Shown in pieces: positions 1 to 53,560 of a DNA stretch of 53,560 nucleotides; within the stretch, counting starts at the first letter, position 1; the number at the start of each line of letters is the position of its first letter. The notes beneath the pieces are model-generated. The model worked only from the letters and a program-made list of their open reading frames with translations, was not told where the DNA came from and did not search any database. The stretch covers positions 1 through 53,560 of the forward strand of contig JAFZSR010000060.1 of assembly GCA_017619275.1 (NCBI GenBank). Direction: 5' to 3'. The stretch is from Prevotella sp. Lineage in GTDB: Bacteria > Bacteroidota > Bacteroidia > Bacteroidales > Bacteroidaceae. Both the position numbers and the translations under genes were made by a program.

Positions 1-8
1 CCGAAGAG

Positions 9-133
9 TTTTATCCTGCAAATTGACCCATTGACGAATTATTACGGTCAATCTGGACGCCAAGCACCTTGATTGCTCAAAATGACTTTATACAAAGGAG
101 TTTTCAGAGATTTTATCCTGCAAATTGACCCAT
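9..133. repeat. Pair of 23-bp direct repeats
   Basis: The same 23-bp sequence (core tcctgcaaattgaccc) occurs at 9-31 and 111-133, 102 bp apart. Both copies follow a purine-rich stretch (gag or gag-a). I see no gene between them. They could be remnants of an insertion or a family of dispersed intergenic repeats; the window edge prevents a decision. Confidence 0.75.
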
Positions 134-178
134 AGGTCAAATATTTAATGGTTACTAAAGTCGAAAAGTTCATTCTAT

Positions 179-262
179 GACGTGGTTTTTATAACTTACG
201 ACGTAGTTTATAAAGTTTACGACATGATTTATATATTTTACGACGTGGTTTAGATGTTTTGT
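179..262. repeat. Four-copy 21-bp tandem repeat
   Basis: The motif gacRtRRttt begins at 179, 200, 221 and 242, an exact 21-bp period. The units are imperfect copies built on a 'tttacgacgtagtttata' theme. A 21-bp period is two helical turns, so it would place a bound protein on one DNA face. Stop codons in the units argue against coding. It lies beyond the 3' end of the regulator gene that stops at 394. Apart from this array, the 23-bp repeats and the hairpin at 322-366, positions 1-393 hold nothing I recognise. Confidence 0.8.
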
Positions 263-321
263 GCCGGGGGAATTTTTCCGCTTGGCTATAGAGTTTATTC
301 TGTTGGTTTAAACTCTAAGGA

Positions 322-366
322 GCTCAGCCCTTCCCCTCCATCAAAAGGGGAGGGGAAGGGCTGAGC
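322..366. terminator. Perfect 18-bp stem-loop after regulator gene
   Basis: Arms 322-339 and 349-366 are perfect reverse complements, very GC-rich (ccttcccctcc / ggaggggaagg), around a 9-nt loop. It sits 28 bp past the stop of the minus-strand regulator gene. No U-tract follows, so it may be a transcript-end stabiliser or a mobile palindrome instead of an intrinsic terminator. Confidence 0.55.
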
Positions 367-393
367 GACTAAACATATTAATAAGAAGTCAAA

Positions 394-3369
394 TTATTCC
401 TTGGCGTTGCCAGAGAGTGACTTGATGTATTGCAGAGGCGTCATGTCGGTGATGCGGCGGAAGACATGGGTGAAGTGAGCATTGTCGGAGAAGCCTGTAC
501 GGTAGGCCGTGTCGATGATGGTCACTTCGGGATATTGGGCCAACAGCCGCTTGGCCTCTTCTATGCGAAGCAGCAGGATGTATTTGGCGGCACTGATGCC
601 TGTGACCATTGCAATCTTTCGCCGCAACTGCGTCTGACTTAAGTGCATCAGCGATGCCAGGTGCTCGGTGTCGGTGGCGTTGTCGGCCATGTTCTCGGCG
701 ACGAGTTGCTGCAGACGGCTAAGGAACTGTGCATTGAGCGAGGACTGTGGCGACTCATCACCAGTGCCTCTCCCAAGGAGTGATGAGTACTTCGAATCAT
801 TATTGGGCGAACTAATAGCTTCCTTCTCTGCTTGGAGAACGGCTGTGGCTGGGGTGAGGCTGTATTTCCTCTGTATCATCTTCTGCTGTTCCAACAACTT
901 GCGCACCCTCGTCAGCAGCTCATCGGCGCTGAAGGGCTTGTTGAGATAGGCTGTGGCACCGGCCTCCAGTCCGCGCAGACGTTCTTCGTCGGTGACGAGA
1001 GCGGTGATGACGATGATGGGAATGTGGCACGTCAACTCGTCGGCGCGCACCTGCCGACACAGTTCAAGACCATCGGCGATGGGCATCATGATGTCGGTGA
1101 TGATGATGTCGGGCACCAGACTGCGGGCTTTCTCCATGCCCTCCTGTCCGTTGGCGGCATGGTGTATGGTATAGTAGGGGTAGAGCAGTTGGCTGATGTA
1201 GTAGGCCACTTCTTTGTTGTCCTCCACGATGAGGACCACTGGCACCTCGTCGGTGTCGGTCTGGCTCTCGTCGTCGCGCTGGCTGTCGATGATGGTTTCC
1301 AGACTGCTGTCAGGCTGCAGGGAGGAAGGAACGGGCAGGGGCGAAAGCTGTCGGGTGGGGGCGGTTTCTATTTTTACTCCCTGCTGCTTCATGGGCAGGG
1401 TGAAGGTGAAAGTGGTTTCCTGTTCGGGCACGCTGCTGACGCTGATGGTGCCATGGTGGGCTCTCACCAACTGTTGGGTGAGCGTAAGTCCGATGCCGGT
1501 GCCATGCTGCTGTCCCAGCTTTCCTTTATAGAAGGGTTCGAAAATCTTTTTGAGGTCTTCTGGTGCGATGCCTGTCCCATTATCTGAAACGCTGACGACG
1601 AGTCGCTGGCCGTTGGTGCTGGTGCCGACGGTAATGCTTCCACCTTCGGGGGTGTTCTTGAGGGCGTTTGACAGCAGGTTGTAGAGAATCTTTAGCAGAT
1701 AGTCGGCTACGATGTCCATGACGTAGTGCTGCTCTTGATGGTGGAAGGCCAGCTGCACATGGCGCTGGTCTGACAGGGTGAGGAAGCTCTCCTCGACCAT
1801 GCTGAAGAGCGGCATGACGTCGATGTGCTCCCAATGGGCATTGCCGACAGCATTGGTGACGCGCGCCAAGTCGAGCACCTGGTTGACCAGCTCGAGCAAG
1901 CGGTTGCTTTGGCCTTCGATGAGCGTGGCGGCAGTGTGGGCATCGGCCGGGGTGTTGCCCTCCTGGCCATCGGCCAATGGGGCCGGGGAGTGGGCTTTTA
2001 TCAGTCTTGCCATGCCCTGAATGACGGTGATGGGCGTGCGGAGTTCGTGGGTGACGTTGGTGAAGAAGGCTTCGCGAATGGCTTGCAGCTTTTGCAGCCT
2101 ACGGTTGTGTTTCCCTCGGAGGCGCACAATATAAACCATGGCGACGATGACCGCCAAGAGTAGCAGGGCAGTGATGATGGATACAATGATGATGATATTG
2201 ATGAGCCGCTGTTTCTCGCTGTTTTGTGCCCGCAGCTCATCGTTGTGGAAGCCGGCATCAGCCTTTGAGAGCGCTTCGGCCATTGCCGAGCTGTGCAAGC
2301 TGTCGGCCATGGCGATATATTTGCGTAGTGCCGTGATGGCCTGTCGCGGGTCGTCGGGTTCGTAGGCTTCGGCCAGCGACTTGTAGTCGTAGCACACGGA
2401 GCGTGTGTTGCCCACCTCGCGCTCTAGGTCGATGGCACGCAGTAGCACGGGCACCGCCTCGGCGTTGCGTTTCATGTCGAGCAGGTTGTAGGCCACATAC
2501 TCCAGACTGATGGCCAGCAGGTTGCGGTCGGGCACCTCCATCTTCTCCACCTCGGCCACGGCCTGTTGGGCCACGGCCAGTCCACGCTGGTAGTCGCCCT
2601 GACGGTTGTAGGCATAGCTGAGTTGCGACATGTGGTTGACTACGCACGAGGGGCAGCCGATGGCTTTGGCGGCCTCAACGGCTTGCTGACCGCATTCCAC
2701 CGCACGGTCGGTTTGTCCTGCATAGCTGTAGATTTCGCATGCAATGCCAAGGATGTTGTGGGAGTTAACGTTGGTGCCAAGGTTCTTGTCGGTGGCCATG
2801 GCTTTCTCGACAAAGTGGATGGCCTCGTCGATTTGCGGGATGCTGTAGTTGACGATAGCCAAGTAGAGGTAGGCACGTGCCAGCTGTAATGTCTGGTCGT
2901 GGGCAAGGCAGAACTGCATGGCCGCTTCGCCAGCCGTGGCGGCTTGCGAGAGCTGTCCCTGCTTGAACAAGCAGTAGGAACGGTCGCACAGCAGGAAGGC
3001 TTGGAGGGCGGGGTCGGCATTGTTGGCCAGGGGCAGGGCCTGGTCGATGTGGTGGAGCGACTCGGCGAAATAGGAATTGCTATAGTAGAAACGTTCGGCG
3101 GCAAAGTTGACGATGATGTCAGTGGCAGCGCCATCGGCGGGGTTGAGCTGGTCGGGGGTGAGCAGGGCACCTGTGAGCTGGTCATCGCCGAGACAGAAAT
3201 CGATGAGCTGACGTGCCAGTTGGCCTTTCTCCGAAGGATGCGCCTTCGTGTAGGCTTGAAGCAATGAATCGACTGTTTCGATGGTGTTGGCGGCCAAAGA
3301 TGTAAGTGGGGCGAGGGTCAGCGCAACGCCAATGCATAATGAACAAAGCTTTTTTACTATAGAAAACAT
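394..3369 (-). CDS. Hybrid two-component system sensor/regulator (HTCS)
   Basis: One polypeptide carries a whole two-component pathway. From the ATG at 3369 (991 aa): signal peptide (1-26), a periplasmic helical TPR-like sensor (about 30-370), a membrane segment (388-416), a HisKA domain with phospho-acceptor H441 in 'THELRTP', a HATPase domain (about 545-660, 'DNGTGI', 'GTGIGL'), a receiver with D759 in 'IITDIMMP', and a C-terminal AraC-type helix-turn-helix (about 885-985). Bacteroidetes HTCS proteins usually sense glycans and switch on nearby degradation genes. The GH13 amylase just upstream is the obvious candidate target. The TPR-type sensor differs from the more common Reg_prop propeller, so the ligand is unknown. 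The frame is open to 3411, but those 14 extra residues would precede a normal signal peptide. Confidence 0.9.
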   Translation of the reverse strand: MFSIVKKLCSLCIGVALTLAPLTSLAANTIETVDSLLQAYTKAHPSEKGQLARQLIDFCLGDDQLTGALLTPDQLNPADGAATDIIVNFAAERFYYSNSYFAESLHHIDQALPLANNADPALQAFLLCDRSYCLFKQGQLSQAATAGEAAMQFCLAHDQTLQLARAYLYLAIVNYSIPQIDEAIHFVEKAMATDKNLGTNVNSHNILGIACEIYSYAGQTDRAVECGQQAVEAAKAIGCPSCVVNHMSQLSYAYNRQGDYQRGLAVAQQAVAEVEKMEVPDRNLLAISLEYVAYNLLDMKRNAEAVPVLLRAIDLEREVGNTRSVCYDYKSLAEAYEPDDPRQAITALRKYIAMADSLHSSAMAEALSKADAGFHNDELRAQNSEKQRLINIIIIVSIITALLLLAVIVAMVYIVRLRGKHNRRLQKLQAIREAFFTNVTHELRTPITVIQGMARLIKAHSPAPLADGQEGNTPADAHTAATLIEGQSNRLLELVNQVLDLARVTNAVGNAHWEHIDVMPLFSMVEESFLTLSDQRHVQLAFHHQEQHYVMDIVADYLLKILYNLLSNALKNTPEGGSITVGTSTNGQRLVVSVSDNGTGIAPEDLKKIFEPFYKGKLGQQHGTGIGLTLTQQLVRAHHGTISVSSVPEQETTFTFTLPMKQQGVKIETAPTRQLSPLPVPSSLQPDSSLETIIDSQRDDESQTDTDEVPVVLIVEDNKEVAYYISQLLYPYYTIHHAANGQEGMEKARSLVPDIIITDIMMPIADGLELCRQVRADELTCHIPIIVITALVTDEERLRGLEAGATAYLNKPFSADELLTRVRKLLEQQKMIQRKYSLTPATAVLQAEKEAISSPNNDSKYSSLLGRGTGDESPQSSLNAQFLSRLQQLVAENMADNATDTEHLASLMHLSQTQLRRKIAMVTGISAAKYILLLRIEEAKRLLAQYPEVTIIDTAYRTGFSDNAHFTHVFRRITDMTPLQYIKSLSGNAKE

Positions 3370-3388
3370 CTCTGTTTGATATAAATGA

Positions 3389-3463
3389 TTCACAGAGGAC
3401 ACGGAAGCCATAGAACTTGTTTATGTTATGAAACGATTCTGTGCTGTCTGTGTCCTCTGTGAA
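3389..3463. repeat. 14-bp inverted repeat between HTCS and amylase genes
   Basis: The arm ttcacagaggacac at 3389-3402 is repeated inverted at 3450-3463 with a 47-nt spacer. It fills most of the 127-bp gap between the amylase stop and the HTCS start, so the mRNA could fold here as a terminator or processing site. The 'cacagaggacac' text looks like a dispersed repeat. Confidence 0.55.
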
Positions 3464-3496
3464 GATTTGAATGAATAGACATGCTGAATTTGTTTG

Positions 3497-5434
3497 CTAA
3501 AACTCCAGGATGAGGCTCTGGCGAGGTTTCAGCTGCAGGTCTTTCGTCAGGTCGTAGTAGCGGCCGGTGAGGATGTCTTTGGCGCGGGCGGTACTGCCGA
3601 TGACCTCCTGATAACGCTGCACCTGCATGGTGGCGGGCTTCGTCGTGCCGTTGAGGATGGTGAGCACGGTGTGGTCAACATAGTGATTGGGTGCGTCGAG
3701 GGCTCGGTCGCGCAGCTGGCGGGCGATGACGTAAACACCGTTGTAGGGGATGAACTGCTTCATGGTGCCACGGGCGATGACCCGGTTGCCCTGCCGCCAG
3801 TGCAGCAGTCGGCTGAGCCAGCCAAACATCTGCTGCTGCACCCTTGTGCGACCCTCGCGGGTGAAAGCATTCTGACTGTCGCCGGGGAAGCCGCCGGGGA
3901 AATCCTGGCGCACGTTGCCGTCGGTCACCTCCTTCGTGCCGTTCATCATGATTTCCGTGCCGTAGTAGAGCTGCGGGATGCGGTTCACGGTGAGCAGCAG
4001 CGCCAGTGCCTGCTTCAGCATGAGCGAGTCGCGGCCAGCGCCGAGGAAACGGTCGGTATCGTGGTTGTCGATGAAGGCCATCACGCTACTGGGGTTGGGG
4101 TAGAGGTAGTCGTAGACAAACGAGTTGTAGATGCGGTTCAGCCCCTGCCACCAGGCGTCGGTCTCCTCGTTCTTGGCTTGGTTGAGCTTGTCGAAGAAGG
4201 AGAAGTCCATGACGGTCTTGAGTTGGGAGTTGAGCTTGGAGAGTTTGGAGTTGGCTTGCCACGTTGCGGTATAAGCAGGCTCTGTCACCCAGGTCTCGCC
4301 CACGGTGTTGAAGTTGGGGTATTCGTCTTGCAGCTCGCGCATCCAGTCGGCCATCGCCTCACGGAAGGCGTAGGGGTAGGTGTCCATGCGGATGCCGTCG
4401 ATGCCGGCGGATTCAATCCACCATTTGGAGTTCTGAATCAGGTAGCACATCAGGTGCGGATTGTGCTGGTTCAGGTCGGGCATGGTGGGCACGAACCAAC
4501 CCTCGGTGGTTTCGCGCAGGTCCACCTCGGTGGCGTAGGGGTCGAGGACCGGCGTCAGCTTGTAGCTGGTCTGCAAGAAGCTGGTTCCGGCGGCGTTGCT
4601 CGTGCCCCCGCTTTCCTCCAGCCATGCGGGGAGGTTGAGCCAATCTTTCGACGGCATATCCTTCACCCACGGATGCTCAAAGCCGCAGTGGTTGAAAATC
4701 ATGTCCATCACCACCTTGAGGCCGCGACGGTGGCAGTCGTCGATGAGCTGTCGGTACTGCTCGTTGGTGCCGAAGCGCGGGTCCACGCGATAGTAGTCGG
4801 TGGTGGCATAGCCGTGATAGGTGCTGAAGCCGTTGTCGCTGTCGGGCGAGTTGTTCTCCAGGATGGGTGTGAACCACAGGGCGGTGACGCCCAGCTCGGT
4901 GAAGTAGTCCAAGTGCTGGCGCAGTCCCTCCAAGTCGCCGCCGTGGCGCAGCGATGGTTGCGTGCGGTCCTCCTTGTAGGTGTTCATGCCCGCCACTTGT
5001 GCCGGATGGTCGGCGCTCTGTGCAAAGCGGTCGGGCATGAGCAGGTAGAGCACGTCGCTGATGTCGAATCCGCGGCGCTCCCTGCCGGCCTTCTCGCGTG
5101 CCTTCAGCTCGTAGGAGGCCTTGGCATTCCATTTCTGCCCTTTCAGCATCAACGTCATGACGCCGGGCTTCGCCTCGCGTACATTTATATATATAAAGAG
5201 ATAGTTGGGCGAGTCGAGGCGGACAATACTATCCACCCTCACGCCCGGATAGTCGATGGTCACGTCGGTGGCGGTGGCGATGTCCTTTCCGTATACCATC
5301 AGCTGCAAGCTGGGGTTCTTCATTCCCGTGTACCAGCAGGTGGGGTCGATGCGTGCGATGGTGGGCTTCTTTGTCTTTGCGGCACTCATGGTCATGGCGC
5401 TCAATAGGATTAAAAGGGTGAATAGTTGTTTCAT
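3497..5434 (-). CDS. Secreted GH13 alpha-amylase (neopullulanase / cyclomaltodextrinase / SusA type)
   Basis: This 645-aa enzyme should hydrolyse alpha-1,4 (possibly alpha-1,6) glucans outside the cytoplasm. A signal peptide (1-18) precedes an N-terminal Ig-like cyclomaltodextrinase domain (about 22-110) and a GH13 barrel. The catalytic triad is visible: D351 in 'GIDGIRMDTYP', E380 in 'TVGETW' and D459 in 'FIDNHDTDRF'; 'DMIFNHCG' is conserved region I. The C-terminal beta domain is complete. The flanking HTCS and the divergent secreted protein suggest a small starch or maltodextrin locus, but no SusC/SusD pair is present. Residues near 395-407 (SKLSKLNSQLK) come from a simple-sequence DNA insertion. 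Substrate preference cannot be read from sequence. Confidence 0.92.
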   Translation of the reverse strand: MKQLFTLLILLSAMTMSAAKTKKPTIARIDPTCWYTGMKNPSLQLMVYGKDIATATDVTIDYPGVRVDSIVRLDSPNYLFIYINVREAKPGVMTLMLKGQKWNAKASYELKAREKAGRERRGFDISDVLYLLMPDRFAQSADHPAQVAGMNTYKEDRTQPSLRHGGDLEGLRQHLDYFTELGVTALWFTPILENNSPDSDNGFSTYHGYATTDYYRVDPRFGTNEQYRQLIDDCHRRGLKVVMDMIFNHCGFEHPWVKDMPSKDWLNLPAWLEESGGTSNAAGTSFLQTSYKLTPVLDPYATEVDLRETTEGWFVPTMPDLNQHNPHLMCYLIQNSKWWIESAGIDGIRMDTYPYAFREAMADWMRELQDEYPNFNTVGETWVTEPAYTATWQANSKLSKLNSQLKTVMDFSFFDKLNQAKNEETDAWWQGLNRIYNSFVYDYLYPNPSSVMAFIDNHDTDRFLGAGRDSLMLKQALALLLTVNRIPQLYYGTEIMMNGTKEVTDGNVRQDFPGGFPGDSQNAFTREGRTRVQQQMFGWLSRLLHWRQGNRVIARGTMKQFIPYNGVYVIARQLRDRALDAPNHYVDHTVLTILNGTTKPATMQVQRYQEVIGSTARAKDILTGRYYDLTKDLQLKPRQSLILEF

Positions 5435-5459
5435 ATTGTATAGGATAATGGTTTGATTG

Positions 5460-5467
5460 CAAAATTA
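5460..5467 (-). promoter_or_regulatory. Bacteroidetes -7 element for the GH13 gene
   Basis: On the minus strand this reads TAATTTTG, matching TAnnTTTG, 25 bp upstream of the amylase ATG. No clear -33 TTG is found at the right distance, so this is a candidate only. Confidence 0.45.
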
Positions 5468-5593
5468 CACATTATTATATATATAGGGCACTACCGTCGC
5501 CACTTTTTTTGTGGCGAAGTTTGGAAAAACGATTGCACAAATGTCATTGTATCAAAAAACAAAGATGATTAGGCAATTATTTTCTCGCTTTTA

Positions 5594-5625
5594 CTTGCGC
5601 TATATCAAGAAAAAGCGTAACTTTG
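5594..5625 (+). promoter_or_regulatory. Bacteroidetes-type promoter for the 938-aa secreted protein
   Basis: The -33 element cTTG (5594-5597) and the -7 element TAACTTTG (5618-5625) are 20 bp apart, the spacing known for Bacteroides sigma-ABfr promoters. Transcription would start near 5632, giving a 5' leader of about 38 nt before the ATG at 5670. Confidence 0.75.
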
Positions 5626-5669
5626 CACCCTGAAAATTCCTATCTTTTACTAACTAATCATTAATTTCT

Positions 5670-8486
5670 ATGATGAAAAAACTACTCTTATCGGCTTTTG
5701 CCGTACTCTTTGCTGGCAGCACCTTCGCCTACGAGATTGGCGAATATGCCTTTACGCAGACGCAGAGAGTGAAAATCACTGGCACCAATCTGGTGGCCAA
5801 TTCCAACTTTGCCGATGGCACCGCCGATGGCTGGACTGCCGCCGACGGCACCGCCATCGACCAGGAGACCACTTGGGCCATCGAGCCGGGTGTGGGTCCC
5901 AACAACGAGAATGTGCTGAAGAGCCTCGGCGCCAATGCGGGTGCTGCTGTGTGCCAGCAGTTCACACTCGATGCCGGTACTTATCTGGTATCGTACCAAG
6001 TGAAGGTGGGCGAGCTGGGCACTGCTGGCAGCACGACCGGCGTTGACATCTTCGTGAACACCGACGGTGCGCTGACCAAAGCCACCAGCACCGACGAGGC
6101 TCCTGTGACGACCGTCAGCGGCACGGTGAACTTCACCGATCAGTGGCAGACGGTGAACTACGTAGCCACCATCAACGACGGCGAGCATCTGGTGTTCCAC
6201 ATCGAGAGCGTGCCCACCGACGTGATGCTCACCAACTTCATTGTGCAGGAGGCTGTGCTGGTATGGGACGTGCGCATTGCCGAGCGCAAGTTCGCTTTGG
6301 CACGTAAGCTGGCCGACGACCCGAACTTCAATGTTGAGGCAGCCCAGGGCGTGCGCGCCGAGATGCTTCAGACCATCGAGGATCTGGAGGGTGCCATTGC
6401 TGCAGGAGGCCTAGACAACGAGACCGTGGCCCTCAATGCCATGAGCAGCTTCGAAGACCTGCTGAAGGACTACCTGGATGTGGCTTCGGTCGACCTGGCC
6501 ACTGAGGAGAACTTCAAGTACATCACCGACCTCACCGCATTCCCCAAGCGTAACCGTAAGGATATCAAGGGTGAGAGCGTTCATGGTGGATTCCTGTTCC
6601 GCCAAGAAGGTGCCGCCGCTGGTGCTGAGACCAACTGGACGCATGGTAGTGGCTCGCAGTATCTGAGCCATCAAATCCAGGCCCAGTATGCCAACCCTGC
6701 CGCCTCGGTAGAGTTGCACAACAACAGTGTGCCCGCCGGTAAGTACTATGTGGCCGCCGACGTGCGTACCAGCTTGCTCGACAAGAACTATGTGCAGACC
6801 TTCACCATTGAGAAGAACGTGCGCGGCTTCGTGGGTAGCGACTCTTCGGAGGTGGTTCCCGTCATGGGCGAGGACTTCGTGAAGCTCTACTTCATCGGCG
6901 AGGTGAAAGAAGGCGAGAACTTCGGTGCTGGCTTCTGGTGGGAAGGTCACGATGCTGGCTCTACCTTCCAGATCATGAACTTCGAGATTCGCAGCTTTGG
7001 CAACGTGGCTGAAGAGATGGAGCACAAGGCTGCTTGGAACGATTTCATTGCACAGTGGAATGCCGCCGTGGCTGCACGTCAGGCCGTGGTCGACAAGATG
7101 GGCAACAAGAACTATCCTTGGGAGCAGGATTCGCTGAAGCGCGCCCTCAACCTGTGGGATCCCTACTACAACGACATCATCGCCAAGGGATGGGTTGACG
7201 CCAACGGCAACGATGCCGGCGTGGCCACCACCGAGGAACTGAACGACTGGGCACTGTATCAGGGTGTTGAGATGTACACCGAGGACGAAGATGGTGTCAT
7301 TACCCGCTTGGAGTATCAGGTGGTGCGCGGTTATCAGAACGCCAGCAACTATGTGGCAGAAGTGAACCAGCCTATTGCCGACCTGAAGGCCGAGATTGCA
7401 AAAGCTACCGACATGTTGAACGACGACAAGAACACGGAGGGCGACAAATTCAACTTCGAAATCGCCATTGAGGTGGCCCAGGAGGTGTTAGACAACATCC
7501 TGACCAACACCACCGATGCCACCCGTGAGGCCGACATCGAGGCCATCAATACCGCCATCACCGAGCTACAGTATGCCGAGGAGCTGTTCCTCGCCAGCGC
7601 TCAGTTAGAGCCTTTCGTCAGCATCGACTACTCCAACTTCTTCAAGGAGGTCAACGTAGAGACGGTGGATGAAGAGGGCATCGCCACCACCACCACTACC
7701 TATGCCATCGAGGGCGTGGGCGGCGAGATGAACTTCGGCACCATGGCCAACCTCACCGACAACACTGCTGCCAACTACTATGCACTGGGTTATAACGAAG
7801 ACTATCTCGACGTGCTCCGTGTGGGTAAGGGCAATGCCACCGTTGAGCTGCCCGTGGCCATCGCCGACGACGAGGTGCTGCGCGTAAACTTCGACGTTTG
7901 GTTTGGCAACCTCGTCAACCGCGTCCTCACCGTCCAGCTGCAGAACGAGGCTGGCGAGCGCGTGGCAGGTTTCGAGTTCGAGAGCTACAATGTGAAGACC
8001 AGCTACAACGACTTCAACAACGAGGCCAACGAAGGTATGGACATCGCCAACTGGCGTACGGGCATTGGTAGCAGCTCGGCTTCGAACGCCGCCATCTGCG
8101 CCGACAACAACCGCACCACCTTCACGCTCATCGTGGACTACAAGGCACTGACCCTGCAGGGCATGATCGACAACCCGCAGAAGGGTTCGCACAACGGTGC
8201 CCGTATGCCTATGCTGGAGCTTGACGACCAGAAGGTGACGAAGTTCGTGCTCTCGTCGAGCTATGAGAATGCCGACCGCCGCTGCTGGTTCGACAACCTG
8301 AAGATGTACAAGTACAAGTCATCGGCCGAAGGCCCCATGTTCGACGGTATCAACGAGGTGGCCACCAGCAAGGCTGGCAAGGTGCAGGGTGTGTTCACGC
8401 TCTCTGGCGTGAAGGTTGCCCCGACCGCCGACCAGCTGCCTGCCGGACTCTACATCATCAACGGCAAGAAGGTCGTGATTCGCTGA
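5670..8486 (+). CDS. Large secreted protein, function unknown, with CTD-like tail
   Basis: I do not recognise a catalytic domain in this 938-aa protein. A signal peptide (1-20) is followed by a beta-rich segment beginning 'NSNFADGTADGW', which resembles carbohydrate-binding (CBM4/9-like) folds. A second similar region lies at about 290-450. A helical FIVAR-like stretch follows at about 570-650, then another beta-rich domain at about 660-890. The last residues, 'GVFTLSGVKV...LPAGLYIINGKKVVIR', match a tail found on other secreted proteins in this window. It has its own strong promoter, is divergent from the amylase, and is followed by a strong terminator, so it is a single-gene unit. A glycan-binding or surface role is plausible from context only. 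Confidence 0.85.
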   Translation: MMKKLLLSAFAVLFAGSTFAYEIGEYAFTQTQRVKITGTNLVANSNFADGTADGWTAADGTAIDQETTWAIEPGVGPNNENVLKSLGANAGAAVCQQFTLDAGTYLVSYQVKVGELGTAGSTTGVDIFVNTDGALTKATSTDEAPVTTVSGTVNFTDQWQTVNYVATINDGEHLVFHIESVPTDVMLTNFIVQEAVLVWDVRIAERKFALARKLADDPNFNVEAAQGVRAEMLQTIEDLEGAIAAGGLDNETVALNAMSSFEDLLKDYLDVASVDLATEENFKYITDLTAFPKRNRKDIKGESVHGGFLFRQEGAAAGAETNWTHGSGSQYLSHQIQAQYANPAASVELHNNSVPAGKYYVAADVRTSLLDKNYVQTFTIEKNVRGFVGSDSSEVVPVMGEDFVKLYFIGEVKEGENFGAGFWWEGHDAGSTFQIMNFEIRSFGNVAEEMEHKAAWNDFIAQWNAAVAARQAVVDKMGNKNYPWEQDSLKRALNLWDPYYNDIIAKGWVDANGNDAGVATTEELNDWALYQGVEMYTEDEDGVITRLEYQVVRGYQNASNYVAEVNQPIADLKAEIAKATDMLNDDKNTEGDKFNFEIAIEVAQEVLDNILTNTTDATREADIEAINTAITELQYAEELFLASAQLEPFVSIDYSNFFKEVNVETVDEEGIATTTTTYAIEGVGGEMNFGTMANLTDNTAANYYALGYNEDYLDVLRVGKGNATVELPVAIADDEVLRVNFDVWFGNLVNRVLTVQLQNEAGERVAGFEFESYNVKTSYNDFNNEANEGMDIANWRTGIGSSSASNAAICADNNRTTFTLIVDYKALTLQGMIDNPQKGSHNGARMPMLELDDQKVTKFVLSSSYENADRRCWFDNLKMYKYKSSAEGPMFDGINEVATSKAGKVQGVFTLSGVKVAPTADQLPAGLYIINGKKVVIR

Positions 8487-8500
8487 CGAGTAAGAAGTAC

Positions 8501-8569
8501 TAAGTGAAAAGTGATAAGGATGGTTAGCTCCGCTTTGGAAGTCTAACCATCCTTATCACTTTTCACTTA
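8501..8569. terminator. Bidirectional terminator with a perfect 27-bp stem
   Basis: Positions 8501-8527 and 8543-8569 are perfect reverse complements with a 15-nt loop. The hairpin sits between two convergent genes, 15 bp past the stop at 8486 and 13 bp before the stop at 8583, where a shared terminator is expected. The arm text (aagtgaaaagtgataagg) resembles the 'gtgaaaagtgaa' simple repeats found at several other gene junctions here. Confidence 0.85.
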
Positions 8570-8582
8570 TCTCTTGTAACTT

Positions 8583-11510
8583 TTATCGTCCGCGGCGGTC
8601 GCTGTTGCCCCACTTCTTCTCATATCTTCCCTCGGTATCTACCTTGCCTCCAAACATGTTCAGGCGGTAGCGCACGTGCAGCATGGCGTATGAGTTGATG
8701 CTGTTGTAGCGTGTGTCGCTTCGTCCGTTGGCATTCACCCAACGCTCGTAGTTCGACTGCTGGCCGAGCAGGTCGTAGAAGTTCAAGGCCACGACGAGCG
8801 TCTTGGTCTTCAGGAAGGTCTTGGAGATTTGTCCGTTCCAGATGAGCTCGTTGGTGTTCGACGAGGGGTCGTTGTAGCCTCGGCGGCTGTTCTCGTGCAG
8901 GTTCGTCGAGATTTCCAGTCCGATGGGGAGTCGCACCATGACCTGTCCGCCATAGCTGAAGCGCCACGTGTCGAGGTTGGCGTTTGGCTGCAGCTCGTTG
9001 CGCGAGTGCTGATAGTTTACGTTGCCGTCGATGGTCACCTCCAACCAGTCGTTGCGGAAACTCATGTTCAGGCGCTGGTTCAGGTTGGTGGTCTTCGTCG
9101 TGTTCTTTGCGGCATCGGCCTTGTTTTGCGCCACATAGCTCACGTAGTTGTTGTAGCGCAGACGGGTGTCGGTGCCAATGTTCCAGTGCGCGGTGCTGTC
9201 GAGGGCGGTGCTGAAGTTGAAGCCGCCGTCGGCGTTCCAGTTGCCGTTGATGTTCTCCGGGTGCGACTCGCTGCCGCCGGTGTCGGGATTGTAGCGCACA
9301 AGGTTCGAAATCGAATTGCGTATGTTGCGGTAATTACCGTAGAGCACGATGCTGCGCTTGTATTTCTGTATATAATTGTTGTAGTAGACGTTCAGCGAGT
9401 TGGTGAACTGCGGCTTCAATCCAGGGTTACCCGAAGTGATGTAGAGAGGATTGGAGTCGTCACGAATGTCGAGCAGTTGCGTGATGTCGGGCTGTCGGGT
9501 GTCGCCGCGATAGGTCAGGCGGATGCTCTGCTGGTCGCTGAAGTTGTAGTGGAAATCGAGGGTGGGGGTGAAGTTGACCACATTGCGGATGGTGTCGACG
9601 TAGACGCCTCGGTAGTCCTGTATGAAGTTCGAGTGTTGAGGCTGCACGAGGAAGCCGATGTTGTAGTCGTACTCCTTCTGCCAGTGCCGCAGGGTGAGGC
9701 GGATGTTGTGGGTGTAGTTCTTATACTCGGAGAAGCGGCTGAGGTTGCGGTCGAGGTAGGGAGCCAATGGGTCGGAAGGATCTATAGGGTTGGATGGGGT
9801 GACCGGGTTGAGCCAGGAGTCCCAGTCGCGGTAGGCGGGCACGATGCCGCTGAATGGATCCAGGGGCATGTGGCTGAAGTCGTAGGTCTGTCGGTCGCTT
9901 TTGTTTTGGTTGTAGCGCAGCTCGTAGTTGGCCTGTAGATGGGCGCCTTTCCACAGCGGTTCGCTGTAAAGGGCACTCACGACGTAGCCACTGTTGTCCG
10001 AGGGCGTGGTATTGTAGCGGGCGGTGAAATAGGTGGAGTCTTGTCCGGCCTGGTTCTTCACACGGTGCAGATAGACCTCATTGTTTGAGGCGTTTCGGTT
10101 TTCGTTGTCGCCCATGGAGCCTTCCACGCGCAGGGTGACGTTGCGTCCCTTAGCGTTCAGTCGGCGGTAGAACTGCAACATGGCCCAAGCGTTCTTGCTC
10201 TCGCCATAGCTGAGGCTGGCGCCGTGGTTGCTGTTCACGGCGTATGGGCTTAATCGGCTGTTAGGGTTATTGCCAATCAAACCCATGTCGCCCAGCGGGT
10301 CCTCAACATAAAGGTAGGGGTCGTCGCTGAAGGTGGCGCTGGCCGATGTGCTGGTGCCGTCGTTCTTGCCGAAGCTGCCGTTGGCGCGCATCAGGATGTT
10401 GGTCAGCGTGTCGGGTTTCCACTCCACGCGGATGTTTCCGTTCCAATTGTCGCTGCGCGAGAGACTCTTCGACAGACTATTGGAGAAGGTGCGGTTGGTC
10501 TGAGAGTAGAAGTTTTCGCTGGCATTCTCGTTCTCGTTGTCGCCGCCTCGGTGGTTCCATCGTATGTTGGCGTCGGCCTTCAGGTGCTCTCCGTCGTCGT
10601 AGTTCAGGTTGGTGCCCAGCATCTTGCGGGAGTTCAGTCCGCGTCGATTCCACCATCCGGCGTTCTCCTCCTTGTTGTTCAGGTTGCCCATAACCACAAA
10701 TCGGGTTTTGTCAGTGAAGCTGCTACCCATGCCGCGTGAGGCGTAGCGATGGTGTGTACCGCCGGCCAGGTCGAGGTTGGTCATGTAGCCTCGGTTCATG
10801 CCTTTCTTGATGGTGAAGTCGAGCACGGCCTCCTTGTTGCCGTCCTCGATGCCAGTGATGCGTGCTTGGTCGCTCTGCTGGTCGTAGAACTTCACGTTCT
10901 GGATGATGCTCACGGGCAGGTTCTTCAGGGCCGTCTCCACGTCGCCGAGCATGAACTCCTTTCCGTCGAGCAGGATTTTTTCAATCTTTTTGCCGTTCAC
11001 GGTGATGTTGCCGTCCTCATCGACCTCGGCGCCGGGCATGCGCTTGATGAGTTCCTCGATGGGTGAGCCTTCGGGCGTGCGGAAGGCATCGGGGTTGTAG
11101 ACGAGCGTGTCTTTCCTGACGATGACCTGTGCGGCGCGCCCTGTCACCACGGCCTCCTTCAGCATCACCGTTTCGGGCAGCATGTTCAGGTTGCCCAAGT
11201 CTTGGCTTTGGTTCCGGCGTAGCGTCACCTCTCGTTCGATGGTTTGGAATCCCACCGACGAAATCTTTAGCCTGAAGATGCCGTTTGATGGTGCCTCCAC
11301 GGCGAAGTTGCCGCGCACGTCGGTCACGGTGCCGCCCACGAAGACGCTGTCCTTGGCCCAGAACAGTTGTACGGTGGCCTGTACCAGCGGCTCCTTCAAG
11401 TCGGCATCTTGCACGCAGCCGCTGATGGTGTGTTCACGCTCTTCCTGGGCATAAAGCGTAGAGGGCAGTAGCATGAGTATAGCTATTGCCCCCAAGATAA
11501 AATGTTTCAT
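8583..11510 (-). CDS. Outer-membrane beta-barrel / TonB-receptor-like protein
   Basis: A 975-aa outer-membrane protein from the ATG at 11510 (the open frame extends to 11540, but the signal peptide starts at 'MKHFILGAIAILMLL'). Order: signal peptide (1-22), carboxypeptidase-regulatory-like beta-sandwich (about 27-105), TonB plug-like domain (about 115-230, 'RMPGAEVDEDGNITVNGKKI'), then a long barrel with aromatic-rich strands. This matches the Bacteroidetes 'outer membrane beta-barrel family' related to TonB-dependent receptors. No SusD partner is adjacent, so it is not a classical PUL transporter. It is the last gene of a run behind lepA, a Crp-type regulator and metY, 43 bp after metY. The substrate is unknown. 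Confidence 0.85.
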   Translation of the reverse strand: MKHFILGAIAILMLLPSTLYAQEEREHTISGCVQDADLKEPLVQATVQLFWAKDSVFVGGTVTDVRGNFAVEAPSNGIFRLKISSVGFQTIEREVTLRRNQSQDLGNLNMLPETVMLKEAVVTGRAAQVIVRKDTLVYNPDAFRTPEGSPIEELIKRMPGAEVDEDGNITVNGKKIEKILLDGKEFMLGDVETALKNLPVSIIQNVKFYDQQSDQARITGIEDGNKEAVLDFTIKKGMNRGYMTNLDLAGGTHHRYASRGMGSSFTDKTRFVVMGNLNNKEENAGWWNRRGLNSRKMLGTNLNYDDGEHLKADANIRWNHRGGDNENENASENFYSQTNRTFSNSLSKSLSRSDNWNGNIRVEWKPDTLTNILMRANGSFGKNDGTSTSASATFSDDPYLYVEDPLGDMGLIGNNPNSRLSPYAVNSNHGASLSYGESKNAWAMLQFYRRLNAKGRNVTLRVEGSMGDNENRNASNNEVYLHRVKNQAGQDSTYFTARYNTTPSDNSGYVVSALYSEPLWKGAHLQANYELRYNQNKSDRQTYDFSHMPLDPFSGIVPAYRDWDSWLNPVTPSNPIDPSDPLAPYLDRNLSRFSEYKNYTHNIRLTLRHWQKEYDYNIGFLVQPQHSNFIQDYRGVYVDTIRNVVNFTPTLDFHYNFSDQQSIRLTYRGDTRQPDITQLLDIRDDSNPLYITSGNPGLKPQFTNSLNVYYNNYIQKYKRSIVLYGNYRNIRNSISNLVRYNPDTGGSESHPENINGNWNADGGFNFSTALDSTAHWNIGTDTRLRYNNYVSYVAQNKADAAKNTTKTTNLNQRLNMSFRNDWLEVTIDGNVNYQHSRNELQPNANLDTWRFSYGGQVMVRLPIGLEISTNLHENSRRGYNDPSSNTNELIWNGQISKTFLKTKTLVVALNFYDLLGQQSNYERWVNANGRSDTRYNSINSYAMLHVRYRLNMFGGKVDTEGRYEKKWGNSDRRGR

Positions 11511-11553
11511 CGAATTGTTTATATTTTTGTGTTGTGTCATTTGGATGCGTCTT

Positions 11554-12837
11554 TCACACGCGGTCGAGAGCCTGCCGGATGTCGTCGAGGATGTCGTCCA
11601 CGTCTTCGATACCCACGCTCAGTCGGATGAGGTCGGGGGCCACGCCGGCTTGCCGTAGCTGCTCGTCGCTCAGCTGGCGGTGTGTGTGGCTGGCGGGATG
11701 CAGCACACAGCTTCGGGCGTCGGCCACGTGGGTGGCAATGTTGATCATCTGCAGCGAGTCCATCCAACGGATGGCCGTCTCGCGGTCGCCCTTTAGACCG
11801 AAGGCGATGACGCCGCACGAGCCATTGGGCAGGTACTTCTGTCCGCGCTCATAGTTGGCATCGCCGGGCAGACCGCAATAGTGCACCCATGCCACCTGCG
11901 GGCAGTCGCGCAGGAACTCGGCCACACGCTGGGCGTTGCGGCAGTGTTGGGCCATGCGCAGGTGTAGCGTCTGCAGTCCCAGGTTCAGCAGGAAACAGTT
12001 CTGCGGAGCGGGGATGCTGCCCAGGTCGCGCATCAGCTGGGCCACCAGCTTGGTGGTGTAGCCCATGCGGCCGAAAGCTTTCACATAGGTCAGACCGTGA
12101 TAAGACTCGTCGGGGGTGCAGAGGCCGGGGAACTTCTCGGCATTTGCGAGCCAGTCGAAGTTGCCGCTGTCAACCACGGCGCCGCCCACTTGCGTGGCCA
12201 TGCCGTCCATATACTTCGTGGTGCTGTGGGTCACGATGTCGGCTCCCCACTCGAAGGGTCGGCAGTTGATGGGTGTGGCAAAAGTGTTGTCGACGATGAG
12301 GGGCACACCGTTGTGATGGGCGATGCGGGCAAACTTCTCGATGTCGAGCACGGCGCAGCCGGGGTTGGAGATGGTCTCGCCAAAAAGGGCCTTGGTATTG
12401 GGGCGGAAAGCCTGTTGAATCTCCTCCTCGCTGGCGTCGGGGTTGACAAAAGTGCACTCGATGCCCAGCTTCTTCAGCGTCACGCCAAAGAGGTTGAAGG
12501 TGCCGCCGTAGATTTCGTTAGAGGTGACGAAGTGGTCGCCGGACTCGCAGATGTTGAACAGGGCGTAGAAGTTGGCGGCTTGCCCACTGCTGGTGAGCAC
12601 GCAGCCCACGCCACCCTCCAGGGCTGCAATCTTGGCAGCCACGGCGTCGTTGGTGGGGTTCTGTAGACGGGTGTAGAAATAGCCCTCCTTCTTCAGGTCG
12701 AAGAGCTGTGCCATCTCGTCGCTGTCATCGTATTTGAAGGTGGTCGACTGAATGATGGGCACTTCAACGGGTTCACCGTTGTGTGGTTGGTAGCCCGCCC
12801 TCACGCAGAGCGAGCCTTGACGTAGTTTCTTTTCCAT
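11554..12837 (-). CDS. metY: O-acetylhomoserine sulfhydrylase (PLP-dependent)
   Basis: This 427-aa enzyme of the Cys/Met metabolism PLP family should convert O-acetylhomoserine plus sulfide to homocysteine in the cytoplasm. K208 in 'VTHSTTKYMDG' is the Schiff-base lysine. 'YFYTRLQNPT' near residue 53 and 'SSGQAA' near 83 are phosphate- and cofactor-binding motifs of the family. Length and the insert-bearing N-terminal third fit MetY better than the shorter MetB/MetC enzymes. It starts 5 nt after the stop of the Crp-family gene, so the two are probably co-transcribed. Confidence 0.9.
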   Translation of the reverse strand: MEKKLRQGSLCVRAGYQPHNGEPVEVPIIQSTTFKYDDSDEMAQLFDLKKEGYFYTRLQNPTNDAVAAKIAALEGGVGCVLTSSGQAANFYALFNICESGDHFVTSNEIYGGTFNLFGVTLKKLGIECTFVNPDASEEEIQQAFRPNTKALFGETISNPGCAVLDIEKFARIAHHNGVPLIVDNTFATPINCRPFEWGADIVTHSTTKYMDGMATQVGGAVVDSGNFDWLANAEKFPGLCTPDESYHGLTYVKAFGRMGYTTKLVAQLMRDLGSIPAPQNCFLLNLGLQTLHLRMAQHCRNAQRVAEFLRDCPQVAWVHYCGLPGDANYERGQKYLPNGSCGVIAFGLKGDRETAIRWMDSLQMINIATHVADARSCVLHPASHTHRQLSDEQLRQAGVAPDLIRLSVGIEDVDDILDDIRQALDRV

Positions 12838-12842
12838 TGATG

Positions 12843-13445
12843 TTATTTGTCGTTAAGCAGCGCAGCAGTGCGCACACGCGAGAGGGTCTCGGGAGTCATC
12901 TGCAGGTAGCTGGCAATGTAGACCAGTGGTGCGCGAAGCACCAACTGCGGTGCACGCTTCACCAGCTTGGCATAGCGGTCCTGTGCCGACTCGAAGCGAA
13001 GCATGTCGGCATGGTGCTGGCTGATGATGAGCGACTCCTCCAGTATCTTGCGGTAGAGCATCTGGATGTTGATGCACTTGATGGCTGCTGCTTCCAGGTC
13101 GCGCTTGGGTATAGAGTAGATGATGCTGGGTTCCAGCGCCTGAATCTGCAACCGCGTAGGCTCTTCCTTGAATAGGCTCTCGATGCACATCACGATGCTG
13201 TTCTCGGTGGTCATATATTCGGTGAGCTCTTTCTTGTTCTTGTAGTAGAACTGTCGCACCAGTCCCTTCACCACCCAATAGATGTTCTCGCACACCTCGC
13301 CTTCGCGCAGGATGATCTCGTTCTTGGCGTACTTGCGCGGGATGAGTATGCTTTCCAGCACGTCCAACTCGTCGTGGGTCATGGTGCTGTATCTTCGTGC
13401 CAATTCGCGGGCCACGTCGCGGGGAGTTAAACTTAGGTTTGCCAT
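12843..13445 (-). CDS. Crp/Fnr-family transcription regulator
   Basis: A 200-aa protein with an N-terminal cyclic-nucleotide-binding-type beta-roll (about 30-130, 'EIILREGEVCENIYWVVKGLVRQF') and a C-terminal winged helix ('YIASYLQMTPETLSRVR', about 172-188). The Cys cluster of Fnr is absent, so it is not an oxygen-sensing Fnr by sequence. It lies between lepA (17-nt gap) and metY (5-nt gap), and may control metY and the outer-membrane protein that follows. The ligand is unknown; many Bacteroidetes members of this group have no known effector. Confidence 0.88.
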   Translation of the reverse strand: MANLSLTPRDVARELARRYSTMTHDELDVLESILIPRKYAKNEIILREGEVCENIYWVVKGLVRQFYYKNKKELTEYMTTENSIVMCIESLFKEEPTRLQIQALEPSIIYSIPKRDLEAAAIKCINIQMLYRKILEESLIISQHHADMLRFESAQDRYAKLVKRAPQLVLRAPLVYIASYLQMTPETLSRVRTAALLNDK

Positions 13446-13462
13446 GTTATTGATATTTTTAG

Positions 13463-15244
13463 TCAGTCGAGCTTTAATACTGCGAGGAATGCTTTCTGGG
13501 GCACTTCCACGTTGCCAATTTGCTTCATGCGCTTCTTGCCGCGCTTCTGCTTCTCCAATAGTTTTCGCTTACGGGTGACGTCGCCACCGTAGCACTTTGC
13601 CAGCACATCTTTGCGAACCTGCTTCACCGTCTCGCGGGCGATGATCTTCGCACCGATGGCGGCCTGGATGGCGATGTCGAACTGCTGGCGGGGTATCAGC
13701 TCCTTCAGCTTCTCGCACATGCGGCGGCCAAAGGTCACGGCGTTGTCCTGGTGCGTCAGCGTGGAGAGGGCGTCCACCGGCTCACCGTTGAGCAGGATGT
13801 CGAGCTTCACCAGCTTCGAGGGGCGGAAGCAGTCCACATGGTAGTCGAACGAAGCGTAGCCCTTCGAGATGCTCTTCAGCTTGTCGTAGAAATCAATGAC
13901 GATTTCGCCCAGCGGAAGCATGAAGTGCAGCTCCATGCGCCCGCCACTGACGTACTGCTGGTCGATGAGCTCGCCGCGCTTGTCGAGGCAGAGCGTCATG
14001 ATGGGGCCGATGAAGGCCGAGGCGGTGATGATTGAGGCGCGGATGTAAGGCTCCTCAATATGGTCAATCATCGTCTGGTCGGGCAGACCGCTGGGGTTGT
14101 GCACCTCCTTCACCTCGCCCTGCTTGGTGTAGCACATATAGCTGACGTTGGGCACCGTGGTGATGACGTCCATGTCGAACTCGCGGTCCAGTCGCTCCTG
14201 CACAATCTCCATGTGTAGCAGTCCCAGGAAACCACAGCGGAATCCGAAGCCCAGGGCCACCGAACTTTCGGGCTGGAAGGTCAGCGAGGCGTCGTTCAGC
14301 TGCAGCTTCTCCAACGAGGCGCGTAGGTTCTCATAGTCGGTGGGGTCGATGGGATAGACACCGGCGAACACCATCGGCTTCACCTCCTGGAATCCCTCGA
14401 TGGCTGCGTCGCAGGGGCGGGCTACATGGGTGATGGTGTCGCCCACCTTCACCTCCTTCGAGTCTTTGATGCCGCTGATGATATAGCCCACGTCGCCCGT
14501 GCGCAACTCTGCGCGGGGAATCATGTCCATCTTCAGCACGCCCACCTCGTCGGCGTCGTACTCCATGCCGGTGTTGAAGAATTTCACCTTGTCGCCCTTG
14601 CGAATCACGCCGTTCACAATCTTGAAATAGGCGATGATGCCGCGGAACGAGTTGAATACCGAGTCGAAGATGAGCGCCTGCAGTGGAGCCTCCTCGTCGC
14701 CAACAGGGTGGGGGATGCGGTCGACGACGGCGTTCAAGATGTCGTCGACGCCTTCGCCCGTTTTGGCACTGGCACGGATAATGTCTTCGGGGTCGCAGCC
14801 TATCAAGTCCACAATCTCGTCCTCCACCTCTTCGGGCATGGCACTGGGCATGTCAATCTTGTTGATCACGGGGATGATCTCCAGGTTGTTGTCGATGGCC
14901 ATGTAGAGGTTCGAGATGGTCTGCGCCTGCACGCCCTGCGTGGCGTCCACCACCAACAGTGCGCCTTCGCAAGCAGCGATGGAGCGACTCACCTCGTAGC
15001 TGAAGTCCACGTGTCCCGGCGTGTCAATCAGGTTCAAAATATATTTTTGTCCGTCGCGTTCATATTCCATTTGGATGGCGTGGCTCTTGATGGTGATGCC
15101 GCGCTCACGCTCCAAATCCATGTCGTCGAGCATCTGCCCCTCCGTCACCTGGATGGTTTTTGTGCGTTCCAGCAGACGGTCGGCCAGCGTCGATTTCCCG
15201 TGGTCAATATGTGCGATGATGCAGAAGTTTCGTATGTTCTTCAT
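13463..15244 (-). CDS. lepA: Elongation factor 4 (ribosome back-translocase)
   Basis: A full-length 593-aa translational GTPase. Visible motifs: G1 'AHIDHGKST' near residue 10, G3 'DTPGHVDF', G4 'NKID', and the LepA-specific C-terminal domain ending '[24 protein letters not shown]'. LepA binds the ribosome and influences translocation and initiation under stress. It is the first gene of the run lepA-crp-metY-OMP. The T6SS operon ends 179 bp upstream on the same strand. Confidence 0.97.
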
Positions 15245-15266
15245 TTCGCTTTAGCCAATTTGGTGG

Positions 15267-15274
15267 CAAAAGTA
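15267..15274 (-). promoter_or_regulatory. -7 element upstream of lepA
   Basis: The minus strand reads TACTTTTG (TAnnTTTG) 22 bp before the lepA ATG. A -33 TTG is not clear. It would separate lepA transcription from T6SS read-through. Confidence 0.45.
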
Positions 15275-15422
15275 CAAAAAAAACTCGATATTCGTGCGCA
15301 TTTTGCATTTTTTATAATGAGAAAAAACTGTATTTGTTTTCTGATTCTGTTTGGAAAATGATAATTTGTCCAATCATTGCTCAAATAACATGACTGTAGT
15401 ATTAGCTATATGAAAATGGTCT

Positions 15423-17885
15423 TTACAGGTCTTTTTCTATATATGTGAACATAGTGTTGCCTATGATGAAGGAGTCGCCGTGGTAAAGCCATCGTTTTTT
15501 GCCAACGGCAATGGGCTTGCCTGAGAAGAGAACACCATCCTCGATGGCTAAAATGAAGGGGTTACTGCGCTTCATGCGAATCTCGGCATGCACAGGGGCG
15601 ACATGCCCCCTGAGATCCCACGAGAGTTGCAGGCTGCAGTCCACGCTCTTGCCTATTGTGACCACACGATCGGGAGCGTTGCGGAACCACTTATAGATGG
15701 CAATGTCCATCTCTTTGACATCTCCTTGAACCTTCAGGAAGAAACGGTCGGAGCGTGGCGACACTGATGCTATACTGACAGCGAGACCTACGGCGTAGAC
15801 CATGAAGCTGATGAGCAACAGCACGCGATAGTCGACATCGGAATCAAAGAACAGCCACCAGACATACATGGAGATGATGCCAATGGCAATGCCTGGCAAG
15901 ATGAGTGATTTGCGAAGCACCACACGCGTGCCATGTGTGCCACAATAGGCAATGATGAATCCAGAGAGCGTCCAGGGAATCCACTCCAGAAGTATTTCGA
16001 CCAGTTCGTTCCTGACAACGGCGATGACAATGCTGGCCACCAAGAAAACAAGATAGCAGGAAACGGCGGCTATGACGGCCCTTAACAATACACCACCGAA
16101 ATGGTGCAGCACTTCGGATAAGCGAACTGACAGAACAGCAATGCCTAACGTTAGGAAAAATCCAATGGCAAAGCCAAAAGCTGAAAGTGGTGAGATACTA
16201 TCCTGATATAACAAGGCTGCTGCCTCTTTACTACCCTCCTGCACTCCATAGAGTAGATGTAACATTTTGGTAACCAGAAAATGAGTAATGGTATGCTCCC
16301 GGGTAATGAATACCAGCCACGCCAACCAAGCTGCCACGATGGCCATGATGATCCATTTCATATAGTAAGGGGCATTGTGGCGGTCAAGCAGGTTATGAGG
16401 GTTGTAGTAGTGCACCCCCTCTTTGCAGCGGTCGCTGTATTCTGGACAGTGATACTGATTCTCGTCCCAACAGGTCTTATGCATAGTGTGACTACATTTT
16501 ACTACAATCTCATCGCCTGTTTCGAAGGGTTGTTTGCAGAGATAACACGACTCGTGCACTGCTGTCATGCCGAAACCCATGCGGCTCCCTGTATAGCGCA
16601 CCACGTATTTGTGAAGAAAAAGACGATAGCGGATGAAGGGGATGAGCAGCTGGAACAATAACCAAACGATGAGCAGGATGAAAATTGCTAAGAGAATGCT
16701 TTGAGCAATGACAAGGGATATTTTGTGCCCATGTACAATGATTGGATTGAAGATGTTGCCTTCTTGAATGGATGCCGAAAACGAAGTGATGAGACTGTCG
16801 GTCTTGGAGTCGGAGAACAGTACGGTAAGTGTCTCAATATTGCCGCGGTAAACCTTACCGTCGGGATTCTCAAAGGTAAACTCATTGGCATCTGGACTGA
16901 CGTTGAAGGTATTCAAGACATTGTTCTTGAAGGTTGTTCCACTGTAATGTGGCATAAAGATGCCATGTGTGTGTTGGCAGAATTCACGGATCACGATAGA
17001 CTCTTGGCTTTCACCAGCTTCATTCAGAGGCCTCATGCTGGCGTAAGAACACAGGAAATCGGGTATCGCGTTAGGTTCTTGATGTACCATTTGTTCCTGA
17101 AACAGATAATGGTCGGGATCGAGCGGCATATCCGTCTCGTCGTCATACACCCGCTCGTCAGAAAAAATAAGCAAGACCTTCTTCTTGGCATCTGCCCACG
17201 GCTCTTCATTGCTGTTCATCTCATCCTGTTTCTGCAAGATGGAACGATAGAGGCAGATGAACTGATCGTTTGGGGAATTGGCTGTTTGGTCGTTTGGCCG
17301 TTTGGGGTGTTGGTCATTTGGGGTGAGATACAAATCCTTTTTGAAATAGTTTTCAAGGATATAGTCTGTCACCTCCATCGACTCGCTGACAGTATAACCC
17401 TGCATGAAAGCAATATACAGATTGTGATGGTTGAACACGGCTCGCAACTCGGTAACGTAGTCACGAAGCCGGTCGAGCGACGATTGTGGCAGGGTGGCAT
17501 CGACTAGTGTCAACAACTTGATACCAGCCTTGCTGATGTTGTCGCCCTTGAGATTGCGCCCTGCAATGAGCCGGGGCAATGAATGAGCATGCTTCTTGAT
17601 GCCGTCAACAGTTTCGGTTACACTGACGCGTACACGGCTCGAGTCCATCAGTGAATATGGACCGATATCATCGTACATTCGGGTGGTGACTACGAAGGTT
17701 TTGTAATCAGGAGAGAATTCCACTTTATGTACTTGCATCGCTTCTTTGTGCTGTGGTTTCAACTCATCGATGAAATCTTCCATTTCATCAACATCCACAA
17801 ACTGTTCCACCAAATGGTCGCAACCCGACAAGCCCAGCATCAGTACGATGCAAGACAGATAATAGATATAAAATGTACGTCTCAT
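15423..17885 (-). CDS. Membrane lipoprotein with VWA-like, RING-H2 and FHA-like domains; candidate E3 ligase and T6SS membrane component
   Basis: 820 aa from the ATG at 17885 (a GTG at 17900 is less likely). Order: lipobox 'LGLSGC' with C22; a VWA-like domain (about 115-310, 'LLTLVDATLPQS', 'VLLIFSDERVYD'); a membrane helix (about 390-420); a RING-H2 signature C447-x2-C450-x13-C464-x-H466-x2-H469-x2-C472-x7-C480-x6-C487, including the typical 'F.xGDEIVxKCxHxxHxxC...CP'; about five more membrane helices (507-707); and a C-terminal FHA-like fold (about 740-820, 'VTIGKSVDCSLQL', 'PVHAEI', 'YHGDSFIIG'). The last Cys pair is spaced x6 instead of the usual x2. The membrane helices would put RING and FHA in the cytoplasm. 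With Ubl, E2 and E1 in the same operon, an E3 role is the natural inference. The VWA part may correspond to TssR of Bacteroidetes T6SS, which I could not confirm. Confidence 0.8.
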   Translation of the reverse strand: MRRTFYIYYLSCIVLMLGLSGCDHLVEQFVDVDEMEDFIDELKPQHKEAMQVHKVEFSPDYKTFVVTTRMYDDIGPYSLMDSSRVRVSVTETVDGIKKHAHSLPRLIAGRNLKGDNISKAGIKLLTLVDATLPQSSLDRLRDYVTELRAVFNHHNLYIAFMQGYTVSESMEVTDYILENYFKKDLYLTPNDQHPKRPNDQTANSPNDQFICLYRSILQKQDEMNSNEEPWADAKKKVLLIFSDERVYDDETDMPLDPDHYLFQEQMVHQEPNAIPDFLCSYASMRPLNEAGESQESIVIREFCQHTHGIFMPHYSGTTFKNNVLNTFNVSPDANEFTFENPDGKVYRGNIETLTVLFSDSKTDSLITSFSASIQEGNIFNPIIVHGHKISLVIAQSILLAIFILLIVWLLFQLLIPFIRYRLFLHKYVVRYTGSRMGFGMTAVHESCYLCKQPFETGDEIVVKCSHTMHKTCWDENQYHCPEYSDRCKEGVHYYNPHNLLDRHNAPYYMKWIIMAIVAAWLAWLVFITREHTITHFLVTKMLHLLYGVQEGSKEAAALLYQDSISPLSAFGFAIGFFLTLGIAVLSVRLSEVLHHFGGVLLRAVIAAVSCYLVFLVASIVIAVVRNELVEILLEWIPWTLSGFIIAYCGTHGTRVVLRKSLILPGIAIGIISMYVWWLFFDSDVDYRVLLLISFMVYAVGLAVSIASVSPRSDRFFLKVQGDVKEMDIAIYKWFRNAPDRVVTIGKSVDCSLQLSWDLRGHVAPVHAEIRMKRSNPFILAIEDGVLFSGKPIAVGKKRWLYHGDSFIIGNTMFTYIEKDL

Positions 17886-17910
17886 TATTTCGTTATTCAC
17901 TTTTCAATTC

Positions 17911-18792
17911 CTAAATTGTGGGATAATCGTCTGCGCCTGCTCCTTGTCGCCGAATCAAATCCTGATAGTTTTTCATTTGCTTGCGGACAGCTTTCAAAGC
18001 CTTGTATTTTGATACTACCATGTTGGCAACCAATAGCAATATTGCCACACATGCAATACCAATCAGATAGTCCTTAATGCGATGGAACAATGATTGATAA
18101 GCAGATTGCTGTATTTTCTTCGACATCACCTGAACAATGGAATATTGCTCGGTGAGTGCTTCCATACGCTTTGACAGCATGGGTAACACCTCTACAGCTT
18201 GCTGAGCCTTGCCGTAGTTCTCTTGTATCTGCGTGAAGAGTGTTTGCTCCTGGGCCTTGACCTTCTCCAGATAAGGCTCCGTCTTTTTTAACAACGATAG
18301 CTTATAAGCTTTTTTATAAAGTTTTTTATATACGCTGTCCTTTCCTTGTATCAGCTGTTCAGCCTTGACAAAATTGGCAAGTGCGTCGCATTTCTGCTTT
18401 TTCGACGTAATGGAATCGGCCGCCACCAATTTTGCCTGAAGCACATTGGCCATTAGATTCATCAAATCCTCATTATCGGAAATGTCTACCTGCATGGCCT
18501 GTACAAAGGTGTTCCAACGTAAATCTATCGCCTGAAAACGTTCGTCAAGCCTTTTTGCCTTATCGCTGAGTATCTGGGCATACTCCATAGTGAGTGGTAT
18601 GGCGTCAGAGAATCTCAACTGCATATCGCCGAAAGTAGCTAGTTGGGTAAAGTCGTCTACATACTCTAACATACGGAACTCAATATCCTCAGCCAGCAAA
18701 TCTGTCTCATTTCCTATTTCAGGAAGCTGAGCCAGCGCTGTCATGGGGAATAGCAAGAAGCCCCAAAGTAGTATGTGTTTTATTATCTGCAT
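17911..18792 (-). CDS. Exported coiled-coil protein with C-terminal membrane anchor (T6SS operon)
   Basis: I do not recognise a family. The 293-aa protein has a cleavable signal peptide (1-21, ending 'MTALAQ'), a mostly alpha-helical, Lys/Glu-rich periplasmic body with heptad character (about 100-235), one membrane helix (about 241-261) and a basic cytoplasmic tail of about 30 residues. Its start overlaps the end of the preceding gene by 10 nt, a sign of translational coupling. The RING/FHA gene follows 25 nt after its stop. Exported helical protein, tail in the cytoplasm and T6SS neighbours together suggest a periplasm-spanning part of the membrane complex, replacing TssJLM or TssN-Q. Confidence 0.75.
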   Translation of the reverse strand: MQIIKHILLWGFLLFPMTALAQLPEIGNETDLLAEDIEFRMLEYVDDFTQLATFGDMQLRFSDAIPLTMEYAQILSDKAKRLDERFQAIDLRWNTFVQAMQVDISDNEDLMNLMANVLQAKLVAADSITSKKQKCDALANFVKAEQLIQGKDSVYKKLYKKAYKLSLLKKTEPYLEKVKAQEQTLFTQIQENYGKAQQAVEVLPMLSKRMEALTEQYSIVQVMSKKIQQSAYQSLFHRIKDYLIGIACVAILLLVANMVVSKYKALKAVRKQMKNYQDLIRRQGAGADDYPTI

Positions 18793-19949
18793 GTCCTGTT
18801 GAAGTATTTTTCAGCCTGACGGAAAATGTTAACAGCCTTGCGCTCTTCCGCAGAGGAATTTCCACTGCTCCTAATAATGATACCCGTATCTTGAATGATG
18901 CTGCGACACTGGCTGACCAAATCGGATCGCTCCACGTCATCGCTACTGCTAATCCATTGCGATACCATACGGTCTATTTGGCGGGCATTAGCCAAAATCA
19001 TCTTAGCATTCTTTGCGTGGTCTTTAGCATCGAAGGCCCCAGAAACCACCGTCTCGTCCATTCCCTGTTTGACGTGCATAGTGGCCAGAGAGTCTGCAAT
19101 TTGGTTATATTGTCGGCGCAGCTCCTGAATGTCTGGGCAGGGACTCTTATCGTTGTTATGTGGGAATTGTGCCACCAGTGTAGCCTGCAGTTCTTGAAAC
19201 GCATGGAGTGCCTCTGCAGAGCTGACCACTCTCTTGAGATATCTTTTCTTCAGTGTCGCATAACTCTTGCTGACAGCCGCAAGCGACTTTTGAGCAGTAC
19301 CCATTTCCTCGTCAAGACCGAAGCATGGATTACGTTGTATGGTTACCTGGTATTCCAAATCAAGGTCTTTGCCATAGCTTATTTCGTAGTAGGTGGCGAG
19401 GCCCTTGCGGCGGTTGATGTCGAGAAACATCAGGTCGCGCAGCCTCACAGTGACATGGTTGCGACGGTTCTGTATGTCGAAGGTCTGCTCAATGTAGTCG
19501 TTTACCATCTTCAGCTCCTGCTTCCTGGGCTGCAGACCCTCATATTCTATCCATTTCTTGAAGACATGCTTTTTGAGGGGTCTGGGCAGCGACTGACGAT
19601 ATGTCTTACTCAGCTTGAAACAATCGTCGGGATTGGCGGTGACAACGTATGGCAGCCGATCATAATGTATCTTTCGGTGGCAACCTATAGTGCCCTTATA
19701 AGGGGTGTCGTCCCAGAACACGAAGAGTGTCCTAAAGGAAATAATGCTCACGGTAAGCGTGTTATCCTGTTCGTTAAAGCGGAACTTCACCATGAGGTCC
19801 TTATCGGTAGCATCAGTGGCCAAGGCGACATGGTCGGTATAGGATGTGTCGGCCGACAAGGTGACCGGCCTGACAGTCCTGGCCTGCGACACAACGGCTG
19901 TCAGCCAGCACAACACCAGCAGTAATGCCCGGTATTTCTTTCTCAACAT
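18783..19949 (-). CDS. Exported protein of unknown family (T6SS operon)
   Basis: 388 aa from the ATG at 19949 (an in-frame ATG at 19961 adds only 'MKSE'). A signal peptide (1-23, 'LLLVLCWLTAVVSQA') precedes a beta-rich domain (about 30-185) and an alpha-helical, Cys-poor C-terminal half (about 195-388) with coiled-coil character. No enzyme motif is visible. It lies 55 nt after the E2-like gene and overlaps the next gene by 10 nt. With the next two proteins it makes up a block of three exported or membrane proteins at the end of the operon, so a role in the envelope-spanning base of the T6SS is likely but unproven. Confidence 0.72.
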   Translation of the reverse strand: MLRKKYRALLLVLCWLTAVVSQARTVRPVTLSADTSYTDHVALATDATDKDLMVKFRFNEQDNTLTVSIISFRTLFVFWDDTPYKGTIGCHRKIHYDRLPYVVTANPDDCFKLSKTYRQSLPRPLKKHVFKKWIEYEGLQPRKQELKMVNDYIEQTFDIQNRRNHVTVRLRDLMFLDINRRKGLATYYEISYGKDLDLEYQVTIQRNPCFGLDEEMGTAQKSLAAVSKSYATLKKRYLKRVVSSAEALHAFQELQATLVAQFPHNNDKSPCPDIQELRRQYNQIADSLATMHVKQGMDETVVSGAFDAKDHAKNAKMILANARQIDRMVSQWISSSDDVERSDLVSQCRSIIQDTGIIIRSSGNSSAEERKAVNIFRQAEKYFNRTCR

Positions 19950-20004
19950 TTCACTCTTCATTATTCAATTGTCACTTGGGACTACTTGCTAATATTTATT
20001 CTTT

Positions 20005-20607
20005 TCATTCTTCATTTTTCACATAAAAAGGTATCCATCCTTGCGGCTCGCCCTGTTTTCGAACCCATGCCGCCACCTGCAAGTCCTCTGGATAGGGAGG
20101 TTCGAGTGTTGCGTGCCACGTGTCGTAACGCAGATAGGAAGCGACTCTTCGCACAGCCCACAACAAGCTGGTGTAGGTATCAGTCATATTGATGCACACC
20201 CTGCCGGCGAAGTTGCCAAAATAACAGATGTTGGGGTGCCAGGGATGGGGTATGGGCAATCCTTGTTGGTCGGTGATGAGAAAATGAAACGCAGGTGGCG
20301 CGTCCACCTGGGGGTAGTTCGGGGGCAGCTCAACCATCATCTGGAAATGTGTGGCAAAGCAAGGCTCGTTGGTGATTCCAGGCTCGTCGAGATGCTCCAC
20401 ATTGGTTACACCGCAGATACTACGCAGGTGATAGTCTATGAGATAGGCTGTCGGCAGGCCATCAACGTTTGTCTTCACCACAGAACAACCAATGTCGGAA
20501 CGCCCGTTGAGGCCTTGTTCCAACAGCTGCCACTCAGCTAGTAACCGGCGGTTGCGCCCGCTGAGGCGGCGGAAATCGAACTCATCACTCTTCACTTCTT
20601 CAATCAT
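20005..20607 (-). CDS. E2 ubiquitin-conjugating-enzyme-like protein
   Basis: A 200-aa protein with the UBC-fold landmarks in order: a beta-strand 'HFQMMVELPPNYPQVDAPP' (about 87-105, the E2 'YPxxPP' wing), the HPN tripeptide H124-P125-N126, and the candidate catalytic C138 in 'GRVCINM', 12 residues after the Asn as expected for E2s. A Trp and helix follow ('SLLWAVRRVASYLRYD'). In the known pathway the E2 takes a ubiquitin-like protein from E1 on this Cys and passes it to a lysine, often with a RING E3. It sits 24 nt downstream of the ubiquitin-like gene and shares the operon with an E1-like and a RING protein. The conserved HPN and Cys suggest an active enzyme, unlike RWD/UEV-type dead homologues. 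Confidence 0.85.
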   Translation of the reverse strand: MIEEVKSDEFDFRRLSGRNRRLLAEWQLLEQGLNGRSDIGCSVVKTNVDGLPTAYLIDYHLRSICGVTNVEHLDEPGITNEPCFATHFQMMVELPPNYPQVDAPPAFHFLITDQQGLPIPHPWHPNICYFGNFAGRVCINMTDTYTSLLWAVRRVASYLRYDTWHATLEPPYPEDLQVAAWVRKQGEPQGWIPFYVKNEE

Positions 20608-20631
20608 TCATAAAGAAAGTCTCTATCACAA

Positions 20632-20955
20632 TTACCCTGGGAACGGGTCGGGTACTAGATACACGGTGTCACCATTTCCAACATGATAGTCGGCCAGTGT
20701 CTGGTCAGTATGGCCAATGCGGGGCCGCAATACGCGAATCTCATGCACTTCGGGATCTTCCTTTCCGAAGAAATAGTCGATGGGCGCTCCAGTCTGGTCG
20801 ATGGATGGGAAGTCAAAGATCAGTTTGCCGTCGCTGCCAATGGCATGACGCAGGTTGGTAATCAGCGTGCTCAGCGGGGCATTGGGATTGACAACCCTGA
20901 ATTTGACTGTCTTGTTCTTGTAGACGATGTTTAACAGGAAATCATTTTCTTCCAT
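20632..20955 (-). CDS. Ubiquitin-like (beta-grasp) protein ending in Gly
   Basis: A 107-aa protein that reads as a beta-grasp domain: two N-terminal strands ('FLLNIVYKNKTVKFRVVN'), a helix ('LSTLITNLRHAIG'), then the ubiquitin-type C-terminal pattern 'QTLADYHVGNGDTVYLV', equivalent to 'xTLxDYNIxxxSTLHLV' of ubiquitin. It ends directly after Gly107 ('PFPG') with no extension, so the tail would be ready for E1 activation without a processing protease. A single terminal Gly, not GG, is unusual but known in bacterial ubiquitin-like proteins. Its ATG is 1 nt from the tssF stop codon and the E2 follows 24 nt later, so production is probably coupled to TssF. YukD-like non-conjugated function is the alternative. 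Confidence 0.8.
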   Translation of the reverse strand: MEENDFLLNIVYKNKTVKFRVVNPNAPLSTLITNLRHAIGSDGKLIFDFPSIDQTGAPIDYFFGKEDPEVHEIRVLRPRIGHTDQTLADYHVGNGDTVYLVPDPFPG

Positions 20956-20956
20956 A

Positions 20957-22672
20957 TCATTGTTTCTTTTCTTCTATTTGTATGTTCACATAGATGGGAT
21001 AGACACCCGTGCTCCTCACCTCCATCATCTTCTGCAGCAACATCTCGGCCTGGGCTATCTTGTCGGTGAAGCTGCGTCGAATGAAGTTGCTGTCCTGCAG
21101 GCAGATGTCGACATAGATGCCATAGCCGCAGTCGCTGCGGTCCTGTTGCTGCTGCACGGTGATGCTGCTCACCATGGCGTTACTGATAGAGTATCGGCTC
21201 ATCAATGTCGTATAGCAGAACAGCTTGATGTCGGCTGGCGTGACGATGCGGTCGTTGGACGTCATGAAATAGCTCAGCATAGCAGGTATGGCTTCGGCAT
21301 TGCTGACCTCGTTAAATCCTCCTGCGGGCTTGGCTATTTGCTTTGTGGCGGCAGCATCGAATCCTGGTGGCGGCACAAAACTGCTGTCGGCCTTCAGGCT
21401 TTCATTGACAAGGCTGCCCTCGGTGGTGAGGTAGTCGATGTCGAGGCTGAAGGTGGCATCGCTGCCGAATGCCGTCGGCTGGATGACAAGATAGACGCCG
21501 CCGATGTTGCGCCACGGCTCTTGACTGGCCGCTCGCGACAGCTTTGCCAGTGCCTCTTGCAGGTCGCGGGCCATCGCCGACAGGTTGTTGTCCTTCAGGT
21601 GGAGGAAGGCATAGTAGTCGCTGCTGAACTTTGTGACCAGGCTGTTCACCAGGCGTGTCAGCGCCCCTTGGTTGAAACGGTCGGCGGCCACACGCCTTAC
21701 CTCCACCGGAGTCTTTCCAAATAGCTGCTCCTGAGCGGGAGGGATGAGATGCATCAGCTGCGGACCTTGGCCCTCCTTGGCGTCATTGTCGCTGCCACCA
21801 GCCACCCTTACCAGCGGCGTGGTAGCACTCAGCGAGGCAGTGTTCAGCTGGGCGTTGACCAGCAGTATGGCGTTCAGCGAGAAGTGACTCTTGTCGAACA
21901 CGAAGTCGTCGGAAATGCCAGTGAAGTCGAACTCCAGCTCCACCAGCTCCGACTCCATGGGCATCAGTGGCTTGCTGGTGCTCTTCGCCACACAAAACAG
22001 TGCCACGTTCTGGCGGGCGTAGAGGTCGAGACCTGTCATGGCTGCCTGATACATCTGACGGCGGTTGTAGAGGAGGGTTGTGAGCGAGAAACAGCGCTGC
22101 AGCGGCATGTCGGCATAGTCCCATGGTTTGACCAGCGGGAGCAGCATGCCGTTCATGGTCACCTTGACATCCCTGAAACGTGAGTCCCTGATGGCGAAGG
22201 TCATGCCCGTGAGGTCGCTGACAGGGTCGCGAAAGAGCAGCGTGAGCTTCCACCGGCGACCATCAAGCCTAATGATGGAGCGCACGGTGGCGTTGAAGAC
22301 ACGCGACTGGAGCAGCGGCATGAAAAGATGGTTGCTGTCTTTCAAGGCAAAAATGCTCTTCTCGTTGAGCACGGCCTCAGCTACGGTGTCCTGCAAGGCT
22401 GCCTCCACCACGGCGGTAGCAGGGATGGCATGGCCCACCTCGTAGGGTACAAGCAGGCGCGCAAATTCATCGAGCACGTCCTGCCGCAGCCGCTCTATCT
22501 CGCTGTCGGTCTCGTTGGCCTGCCAGGCCAGGGCCGTTATCAGCAGCGAGAACACAGGGTCGTGCTCCAGCCCTTCCAGCTGGTCGCTGTGGTCGCCCTG
22601 GCGCCAGATGCTGATGGTCTCGCTGAGCAGTTCTTCTGCCCGTTGGCGGGTGTTGTATGCTTCTTGTTTCAT
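20957..22672 (-). CDS. tssF: T6SS baseplate protein TssF
   Basis: 571 aa. The N-terminal region 'HDPVFSLLITALAWQANETDSEIERLRQDVLDEFARLLVPYEVGHAIPA' (about 36-85) matches the TssF/VasA opening, where helices precede 'LL.P......P'. TssF forms the baseplate wedge with TssG and TssE around the VgrG spike. The tssK-tssE order just upstream supports the call. It ends with TGA 1 nt before the ubiquitin-like gene, an unusually tight coupling for genes of different systems. Length is close to the usual 580-600 residues. Confidence 0.85.
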   Translation of the reverse strand: MKQEAYNTRQRAEELLSETISIWRQGDHSDQLEGLEHDPVFSLLITALAWQANETDSEIERLRQDVLDEFARLLVPYEVGHAIPATAVVEAALQDTVAEAVLNEKSIFALKDSNHLFMPLLQSRVFNATVRSIIRLDGRRWKLTLLFRDPVSDLTGMTFAIRDSRFRDVKVTMNGMLLPLVKPWDYADMPLQRCFSLTTLLYNRRQMYQAAMTGLDLYARQNVALFCVAKSTSKPLMPMESELVELEFDFTGISDDFVFDKSHFSLNAILLVNAQLNTASLSATTPLVRVAGGSDNDAKEGQGPQLMHLIPPAQEQLFGKTPVEVRRVAADRFNQGALTRLVNSLVTKFSSDYYAFLHLKDNNLSAMARDLQEALAKLSRAASQEPWRNIGGVYLVIQPTAFGSDATFSLDIDYLTTEGSLVNESLKADSSFVPPPGFDAAATKQIAKPAGGFNEVSNAEAIPAMLSYFMTSNDRIVTPADIKLFCYTTLMSRYSISNAMVSSITVQQQQDRSDCGYGIYVDICLQDSNFIRRSFTDKIAQAEMLLQKMMEVRSTGVYPIYVNIQIEEKKQ

Positions 22673-22749
22673 TCTGTCTTCATTTTCATTTCTGAGTCCA
22701 CTTTAAATCGTCGTTCCTGCTGCATAGGACAACGCGCAGCCACATTTCC

Positions 22750-23199
22750 TTATTTCCACACCTTGAGCGTAGTGTCATATTGGTATTTCTCTTGCGTCTC
22801 AGCGATGATGCCCGTCACGGTGACATAGACCTTGCGTTCTTGGCGCACGTACGACATGGTGGCTATGACATCCTCCAGCCTCGGCTCGTAAGCCTCGATG
22901 ACCTCCTTCAGCTCAGTGGCAAAGGTGTTGAGGTTTCTCGAATTGCCAGAGATCTTCTTGGAGTAGAGCGAGCTGTCCGCTGGGTCGCTGTCCGCCATGG
23001 AGTCGTAGATGACACCCTCGCGCTCGTTGAAGATCTCGAAGCGGAGGTTGTTGAACACAAAGCCGAACTGCAGGTCGATGGGACTCTCGCCCCGTGAGGT
23101 GTTCAGCAGCAGGTTCAGGAAGGAGTCAATCGACTCTTTCGGGCTGCTGCCTCTGAGAAGGCCGTTCCTCGTGATGCCTAAAGGTGCTATCAATCCCAT
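22750..23199 (-). CDS. tssE: T6SS baseplate protein TssE (gp25-like)
   Basis: 149 aa with the gp25/TssE signature 'ESIDSFLNLLLNTSRGESPIDLQFGF' (about 22-47), which includes the 'LLNTxRGE' motif that nucleates sheath assembly, and a C-terminal beta hairpin ('ERKVYVTVTGII'). TssE links the wedge to the first sheath ring. It lies 15 nt after tssK and 77 nt before tssF. Confidence 0.85.
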   Translation of the reverse strand: MGLIAPLGITRNGLLRGSSPKESIDSFLNLLLNTSRGESPIDLQFGFVFNNLRFEIFNEREGVIYDSMADSDPADSSLYSKKISGNSRNLNTFATELKEVIEAYEPRLEDVIATMSYVRQERKVYVTVTGIIAETQEKYQYDTTLKVWK

Positions 23200-23214
23200 G
23201 TCGGTTGTCGTAGG

Positions 23215-24351
23215 TTAAATGATGGGCATGAACTCGGTTTCCTCAGGTCCTGGCACGTAGAGTGCATTGTAGAGTGCGTCGTACAGGTCGGTGTAGAGGC
23301 AACCATTGAGTTTCCCGTACAGATCGTCGCCGAGCGCGCACTCCAGGTCGGGCTTCAGCGTCTCTTCAATATAGGCGGTAAGCTGTGCCGTCAGTTTCTG
23401 TTTCAGTTCCTGGCGCAGCTCCTCCTTGAGCTGTGCCAGCAGCTTCATGTACAGTTCGGGGTTGAGCTGTTCGTACAGCTCTTTCTTCGCCTGGGCCAGC
23501 AGAGCCTCGTAGTCGATGCTGTCATCCTCAAGCACCACACCGTCGAGCACACTCACAGCGCCGGCCATATAGCCTTCCAGCCATTTCAGCCACTCGGCCA
23601 CGTCGGCCTGTCGCGGCTGGGGAATCTCCATCGTCTCTTCCCTGTTGGGAGCCATGATGAAATATTCTATGGCCTGTGCTATCTCCTGGGTAAAGCTGAT
23701 GAAAGAAGATACGCGTCCCTCCATGTCCTGCGACTTCATCTGGAAGAGGTAGCGCATCATGGTGCGCTTGCCGTCGCCCTCGCGAAGGTTGGGGTGCTCG
23801 CTCAACTTCTGCAGCAGCTCGACATATCGCTGACGGTAGGCGCTGAACGCCCCATGGGCTGAGAGCAGCAGGCAAGGGGGGATGAACTCCTTGTCGACGG
23901 CAAAGACGCCACCCCCCACCTTGAACCGCGTGATGGGCAGCACGTCGCTGGCCATTACCTCCTCCAGCGTCTGGATGGCATAGTCGTAGCGCGGACGGAT
24001 ATATGGCACGCCCTCTTTCTCAAACGATGTAACTCCCGTTCCAAAGCCCACGGTGAGATAGTACACGTTGCCATAGAGCAGGGGGACAGTGATGCTCACG
24101 GGTTCATCGGCATGAAGGATTCTTCCCGATGGGAGGAGCGCCGTGGCCTCAAACTGGTCTATCTCAAACTTGTTGGTGTAGAACGTTCCCTGACAACTGA
24201 AGGGAGTGCCCGGCACCAGCCCCATGCAGTGGTTGCCCAAGGCGGCACGGATGGCCGTCTGCTGCCGGAAGTCCAAGTTGGCATCAAGGTCAAGGAAGGT
24301 CTGGGCGGTCAGCTCCATCCCGGGTTTCCAGTTTATTCGCGCGTTATACAT
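23215..24351 (-). CDS. tssK: T6SS baseplate adaptor TssK, with atypical C-terminus
   Basis: 378 aa. The start 'INWKPGMELTAQTFLDLD' matches the TssK motif 'V.W..GM.L..QHF', and 'LLPSGRILHADEPVSITVPLLYG' corresponds to the shoulder domain. TssK trimers link the baseplate to the membrane complex through their C-terminal head. Here the region after about residue 270 is a run of amphipathic Leu/Glu/Lys helices with repeated 'ELYxxLxxxL' and 'DLYDALYNAL' units, unlike a classical globular head. This fits a system with a different membrane partner. The tssG-tssK-tssE-tssF order supports the identity. Confidence 0.82.
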   Translation of the reverse strand: MYNARINWKPGMELTAQTFLDLDANLDFRQQTAIRAALGNHCMGLVPGTPFSCQGTFYTNKFEIDQFEATALLPSGRILHADEPVSITVPLLYGNVYYLTVGFGTGVTSFEKEGVPYIRPRYDYAIQTLEEVMASDVLPITRFKVGGGVFAVDKEFIPPCLLLSAHGAFSAYRQRYVELLQKLSEHPNLREGDGKRTMMRYLFQMKSQDMEGRVSSFISFTQEIAQAIEYFIMAPNREETMEIPQPRQADVAEWLKWLEGYMAGAVSVLDGVVLEDDSIDYEALLAQAKKELYEQLNPELYMKLLAQLKEELRQELKQKLTAQLTAYIEETLKPDLECALGDDLYGKLNGCLYTDLYDALYNALYVPGPEETEFMPII

Positions 24352-24384
24352 ATGTTTTTGTTTATTTACTCCATATACTCTTTT

Positions 24385-25179
24385 TCATTCAGCTACACAG
24401 GCTGCATCATAGTCCAGCACCATGCTCTTTCCTATCCCTGCGGGTCGGTTATGCCATTTCACGGCAAGAAGACTCTTTACCTCGAAGGGCAGGAGCCACT
24501 CCTGCAAAAAGAGGTGCAGGGGCTCTATGCTCTCGGAAAGCTGCAGGTACTGCTCTGCCGCGAGGTGGCTAACCAGCAGCTCATATTTCACCATGGGCAG
24601 CCAGCAGCGGGTGTTGTCGGTGTGGCTGTAGCGCCCTTTCGTCATGGTCACTTCGCAGCCAAGCAGTGCTGCCAGCAAGTCGCGAATCAGCAGCAGGTCA
24701 CCTCTCATGTTGCGCACGAAGGGCAGTAGCACACCCATCTCCCTGACGTAGGGATTCTGCTCTGCAGCCAGGTCGAAGTGGAAATAGGTTTTCAGCACGT
24801 ACTCCAACTTGCTGTCGAGCAGGGCCGACACCTGTCGCTCAATGGCCAGTTTCTGACGGAATGCGAAGGTGTCGAAGGGCTGGAACATGTCACGCAGCAG
24901 GCGCATACGACTGTTCTGCTCGCTGATGCCGTGTTCCTTATCGTCACCCTTCAGGCTGTCGTTTTGGAAGAGCAGCCCCTGAGGCAACAGCCGGGCAAAG
25001 CCGTCGCGTGCCACCTGCACCTCTTTTGTTTCAGCGTTCCACGACAGCACATCACAATTGTAGTTGCGGTAGAAGGTACCCATGTTCTGTACCTTCCACT
25101 GCTCCTCCATATCTGGATAGAGGTGGTTCAACAGCATTTCGGCGCTGATGTCCGACATATTCACCATCTCACTATTCAT
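24385..25179 (-). CDS. tssG: T6SS baseplate protein TssG
   Basis: 264 aa. 'VARDGFARLLPQGLLFQ' (about 56-72) resembles the 'SREGIYDxLPEGLFHQ' motif of Bacteroidetes TssG, and 'FQPFDTFAFRQKLAIERQ' followed by 'VRNMRGDLLLIRDLLAALLG' fits the later part of the family. TssG pairs with TssF in the baseplate wedge. The start is uncertain: ATGs at 25179, 25167 and 25158 are all possible, and the first lies in a simple 'gtgaataatgaatagtga' repeat that may be spacer. The E1-like gene is 31 nt upstream. Confidence 0.75.
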   Translation of the reverse strand: MNSEMVNMSDISAEMLLNHLYPDMEEQWKVQNMGTFYRNYNCDVLSWNAETKEVQVARDGFARLLPQGLLFQNDSLKGDDKEHGISEQNSRMRLLRDMFQPFDTFAFRQKLAIERQVSALLDSKLEYVLKTYFHFDLAAEQNPYVREMGVLLPFVRNMRGDLLLIRDLLAALLGCEVTMTKGRYSHTDNTRCWLPMVKYELLVSHLAAEQYLQLSESIEPLHLFLQEWLLPFEVKSLLAVKWHNRPAGIGKSMVLDYDAACVAE

Positions 25180-25210
25180 TATTCACTAATTCACTTGGCA
25201 GCAGGTCGAC

Positions 25211-26347
25211 TCATTCTATTTTCACATAGCAGTTGTTCACTTTGAGAATGTCGCGCTGGGGTATTCCCACTTGTGCCAGCGTCAGCTGCTGGTAGGGGAA
25301 GCGGTCGTCTAGCACCCGGTATTCGTGCTGCCGAAGGGCGGTGCGTGGTAGTCCGCGCAGTGAGGCATGCTCCTCCATCATTGCGGCCACCTGCCGTCCA
25401 GCACACATCATCTCCACCTGCTCGCCACTGGCGCATATCTCCACCATGTCGACGAAGCAGTCGCCCAGCACCACCTGGGGGTTGTCGTCGCCGAGCAGCT
25501 GGCGCAGGGCGGCCATGCACTCGCCCACCTTCATCGTCGTGGTGATGGCCGACGGCACCACCGGCTCCCAGCGTTCATGCACGGCACAGTCGTCGTCGTA
25601 GGCCTGGAAGGCCACCATGCGTGTGGTGAGGTGCTGCCCTTCGTAGCAGAACATTTTCCCGCATAGCGACGTCAGCTCCCCTTGCTCCAGCTGCTCGCTG
25701 TGTATGAGCTTCAGCGCCTCCTGCACCTGCACGGCACCAATGACCGAGGCGATGACGGGTGTGGTGGCAGCGCGGCCGGCCTCTTCGTTCTGCCTGATGA
25801 TGCCTGAGCAGGGCATGCGGCGCGCCAGGTCGTTCAGCCCTTCAGGGCCAAGGTTGCAGGCGTAGCAGTTCTCACCCGGCCGGAACACGCGTACCGTGCC
25901 CTCCAGGCCGTCGATGCCGCCGTCGACCCACGGCTTGCCTGCCCGCATGCAGTGGCGGTTGATGCAGTAGCGAGCCCAGCGGTTGTCGACACAGCCTATT
26001 ACCACGTCCACGTCACGAAACCACCCCAGCCCCACATCGTAGGCCACATCGCCGAAGATGGTCTGCACTTTGACCGTCGGGTTGATACTTCGCATGCGGT
26101 CGGCCACAGCATCGGTCTTGCGGCGGCGCTGGCGTGCGTCATTGCTTGTGAAGAGGATGGAGCGGCTGAGGTTGGAGGGCTCTACACAGTCGAAGTCGAC
26201 CACCACGAAGTGCTGCACGCCAAACAGCACGAGGTTCTTCAGCACCTCATTGCCCAAGGCTCCACAGCCAACGACCATCACCTTGGCCTTGGCCACCCGG
26301 TCGCTCCTGAACCAGGACAAGCGCGAAAACACCTCCTCACTGCTCAT
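25211..26347 (-). CDS. E1-like ubiquitin-activating enzyme (ThiF/MoeB superfamily)
   Basis: 378 aa with a complete E1-type adenylation core: nucleotide loop G27-x-G29-x2-G32 ('VVGCGALG'), D51/D53 in 'VDFDCVEPSNLSR' with N59 and R62, K77 in 'RRRKTDA', and D121 in 'GCVDNRWAR'. C161 and C164 ('CYAC') look like one zinc pair; C229 and C234 ('SLCGKMFC') may be the other, with unusual spacing. C180 in 'RMPCSGI' is a candidate thioester cysteine. About 115 residues follow the core (265-378), ending in 'QLTLAQVGIPQRDILKV', which looks beta-grasp-like and could act like an E2-binding ubiquitin-fold domain. ThiF or MoeB is unlikely, as no thiamine or molybdopterin genes are near; the Ubl and E2 are in the same operon, about 4.3 kb downstream. 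Confidence 0.85.
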   Translation of the reverse strand: MSSEEVFSRLSWFRSDRVAKAKVMVVGCGALGNEVLKNLVLFGVQHFVVVDFDCVEPSNLSRSILFTSNDARQRRRKTDAVADRMRSINPTVKVQTIFGDVAYDVGLGWFRDVDVVIGCVDNRWARYCINRHCMRAGKPWVDGGIDGLEGTVRVFRPGENCYACNLGPEGLNDLARRMPCSGIIRQNEEAGRAATTPVIASVIGAVQVQEALKLIHSEQLEQGELTSLCGKMFCYEGQHLTTRMVAFQAYDDDCAVHERWEPVVPSAITTTMKVGECMAALRQLLGDDNPQVVLGDCFVDMVEICASGEQVEMMCAGRQVAAMMEEHASLRGLPRTALRQHEYRVLDDRFPYQQLTLAQVGIPQRDILKVNNCYVKIE

Positions 26348-26380
26348 TTCTCTTTTTCTCGTTCTGGGCGAAGCACGCCA

Positions 26381-27070
26381 TCAATACTCCATCCTCATCT
26401 GGGTAGTCACTTCCCTGCCCTCGGCGTCGGCCTGCTCCTGCTGCAGGCTTTCAGCTTCCTGCTTCTTCTGCAGATAGCGCTGGTAGGCCTCTTCAATCTC
26501 TTGTTTCTTCTCGTCAACCAAGTGGCCTATCATCCTGACGTGGTTGTCATAGACCATGTCAAACTGAGACCTTGCCTCGTCCATCTCGTCCTTGGGTAGT
26601 TCATAAATTTCCTTGGCCAGACGCTGAAGATACTTCGCCTTGCTCTGGTCGCTCTGTGTCTTCGCCTCATTAAAAAAAGCCTCTACGCCAGTGTTCAGCA
26701 CATCGCGGCGGTCGCCGTTCACTTCGGGCATGGTCAGCCGCAGAAACTTCATGTCTTTGTTCTGTGTCTCGACATGTATCGTCTCTAAGCTCTGCTTGAA
26801 CTCTGGATGAATCTCCATGACGGCTTTGCCGATGGGCATGATGAGGTCCTCGTGGAAAGGATAGACATCCATCTGGTCATCGCTCTTCACGCCTACCTGG
26901 GCCACCTCCTCCAGCTTTTTCTCCTCACCCTTCACCATGATGGCGGCGGGGAGCAGAGCTGCCGGTTCTGCTTTCACACACAGGTTGACAAACCTGAACG
27001 TGAGCAGGGCGGCATAGCCGCTGAGCACGTTCTCATATTCTCTCTGCAATATTTCAATTTCCAGTTTCAT
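26381..27070 (-). CDS. Ribosome-recycling-factor-like protein in the T6SS operon
   Basis: 229 aa from the ATG at 27070 (TTG at 27085 possible). Read against E. coli RRF it aligns over nearly its full length by eye: 'PAALLPAAIMV....KKLEEVAQVGVKS' with RRF 'PSLLSGISVEY...TPLNQVANVVAED'; 'EDLIMPIGKAV' with 'KELTQKVEKAI'; 'LRLTMPEVNGDRRDVL' with 'IRVPLPPLTEERRKDL'; and 'LPKDEMDEARSQF...IGHLVDEKKQEI' with 'ISEDEDRRAQEEI...IDEVLEAKEKEL'. The ribosome-contacting RNIRR stretch (R129, R132 in E. coli) reads DQSKA here. A charged coiled-coil tail of about 35 residues is added. I infer an RRF paralogue that has lost ribosome splitting and serves the T6SS, perhaps as chaperone or adaptor. It lies between the PAAR-like and E1 genes. 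Confidence 0.7.
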   Translation of the reverse strand: MKLEIEILQREYENVLSGYAALLTFRFVNLCVKAEPAALLPAAIMVKGEEKKLEEVAQVGVKSDDQMDVYPFHEDLIMPIGKAVMEIHPEFKQSLETIHVETQNKDMKFLRLTMPEVNGDRRDVLNTGVEAFFNEAKTQSDQSKAKYLQRLAKEIYELPKDEMDEARSQFDMVYDNHVRMIGHLVDEKKQEIEEAYQRYLQKKQEAESLQQEQADAEGREVTTQMRMEY

Positions 27071-27103
27071 ACACTCAACTATCAACTATTCACTATCAAC
27101 TAT

Positions 27104-27502
27104 TCATGTTGCCGTGGTGTTCGGCAGATTGTTGCCAGGGAACTTGATGGATATCTGCCCTCCCCAAGTGCACATGCAGCAGGCGTTGTCGAGCAGTACG
27201 GGGAAGTTGGATATTCTCAGCTGCCCTGGCGGCGCCCATGGCGCAACGATGACGGGCATGCAGGGCATAGGGGTGAGTGTTCCCATGGCGGCGGCAGTGG
27301 CCGAGGCAACCGTGGGGTTGGCCATTGACTGGCACATGCCGAAGGGTGGAATGTTGACTATCGGCTTGTTGTCCATGATATTGCCAATTGGCAACTTGGC
27401 AGGTGTCAGCGTAGGACGCGTAGGGTCGAACACCGAGAATGTTGACGGTGCCATTCCGAAGGAGCATTGTAGCATTGCGCCTAGACAGACAATTCTTCCC
27501 AT
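27104..27502 (-). CDS. PAAR-like spike tip protein (DUF4280)
   Basis: 132 aa. The sequence follows the DUF4280 pattern closely: 'GAMLQCSFGMAPSTFSV', 'PIVNIPPFGMCQSMANPTVA', 'GTLTPMPCMPVIVAPWAPPG' and 'CMCTWGGQISIKFPGN', with Cys residues likely to bind metal at the tip. DUF4280 proteins cap the spike in contractile injection systems and replace the usual PAAR protein. It follows the beta-helix spike gene by 12 nt, which itself follows vgrG by 12 nt, so the three spike parts are made together. Confidence 0.88.
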   Translation of the reverse strand: MGRIVCLGAMLQCSFGMAPSTFSVFDPTRPTLTPAKLPIGNIMDNKPIVNIPPFGMCQSMANPTVASATAAAMGTLTPMPCMPVIVAPWAPPGQLRISNFPVLLDNACCMCTWGGQISIKFPGNNLPNTTAT

Positions 27503-27514
27503 GGTTATTATTCG

Positions 27515-29404
27515 TTATAAATCACTGGTGGGTATTGTGGGATTCTTCTGTGGTTTTTGAGGCGGAGCTGGAATAGAAATTGGTATGCCATCGCCGATAT
27601 TGGGTGCCTTGACAGCCTTGTTGGCGGTGATGTTCTCTCCCTGTATGTCTTGTCCAGTGAGCTTCGAGTCGAAGGTGGTCTCTCCATTTACCTTAACCTT
27701 GCCGCCTCTAACCGTCGCTTCATTGTCTGATGTCAGTTTGATATTGTCGTCAATCCACAAACCCGACTTTTGAGTAAGGACATAAATTTTTCCACCACTG
27801 CCAACATAGAGATTGTTGTCTGCAAAAAGGGTGGTGTTCATGCTTACAATATTATCGTTCTTATACCCGATACTCAAATTTTCGGCAGTGAGCAGCATCT
27901 CGCTGCCCTTGGCCAGCTCCTTCGACTTGAGGTGTTCGGGCTTCTTCAGGTTGCCATAGTCGTCGATTTCGTACTCTGCATTGTAACTGTCGATGTTGGT
28001 GGCCTTCATCGATATTTTCTGGCTGTTCACGCTGAACTTGCCTACGCTTTCGCCTTTCTCATTGATGGTCTTTACCTTCACCTTGTTGGCCCGCAGATTG
28101 ATTTCACCACCAGCGGTGAGTGCTATCTCCTTCTTCTTTTTCACGTCGGTCTGCTCCAGGTCGACCGACTCTAGGTTGATGGTCTTCGACTGGATGGTGA
28201 CATCACCCTGAAGCGGGAAATGCGCCTTCTTGAGCTTACCGTCGGCATCGTAGGTCTGATCTGTGATGTCGGCAGTGGTGATGCTGACGTTGCGCGACTG
28301 TATTGTCACACTGGCCTTGGCCTCCAGGGGCGTGAGGTGGGGGTGGTTGTTAGTATCGGCGGTCATGGAGCGCAGCTTGATGTCGTTGGCCCTGATGTCG
28401 ATGCCGGCGCCCTCGTTGGTGCGCCAGTTGTTGTCGCCGTCCTGTGAGAGGATGTCGATGTTCTCCGACTTCAGCGTCAGCCTCGTGCCAGTGGTCTCCG
28501 TCTCAAAGTTGGCCTTGCCGTTTTCGATGGCCGTGACTTCCGTGGTCATGCAGGCTTTCTGTCGTTGCAGCTCTGCCAGCTCTGAGACCAGCGCTGCATA
28601 CTCCAGCAAGTGCTGGCTAAACTGGGGTACAAGATTTTTCAGCCTGTAGTTCAGCTCGTCAATGGCCAGAATGTTCGTCTGGGTTAGGTCGCGGTCGGCT
28701 GTCAACGGTATCTCGGCTTTCAGGATCTCATTCATGTCAGTAATATCCTTGGCTATTTCAGCTTCCTTTTTCTGAATTTTCTCCGGGCCAGTCAGTTCGC
28801 TGATTTCGCTGTCAAGTTTTGTCTTCTGGTCGTTTACCGCCTTTTCTTTCTCTGTACTCGATTTGGTGGCAGCCAAGGTGATGCCTGTCTCCGAGGCGAT
28901 GGTGACGCCCTCGCTGCCGGCAAGCGGGAGGAATGTTCCCTGGTGGTAATCATTCTGGGCAGGTGAGTGACTATCGATGATCACCGTCCGTGCCTGCGCC
29001 GTAATCTTCGAGCTGCCTTCCCATACCACAGCCTCCTTGCCGTCGATGCCAGGGTCTATTGCCGACTGCTGGATGACGGGTGCGCGCATGGTGATATTGG
29101 CGCTTTGCCCCACGCCGTCTATGCCGATGGCACTGCCTTTGATGATGACCTCACCGCCGCCATGCTTCAGGGTGCCGTCCTTGCTGACGTTGCCGATGAT
29201 AATCTTCGGTGCAGAGATGACGATGCATTTGTTGTCGGTGATAAACTGCCCGTTGTTGATCTCGTTCAGTATGTCGACCTTCATCTGCTCTATGTCCTGC
29301 TTGTACTGGCGTACCTCATTCAGGTCTTGGGTGGCTTTTATCTGGAATTCGTCAATTAGCTTCTTCCACGTCCCCAACAGGGAATCATCTACCGTTACTG
29401 CCAT
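27515..29404 (-). CDS. Beta-helix spike-extension protein
   Basis: 629 aa without a signal peptide. An N-terminal helical part (1-45) is followed by repeated short alternating strands ('IVISAPKIIIGN', 'ITMRAPVIQQ', 'VTIASETGITL'), a coiled-coil insertion (about 190-305), and a long second block of strand repeats (about 305-600: 'VTIQSRNVSITT', 'INLRANKVKVKT', 'ISMKATNI') ending in a Pro-rich tail. Such repeats resemble the triangular beta-helix at the C-terminus of VgrG and gp5, here as a separate protein. Placed between VgrG and the PAAR-like tip, it probably lengthens the spike or serves as a cargo platform. I see no toxin domain, but a C-terminal effector module cannot be excluded. Confidence 0.75.
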   Translation of the reverse strand: MAVTVDDSLLGTWKKLIDEFQIKATQDLNEVRQYKQDIEQMKVDILNEINNGQFITDNKCIVISAPKIIIGNVSKDGTLKHGGGEVIIKGSAIGIDGVGQSANITMRAPVIQQSAIDPGIDGKEAVVWEGSSKITAQARTVIIDSHSPAQNDYHQGTFLPLAGSEGVTIASETGITLAATKSSTEKEKAVNDQKTKLDSEISELTGPEKIQKKEAEIAKDITDMNEILKAEIPLTADRDLTQTNILAIDELNYRLKNLVPQFSQHLLEYAALVSELAELQRQKACMTTEVTAIENGKANFETETTGTRLTLKSENIDILSQDGDNNWRTNEGAGIDIRANDIKLRSMTADTNNHPHLTPLEAKASVTIQSRNVSITTADITDQTYDADGKLKKAHFPLQGDVTIQSKTINLESVDLEQTDVKKKKEIALTAGGEINLRANKVKVKTINEKGESVGKFSVNSQKISMKATNIDSYNAEYEIDDYGNLKKPEHLKSKELAKGSEMLLTAENLSIGYKNDNIVSMNTTLFADNNLYVGSGGKIYVLTQKSGLWIDDNIKLTSDNEATVRGGKVKVNGETTFDSKLTGQDIQGENITANKAVKAPNIGDGIPISIPAPPQKPQKNPTIPTSDL

Positions 29405-29416
29405 AGTCGTTCTGAG

Positions 29417-32400
29417 TTAGAAATTTCTTAATACGTCTTTTAACTCCTGCACGTAGTCGGAGTTAGTGGTGCGTGTCAGCACACCGTTCACAATGTTGAT
29501 GGTTTCGTTCTTGCCCTTGTCAGACATCAGGATCTCGCCTTGCTTGCACGTGTCCCAAAGTCTGGGTTCGTAGCCCCAGTCGCGATAGAGGCCAATCATC
29601 TGCTCCACGAACTTTTTGTTGCTGTCTTTAAGGGCGCCGCTCTTTGGCTCGCCAAGCAGATCGACATAGCGTTTCCATTTCTCAGAATACAGATATTGGG
29701 CAAGGTATTCAAAAATTTCTATTGGTTTACTAGGTTCGGGCAGCTGCTTCACCAAGCCTGTTTTCTCTATCAGTCGCTTGGCCAGCATACGCTTCAGCCG
29801 CCGCCCGTTGAAAGCCTTGTTAATATAGTTGGTAGGGTCTTGATTGAATGTCTCGGTTTTATTCACAATCTTGATGATGAAGTCAGGCCACTCATTTTCT
29901 TTCATGCTGCTAACTACTTCTCTTAACTTAGACATGAAATACATGTCTTCTTGAGAAAAGAGTGGCCCGATTTTGACTACATTGAAGGCGTAATCATATA
30001 TCTCTCGGATACACTTCTTCAGTGAGTTGACATTAGTACACAAAACATCGGCGTCTGCTTGGGTAATGGCATATCCGTTCGCAAATTTCAGTTCTTTGAA
30101 GTCTCCAGACTGGTCGAACAGTATACTGATGAGCTTGGTGTGGTCTGGAGTCGTCATGTTATTTATATGAGCATTCGAGTTCAAAGCGAGCAATTTCGTC
30201 CTCACGTCCTCGTATTTGGTATAGAGGGTGTCGAACCATGTGTTTGTCATGGTGTCGATAAACCTGAGGGTGTTCAGCAGTGTGGACCCCTTGTCTTCCT
30301 TCATCGATTTAGACATTCCTTTCACACTGTACCCCTTGCTGGGTATCTCCACCTTACCGCCTCCGGCAGTGAGCAGCAGGTAGCGCCCCGACTGTATGGT
30401 CATGGTGCCTGCCACGGGCTTCAGCAGGGCTTCCCACACCGTGCGCAGCAGGCTCAGGTCGGTGAGGGGCGACAAGAAGCTGGCAGTGGCACTGGCGCCG
30501 AGGGCTTTGAGGTATTCCTTTCCATAGGTTTTCATGGAGAATTTTTTCTCGTCGATGAACTTGCCGGAAACAATTCTCACCTCGTTGCCAGCCTCTATGC
30601 TGACGTTCTTTCCCTTGATGCTGATGTCGCCATTGGGTGCTGAGATGGTGATGCCCGAGAAGGCGCTGATGTTCACGTTACCGAAGGGTGACTTGATATC
30701 TATCTTCCGCTCAGTAGACGATGCCTCAATCTTGTACATGCCCCACTTGTCGGTGAGGGTGATGCCGCCAGAGAGACTATCGTTACCCTTGAATTCGCAA
30801 TCAACATCGGCCAACTTATGAAATTTGCTCACCAGCCCGAAGGCAGGGAGCACGCCCGCCACGAAATTGTAGGAGTCGCCGCCGTCGTTGAACGACAGGG
30901 TGTGTCCCTTCGACGAGACGATGCTGCGATTGCCTTTCGGTGCCTCGCAGCGCCTGGTGTAGAGTGAGCCCACGACATAGGGGTGCTCCATGTTGCCGTT
31001 CTCATAGTCTACCAGCACCTCGTCGCCCGGGGAAGGCTCGAAGTTGAAGCCGCTGGCACCGCTCGGCGCATTGTTAGGAGCGAAGGGCACCACCATGCGT
31101 ATCCACGGCGACGGCGTCTCGCTTTCTTTTTGCCAGGGATAGCGTATGCACACGCGCCTGAAGCCCTCAGGGTCACCGGCAGAGGCGATGAAGGCCCGCT
31201 GCGGTCCCGACTTCCTCACGAAGGGTACGACGGCAGGCGGGCAGAAGAATTTCATGGTTTCCTCTTTCTTGTTTTTAATCACCTTTGCCGAAAACTGCTT
31301 GGTGAGTACTATCTGCTGACCCAGTGCCAAGGCAGCGGTACCGGCGGCATCGTCGGCCTCAGCCTTCAGTACCTCCTGCACCTCGGTCACAATACAGTTA
31401 GCACCGTCGAAGAAGAACTGACTGCCCAGGCTGAAGGCCTCCCACTCCGGCCCTAACGTGACCTCTGTCTGCTCCACGCTGTGGCTGCACTTGGCTATGA
31501 ACTGGTAGAACTTGGCATCCAGGTTCTGCTGGAAGTCGTAGTTCTCGGCTTTTACCGACTTGCTCAGCATGGAGCCGTAGAGGGTGGCCGTCTCGGTCGA
31601 CGAGTCGTACTGTTCTTCGGCGTTCTTGTGGATATCCTTCTTGGAATAGTTGTAATAGTCCTTGGAAGAACTGTCTGCAGGCTCCTCGCCGTAATGGGTC
31701 ACCACCCACTTCTCGTTGCCTTTCTTGTTCTTGAAGGCAAAGGCGTCACCTGTCCACACAATGGCCTCGGCATACTTCTCGGTGAGCTTGGCCAGCATCT
31801 GTGCTATGCTGGTCTGGTTCATAATGTTGTTGAGGGCTTCAATAAGGATGAACCAGTAGTCCTTGAACAGCATCTTCCCATAGTCGGCAAACTGGTCTTT
31901 CTGGAAGAGCATGCCCAGATACTCGTCGACGGGCAGCTCGTCGTAGCTGAAATAGGTGCCGCTGTCGCTGGCATAGATGGACGGCTCGGGGGCGTCGTCA
32001 TCCCGAGGCTCCATGGTGTTCACATAGACATCGGCAACACTGGCGTTTTTATCCGTCACTAAGGAATCCAAGGCTTTTTTATAGCGGTAGGACAGTATAC
32101 CCGTTGTATGGAGGACAGTGGTCGAGTTGACGGGGGGAAGCCCCAGATAGAGGTTGCCATTCTCATAGAAGAAGAATTCACCACAACGGTTGGCGGTGCG
32201 GGCAATGAGGTCGTAGAAGCTTTCGTTGTACTGCACGAGATAAGGCTGAATGAACTCTTTCGCCGTGTCTGAGCTGTAGTAATTGAGCGTGTGGAGCGTG
32301 AACTTCACCGTGGAGGTGGTGAACCCGGCCTTTTTCAGTATTCCGTCAATGGTCGTTTTGCCATCTATTGTCTTATTGTCCAGCGCTGTAAACAGAATAT

Positions 32401-32896
32401 CGCCACAGAGTTTCTTGTTGACATAGGTTTTGCAGTAGCGGTCAAGGGTGAGTTTATGGTCGGGGCTGTAGATGTAAAGTGTCAAGTCGGCATACTGCTC
32501 GCTGCCGTCGCGCTTGTATTCTGGCTCCACCTGATAGGTGTAATAGTCTTTGGCAATAGAATGGGTGGTGGTGCTCAAGGTTTGATTGAGAATGCCACCC
32601 TTCTTTTCCACGGTTTGTGTGAGCGAGACCTTCTTGTTGCCCATGAAGAAAGCAACCAGCTTGTCCTTAGAGGTAAAGAAGATATTGAAGAGATCGTTAG
32701 ACTTGTCCCTCACCTGCACCTTGGCCACCACGAGTCCGGGCTGGAACATCTTCTTATGATAGCGCAACGACAACAGCGAGAGCGAGCATTTCTTGCCGCC
32801 GATGGTAACTTCCGCGCCTTTGCTGCAGGTCATCGAGTCGCTTCCTATTGTCAAAGTATATGTATAGGTATATGTATATGTTTCTTCGTAGGCCAT
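29417..32896 (-). CDS. tssI: T6SS spike protein VgrG with long C-terminal helical extension
   Basis: 1159 aa. The N-terminal half is gp27-like; the gp5-type OB domain (about 560-650) is clear in 'ASAGDPEGFRRVCIRYPWQ', 'PSPWIRMVVPF', 'FEPSPGDEVLVDYENGNMEHPYVVGSLY'. A short beta-helix follows (about 730-870, 'FGNVNISAFSGITISAPNGDISIKGKNVSI'). The last 280 residues are mostly helical and end in 'GEILMSDKGKNETINIVNG...YVQELKDVLRNF'. VgrG trimers form the puncturing spike. The extension could be an effector ('evolved VgrG') or a docking domain for the beta-helix protein made 12 nt downstream. No catalytic motif is recognised in it. The 'YTYTYTYTL' start is an odd simple repeat. Confidence 0.9.
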   Translation of the reverse strand: MAYEETYTYTYTYTLTIGSDSMTCSKGAEVTIGGKKCSLSLLSLRYHKKMFQPGLVVAKVQVRDKSNDLFNIFFTSKDKLVAFFMGNKKVSLTQTVEKKGGILNQTLSTTTHSIAKDYYTYQVEPEYKRDGSEQYADLTLYIYSPDHKLTLDRYCKTYVNKKLCGDILFTALDNKTIDGKTTIDGILKKAGFTTSTVKFTLHTLNYYSSDTAKEFIQPYLVQYNESFYDLIARTANRCGEFFFYENGNLYLGLPPVNSTTVLHTTGILSYRYKKALDSLVTDKNASVADVYVNTMEPRDDDAPEPSIYASDSGTYFSYDELPVDEYLGMLFQKDQFADYGKMLFKDYWFILIEALNNIMNQTSIAQMLAKLTEKYAEAIVWTGDAFAFKNKKGNEKWVVTHYGEEPADSSSKDYYNYSKKDIHKNAEEQYDSSTETATLYGSMLSKSVKAENYDFQQNLDAKFYQFIAKCSHSVEQTEVTLGPEWEAFSLGSQFFFDGANCIVTEVQEVLKAEADDAAGTAALALGQQIVLTKQFSAKVIKNKKEETMKFFCPPAVVPFVRKSGPQRAFIASAGDPEGFRRVCIRYPWQKESETPSPWIRMVVPFAPNNAPSGASGFNFEPSPGDEVLVDYENGNMEHPYVVGSLYTRRCEAPKGNRSIVSSKGHTLSFNDGGDSYNFVAGVLPAFGLVSKFHKLADVDCEFKGNDSLSGGITLTDKWGMYKIEASSTERKIDIKSPFGNVNISAFSGITISAPNGDISIKGKNVSIEAGNEVRIVSGKFIDEKKFSMKTYGKEYLKALGASATASFLSPLTDLSLLRTVWEALLKPVAGTMTIQSGRYLLLTAGGGKVEIPSKGYSVKGMSKSMKEDKGSTLLNTLRFIDTMTNTWFDTLYTKYEDVRTKLLALNSNAHINNMTTPDHTKLISILFDQSGDFKELKFANGYAITQADADVLCTNVNSLKKCIREIYDYAFNVVKIGPLFSQEDMYFMSKLREVVSSMKENEWPDFIIKIVNKTETFNQDPTNYINKAFNGRRLKRMLAKRLIEKTGLVKQLPEPSKPIEIFEYLAQYLYSEKWKRYVDLLGEPKSGALKDSNKKFVEQMIGLYRDWGYEPRLWDTCKQGEILMSDKGKNETINIVNGVLTRTTNSDYVQELKDVLRNF

Positions 32897-32921
32897 AGAT
32901 GAGGGGTGTGAGGTGAGGGGG

Positions 32922-34238
32922 TTATTTCCGTTTCATTTTGATGTGCAGGTCGCTGAGCTCATTGCCTTTCATTCGCACCGTCTTCTCTATCGGGCGGTAG
33001 CCTTCCTTCTCTACTCTTACGGTGCAGGGCGTATGGGCTGGCAGCGATGGAATGATACAAGGCGTGTGGCCCATCATCAGTCCATTGACGAATATGCTGG
33101 CTCCAACCACGTTGCCATGAATGTTGAGCATGGCCATGCTGGCCTGAGGGGTGGCGAGGCTGGCCTCCACAGGCACCCCGTCGGAAACCCAAAGGTCGAT
33201 GGCCTTCGACTCGCTGTTTCCCTTGCGCGTGGAGACCTGGTGATAGCCTTGTGTCAGGGTGCCGCTCCACTGTCCGGTACCCATCTGCTCGCGGTCTATC
33301 CATATCTCGGTGTCGGCATCGGGGGCGTTCAAGACAACTGGGGTGAGCGGCAGTGCCTGCTGGTCTCGTGAAACCGTCATGGTGTCGGCTGTTATGGCGA
33401 GCGGCTGTCTGTGGGTCGACAGCAGCCTGAGGTCTTTGTTCAGTATCTCGGCCACCGCTTTTTCGGCTGGCTTTACTGTGATGGTGCGGTCGTAGTAGCA
33501 GTTGCCCGCAAACCAGGCACTGAGACGGTGGCTGCCAGGCGCGAGGCGCATGCTGACAGCTTCCAACTGCCCGATGGGCTGGCCATCGACATGTATGCTG
33601 AACCACGGCCGCTCGCTCTTCACGGTGAGATAGGAGTAGAAGGGCTGTAGCCTAAGGCTGAGGCTCAACTTCGCCGTGTCGGTGAGCATAAGCGTGTCGG
33701 CCACGGTTTCATAGAATGGTGCTTCTACCTGCCAGGCATGTTTGCCAAGGGGCAGGCACTTCGTCAGCTGTCCGTCGCGCACGGGGCAGACGGTGGAGTC
33801 GATGGTGACGACGGCATCCTTGGGTTCTATCTGGAACACCACCCACTGCTGTTGCAGTTTGTACTCCTTGTTGGGGTTCGTACAGTTGAGCGTAAGGCTG
33901 TAGTGCTTCTTGCGCTTGAGCCACTTCACGGGCACCCGGTAGGTGTAACGCCCATAGTCGGGGTGGGTAATGGTGATGTGGCGCGTGTGGTGAGGCAGCT
34001 TCACGGTGATGATGCCTTCGCCCTCTTCGGCCTCGGCGGGTTCTTTGCCATTGGCCAGAAACGCGAAGCCCTTCTCGTCGGTCTTCAGGTCGAGCAGCGC
34101 CTGCTGCTTGTCAACGGCCACCCGGGAACGGTTCCAGAGGTAACGGCGCACATGGGTGAATTGCTCCACTCCCATCTGCTGCGCCCCAACAGGAGCCATG
34201 CAGCATACCATCAGCAACACTACTGCCCACTGCCTCAT
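32922..34238 (-). CDS. Exported PEGA-domain protein (T6SS operon)
   Basis: 438 aa with a signal peptide (1-18, 'MVCCMAPVGA') and several PEGA-like beta-sandwich segments. The clearest is C-terminal: 'GNVVGASIFVNGLMMGHTPCIIPSLPAHTPCTVRVEKEGYRPIEKTVRM'. Others are near 'SIHVDGQPIGQLEAVSMRLAPGSHRLSAWF' (about 215-245) and 330-355. PEGA domains bind surfaces or peptidoglycan-linked proteins but are not enzymes. It sits between the last hcp-like gene and vgrG, an unusual place for a periplasmic protein, so it may be a cell-wall or outer-membrane collar of the apparatus, or an accessory of the host envelope. Confidence 0.8.
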   Translation of the reverse strand: MRQWAVVLLMVCCMAPVGAQQMGVEQFTHVRRYLWNRSRVAVDKQQALLDLKTDEKGFAFLANGKEPAEAEEGEGIITVKLPHHTRHITITHPDYGRYTYRVPVKWLKRKKHYSLTLNCTNPNKEYKLQQQWVVFQIEPKDAVVTIDSTVCPVRDGQLTKCLPLGKHAWQVEAPFYETVADTLMLTDTAKLSLSLRLQPFYSYLTVKSERPWFSIHVDGQPIGQLEAVSMRLAPGSHRLSAWFAGNCYYDRTITVKPAEKAVAEILNKDLRLLSTHRQPLAITADTMTVSRDQQALPLTPVVLNAPDADTEIWIDREQMGTGQWSGTLTQGYHQVSTRKGNSESKAIDLWVSDGVPVEASLATPQASMAMLNIHGNVVGASIFVNGLMMGHTPCIIPSLPAHTPCTVRVEKEGYRPIEKTVRMKGNELSDLHIKMKRK

Positions 34239-34284
34239 TTCCTCATATTACCGCTCCATGACATGACGTTTCCTGAAGATTGGG

Positions 34285-34764
34285 TTAGCTGTCCCCACTG
34301 ATGCCAAGCACCAGCTCACTGCCGTCTCTGTGCACGTAGGTTAACTGGCGCGCCAGAATCTTCACAAAGAGCAGGGCTTGCTGCCTGTCGTTGGATGCCT
34401 TTTCCTCTACATCGACCACGTAGCCGTCGACGGTAATGGCATTGTCGTAGTATTTCATGCATCCGTGGTCGAAGACTCCGTTGAAGACAAAGCTATAGTG
34501 GCTGGAGGCCTGGTCTTCCAGTTTCTCGTAGAAGAGTTTCTCGTCGGCTCTCATCACGCGGATGCTGAAGTCCACGACCACGCTCTCTGTCTGTCCGAAC
34601 ACTGTCCGCACCTCGTCGCGCTTCATGGAGCAGGTGTAGGCAAACTGCTGCACGGTGCTCCCCTTCTGTTGGGAGAAGCGGTCTTGCAGCACGGCATCGT
34701 GCATGCCCTGCCTGGCCATCTCTGCCAGATTGCCTTCGAAGACCATTACCTTGATCTCTTTCAT
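34285..34764 (-). CDS. Divergent TssD/Hcp-like protein
   Basis: 159 aa from the ATG at 34764; a GTG at 34788 would add eight acidic residues. The pattern 'FAYTCSMKRDEVRTVFGQTESVVVDFSIRVMRADEKLFYEKL' recalls the 'Y.l.R..D..G.......I.v.v......l...' layout of Bacteroidetes TssD, followed by strands 'YYDNAITVDGYVVDVEEK'. Similarity is weak. It follows the third Hcp-like gene closely. It could be a tube-capping or cargo-specific Hcp variant, or a tail-tube initiator that meets VgrG. Confidence 0.55.
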   Translation of the reverse strand: MKEIKVMVFEGNLAEMARQGMHDAVLQDRFSQQKGSTVQQFAYTCSMKRDEVRTVFGQTESVVVDFSIRVMRADEKLFYEKLEDQASSHYSFVFNGVFDHGCMKYYDNAITVDGYVVDVEEKASNDRQQALLFVKILARQLTYVHRDGSELVLGISGDS

Positions 34765-34791
34765 GTCGTTGTCATCGTCTTTGTTCACTGA

Positions 34792-35190
34792 CTAAAGGTG
34801 CTCGAACGCCATGCCGTCGATGGACACATGCTCGGGAACGATGGCCATCTTCAGCAGTCTGCGGCTTTGGGCGTCAATGTCGTAACTTTCACTAAAGGCA
34901 AAGCAGCGGGCATCGGTGAAGTCGATGGTGCGTCTCTCCGAATTGCTGTGGTTGAGCGATACCGGCAGCTCATAGCTGAGACGGCCTGACATCAGGCTGC
35001 GGTTGATAAACCATTCGTAGATGGTATAGTCATCGGTCTCAGGGGCTACTACAGTGATCTCTATCCGCTCGCACGACGGTTTCGATTCGGGAATGAACTG
35101 GTTGTAGCGACGCGCATAGTGGCACCGGAAGTCGGCCACCTTGTATTCTGCCGGTGCGTCCTTGATTTGCAGCGTTGTCAGTAGTGCCAT
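34792..35190 (-). CDS. TssD/Hcp-like tube protein 3
   Basis: 132 aa, the usual TssD length. 'VADFRCHYARRYNQFIPESKPSCERIEITVVAPETDDYTIYEWFINRSLMSGRLSYEL' keeps the TssD order of strands and the central 'lh.W.......sG.i.y' helix-turn, but differs strongly from the two upstream paralogues. Hcp hexamer rings stack into the inner tube. Because the divergence covers the whole protein, this may be a specialised ring, for example one that carries effector or contacts VgrG. Confidence 0.65.
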   Translation of the reverse strand: MALLTTLQIKDAPAEYKVADFRCHYARRYNQFIPESKPSCERIEITVVAPETDDYTIYEWFINRSLMSGRLSYELPVSLNHSNSERRTIDFTDARCFAFSESYDIDAQSRRLLKMAIVPEHVSIDGMAFEHL

Positions 35191-35227
35191 GTTAGAGAGA
35201 TGATTTGAGTTTCGGACTTCTAATGAG

Positions 35228-35292
35228 TTTAGGAGTGCAGACGGCAGCGACCCTGCCAGGATGATTGGCAGACCAGTGTCTACACTCCTAAA
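35228..35292 (-). terminator. Intra-operon stem-loop between hcp2 and hcp3
   Basis: The arms tttaggagtg (35228-35237) and cactcctaaa (35283-35292) are perfect reverse complements. Between them ggcag/ctgcc and tgcca/tggca could form inner hairpins, giving a branched structure in the mRNA. It lies in the 115-nt gap after the first two hcp genes. Partial termination or RNA protection here would give more TssB, TssC and main Hcp than the downstream parts, as a sheath-and-tube system needs. Confidence 0.55.
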
Positions 35293-35305
35293 ACCTCATC
35301 AGTCA

Positions 35306-35704
35306 CTACTTCCAGGGATTGTCATAGGCCACGGGGCCGTTCTCGAGCTTCTGGCAGGAAATTAAAATCTCCTCAAAGTGCTCTTGTCCGTCCTCCCACT
35401 TTTCCTTGTAGTGGACGCAGTAGCAGCTTGTGCCTTTCAGTTCCTTCATGGTAGCGCCATCTATGGTGTTGTAGAAGGTCACCTTGACGTCACGGGGATC
35501 ATTGGGTGACAGCATCCAACCCAGCAACTGATTGTTGCCGTCGTTCATGGCCTTGACGCGGATGGTCACCCTACCGCCACGGGGAATGCCAGCAATCTGG
35601 CCTTCACGGTCGGTGGCCTGGTCAAACTTGTAGTCAATCATCATCACCTCGCGTGGTTCGAAATCCGCAATTTCGAGGGTTACCGGTGTTACGTTTACTG
35701 CCAT
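35306..35704 (-). CDS. T6SS tube protein TssD/Hcp, copy 2
   Basis: 132 aa, a clear Bacteroidetes-type TssD. It shares with copy 1 the layout 'REVMMIDYKFDQATDREGQIAGIPRGG', 'VRVKAMND....LLGWM', 'MKEL', 'EKWEDGQEHFEEILISCQKLENGPVAYDNPW'. Many side chains differ, so it is an old duplication. Hcp rings form the tube expelled by sheath contraction. Two main types may build mixed tubes or load different cargo. Confidence 0.85.
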   Translation of the reverse strand: MAVNVTPVTLEIADFEPREVMMIDYKFDQATDREGQIAGIPRGGRVTIRVKAMNDGNNQLLGWMLSPNDPRDVKVTFYNTIDGATMKELKGTSCYCVHYKEKWEDGQEHFEEILISCQKLENGPVAYDNPWK

Positions 35705-35762
35705 AATATGTTTCCTTTCTCAATTTTTAGTCATTTATTATTTCTTACTTCTCATTTAGTGC

Positions 35763-36155
35763 TTATGCCCAGTCGTTCTCATATTTCACGCTTCCGAATT
35801 CAATCTGCTGGCAGCTGATGGTAATCTCCTCGAAGTGGCCAAGCTTGTCCTCCCATTTCTCCTCAAAGTTCACGCAGTAGCCTTTGGTGAACTTAATTTC
35901 CTTCATGGACTTGCCGGTCTTGGTCTCAAGGAACTCAATTGAGCCGTTCTTAGGCAGGTTGCGCTCCACCATCCATGCCAACAGTTCGGGGGTTCCGTCG
36001 TTCAAAGCTTTCACGCGGACTTGAATCATGCCGCCACGGGGTATGCCGGCCATCTGTCCTTCCACGTCAGTTTCCTGATCGAATTCATAGGTTACCATAA
36101 GGACTTCCCGGTCCTTATAACCTTCAATTTTCATTGTCACGGGTGTCTTTGCCAT
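35763..36155 (-). CDS. tssD: T6SS tube protein TssD/Hcp, copy 1
   Basis: 130 aa with the standard TssD pattern: 'REVLMVTYEFDQETDVEGQMAGIPRGGMIQVRVKALNDGTPELLAWMVE', then 'MKEIKFTKGYCVNFEEKW' and the typical ending 'ISCQQIEFGSVKYENDWA'. It follows tssC by 87 nt, the usual place for the main tube gene, so it is probably the structural Hcp. A gap of about 60 nt separates it from copy 2. Confidence 0.9.
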   Translation of the reverse strand: MAKTPVTMKIEGYKDREVLMVTYEFDQETDVEGQMAGIPRGGMIQVRVKALNDGTPELLAWMVERNLPKNGSIEFLETKTGKSMKEIKFTKGYCVNFEEKWEDKLGHFEEITISCQQIEFGSVKYENDWA

Positions 36156-36242
36156 AATAATTTGTTTATTTAGTTGGTTGAAAATAATATAAAAAATGTT
36201 TTAGAGCAGTAACAAAAGACTTACTTTTCACTCTTCGCTTCT

Positions 36243-37607
36243 TTATGCACTTGCTAATGCTGCTTCTTTGTCCTTCTTGTCGGCAGCCACCTTGATGATA
36301 AAGTTCTTGGCGGCATAGAATGGAGTAAGCGTAACGTTGCAGGTAATCTGTTTGGTGACGGGATCCTGGCGAGGCTCGCCAATTTCGTAGTTCTGAAACA
36401 GGTTACCGTAGCCCTTGTACATGTTGAGGAACTGCTGGATCTTCGCCTTTAGGTTCTTTGGGCTGTTGTAGGGATCCCAATTCTCCAGGGCCACCTCGTG
36501 AACGAAGTTCATGAGCACCTTCTTTACCCAGTCGAAGACGCGTACAATGGGGTACTCCTTCATGGCGTCGAGGTCGCCGTTGTAGAGGGTAGTGTTGTTG
36601 AAGGCCATCACGCGGCCCTCGCTGTAGACCATCGGCACCACCTGATTGTCCATCAGGGAGGCTATCTCCGACTTCAGCAGGTCGCTCTTCACTCCCTTCA
36701 CACCGTCGAGTGTGCCGTACTTCTTGCCGCCAGCGCCCTGGGCCATGTTGGCCGTTTCGTTGTAAAGCTTTCCACAAAGGGCTGCCGAGGGGGCAATGTA
36801 AAAGGCCTTGTTGTCTTCCTCGTCGGTCGACATCTTCTCTGCCTCGCGGCCCACAATCCAGTTGGCACACATCACCACGTTCATCAGCTCCTGGTCGCTG
36901 TCGCGATAGCCCTCGGTGTTAGCCTGCAGGTCATCGAATGAATACTCGTCGGCATGGTCAGTAAGTAGCATCACCTTGTACTTGAAGGCCATCTTGGCCC
37001 AGCGCAATAGGTCGGTCTTGTCGTTGAGTACGGCACCAGGTATGCAGACGAGGCTGTAGGCATCCTTGAGACTGAGACGGTCATAGCCGTTGCGCAAGAT
37101 GTCCTCCACCTCCTGTGAGAAGCCTGAGTCAGCATCGGCGATGTCTTCTTTGAGTACGTTGATGATGCGGAGATTCTTCACCTTGTCGGTGCCGCAAGTC
37201 TTGAAGAAGGAGTCGAGTTCACGGTAGCTGCGCTCGAGGTTCTGCGTGGCATAAAGGGCGTCGGTGATGCCCTGCTTAAGTACCTCGGTATATTTCTCTT
37301 CAGCTTCCTTGCAGGAGTCGGCAAACGCGGTGGCCTTGTCCAGGTCGGGCTGGTCGAGAAGCTCAAGCCAACGGCTGATTTCACGTTTCAGGTTCTCACG
37401 CTTGTCCTTGAATCGCTTGTCGTTGAGGAAGATGTCCTTAGCCGCTTTGCGGGTGGGATTCATGTTGTCGGCATCGGGCATGAAGCCGCGAATGGCGTTG
37501 AAGCCTCCAAACTGCGACAACAACTTGCTGGGCTCTTTAGGCCTTTCCTGTAACCCGGCAGCTGCATCCTGTGCTACCGAGTTTTTTTTCATTTCACTGT
37601 CTGCCAT
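36243..37607 (-). CDS. tssC: T6SS sheath large subunit TssC
   Basis: 454 aa, close to the family's usual length. Recognisable regions include 'LRIINVLKEDI' (about 144-154), the central handshake region 'YDRLSLKDAYSLVCIPGAVLNDKTDLLRWA' (about 179-208), and the C-terminal strand pair near 'DPVTKQITCNVTLTPFYAAKNFIIKVAAD'. TssC and TssB form the contractile sheath around the Hcp tube. In ClpV-dependent systems the TssC N-terminus is the unfoldase target; here that segment is Lys/Pro-rich, and no ClpV gene is present in the operon. Confidence 0.92.
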   Translation of the reverse strand: MADSEMKKNSVAQDAAAGLQERPKEPSKLLSQFGGFNAIRGFMPDADNMNPTRKAAKDIFLNDKRFKDKRENLKREISRWLELLDQPDLDKATAFADSCKEAEEKYTEVLKQGITDALYATQNLERSYRELDSFFKTCGTDKVKNLRIINVLKEDIADADSGFSQEVEDILRNGYDRLSLKDAYSLVCIPGAVLNDKTDLLRWAKMAFKYKVMLLTDHADEYSFDDLQANTEGYRDSDQELMNVVMCANWIVGREAEKMSTDEEDNKAFYIAPSAALCGKLYNETANMAQGAGGKKYGTLDGVKGVKSDLLKSEIASLMDNQVVPMVYSEGRVMAFNNTTLYNGDLDAMKEYPIVRVFDWVKKVLMNFVHEVALENWDPYNSPKNLKAKIQQFLNMYKGYGNLFQNYEIGEPRQDPVTKQITCNVTLTPFYAAKNFIIKVAADKKDKEAALASA

Positions 37608-37661
37608 AATATTCTTATTATTCGTTGTTTCGTTATTACGTTAAGTTGTTAATAAAACTGA

Positions 37662-38129
37662 TTAATCCTCAGCTGCTTCTAGTTCGCTGAGCATGGAGCG
37701 TAGCATGTCTTTCAGCTCATTGCGGCTACTGGCCTCCTTCAGAATGTCGCGCAGCTTGCGGTTCTGTTCAATGCTCTTTCGAATTTTTGTGTTTGTCTCA
37801 ATCTTCATCTTCACACCAGAGAGGAACGGGCTATTCTCCACCAGACGGCCCTTGCCACCGTTAGTCTCGAAGTCGCGGATTTCGCCAAATGATAGTGTCT
37901 CCTCCACGGCACCGCCTTCCTCGTCGGTAAAGGTAACGTCCACTTTCGGCTTGAAGCGAGCGAAAGCCTCGTCGATGTTGTGGACATCCTCCACAAACTC
38001 TGGATTGCCGGCCTCCACGTCGGAGGTGTACTGGTCGATCATAAGCGTTTTGTTCTGGTCAATCAGACTGACTTTCGCACTGCTCTCCTCATCAGGAGCC
38101 ATCGAAATAAAATTCTCTTTCATTGACAT
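37662..38129 (-). CDS. tssB: T6SS sheath small subunit TssB
   Basis: 155 aa. 'EAFARFKPKVDVTFTDEEGGAVEETLSFGEIRDFE' (about 53-88) is the conserved TssB core, followed by the C-terminal helical region that clasps TssC ('IRKSIEQNRKLRDILKEASSRNELKDML'). It is the first gene of the 22.7-kb operon, 97 nt downstream of the predicted promoter region, and precedes tssC by 54 nt. Confidence 0.92.
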   Translation of the reverse strand: MSMKENFISMAPDEESSAKVSLIDQNKTLMIDQYTSDVEAGNPEFVEDVHNIDEAFARFKPKVDVTFTDEEGGAVEETLSFGEIRDFETNGGKGRLVENSPFLSGVKMKIETNTKIRKSIEQNRKLRDILKEASSRNELKDMLRSMLSELEAAED

Positions 38130-38232
38130 AGTCGTAGCGTTTTAATAGATTAATAATAATGTGTTATTTCGTCGTTTAGTTATTTTCGTGATTCCGTCAC
38201 TTCAAATTCATCTGCAATGATGATAACGTTTG

Positions 38233-38262
38233 CAAAGATAGAAAAAAAATGGAAAAACACAA
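38233..38262 (-). promoter_or_regulatory. Promoter of the T6SS operon
   Basis: On the minus strand TTG (38262-38260) is followed after 19 bp by TATCTTTG (38240-38233), an excellent fit to the Bacteroidetes TTG-n19-TAnnTTTG promoter. Transcription would start near 38226, leaving a leader of about 95 nt before tssB. No equally good promoter was seen within the operon, so one long transcript is plausible. Confidence 0.8.
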
Positions 38263-38357
38263 TGATGTGCGCCACTTTTTTGAAGCGCGCCCACATATAT
38301 TTAACAAAAATTAAAGATAGCCCTCAATAGCAACTCGTCCTTTTGACAATGCTCATG

Positions 38358-38525
38358 TCAATCGTCTTCGTCCCATAGACTGTTGTTTCGGCGCGACAGG
38401 ATGTCCGACGATTCCTCCACTATTTCATTGGGGTTAGTGGAGTAGAGTATCGAGTTGGTTTCCAATAGCGGCCAGGCGTAGGTTTTAACCAACCGAGTGG
38501 TGGGGGGCTGATAGGTTAGTTTCAT
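38358..38525 (-). CDS. Small acidic-tailed peptide, unknown function
   Basis: A 55-aa open frame starting 'MKLTYQPPTTRLVKTYAW' and ending 'RRNNSLWDEDD'. Its ATG begins 3 nt after the stop codon of the rhamnogalacturonan lyase. Prevotella and Bacteroides genomes often carry such peptides with an N-terminal 'MKxxYxxPxT' and an acidic C-terminus, usually unannotated; I recognise the pattern but know no function. The tight coupling and the intact start and stop support a real gene. Confidence 0.55.
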   Translation of the reverse strand: MKLTYQPPTTRLVKTYAWPLLETNSILYSTNPNEIVEESSDILSRRNNSLWDEDD

Positions 38526-38528
38526 AAC

Positions 38529-41500
38529 TTATTTGGCGATGGTTTTCTTGTTGTTGAGGATGATGACTTTTGCCCTTTGACCGGGAGTTTTCAGTTTTCG
38601 GCCTTGCAGGTCGTAGTGACTTTGAACGTTGATAGCTGTACTTTGAACGTTGGCAATACCGTCGCTGCTGTCGAAGAAGTAATATTCGCGTGCCAAGTCG
38701 GTGAGTTGTGCATAGGCTTTGCCGGCAGGGATCTTCACGCCCCGAGCACAGCGATAGAAGCCGGTGCCTGAAGTCTTCGTTGCGAGCACGTAGATGTCGT
38801 CGGAAGCCACGGTATAGCCTTCGGTGTTGACAACGGCCCGCAACAGTTGAGTGGGTGCTTGGGACTGCTCGGTAGTGATGGGCAGACGGTGCACGCCTTG
38901 GCTGCCCTTCAGCAGCAGACCCGTCTCGGCGGGAACTGCCGTCACCTGTTCCAAGCTGAGCGTGGAGGCATTTTGGCGGGTAATGATATAGGCTTCCACA
39001 TCCGATTCACTCAAGTCCATTGGGTAGTTGCAGCCCAGCGTGGCGTAGCCTGCAGCGCCGATTTTCACCCCCACGAAGTTGGCGTCATAGGTGGTGGAGG
39101 TGGAAACACAGCCATCGTATGCGGCGGTCACAGTCAGCGTGCCGGGGCGCGTGAAGGTGTAGGAGGAGTAGCCAGCGGCATAAATGGCAATGTTGTCAAG
39201 CTTGAATGTTGAGTTATAGCGTCCTGCCACAAGGTAGAAACCAGCCACGTCGGCACTCGTACCGCTTGGCAGTTCGAAGGTGCCGCTGCTGCCGTTGGAG
39301 ATATTCCATGTCACCTTCTTTGCCGTGCGGTCTACCAGCAGCGTGTAGTGATACCAAGTGCCAGCCGTCAGGATGGTTGTCGTGGCGGTGTTGCCATTCA
39401 CGGTGTAGTTCGTTGAGCTTTTGGGTGCAGTGATGTCGAAGAGCATGTTGGCATTGCTGTTGATGGAAGCATAGTTATCCCAATTATTTCTTGGCATGAT
39501 ACCGTTTTTACTCATAACGCAGAACTCTACGGAATCTTTGTCACCTGGACTCACGGCGAGGTCGAACTCTATGTAATAGGCCGAGACATCCGACACATCA
39601 ACGCCCGTGAGCATCTGATAAGCATAACGGGTGTTAGTTCCGCTGCCAGTATTCACATAGAAGTAATAGCCGTGTGCATCGTTGTCATTGGCTATGCTCA
39701 TGTTGGCTCCTGGCGAAGTCCAGTTGCTAGTGGTTGATGTCTGCCCATAGTTTTCCTGATAGAAGCGCTTCACGATGTCGGCTTCGATGGTGGTGCCTTG
39801 AACATCAGTAAAGGTGGCGGTTAGGCTTGGCGTGACGCTGCTGCCATTATAGATGAAGGGCGTGGGCACGATGTCGATTGCTGGCAACAGGATGCCCTCG
39901 TCGGTGGTTTCGTATCCGTTCTCGCTGATGCCAGGCTCTGAGCATAATATGGGTTCTCCCTCGCCAATGACAAGGTTGAGGTGTCCGTTGGCGTAGGAGA
40001 GCCTTCCGTCTATGCCCTCAAGCTGGATATCGGAGATGTACCCCACAATGGACTCTATGGCGCCCAGGTCGTATGTACCATCTGAGAGCGTGCCATGTCC
40101 CACAATTTGGATGACAGGATTCAGGTATTGCGGGCCGTGCTGCGTCCAGACACCGCCCGTCTTTTTGTTGATGGTCAGCGAGGTGGCGTTCACCTGGTCG
40201 GCAGTGAAATCGGTGTAAACGTCGAGCACGATGCGTGCGCCGTGGTTCAGCGTCAATGTGGTGGTGGTGATGCTTCCCTTGTTGTTCTCGCTGCCGGGGA
40301 TGATGGCCGAGCCATAGTCGGCTGTGATGCCGCCGCCAAAGGTGCCGCCGTTGGATAGCAGCGTGGTGAAGCGGTTGAGCCACAGGGGGCTGCTCTCTAA
40401 TGTGCCGTCGAAGCAGAGTGTGCCACCCCACACGTCGGTGGCCCCCGAATAGGTTTCCGTCACCGTGGGGAGTACCAGCGTGCCGCCACCCTGCTTCACT
40501 AATCGCATCGAGCCTGTAAAGGCGCCACCGGTGAGCGTGTGGGTGTAGGTGGTGGTGGTGATGTTGTTGTTGTCGTTGTGGCCCTGCACCCATGTAGGGG
40601 TGTTCACGGTGAGTTGGTAGGGGGCCGCTCCATCGCTCACGCTCACGGTCATGTTTTCTGTTGCGGCCATGAGCAGGTGGGCGTTGGTGGTGCTGATGGT
40701 GGAGCCTTTGCTCACCTCCTCTCGGCCTTGATTGGTGAGTGGCGGTGGGGCTTGGGTGATGCCCTCCATTTCGCCGAGGAAGTAACTCAGGTGGGGTGGC
40801 TGGTTGTAGGCCATCATCTGCCACACCATAGCTTGACGATACTGGTGGTCGAACCAAAGCGAGGGCATGGTGTAGGTCGTGCTCATGCCGGTGGTGTAGA
40901 CGCGCAGACCTTGGCCGCAGCGCACCACGATTTCTTCACGCCAGTCGCCGATGATGTCGCCTTGGAAGCAGACGTTGTTCTTCGTACCGTTGTTCATGTT
41001 GCAGCCGTCGCTGGTGAAGAGCCGTCCTGTACCGGGCTTGTCTATTCTGGCATTGCCATTTGAATTGCCCGTACCGTTTAGCAGCTCCGAGCAGAGGTCG
41101 CCATCGAAATAGATGCGGAAATTGAGATCGGTCCAATCAATGAAATTGCCAATTGCGTCGATGGTTTGGTCGCTGACACTGCTGTATAAACCCGACGAGA
41201 CGGAGCGTCCCATCGATCCGGGATAGCTGTTCGTGAAATTGCCCATCAGAGCACGTCCGTCGTCGCCATCGGCGGTGGTGCGCACATAAAGCTGACCGGT
41301 AGTGGCGTTGCGATAGTTCATGGCGGGCTTGTCCTCGTTGCAGCCAAAGAACTCCAGCCCCCTGCGGTAGGGGTCGAAGTCGCTCACGTGCTGGGCGTCG
41401 CCGTGCCCCAATCCTGTAGTGCTGAGGCCGTTGCCATTGTCGTCGATGACCATCGAGCCGTAGACAATCTCGTCGCGCCCATCCTCGTCCACGTCGGCAA

Positions 41501-42749
41501 TGACGAAGTTATGGTAGCCGTTGCCATACCAGGGGCTGCTGCTGTCGTTGCAGTTCCATGTCCATTGGGTGCTCCATTTATGTTCCTCTTTGTCCAGGTT
41601 CAAAGCCATCATCTTATGACGTGTATAGATGCCGCGAGCCAGGAAGAGGTTGGCCTCGCGCCCATCGAGGAAGGGAGCGCCGAAGAAATATTTCGACGAG
41701 CGGTGACCGTAGCCGTCGCCCCAGGCAGCAGCCAAGTCCGTCTCGCCTGTTTCAAGTCGCTTCAGTGGGTAATCCATCAACTGATAGAGTGCCCCCGTCT
41801 GCCCATTCATATAGATAAGGTATTCGGCGCCCGTGTTGGTGTAGGCCAAGCTGGAGAGGTTCGTGCCGTCCGACTGTCGTGACGAGGGCCACACCTGGCG
41901 GGTGTTCACGTTCATGTCGCCGATAGTGTAGAGTTGCGTGTGTCCGTCACTGCCGTAGACAATCATATTGTCGGCACCGCGCAGCACCACTTCAGCCCCT
42001 CCTACTTCGTCCCAGTTGTAGGCGATGATGTTGATTTCGGTAGAGTTGGTACTCACCATGTTGGGCCCGCAGTCGATGCGCCACATCAGCGAGGCTGTGC
42101 CCGTCTGCCAGTTCACGTTGTAGGCGTCGAGCACCACGAACTGTGTCGAGCTTTGTGGGTAGATGTTGTAGATGTCGTTCCCCTTTTTATCTTTGACACC
42201 CGTATTCACGCCGATGGCATCCCACGTGTTCAGTCGCTTGATGATGATCTCCAGGTCGCCGTCGCCATCCAGGTCGGCCATCTCGGCATCGTTGGCTTCG
42301 TAGTTGGCAGTCACGTCGGTGCCATTGCGGTCGTAGACGGGTGCCAGGCCGATGTCGATGAAACCCGTCGGGCATTGTACGGTAGTATTACATACATACT
42401 GCGTCCAGGGTTTGATGGCGGCACATTTTGTCTGCTCCACGCCCCTTACCACGGCGGCCACCTCATACTCTGTAGTGGTCAGTCCATCACTGTTGTCGTT
42501 GTAGCTTGTGGTTGTCAGCCCCTGGGCGAGTAGTGTGCCGTTCTTGTAGAGGTTGTAGGTCACATCGTAGTACTCGTCGGCCAGTCGTCGCCAGCTGATG
42601 AAGTTCGTGGTGTTACCATTGGTGCCCGTGGGCACTGCCACCAGTCCGCGGTCAAGAAGGTCGGTGAAACGTTGCGCTTGCGCCCAATGGCAATCTGCCA
42701 GGGCCAGCAGTAGAATCAGTAGGATCCTTGTCATAAGGTTATTATTCAT
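38529..42749 (-). CDS. Secreted rhamnogalacturonan lyase (PL11) with accessory domains
   Basis: 1406 aa. After a signal peptide (about 1-25) comes a PL11 lyase module (about 26-650): 'RFTDLLDRGLVAVPTG', 'FISWRRLADEYYDVTYNLYKNG' and calcium-type loops such as 'ADLDGDGDLEIIIKRLNTWD' and 'ADVDEDGRDEIVYGSMVIDDNG'. PL11 enzymes cleave rhamnogalacturonan I by beta-elimination. Then follow a beta-helix region (about 690-930) resembling autotransporter-associated strand repeats, a lectin- or CBM-like domain (about 1060-1210), and a C-terminal tail with 'YDLQGRKL...NNKKTIAK'. The extra domains make it about twice the size of a minimal PL11 enzyme. A 13-bp repeat near its 3' end encodes 'INVQS'-like duplicates. 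Confidence 0.9.
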   Translation of the reverse strand: MNNNLMTRILLILLLALADCHWAQAQRFTDLLDRGLVAVPTGTNGNTTNFISWRRLADEYYDVTYNLYKNGTLLAQGLTTTSYNDNSDGLTTTEYEVAAVVRGVEQTKCAAIKPWTQYVCNTTVQCPTGFIDIGLAPVYDRNGTDVTANYEANDAEMADLDGDGDLEIIIKRLNTWDAIGVNTGVKDKKGNDIYNIYPQSSTQFVVLDAYNVNWQTGTASLMWRIDCGPNMVSTNSTEINIIAYNWDEVGGAEVVLRGADNMIVYGSDGHTQLYTIGDMNVNTRQVWPSSRQSDGTNLSSLAYTNTGAEYLIYMNGQTGALYQLMDYPLKRLETGETDLAAAWGDGYGHRSSKYFFGAPFLDGREANLFLARGIYTRHKMMALNLDKEEHKWSTQWTWNCNDSSSPWYGNGYHNFVIADVDEDGRDEIVYGSMVIDDNGNGLSTTGLGHGDAQHVSDFDPYRRGLEFFGCNEDKPAMNYRNATTGQLYVRTTADGDDGRALMGNFTNSYPGSMGRSVSSGLYSSVSDQTIDAIGNFIDWTDLNFRIYFDGDLCSELLNGTGNSNGNARIDKPGTGRLFTSDGCNMNNGTKNNVCFQGDIIGDWREEIVVRCGQGLRVYTTGMSTTYTMPSLWFDHQYRQAMVWQMMAYNQPPHLSYFLGEMEGITQAPPPLTNQGREEVSKGSTISTTNAHLLMAATENMTVSVSDGAAPYQLTVNTPTWVQGHNDNNNITTTTYTHTLTGGAFTGSMRLVKQGGGTLVLPTVTETYSGATDVWGGTLCFDGTLESSPLWLNRFTTLLSNGGTFGGGITADYGSAIIPGSENNKGSITTTTLTLNHGARIVLDVYTDFTADQVNATSLTINKKTGGVWTQHGPQYLNPVIQIVGHGTLSDGTYDLGAIESIVGYISDIQLEGIDGRLSYANGHLNLVIGEGEPILCSEPGISENGYETTDEGILLPAIDIVPTPFIYNGSSVTPSLTATFTDVQGTTIEADIVKRFYQENYGQTSTTSNWTSPGANMSIANDNDAHGYYFYVNTGSGTNTRYAYQMLTGVDVSDVSAYYIEFDLAVSPGDKDSVEFCVMSKNGIMPRNNWDNYASINSNANMLFDITAPKSSTNYTVNGNTATTTILTAGTWYHYTLLVDRTAKKVTWNISNGSSGTFELPSGTSADVAGFYLVAGRYNSTFKLDNIAIYAAGYSSYTFTRPGTLTVTAAYDGCVSTSTTYDANFVGVKIGAAGYATLGCNYPMDLSESDVEAYIITRQNASTLSLEQVTAVPAETGLLLKGSQGVHRLPITTEQSQAPTQLLRAVVNTEGYTVASDDIYVLATKTSGTGFYRCARGVKIPAGKAYAQLTDLAREYYFFDSSDGIANVQSTAINVQSHYDLQGRKLKTPGQRAKVIILNNKKTIAK

Positions 42750-42771
42750 GGGTTAGTAATTGTTCTGTTTG

Positions 42772-42779
42772 CAAAGGTA
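42772..42779 (-). promoter_or_regulatory. -7 element upstream of the RG lyase
   Basis: The minus strand reads TACCTTTG, a perfect TAnnTTTG, 22 bp before the lyase ATG at 42749. The -33 TTG is not clear at the correct spacing. Confidence 0.55.
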
Positions 42780-42848
42780 ATCATTTTTTTCTTAAATAAC
42801 ATCAAAAAGTTGCCAAAAAATTTTGCAACCATCCCCCAATAAGACGTA

Positions 42849-42877
42849 TTGAGACTGCTGGTATCTCCCTACCTTTG
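42849..42877 (+). promoter_or_regulatory. Possible plus-strand promoter in the long intergenic region
   Basis: TTG (42849-42851), 18 bp, then TACCTTTG (42870-42877) fits the Bacteroidetes consensus, but the next plus-strand gene begins more than 300 bp later. It may serve an unrecognised RNA, or be a relic that travelled with the repeats just downstream. Confidence 0.4.
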
Positions 42878-42911
42878 CGGTCTCAAATCGTCTTATTGCA
42901 GCTTTTGAAAA

Positions 42912-42973
42912 TTTGGTAACGACTTTTTTTATTTTGGTAACGACTTTTGAAAAAATCTCATACGAGATTTTTT
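42912..42973. repeat. 21-bp-period direct repeat plus 10-bp palindrome
   Basis: The 16-mer tttggtaacgactttt occurs at 42912-42927 and 42933-42948, exactly 21 bp apart. It is followed by a perfect hairpin aaaaaatctc-atac-gagatttttt (42950-42973). The whole gap 42750-43204 contains no gene I can support; besides these repeats and the promoters listed it holds A+T-rich DNA. A 68-codon minus-strand frame across the repeat encodes duplicated 'VVTK' and is probably chance. Confidence 0.7.
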
Positions 42974-43129
42974 GGTGTGGCGTTACACACCATATCATGC
43001 GCCTCCTTTGCCTTCAAAACTCCATAGCAATATACCTGAGTGCCGAGTGGCTGTTTCCTTTCACTCAGTATGTTAGTGCTCTACGAACTGGAAAAAAAAC
43101 TTAAATGGATGAGGAAAGATTTGCAATTA

Positions 43130-43161
43130 TTTGTGTATAAGGGTCTTTTTTCCTATTTTTG
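43130..43161 (+). promoter_or_regulatory. Promoter of the lipoprotein-esterase pair
   Basis: TTTG (43130-43133), 20 bp, then TATTTTTG (43154-43161) is a very good Bacteroidetes promoter. Transcription would start near 43168, about 37 nt before the lipoprotein ATG. Confidence 0.75.
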
Positions 43162-43204
43162 CAAACTAAAAGAGAAAAAAACAGTTTGTAAACAACAGAT
43201 AGCT

Positions 43205-43594
43205 ATGAAAAAGTATTTTCTGTTTCTGCTTGTTGCGCTGGCACTTGGTGCCTGTCAGCAGAACATGGCGGAGCGTGCCGAGCGCGACGCCCGCGAGACC
43301 ACGGCAAAGCGGTGCCCGATGCGCATGACCGACGATGGCAGCGTGATTCTGGAGCGCATCGTCTTCGACAAGGCCACGCTTACGTGGCAGCAGGACTACC
43401 TGCTCGACGTGGACACCTCGATTGTCATCAATGCCGACGACATCCGCGACATGCTGCTCAAGGAGCTGCGCAACATGCCCAGCTACAAGCCCTACATGGA
43501 CCATCGGTTCCTCTTCCGCTACATTTATTGCCGCATGACGAACCCCAGCGACACTGTCGTCGACATCACGTTGAGGCCAGAGGACTATCAATAG
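43205..43594 (+). CDS. Small lipoprotein, unknown function
   Basis: 129 aa beginning at the ATG at 43205, chosen because it starts directly with a lipoprotein signal ('MKKYFLFLLVALALGAC', lipid-modified C17). The mature part is short, charged and probably alpha/beta ('VILERIVFDKATLTWQQDYLLDV'). No family recognised. It is followed by an esterase gene after 5 nt, so the pair is an operon facing away from the RG lyase. Confidence 0.8.
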   Translation: MKKYFLFLLVALALGACQQNMAERAERDARETTAKRCPMRMTDDGSVILERIVFDKATLTWQQDYLLDVDTSIVINADDIRDMLLKELRNMPSYKPYMDHRFLFRYIYCRMTNPSDTVVDITLRPEDYQ

Positions 43595-43599
43595 AGGAG

Positions 43600-44745
43600 A
43601 TGAAAAGTTCATTGATTGTTGCCTTGTTGATATGCTGTGGCGGTGTCATGGCACAGCAGCGGGCGAAGTATGAGTTCAAGCGCAATCTGCCCGTCTATGC
43701 CGATTCGTTGATAGCCGACCTCGACTATCCTCTGGCGTGGGAGAACAGCGGCATCAGCAATTTCGACGAGTGGCGGAAAGTGGCTCGACAGAAGGTGTTC
43801 GACTGCATGCTCACACCCCCGCCGCCACCCGCTGCGGGCTACGACGTGAAGGTGCTCTGCGAGGAGCAGCGCGAGGGTTACAAGGCGCAGAAGATCGAAC
43901 TGCGCCTGAGCCGCTACTACACCGTGCCCGCCTATGTGCTCGTACCCGACGGCGAAGGGCCTTTCCCCGCCGTTAACGTGCTGCACGACCATGGAGGCCA
44001 CCTCTTCATCGGCAAGGAGAAGATGGTGCGCCCCTTGGCTTGCGAGGACACCGCCGTGGTGAACGATGCCCAGCGATGGGTGGCCAGCCTCTACGAAGGC
44101 CAGTTCCTGGGCGACTATCTGGCTCAGCGTGGCTACGTGGTGTTCTCGGCCGATGCGCCGATGTGGGGTGAGCGCGGACAAATGGAAGGGCCGCGGCGTG
44201 ACCGCTACGACATGATTGCCGGCAACATGATGATGTATGGCATCGACCTCTCGGCCTATATGACCTACGACGACATCGCCGGCACGGAGTATCTGGCCAC
44301 GATGCCGCAGGTCGACGCCCAGCGCATTGGTTGCACGGGTTGCTCCATGGGGGCCTATCGGGCGTGGATGCTTGCCGCGCTCTCCGATCGCATCAAGGCT
44401 GCCGCCGCCGTTTGTTGGATGGTCACCACCGACGAGCAGATGAGTTTCAAGTACAGCCGTACGGAGAACGGCGGCTTCGCCAACTGCTTCCCAGGTCTGC
44501 GCCGCTGGATGGACTATCCCCACGTGGCCAGCATCGCATGTCCCAAGGCCATGCTCTTCATCAACGGCAGTCAGGACAAGCTCTTCCCTGTGGCAGGCGT
44601 GGAAAAGGCCTTTGCCATCATGCATGCCACCTGGCAAGGGCAGGGAGCCGCCGACAAATTGGAAACAGAACTCTGGGACATCCCCCACAGCTGTCCACTG
44701 CGTGCCCAGCAGCGCGTGCTACAGTTTTTGAGGAAGCACCTGTAA
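43600..44745 (+). CDS. Secreted alpha/beta hydrolase (dienelactone hydrolase / acetyl-xylan-esterase-like)
   Basis: 381 aa from the ATG at 43600, with a signal peptide (1-19). The nucleophile elbow is 'GCTGCSMGAYRAW' (G-x-S-x-G, Ser near residue 251); an Asp in 'INGSQDKLFP' and a His in 'DIPHSCP' complete a catalytic triad. 'NVLHDHGGH' is a typical oxyanion loop. Such exported esterases often remove acetyl groups from plant polysaccharides, which would suit a neighbour of an RG-I lyase, but substrate is inferred only from this proximity. Confidence 0.85.
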   Translation: MKSSLIVALLICCGGVMAQQRAKYEFKRNLPVYADSLIADLDYPLAWENSGISNFDEWRKVARQKVFDCMLTPPPPPAAGYDVKVLCEEQREGYKAQKIELRLSRYYTVPAYVLVPDGEGPFPAVNVLHDHGGHLFIGKEKMVRPLACEDTAVVNDAQRWVASLYEGQFLGDYLAQRGYVVFSADAPMWGERGQMEGPRRDRYDMIAGNMMMYGIDLSAYMTYDDIAGTEYLATMPQVDAQRIGCTGCSMGAYRAWMLAALSDRIKAAAAVCWMVTTDEQMSFKYSRTENGGFANCFPGLRRWMDYPHVASIACPKAMLFINGSQDKLFPVAGVEKAFAIMHATWQGQGAADKLETELWDIPHSCPLRAQQRVLQFLRKHL

Positions 44746-44802
44746 AATAACGCCACCATTTTTTTTTGAATTCATGGCTGCGCTAAGAGCTCGTAGGCTC
44801 CT

Positions 44803-45462
44803 TCATATCCTGTTAGCTATTTCAATGAGTTCTTCGATGGTGTCGATGATGTAGTCGGCTCCAGCTTCTTGAAGTTCCTTTTTGGTTCCATTCCCCCAGG
44901 TCACGCCACAAGTCTTTGCCCCGGCGTTGGCTCCCATCAAGATGTCTACGGCCATGTCGCCCACAACGAGTGCCTCGTTGGCTTCGAAGTGCATGGCTGC
45001 AAGGGTGTTCAGAACAGGCTCAGGTTGGGGCTTGGCTTGTTTCACGTCGTCGGCTCCTATCAGGTAAGAGATACAATCCGAAATACCCATGTCTTCGGTG
45101 AGTTCTGACAAAGAAGCATGGGAACGGGACGATGCAATGGTGAGCGTGAATCCCTGTTCTTTCAGAGCTGATAGCGTTTCCACGACATGAGGAAATGCTT
45201 GCGGCTTGATGGACTGGAGGTTCTCATTGAAGATTCTCCGGTATGTGTTGGCACAGAGCTGGTACTGCTCTGGCTGAAGGTGGGGGAACAAAGCCCTGAA
45301 GCAGCCTACAAGAGGAAGTCCGATGGTAGAAGCACATTCGTCATCGGTTCGCCCTGGCAATTGCAGCTCTTTGATGGTCATCTGCATGGTCTTGACGATA
45401 TTCCGCCGGGTGTCGCCAAGCGTTCCGTCAAAGTCGAATATTATTAGTTTCTTTCTCATCAT
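44803..45462 (-). CDS. HAD-family phosphatase (phosphoglycolate-phosphatase-like)
   Basis: 219 aa. Motif I 'IIFDFDGTLGDT' carries the nucleophile Asp10 and Asp12; motif II is 'TIASSRS'; the Lys motif is in 'KQAKPQPEPV'; motif III is 'VVGDMAVDILMGANAGA'. The helical cap between motifs I and II places it in subclass I, with PGP/Gph and beta-phosphoglucomutase relatives. The nucleophile and +2 Asp fit a phosphatase. It is the last gene of a minus-strand run after an MBL-fold enzyme (18-nt gap). Substrate unknown. Confidence 0.88.
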   Translation of the reverse strand: MMRKKLIIFDFDGTLGDTRRNIVKTMQMTIKELQLPGRTDDECASTIGLPLVGCFRALFPHLQPEQYQLCANTYRRIFNENLQSIKPQAFPHVVETLSALKEQGFTLTIASSRSHASLSELTEDMGISDCISYLIGADDVKQAKPQPEPVLNTLAAMHFEANEALVVGDMAVDILMGANAGAKTCGVTWGNGTKKELQEAGADYIIDTIEELIEIANRI

Positions 45463-45480
45463 TAATCGTATGACGCGTGA

Positions 45481-46275
45481 TTATTCTGTTATCGTCATGC
45501 CACAGGAAAATGCATGAAGCTGATGGCTCATCACTGCCTTTAGTGTGGCAAAAACGGTATTGCCAGTACAATGGCTGGTGAAGAATTGCACATTGGGATA
45601 GGCTTCTGTTAATCGCATTGCAAGATTGGTGAGTTCTTCCTCTGTTTCATGGTCGTCAAGCAGATGGAATCCCCCCACCACGGTTTTGACAGGATATGGA
45701 CAAGCCGCAAGAATGTTCTCCAGTCCACTGTGAGCGCAGCCCGTAAAAAGTAAGCCTTCTGTGTATAGCGCCAGTTCATGACGGAAATCATCGTTCACAT
45801 AGTCGTCGTTTTCGTTCTGTACAAACAGATGTTGGTTGCCTTTTGGCATCGGATGTGTTTGAGGAATGTGGGCTATGATGTGAAGATCATCGGCGATTTC
45901 GCAACTTTCGTCCACAAACACAAGCCTCTCCCGTATTTCCTCTGACCACTTGGTGGTTATGCTATGCAGATAGCTACGCTTGGAGTAAAACTTTCCGCTG
46001 ATAGCATAAGGCGAGACAATGATTTTTGCGCTGTTATTTATCCTCGTAAAGTATCGAAGCCCTCCCGCATGGTCGCTGTGGCCGTGAGAGATAAACACAT
46101 AGTCCACCCTCTTGAGGTCTATGCCCAACTTCTCAGCATTACTGATAAACACATCGCTGGCGCCCGTATCGAGCAGAATCCGATGACGCCCTGTCTCTAA
46201 CAATATGGATAGGCCATGCTCTGTCTGGAGAAGGTTGTCAGTAGTACGATTGTCGGATAATACAGTCCACTTCAT
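45481..46275 (-). CDS. Metallo-beta-lactamase-fold hydrolase
   Basis: 264 aa. 'FISHGHSDHAGGLRYF' is the HxHxDH metal-binding motif; 'LLDTGAS' is the preceding strand; His residues in 'IAHIPQTHPM' and 'TGCAHSG' complete the site. The layout matches the COG1237 group, which includes the methanopterin-related beta-RFAP synthase-like and 7,8-dihydropterin-linked proteins, so activity on a pterin or small phosphate ester is possible. It lacks a signal peptide. It is 9 nt after an MFS exporter gene and 18 nt before a HAD phosphatase, suggesting one operon. Confidence 0.88.
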   Translation of the reverse strand: MKWTVLSDNRTTDNLLQTEHGLSILLETGRHRILLDTGASDVFISNAEKLGIDLKRVDYVFISHGHSDHAGGLRYFTRINNSAKIIVSPYAISGKFYSKRSYLHSITTKWSEEIRERLVFVDESCEIADDLHIIAHIPQTHPMPKGNQHLFVQNENDDYVNDDFRHELALYTEGLLFTGCAHSGLENILAACPYPVKTVVGGFHLLDDHETEEELTNLAMRLTEAYPNVQFFTSHCTGNTVFATLKAVMSHQLHAFSCGMTITE

Positions 46276-46284
46276 ATATTGTGT

Positions 46285-47565
46285 TCAACCTAACGTTATG
46301 TTATTTTCTTTGAAATTCGGCAGGAAGTAGGTGACGATGCCCAACAGCGGCAGGAATGCCGTCAGCTGGAAAACGTACTGAATACTCGAACAGTCGGCCA
46401 ACCAGCCGAAGAGCGCAGAACCGATGCCGCCCAAGCCAAAGGCCAGGCCGAAGAAAGCCCCGGAGATCATGCCAACATTGCCAGGCAGGAGTTCCGTGGC
46501 GTAAACGAGGATGGCCGACATGGCCGACGACATGACCATGCCAACGAGGATAACAAGGATAATCGTCCACGTTAGGTTGCAGTAGGGTAGCAGGAGGGCG
46601 AAAGGCGACGAGCCGAGGATGCTCACCCAGATAACATACTTTCGTCCGTACCGGTCGCCGACCTCTCCGCCAATGAGCAGTCCGACGGCTGTAGAAACGA
46701 GATAGGCAAACAGTACATACTGCGAGGCTGTGACGGAAAGACCGAACTTGTCAATCATGTAGAACGTCAGGTAACTCTGGAGATTCGCCGTATAGAAGTC
46801 CTTGGAGAACATCAGGACCAATAGCACGAGTAAGGCAGCGATGATTTGGCGTTTTGACAGACGGCTTACGTTCGCGATGTCGTATTTCGACTTGCTTCTT
46901 CCATAAAGTTCAATCTGTTTCTTATACCAACTGCCAATCTTAGCCATTAGCCATATTGCCACCACGGCAAACAGTGCAAACCAACGAATGCTGCCTTGCC
47001 CGTGAGGAACGACGATCAAGGCAACGGCAACAGGGCCGATGGCCCTTCCCACGTTTCCGCCAATCTGGAAGATGGATTGAGCCATGCCCTTGCCAATATT
47101 GGCGAGCGCTGGCTGCGCCTCGGCAGAGTCCAAGCGAGCTTGGCTCTGCTCTCGGCTTGCACAGCCCTTATTGGCTCCTCCCGATGCCAGTCGGGCCACC
47201 TTTGAGGATTCGGGGTGGAGGACCGATGAACCTACGCCTACGAAGGCCACGGAAAAAAGCACCAGCGGGAAACTCTTGGCCACCGACAGTAGCAACAGTC
47301 CTGTCAGCGTAAAGCACATGCCAACCACCAATCCATAGGGCCTTGGATGCTTGTCGGAGAAATAGCCCACCATGGGCTGCAGGAGCGAAGACGTAATCTG
47401 ATTGGTCAGCGTGATGGCTCCAATCTGCACGAAGCTCAGTCCCAACGACTCCTTAATCATCGGGTATATGGCAGGGATGACAGCCTGAAACATATCATTC
47501 AGGAGATGTCCCAAGCTGACCATCAATAGGACCGACAGTGCCGCTTTGTTCCTCAGGTTATTCAT
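46285..47565 (-). CDS. MFS exporter, fosmidomycin-resistance (Fsr) type, with in-frame palindrome insertion
   Basis: 426 aa with about 12 membrane helices. 'GHLLNDMFQAVIPAIYPMIKESLGLSF' at the N-terminus and 'LHPESSKVARLASGG' near residue 116-130 match the Fsr exporter group. The usual 'SGGxxGxAQSxFQxGGNxG' motif is interrupted: 'GCASREQSQARLDSAEAQP' plus a few flanking residues are inserted in the cytoplasmic loop between 'SGGANK' and 'GKGMAQSIFQIGGN'. The reading frame stays open, so the protein may still work. Fsr-like pumps export small drugs or metabolites. It is part of the run Sel1-MFS-MBL-HAD. Confidence 0.88.
   Translation of the reverse strand: MNNLRNKAALSVLLMVSLGHLLNDMFQAVIPAIYPMIKESLGLSFVQIGAITLTNQITSSLLQPMVGYFSDKHPRPYGLVVGMCFTLTGLLLLSVAKSFPLVLFSVAFVGVGSSVLHPESSKVARLASGGANKGCASREQSQARLDSAEAQPALANIGKGMAQSIFQIGGNVGRAIGPVAVALIVVPHGQGSIRWFALFAVVAIWLMAKIGSWYKKQIELYGRSKSKYDIANVSRLSKRQIIAALLVLLVLMFSKDFYTANLQSYLTFYMIDKFGLSVTASQYVLFAYLVSTAVGLLIGGEVGDRYGRKYVIWVSILGSSPFALLLPYCNLTWTIILVILVGMVMSSAMSAILVYATELLPGNVGMISGAFFGLAFGLGGIGSALFGWLADCSSIQYVFQLTAFLPLLGIVTYFLPNFKENNITLG
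47111..47166. repeat. In-frame palindromic element inside the MFS gene
   Basis: About 56 bp form an imperfect palindrome: ggctgcgcc...gcagagtccaag, a cgag loop, then cttggctctgc...gcacagcc. It is translated as 19 in-frame residues where other Fsr transporters have none. In-frame palindromes of this type are known from Rickettsia (RPE elements); this could be a Bacteroidales analogue. Confidence 0.7.
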
Positions 47566-47573
47566 CTATTCGT

Positions 47574-48218
47574 TTAATACCATTTGTACCCGTGCTCTTT
47601 GCAATAGTCTATTGCTGGCTGATAGCCTTGGAACGTGGCCTTGTGAATCCACTTCAAGCCCTTGCGCTCGTCCTGCGGAACGCCTGTGCCGGTCATCAGG
47701 AACCAGCCTGTGGCAAACTGTGCCTGGGCATCGCCGCCGTTGGCTGCCAGCTCATACCAGAACGCACACTCCTCGAGGTTCTTCTCCACGCCGTCGCCGT
47801 TCCAATAGGCCGAGCCGCAGTTCTTTTGGCTTTGGACGTGTCCTTGGAAGGCGGCCTCACGATACCATAGGAAAGCCCTCTGATGATCCAGTTCTGTTCC
47901 TTGTCCTAGATAATAGGCGTTGGCCACGTTTACCTGCGATTGCATGTCGCCCTTGTCTGCTGCCTTCATATACCATTGAAAGGCCAGACCATAGTCCTGC
48001 TCCACGCCTTTGCCGTGATAATAGCACTCGCCCACGTTGAAGCAGCCATAGACATCGCCCAGCTCTGCCGCTTTCATATACCACTCAAACGCCAGTTCGG
48101 GGCATGCCTTCACGCCGGTGCCACGCTCATAGCAGACACCGAGGTTGTTCATCGCCTTGGTATCGCCCTGGTACGCTTTCTCGCGGTAATCGTCGGCTTT
48201 GTTTCGTTCCTTTGTCAT
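47574..48218 (-). CDS. Sel1-repeat protein
   Basis: 214 aa built from about five Sel1-like repeats of 36 residues, each with 'A...LG..Y..G.GV..D...A..WY..AA..G' (for example 'GKGVEQDYGLAFQWYMKAADKGD' and 'GQGTELDHQRAFLWYREAAFQGH'). Sel1 repeats are alpha-helical protein-binding scaffolds. No signal peptide is visible, so it should be cytoplasmic. It ends 8 nt before the MFS exporter gene and shares a divergent promoter region with the DUF2271 gene. Confidence 0.88.
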   Translation of the reverse strand: MTKERNKADDYREKAYQGDTKAMNNLGVCYERGTGVKACPELAFEWYMKAAELGDVYGCFNVGECYYHGKGVEQDYGLAFQWYMKAADKGDMQSQVNVANAYYLGQGTELDHQRAFLWYREAAFQGHVQSQKNCGSAYWNGDGVEKNLEECAFWYELAANGGDAQAQFATGWFLMTGTGVPQDERKGLKWIHKATFQGYQPAIDYCKEHGYKWY

Positions 48219-48260
48219 AGTCTATTCCAGCCTTTATGTGATTTTAAAAATTTTTATTTG

Positions 48261-48298
48261 CAAAAGTAGTGATAATTACGAAATTATTGCTATTTTTG
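48261..48298. promoter_or_regulatory. Divergent -7 elements for the Sel1 and DUF2271 genes
   Basis: The minus strand carries TACTTTTG (48268-48261), 43 bp upstream of the Sel1 gene; the plus strand carries TATTTTTG (48291-48298), 51 bp upstream of the DUF2271 ATG. Both fit TAnnTTTG. The two promoters lie only about 22 bp apart, so their -33 regions overlap and polymerase binding may be mutually exclusive. Neither -33 element is strong. Confidence 0.55.
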
Positions 48299-48348
48299 CA
48301 CCAAGAATTAGCATTGTTTATCAAATAACCCAACTAAAAACTACCATT

Positions 48349-48945
48349 ATGAGACCGAAAAAGATTTTCTCCGTGATTCTCGCTTGCATGCTGCTATCTG
48401 TGATGGCAGTGGCCCAGAGTACCAAGAAGGCAGGAAAGGCCAGCACCCTTGAAGTATCTTTCAACTATCAGCGTCAGGCTGGGCCTGGCTCCAACCAGTA
48501 TGCCGTTTGGATAGAGAACGAGAAAGGTGAGTTCGTAAAGACGCTCTTCGTCACCTCCTACACGACGAAAGGCCGTGCCCGTGGCGGCGAACAAGCCAAG
48601 CGTGGCTACATCGTGCGTCCGGCCTGTGTGCCCGTATGGGTGAAGACCTCGAAGGCCGAGGAGAAGACCGATGCCCAGTTGGATGCCGTTACAGGTGCCA
48701 CGCCTCAGAGCGGCGGCATGCAGACTTTCACATGGGATTTCACCGACGAGCAGGGCAAGGCCGTGCCAAAGGGAACCTATAAGGTGAAAGTCGAAGCCAC
48801 GCTCATCTTCGACAGCGACATCGTTTACACAGGAACATTCTCCACCAAGGACAAGCCCGGCGAAATCGCCCTCACATCAGAGCTGACCAAGCCCGACGAG
48901 CAGCACAAGGATATGGTGACGGACGTGAAAGCCGTGCTGAAATGA
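48349..48945 (+). CDS. Periplasmic DUF2271 protein with flavinylation-like motif
   Basis: 198 aa from the ATG at 48349, where the signal peptide begins ('MRPKKIFSVILACMLLSVMAVAQ'). The mature part matches DUF2271: 'QYAVWIENEKGEFVKTLFVTSYTTKGR', 'QTFTWDFTDEQGKAVPKGTYKVKVEATL'. Between them 'LDAVTGATPQSG' resembles the D-x-x-[ST]-G-A-T motif to which ApbE attaches FMN in NqrC/RnfG-type proteins. DUF2271 has been linked to flavin-based extracytoplasmic redox systems. No ApbE or PepSY gene is in the window. It stands alone with its own promoter. Confidence 0.82.
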   Translation: MRPKKIFSVILACMLLSVMAVAQSTKKAGKASTLEVSFNYQRQAGPGSNQYAVWIENEKGEFVKTLFVTSYTTKGRARGGEQAKRGYIVRPACVPVWVKTSKAEEKTDAQLDAVTGATPQSGGMQTFTWDFTDEQGKAVPKGTYKVKVEATLIFDSDIVYTGTFSTKDKPGEIALTSELTKPDEQHKDMVTDVKAVLK

Positions 48946-48986
48946 AAGTATCTTGATTAGGGCAAGCATCCATACGATTCTCTTTT

Positions 48987-50540
48987 TCATTTCCTTATTT
49001 TCAACTTGTTTCCTTGTATGTAAAGCCCTTTGGCTGGCTCCAACTGGAGGCGACGCCCTTGCAAATCATACATGCGGGCAGCCTCGTTGAGTGCTTGCCC
49101 GCTTGTCAGGTCTTGAATGGGCGTGGTTATGCCATCCATGAATAGGAACGAGGCCAGTCCGTTGGCATCAACATACATTTCTGTAATGGGTTTCGACATC
49201 AGCCGTTCGCCATCGATATTCGGATTGAGCAAGGTGGCTGCCGGCTCTGAGGTGTTGGTCAGGCAGTCGTTGACCAGCACCTCGTTGCCCTCCTCGTCCG
49301 TGGAGTAATACGGATATGCCCAGCCACTTGAAGCACTAACCTTGGATTTGTTGTTGGCAGGGAAAATCTGATAGCGCTTTCGGTGGGAATTGTTAACAGG
49401 AGTAGTTGCGCTGACCCAAAGATCCTCGTCATAGTCGATGTGGAAGATGATGATACCGTTGCCTGGCAAATCCTCGTCCCACCCTCTCTGCTGGCGGTTC
49501 TCCACGATGTAGTATTCGTTTTCTTCGCCGTCGTTACGGACGAGATACGCCACGGGCTCGTCGACCAGGGCGGGCATGTCGGTGACGGTATAGCCGCTGG
49601 TGAGCTCTACAGGCGTGAGCCATCCCATCAGCATCCTTTCGTGTGCCGAATAACTACAGGGCCGGTATCCATCACCATTGTAGTTGCCGAAATCCATCAG
49701 GTCCCAGTTGCCGACCACCTTTACGCTACCACTATAATAATAGTCGGGAAGCCCGAAACAGTGGCTGTATTCATGGCAGAGGGTGCCAAACGGTGTGGTT
49801 GGCGGATTACCCGCTTCTAATTCCTGCACACAGCAATAGCAGTCAACGTAGTACTCCGTTTCACCCTGCATCACAGTACGGTAGCTGCAGTAATCATATG
49901 GGTCGTCCGTTTCCAGATTCTTATGCTGGCTCAGCCACCATTGGTGCGGCCAAATGGTGTTCGAGCCCCCGCCAGCATTCATGCCTTGCTCGGCATAGAC
50001 GATGAGCAGCTGGTCGACGAAAGAATCGCCGTCCCAGTCGTAGAGGCTCCAGTCTATGTCCTTTGTCTCCAGCGCATCTACGATGTCATTGACCATGTAC
50101 TGTGAGTATTCATCGTCTACCGATGTGCTGCGATATTTATAGCGCACGTCGGGCAACTCTACAAAGTAGAGGTCGAACGTCAGGTTAAACTGCCCATAAC
50201 TCTGTGCCATGAAATAGTCGTGTACGGAGCCGACGAACCTATCCTCGACGTAGTTCTCGGCATTGAAAATATTGTTCCATTTCAGCAAAGTGGCATCGTG
50301 GTCTTCCGCAAAGTCCTGGTCCTGAAACGATGCCAACACCACCAACTGATGCCTGTTGCCGATTCTCGCGCTCTCACCGTTCTGTGACAATTGTGCACGG
50401 CGTGGTGTGAACTGGGGGTTAGGCGTTCCCACCCTGCAACCGCGCAGTTGGATGGCGGGTTCACTTTCTGTTCCTTGTTGAGCTGAAGCGCCAGTAGTCA
50501 TGCCGAGCGCCAGCATGATGGCCAAAGTCAGTTTCTTCAT
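48987..50540 (-). CDS. Secreted M6-family metalloprotease with CTD-like tail
   Basis: 517 aa from the ATG at 50540 (the open frame extends to 50579, but the signal peptide starts at 'MKKLTLAIMLALG'). The zinc motif is 'LCHEYSHCFGLPDYYY' (HExxHxxGxxD), as in immune-inhibitor-A / M6 proteases. Upstream 'LVVLASFQDQDF' and 'YFMAQSYGQFNLTFDLYF' are also typical of the family. The C-terminus has a beta domain and then 'MYDLQGRRLQLEPAKGLYIQGNKLKIRK', the tail also seen on the 938-aa protein and the RG lyase. It probably digests host or dietary protein outside the cell. Confidence 0.9.
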   Translation of the reverse strand: MKKLTLAIMLALGMTTGASAQQGTESEPAIQLRGCRVGTPNPQFTPRRAQLSQNGESARIGNRHQLVVLASFQDQDFAEDHDATLLKWNNIFNAENYVEDRFVGSVHDYFMAQSYGQFNLTFDLYFVELPDVRYKYRSTSVDDEYSQYMVNDIVDALETKDIDWSLYDWDGDSFVDQLLIVYAEQGMNAGGGSNTIWPHQWWLSQHKNLETDDPYDYCSYRTVMQGETEYYVDCYCCVQELEAGNPPTTPFGTLCHEYSHCFGLPDYYYSGSVKVVGNWDLMDFGNYNGDGYRPCSYSAHERMLMGWLTPVELTSGYTVTDMPALVDEPVAYLVRNDGEENEYYIVENRQQRGWDEDLPGNGIIIFHIDYDEDLWVSATTPVNNSHRKRYQIFPANNKSKVSASSGWAYPYYSTDEEGNEVLVNDCLTNTSEPAATLLNPNIDGERLMSKPITEMYVDANGLASFLFMDGITTPIQDLTSGQALNEAARMYDLQGRRLQLEPAKGLYIQGNKLKIRK

Positions 50541-50576
50541 AAGGTCAAAATATTTAAAGAAATTGCAAATCGTCTG

Positions 50577-50584
50577 CAAAGGTA
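50577..50584 (-). promoter_or_regulatory. -7 element of the M6 protease gene
   Basis: The minus strand reads TACCTTTG, matching TAnnTTTG, 36 bp before the ATG at 50540. The -33 TTG is not evident. Confidence 0.5.
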
Positions 50585-50732
50585 CGAAACTTTCAGGAAA
50601 TATCGTGCGATTCGGCCGATAAATGTTTCAAAGAGTTACGAAAAAGGGGGACTGTAGAAATGACTTTTCGTTATTACGCTTTCATTTTTCGTGATGGAAA
50701 GGAAGAGTGGTGCTATGTGTGCGGATAATGAT

Positions 50733-50740
50733 TACTTTTG
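50733..50740 (+). promoter_or_regulatory. -7 element of the aquaporin-COG0523-ArsC operon
   Basis: TACTTTTG lies 24 bp upstream of the ATG at 50765. A clear -33 TTG is missing. It is the only candidate before the three tightly spaced plus-strand genes. Confidence 0.5.
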
Positions 50741-50764
50741 CAGAAACAAATAGTTAATAAAGGT

Positions 50765-51553
50765 ATGAAAGGATTCATTGGAGAAATGCTGGGGACGTTT
50801 ATCCTCACGCTCTTTGGCTGCAGCAGTGTGGCTGTGGCCGTGCTCTTCGGAGAGTATAACAGTATCTTTCAGATTGGACTGGTGTGGGGCATCGGCGTCA
50901 CGCTGGCCATCTTCTTGACGCGCCATATCTGCAACGCTCATCTGAACCCCGCCGTGTCGGTGGCGATGGTCGTGGCGGGCCGCATGAAGGCGAAGATGCT
51001 GCCGGGCTATCTGGTGGCGCAGCTCGTGGGCGGCATCATGGCGGGCGCGATGCTCTATCTGCTGTTCAGCCCGTCGATAGCGCAGTATGAGCTGACGCAC
51101 GAGATTGCGAGGGGCACCGCCGCCTCGGTCGACACCGCCCGCATGTTCGGCGAGTTCTATCCCAACCCCGGCGATGCCATCGCCACCGTCACGCTGCCCC
51201 TCGCCATGCTGGCCGAGGGCTTCGGCACCATGCTGCTCGCCCTTTTCATCTTCGGACTCACGGAAGACTGCAATGTGGGCAAGCCCTCGTCCGACCTGCA
51301 GCCGCTGTTCATCGGCCTCACCGTGTCGAGCATCATCTTCTTCGTGGCGCCACTCACGCAGGCCGGCCTCAATCCCGCCCGCGACTTTGGCCCGCGCCTC
51401 GTAGCCTTCGTTATGGGATGGGGCGATGCCGCACTGCCCGATACCGTCGGCGGCTGGTTCTGGGTCTACATCCTTGCGCCCATCCTTGGCGGTGTCGTCG
51501 CCGCCCTCCTCTTCAAATACATATTGGAACCCATCAACAAAAACAAGAAATAA
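50765..51553 (+). CDS. MIP-family channel (aquaglyceroporin)
   Basis: 262 aa from the ATG at 50765. Two half-helix NPA motifs are present: 'HLNPAVSV' and 'GLNPARDFGPRL', with six membrane helices. The Asp after the second NPAR is typical of glycerol-conducting GlpF-type members. The following genes encode a metallochaperone-like GTPase and an ArsC-like protein, recalling the AqpS channel of Sinorhizobium arsenic operons, which lets arsenite out. No glycerol kinase is adjacent, which weakens a pure glycerol role. Confidence 0.9.
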   Translation: MKGFIGEMLGTFILTLFGCSSVAVAVLFGEYNSIFQIGLVWGIGVTLAIFLTRHICNAHLNPAVSVAMVVAGRMKAKMLPGYLVAQLVGGIMAGAMLYLLFSPSIAQYELTHEIARGTAASVDTARMFGEFYPNPGDAIATVTLPLAMLAEGFGTMLLALFIFGLTEDCNVGKPSSDLQPLFIGLTVSSIIFFVAPLTQAGLNPARDFGPRLVAFVMGWGDAALPDTVGGWFWVYILAPILGGVVAALLFKYILEPINKNKK

Positions 51554-51557
51554 AGTT

Positions 51558-52643
51558 ATGAAACAGACCAGACTGATTATCGCCGGCGGATTCCTTGGTG
51601 CCGGCAAGACCACCCTGATATGGGATGTGGCGCAGCGGCTGATGGCCAAGGGACTGCGCGTGGGACTGATTACCAACGACCAGGCGCCGGAGCTGGTGGA
51701 CAGCCGACTGCTGCGGCAGGCCAACCTGCAGGTGAAGGAGGTGGCGGGAAGCTGCTTCTGCTGCAACTTCGACGGCTTTACGAATGCCATCAAAGGGCTT
51801 CGCAAGGAGGTGGAGGCCGATGTAATCCTGGCAGAGCCCGTGGGTAGCTGTGCCGACCTTACCGCCACCATCATCCGTCCGCTGAAGAAGTACCTCGACA
51901 CCGAGGTGCTCGTGTCGCCCCTGACAGGCCTCTCCGACCCCATGCGCCTGAAGTCGATTCTTTACGGTGGCGACGGCGGGTTGCACGAGGATGCCGCCTA
52001 TATCTACCGCAAGCAGTTGGAGGAGAGCGAGGTAATTCTCATCACTAAGACCGACCTGCTGACGGAGGCCGAACTGGAGAAGCTGAAGAAGGACACACAG
52101 ACCTGCTTCCCCCACACCACGGTGATGACCGCCAGCGTGCAGAACGGCATCGGTGTGATGGAATGGCTCAACGAGGTGGCCAACCGTCAGGGCAGCGGAA
52201 AGAAAATCCTCGACATCGACTACGACAAGTACGCCCACGGCGAGGCTGTCCTTGGCTGGCTCAACGGCACCGTGGCCGTCAGCAGCAGCACCCCCGCCTA
52301 CTGGGACACGCTGTTGAAGGACATCATGAACGGACTGGCCCGGGCGGTGAAGAAGGAGAAGCTGCGCGTTGGACATATCAAGGTGATTGCCGAAGACGGC
52401 CCGCAATATGCTGTTGGCAACATCACGGGCGACGCTGCTACCCTGCAACTGCGCGGAACGGCTGGCACGGGCCAGAACCTGAAGCTCATCGTCAACGCCC
52501 GCGTAGAGACCACCCCCGAACACCTGAACGAGCTGGTAAAGGACGTGCTCGCCGCCGCCATCGACGACCAGTACGACAACGAAATCCTCGCCTGGCGGTT
52601 CCTGCAGCCGGGACGGCCGAATCCGACGCACCGCATCGTTTAA
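51558..52643 (+). CDS. CobW/COG0523-family GTPase (putative metallochaperone)
   Basis: 361 aa from the ATG at 51558, 4 nt after the aquaporin stop. Walker A 'GGFLGAGKTT' near residue 10, the metal-binding 'GSCFCCNF' (CxCC) near 67-74, 'LAEPVGSCAD' at the switch, and 'TKTDL' for guanine recognition. COG0523 proteins deliver or store zinc, cobalt or nickel using GTP. The 'ILYGGDGGLHEDAAYIYRKQLEESEVILITK' region is complete. Which metal, or metalloid, it handles is not evident; the operon suggests stress by a toxic metalloid or metal. Confidence 0.88.
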   Translation: MKQTRLIIAGGFLGAGKTTLIWDVAQRLMAKGLRVGLITNDQAPELVDSRLLRQANLQVKEVAGSCFCCNFDGFTNAIKGLRKEVEADVILAEPVGSCADLTATIIRPLKKYLDTEVLVSPLTGLSDPMRLKSILYGGDGGLHEDAAYIYRKQLEESEVILITKTDLLTEAELEKLKKDTQTCFPHTTVMTASVQNGIGVMEWLNEVANRQGSGKKILDIDYDKYAHGEAVLGWLNGTVAVSSSTPAYWDTLLKDIMNGLARAVKKEKLRVGHIKVIAEDGPQYAVGNITGDAATLQLRGTAGTGQNLKLIVNARVETTPEHLNELVKDVLAAAIDDQYDNEILAWRFLQPGRPNPTHRIV

Positions 52644-52655
52644 ACCCCGAAAGCA

Positions 52656-53162
52656 ATGAGAACAATCACGAAAACCCTATTGCTATGTCTTGCCCTACTC
52701 ATGGGCGTAACCACAATGAATGCACGAAAGCATGGCATCAAGGTGCTGGTGCTTTGTACCGGCAACACCTGTCGCAGTCAGATGGCCCACGGTCTGCTCG
52801 AGTCATACGGCAAGGACCTCGCCGTCTATTCAGGCGGTGTCAAGGCCGAGCCTCGCGTCAACCCCAAAGCCGTGATGGTGATGCGGGAAATGGGCATCGA
52901 CATCAGCGACCATAAGCCCTGCCAGGTCGACGAGTACATGGATGAGGACTGGGACTATGTCATCACCGTGTGCGACAATGCCGACAAGACCTGTCCCGTC
53001 TTTCGGGGCAATGTGAAGCACCGCCTCCACATTCCTTTTGAAGACCCAAGCAAGGTGACCGAAGGCTCCTACGAGTTCAGGATGAACGAGTACCGCCGCA
53101 TCCGCGACGAAATCAACGACAAGTTCTTCAAACTCTATTGTGACATGGAGGAGCGGAAGTAA
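52656..53162 (+). CDS. ArsC-like low-molecular-weight phosphatase-fold protein with signal peptide
   Basis: 168 aa. The catalytic loop 'CTGNTCRS' (C-x5-R-S) and a downstream redox pair 'VCDNADKTC' match thioredoxin-coupled arsenate reductases of the LMW-PTP fold. 'FRGNVKHRLHIPFEDPSKV' with the conserved 'DP' follows. Unusually, an N-terminal stretch 'MRTITKTLLLCLALLMGVTTMNA' looks like a cleavable signal peptide, which would place the enzyme in the periplasm, away from cytoplasmic thioredoxin. A later ATG just before the domain is not evident. It follows the COG0523 gene by 12 nt. Confidence 0.85.
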   Translation: MRTITKTLLLCLALLMGVTTMNARKHGIKVLVLCTGNTCRSQMAHGLLESYGKDLAVYSGGVKAEPRVNPKAVMVMREMGIDISDHKPCQVDEYMDEDWDYVITVCDNADKTCPVFRGNVKHRLHIPFEDPSKVTEGSYEFRMNEYRRIRDEINDKFFKLYCDMEERK

Positions 53163-53392
53163 CCACACATTTTGCTTAGGCTCGAAAAATGTTTTGCGTA
53201 TGCGCAAACGGTCGAAAAGAGGGTGTGTCTTAATCGGCAAATCCTCTTTTCTGCTTCTCCCTATAACAACAAAAAGCCGCCAGTAAGGCATGATTGCTAT
53301 TTGCCCTTTTCCACCTTTTCTCCCGTCAGATGATCCGGAATGCGGCCTTGTAGCCCCATATTTGGCCTGAGGGGGGGGTAAAAAGGGGGCTG
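53163..53392. other. Intergenic region before the transposase fragment
   Basis: No gene is supported. A small palindrome, tttgcg-tatg-cgcaaa (53194-53209), lies 31 bp past the arsC stop and could end that transcript. A run of eight G and a second G-run near 53371-53390 lie next to the transposase stop and may belong to the element's end. Terminal inverted repeats could not be checked because the other end is outside the window. Confidence 0.5.
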
Positions 53393-53560
53393 TTATGCCG
53401 CCCTTTTCATCGTTGCAATCATTTTCTTGATGTTGAAGGCCGTGGCGAAGAAGGCAAAGTCCATGGTGACCTTGTCCTTGCCGAAATGGCGGAAGCGTTT
53501 GTACTGCATGTCGTATTTTACCTGCCCGAAGACGGCCTCCGGCTCTATGGGGCGTTTGGA
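53393..53560 (-). mobile_element. IS1182-like transposase, C-terminal fragment (runs off the window)
   Basis: The minus strand reads 55 residues and a stop: 'IEPEAVFGQVKYDMQYKRFRHFGKDK...MDFAFFATAFNIKKM'. This is the C-terminal DDE segment of IS1182-family transposases, with the catalytic Glu in 'EPEAVFGQ'. The frame is open to the window end, so the rest lies to the right. It marks the arsC-side boundary as a possible insertion site. Confidence 0.88.

Follow-up and report, generated by a model that had tools for sequence, protein, structure and literature searches.

Ubiquitin-like protein (Ubl) conjugation in bacteria is known chiefly from antiphage systems. Bil and Bub are antiphage systems encoded by operons with Ubl, E1 and E2, and Bil tags tail-like proteins of invaders. 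In 2011, Burroughs reportedly described prokaryotic systems of RING, E1, E2 and a YukD-like Ubl with membrane association; the locus analysed here shares these kinds of component and the association with the membrane. Bacterial operons with Ubl, E1, E2 and JAB (Iyer 2006, PMC1779556) and RING-E1-E2-Ubl-JAB conflict systems (eLife 2020, e52696, PMC7159879) have also been described. These systems share with the loci considered here a bacterial Ubl with E1, E2 and JAB and, in PMC7159879, a RING, but the operon descriptions in the two sources include no secretion machine, whereas the present genes are interleaved with those of a T6SS.

Ubls are also parts of secretion machines. The EsaB/YukD and EccD proteins of the T7SS, the fold of which is close to that of the Ubl found here, lack a terminal Gly-Gly and are described in PMC11217815 without a conjugation cascade. 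The T6SSiii of B. fragilis GA3 has a membrane complex, TssNQOPR, of which TssN co-purifies TssK and bears a ubiquitin-like domain in its cytosolic part (PMC10781749). Post-translational control of T6SSs by Fha and PpkA is treated in a review (PMC10482370) in the main text of which the word "ubiquitin" occurs 0 times; an FHA-like end in the RING protein described below and a kinase in a sister locus are reminiscent of this phospho-regulation, but the present locus has a Ubl cascade and the phospho-reading residues of its FHA-like end are poorly kept.

The T6SS run and its predicted conjugation genes

The window, i.e. the whole stretch of 53,560 nucleotides of Prevotella sp. DNA that was analysed, contains a minus-strand T6SS run at 15423..38262, confirmed from the ORF list. 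All genes below are on this strand, and counts of related loci refer to the best 80 of at least 458. The genes tssB, C, D, I, G, K, E and F, which an earlier note had read from the sequence as a single run, were recovered at the expected positions. TssB of the sheath (37662..38129), TssG (24385..25179) and the baseplate protein TssF (20957..22672) were recognised by homology to other loci, the first two also by position, and none had a Pfam match naming it. The others were recognised by Pfam: TssC of the sheath (36243..37607; PF17541, 1.9e-100), Hcp/TssD (35763..36155, 35306..35704 and 34792..35190; PF17642, 1.4e-29, 1.1e-23 and 1.7e-11, respectively), the VgrG/TssI-like spike (29417..32896; VgrG base-V PF04717, 6.7e-12), TssE (gp25; 22750..23199; PF04965, 5.7e-10) and, below the cut-off, TssK (23215..24351; TIGR03353, 1.6e-7; PF05936, 1.4e-4). 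The profiles for TssE, TssG, TssK and TssF included proteins of the window and of the sister locus C81 paired by size and order, of which TssF alone was checked separately.

The run also encodes an unnamed protein among the Hcp genes (34285..34788; in 40/80 loci, with no firm Pfam match), a PEGA-domain protein (32922..34238; PF08308, 1.1e-20), an unnamed spike-associated protein (27515..29404; in 49/80 loci), a DUF4280/PAAR-like tip (27104..27502; PF14107, 2.2e-27) and an RRF-like protein (26381..27085; PF01765, 1.2e-14; matched in 54/80 loci). Along the stretch bounded by the RRF-like and RING genes, neighbouring genes are separated by 1-77 nt or overlap by 10 nt. TssH/ClpV was absent from the window locus and was found in 15/80 related loci, many of the 80 being cut, and at C81.

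E1 lies between the spike and baseplate genes, and Ubl and E2 between TssF and the membrane genes; the coordinates thus bear out the interleaving proposed earlier. In window-type loci E1 adjoins the spike and tip genes. The predicted identities of E1, E2 and Ubl were firmed up by family profiles and structure models. E1 (25211..26347) consists of a ThiF domain (PF00899, 6e-51) and a C-terminal extension, and its candidate catalytic C180 and candidate zinc site (C161, C164, C254 and H257) are invariant in 23/23 aligned rows. When compared with the PDB, its profile gave UBA7 as the best match (7.8e-35) and was closer to eukaryotic E1s (about 8e-35) than to BubCD (1.7e-12). In one locus (L080) the E1 is split over two ORFs.

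The E2 (20005..20607) matched Pfam UQ_con below the cut-off (7.7e-4), and its UBC fold was predicted from family profiles and a structure model compared with VIA-align. Its H124-P125-N126 motif and C138 are invariant across related loci, both in aligned rows and by pattern. The spacing from HPN to Cys is 11, longer than the 7 of classical E2s. The Ubl (20632..20955) is predicted to have a beta-grasp fold and ends in ...PDPFPG; its Pfam matches were weak (Rad60-SLD 0.02, YukD 0.085, ubiquitin 0.2), and its family-profile matches were inflated by ubiquitin-chain repeats and drew mainly on the last strand. EccD was among the closest folds to the Ubl model in the VIA-align structure comparison. 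Structure prediction returned the UBC and beta-grasp folds on which the earlier claim of a cascade depended. The Ubl ended in Gly in 72/72 loci. None of its lysines was conserved at 95% or above, favouring single tags.

The RING-type membrane protein, a candidate E3 (15423..17900), matched zf-RING_2 (6.3e-4) and FHA (9.3e-4) below the cut-off. The protein, earlier described as a RING-H2 membrane protein, is larger than that description implies: with transmembrane (TM) stretches placed by hydropathy and an N-terminal signal/lipobox by eye, it continues through a VWA-like part, a TM at about 402-420, the putative RING (C452..C492) and further TMs to an FHA-like end. Pfam called VWA in relatives only. 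Pfam and PDB matches to the RING part were weak, and the tentative identification combines these with the eight zinc ligands, invariant in 28/28 aligned rows and found by pattern in 70/70 loci. Phospho-threonine gating through the FHA-like end was rejected, as the Arg/His positions vary; the pattern fits 27/70 rows, with R and H jointly in 1/27. Hydropathy gave an N-terminal hydrophobic stretch in the unnamed m1 (18783..19961; in 70/80 loci) and a signal peptide, a helical part and a single C-terminal TM in the unnamed m2 (17911..18792; in 65/80 loci). The m1 profile contained a C81 protein, and its matches in sister loci, being no evidence of homology, were set aside. The idea that m2 is a JAB protein with a lost protease was rejected, there being no profile similarity.

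Comparison with T6SSiii and with related loci

The TssC and Hcp families, TssE/F/G/K, VgrG and PAAR-like tip of the window locus are like those of the T6SSiii as presented in PMC10781749, but the locus has Ubl, E1, E2, RING and m1/m2 instead of matches to TssN and TssO, neither of which was found among 20 window proteins (TssO as PF17561, E up to 1). TssN exceeded the cut-off in 0/9 genomes with the Ubl-T6SS, four of which are 68-86% complete, versus 7/10 canonical genomes (the negatives being G417, G395 and G477). One match below the cut-off (22.3 bits) was on another contig of G000. For lack of a TssN above the cut-off, the window T6SS was not classed as a canonical T6SSiii. Derivation of TssN from the RING protein or the Ubl was also rejected, as there was no sequence similarity.

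T6SS genes were present in all 80 related loci and the ten-gene set was intact in 62 of them, which indicates linkage beyond chance, including the linkage with tssF/tssG that had been proposed for survey. Sequence comparison thus supports a Ubl-E1-E2-RING set with apparently intact catalytic features, embedded in a T6SS operon and conserved alongside its baseplate genes. This T6SS with the full Ubl-tagging pathway is carried by gut and rumen Bacteroidales, named strains including Parabacteroides distasonis An863, Bacteroides mediterraneensis An793 and Xylanibacter ruminicola D31d. The E1-to-RING block stays with TssG-K-E-F where the sheath and spike genes are on the opposite strand (L013), and also in the sister gene order. 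Divergence correlated with that of TssF for E1 (r = 0.87), E2 (r = 0.85) and Ubl (r = 0.81), as distance correlations uncorrected for shared descent.

In the phylum sample, E2 was found in only two genomes besides G000, both of one genus. All nine close T6SS relatives, being loci with TssF matches of at least 300 bits, were in E2-positive genomes, whereas more distant T6SSs of the phylum have no Ubl, E1, E2 or RING. A T6SS in the same family, that of G013, is without the module. The TssC proteins of Ubl-T6SSs and canonical T6SSiii were placed in one tree, which is unrooted, with long branches (L104, L116, G013), and compatible with both an ancestral cascade with losses and repeated gain; L104 (G390) was grouped there as JAB type, though its contig stops before any JAB. 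The TssF of G390 is on a separate contig and has one internal stop.

No JAB was matched in the Pfam search of the window proteins, but the same genome holds a second T6SS with cascade and JAB, and JAB also occurs at C81 and at five further sister loci. The sister-locus JAB protein has a TM stretch, as judged by eye. In comparison with Bil and Bub, Ubl, E1 and E2 are shared, as is JAB in the sister subtype; the membrane RING, the T6SS linkage and the absence of JAB set the window apart, and with T6SS core genes in 80/80 loci it is not a stand-alone defence cassette. The earlier contrast with JAB-bearing Bil and Bub therefore stands for the window and not for the sister subtype. Related modules also occur outside T6SSs, both close to an eCIS and in a SrfB/SrfC locus that lacks a T6SS, and the module is therefore not restricted to T6SSs. 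The eCIS was seen in G601 alone, encoded on the opposite strand some 20 kb away from the module, and the link is thus a single observation; in G695, the stretch that was read showed no recognisable sheath. A plasmid carrier was rejected: 235 plasmid records matched E1, 0 of them over 80% of its length. Among the 15 plasmid matches listed, the lowest E-value belonged to one from a cyanobacterium that carries ThiF, E2 and Mov34/MPN genes.

Lysines conserved at 95% were, besides four in the RING protein, TssE K82, TssF K483, VgrG K763, m1 K59 and m2 K179/K240, with none in TssK or TssG. Hcp has several, but its rows, like those of TssC and TssB, are not numerous or diverse enough for a judgement. 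A fixed target lysine was rejected, as none of the candidates in TssE, TssF, VgrG, m1 and m2 stands out.

Possible roles of the cascade

We consider it about evenly balanced whether this TssN-less Bacteroidales T6SS uses a dedicated Ubl-conjugation cascade in which RING-directed single tags help to dock the baseplate at the envelope or to license it there. The catalysis, RING-E2 pairing, target and effect that we infer would be as follows. E1 would adenylate the Ubl at its free C-terminal Gly, maturation not being needed, and hand the Ubl to Cys138 of E2. The RING, lying just beneath the inner membrane as part of a VWA-TM-RING-TM-FHA protein, would draw E2~Ubl to where the apparatus is assembled and promote Ubl transfer onto T6SS or membrane-platform proteins. 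The single tags would help to dock or license the baseplate, which in the canonical T6SSiii is the task of TssN, a protein with a ubiquitin-like cytosolic part. In the sister subtype, the membrane JAB protease would strip the tag. The conserved linkage, the invariant residues, the predicted folds, the second T6SS with cascade and JAB, the divergence shared with TssF and the TssN counts speak for this reading; the window locus without JAB, the poorly kept FHA residues, the modules outside T6SSs and the T6SS of G013 weigh against it.

That the cascade instead modifies the spike, Hcp or effectors for loading, or that cargo and Ubl are injected together, seems rather unlikely: the position of E1 beside the spike and tip genes, the conserved VgrG K763 and the several Hcp lysines (few, close sequences) would fit, but the E1-to-RING block follows TssG-K-E-F even in L013 and in the sister order, and the RING is predicted to be membrane-bound. 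By analogy with Bil, the genes could form an antiphage or anti-injection module that lies within the T6SS locus and tags tail-like proteins of foreign origin, in keeping with the antiphage role of Bil and Bub and with partial matches of E1 to the PADLOC E1-E2 and BilD models. We hold this to be very unlikely, as the genes are interleaved with T6SS genes and form no island, their divergence tracks TssF, and, with E allowed up to 0.01, the PADLOC models gave no match to the window E2, Ubl or RING. TM stretches in the RING protein, m2 and, by eye, the sister JAB protein would suit a Ubl that is attached to a lipid of the membrane or a protein of the envelope and marks where assembly takes place, by analogy with autophagy; this reading appears highly improbable. 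A mainly non-covalent adaptor role of the Ubl, comparable to that of EsaB/EccD or of the TssN domain, the enzymes acting otherwise, for example as a thioester switch without conjugation, would agree with the EccD-like fold and with the T7SS Ubls described without terminal Gly-Gly (PMC11217815); it is unlikely in view of the constant terminal Gly, the intact E2, RING and E1 residues (23/23 rows for E1) and the JAB of sister loci.

Beyond baseplate docking by single tags, a broader reading is put forward tentatively and is more doubtful than probable: Ubl conjugation may replace the T6SSiii membrane complex as anchor or licence of the baseplate, the contractile injection systems of Bacteroidota (T6SS, eCIS) may long have been partnered by a membrane-bound RING-Ubl module, and the ubiquitin-like TssN domain of the canonical T6SSiii may be a relic of this module or a stand-in for it. 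If the cascade acts on the T6SS as proposed, this would be, within the scope of the literature search, the first case of a ubiquitin-type cascade built into a secretion machine. What is probably an antibacterial weapon here has a full cascade in its conserved gene set, which suggests that tagging of the ubiquitin type serves some bacteria in building or controlling a secretion weapon.

Gene order, conservation and catalytic residues

A continuous run of tightly packed genes occupies the minus strand of the window from 38129 to 15423. It opens with the genes for the sheath proteins TssB and TssC, three Hcp-like proteins, one unnamed and one PEGA protein. The VgrG-like spike comes next, with its associated protein and the DUF4280/PAAR-like tip, then the RRF-like protein and the E1; TssG, TssK, TssE and TssF follow. 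The run closes with the Ubl, the E2, two conserved unnamed secreted or membrane proteins (m1 and m2) and the large membrane protein that carries the RING. The interleaving described in the earlier note, with E1 between the spike and the baseplate genes and with Ubl and E2 between TssF and the membrane genes, was confirmed. From the RRF-like gene through to the RING gene, neighbours are spaced 1-77 nt apart, TssF and Ubl by a single base, except that m1 and m2 overlap by 10 nt. The RRF-like (ribosome-recycling-factor-like) gene at 26381-27085 on the minus strand (PF01765, 1.2e-14) lies within the T6SS operon, and 54 of 80 related loci gave a match to it.

These loci are the best 80 of at least 458 relatives obtained in an E1-alignment scan of the species-genome collection. 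The linkage survey proposed in the earlier note came out in favour of conserved linkage: among the best 80 of the E1 relatives, every locus held at least one T6SS core gene and 78 held three or more (TssG 79, TssK 78, TssE 75, TssF 74), together with Ubl in 72, E2 in 71, RING in 70, m1 in 70 and m2 in 65. In 11 of the 80, at least one of the genes for Ubl, E2 and RING was missing; judging by their lengths and order, these loci appear to be truncated by contig ends. One of the 80 loci (L085) has the gene order of the sister subtype. On a metagenome contig (L080) E1 is split into two ORFs, either because the gene is broken or through misassembly. The ten genes from E1 through RING are all intact in 62 of the 80 loci, across which pairwise divergence, uncorrected for kinship, was correlated with that of TssF (r = 0.87 for E1, 0.85 for E2 and 0.81 for Ubl).

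Catalytic features were counted across every related locus in which the respective gene was found. The Ubl ends in Gly in 72/72 loci (DPFPG in 59, DPIPG in 13), the E2 carries HPN-x11-C in 71/71, and the RING ligand pattern C3H2C3 is present in 70/70. In the E1, C180 and C161/C164/C254/H257 were kept in all 23 aligned rows, making C180 a candidate catalytic cysteine and the other four a candidate zinc site. Hydropathy places a transmembrane segment at residues 402-420 of the RING protein, separating its VWA-like part from the RING domain, which should therefore be cytosolic. No lysine of the Ubl is conserved at 95 %, so that Ubl chains of fixed linkage seem unlikely.

Distribution and two subtypes

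The E2 profile matched 6/151 family genomes and 6/393 order genomes (the samples overlap), and TssC (PF17541) was found in 18/393 order genomes. Of the six order-sample genomes with E2, five have TssC on the same contig as E2; the sixth, G166, gave no TssC match. The arrangement that the earlier note had held to speak against its reading, the same T6SS genes with the four conjugation genes gone, was not encountered among close T6SS relatives: all nine distinct loci with TssF of at least 300 bits (two in G000, the window's genome, and one each in G006, G034, G033, G113, G122, G326 and G390) are in E2-positive genomes. TssF of G390 has one internal stop and is on a different contig from E2. E2 was absent from genomes with weaker TssF matches (G013, G041, G080, G420 and others), with the exception of G196 (E2 present, TssF 88 bits). 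Neither Ubl, E1, E2 nor RING was found in the stretches read of the canonical T6SSiii loci of G249, G395 and G477 or of the kinase-rich G013 locus. The latter T6SS (contig C1, ~329-357 kb; L100, L101) includes four kinase-like genes and, by eye, FHA-like proteins. TssN exceeded the cut-off in 7/10 canonical genomes versus 0/9 Ubl-T6SS genomes; none exceeded it in G417, G395, G477 or G013 either. On contig C119 of G000, at 20601-21080, TssN gave a match below the cut-off (22.3 bits, E 1.4e-4) inside a 692-aa frame.

The G000 genome (3.59 Mb, 85 % complete) contains two T6SS loci, the window and contig C81. The second encodes Ubl, E2, a JAB-like protein, RING, E1, TssG-K-E-F, a Ser/Thr kinase and ClpV, and further JAB-type loci occur in G033, G113, G122, G326 and G196; G006 and G034 have loci of the window type. 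The C81 JAB-like protein has a transmembrane segment and an HSHP...S..D motif, its Prok-JAB match being only 0.0045. Since the nine T6SS-locus Ubls compared already terminate in Gly, a deconjugase role for JAB is more likely than one in maturation. No JAB match was obtained in the window type, which has m2. In the four loci with no separate m2 (L020, L021, L079, L082), a length of 1066-1089 aa for the RING protein points to a probable fusion with m2. ClpV was not matched in the window (T6SS run at 15423-38129) of this 85 % complete genome, C81 has one, and other ClpV matches in G000 are at most 44 % identical; the two T6SSs may therefore share one ClpV. C81 also encodes, at 29718-33404 (L003), a 1228-aa protein with long Ala/Gln-rich repeats and an Hcp-like match.

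In an unrooted tree of 36 TssC proteins with long branches, the 17 window-type rows formed one clade (support 100/99) and the 11 canonical rows a separate one (100/100). The canonical clade had as its sister the TssC of G196, a Ubl+JAB locus; the C81 type grouped as sister to G013, which is without Ubl. The cascade would thus be either old, with losses, or acquired more than once.

Ubl modules outside T6SS and earlier descriptions

G166 (contig C685; L103, L117, L118) encodes E1, Ubl, E2, a RING-VWA protein and JAB beside SrfB (1e-213) and SrfC/Virul_Fac (1.8e-139), without a T6SS; on this 43-kb contig T6SS profiles gave nothing better than a VgrG match of 0.045. Its Ubl has a short tail after AG, and a second protein contains, by eye, two stretches resembling that Ubl. 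In G601 and G695, of the same genus, an E1-Ubl-E2-JAB-RING module lies beside PAAR (called in G601) and, by eye, large putative toxin genes. G601 also has an eCIS (sheath 1.8e-10, tube 2e-28, spike 5.2e-19), ~20 kb from the module on the opposite strand; none was recognised in the G695 stretch read. This single observation hints at a wider tie of the Ubl module to contractile injection systems. An nSTAND NTPase is also encoded near the eCIS, PAAR, putative toxin genes and Ubl module of G601 (contig C65, ~66-113 kb; L131, L132, L127, L128).

Burroughs in 2011 reportedly predicted RING/E1/E2/YukD-like systems that are associated with the membrane, so a partial description of the module itself may already exist. 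Its placement in a T6SS was not reported in the portion of the PMC open-access literature covered. In the main text of a 2023 review of T6SS regulation (PMC10482370) the word 'ubiquitin' occurs 0 times, and a 2024 T6SSiii survey gives its membrane complex as the sole type in the phylum (PMC10781749).

Proposed role in the T6SS

The Ubl cascade is almost certainly real and very probably serves the T6SS; that conjugation is active is likely, and there is an even chance that the target is the apparatus or membrane platform. In canonical T6SSiii, according to the 2024 survey, TssN is the docking partner of TssK and has a ubiquitin-like cytosolic domain (PMC10781749). In the Ubl lineage no TssN exceeded the cut-off; its T6SS operon instead encodes a Ubl in free form, m1/m2 and a membrane-bound RING. 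We propose that the Ubl would be charged by E1 and handed to E2, and that the membrane RING would draw E2~Ubl to the envelope next to the baseplate, the site at which targets would be tagged. Such tagging would license or anchor the baseplate.
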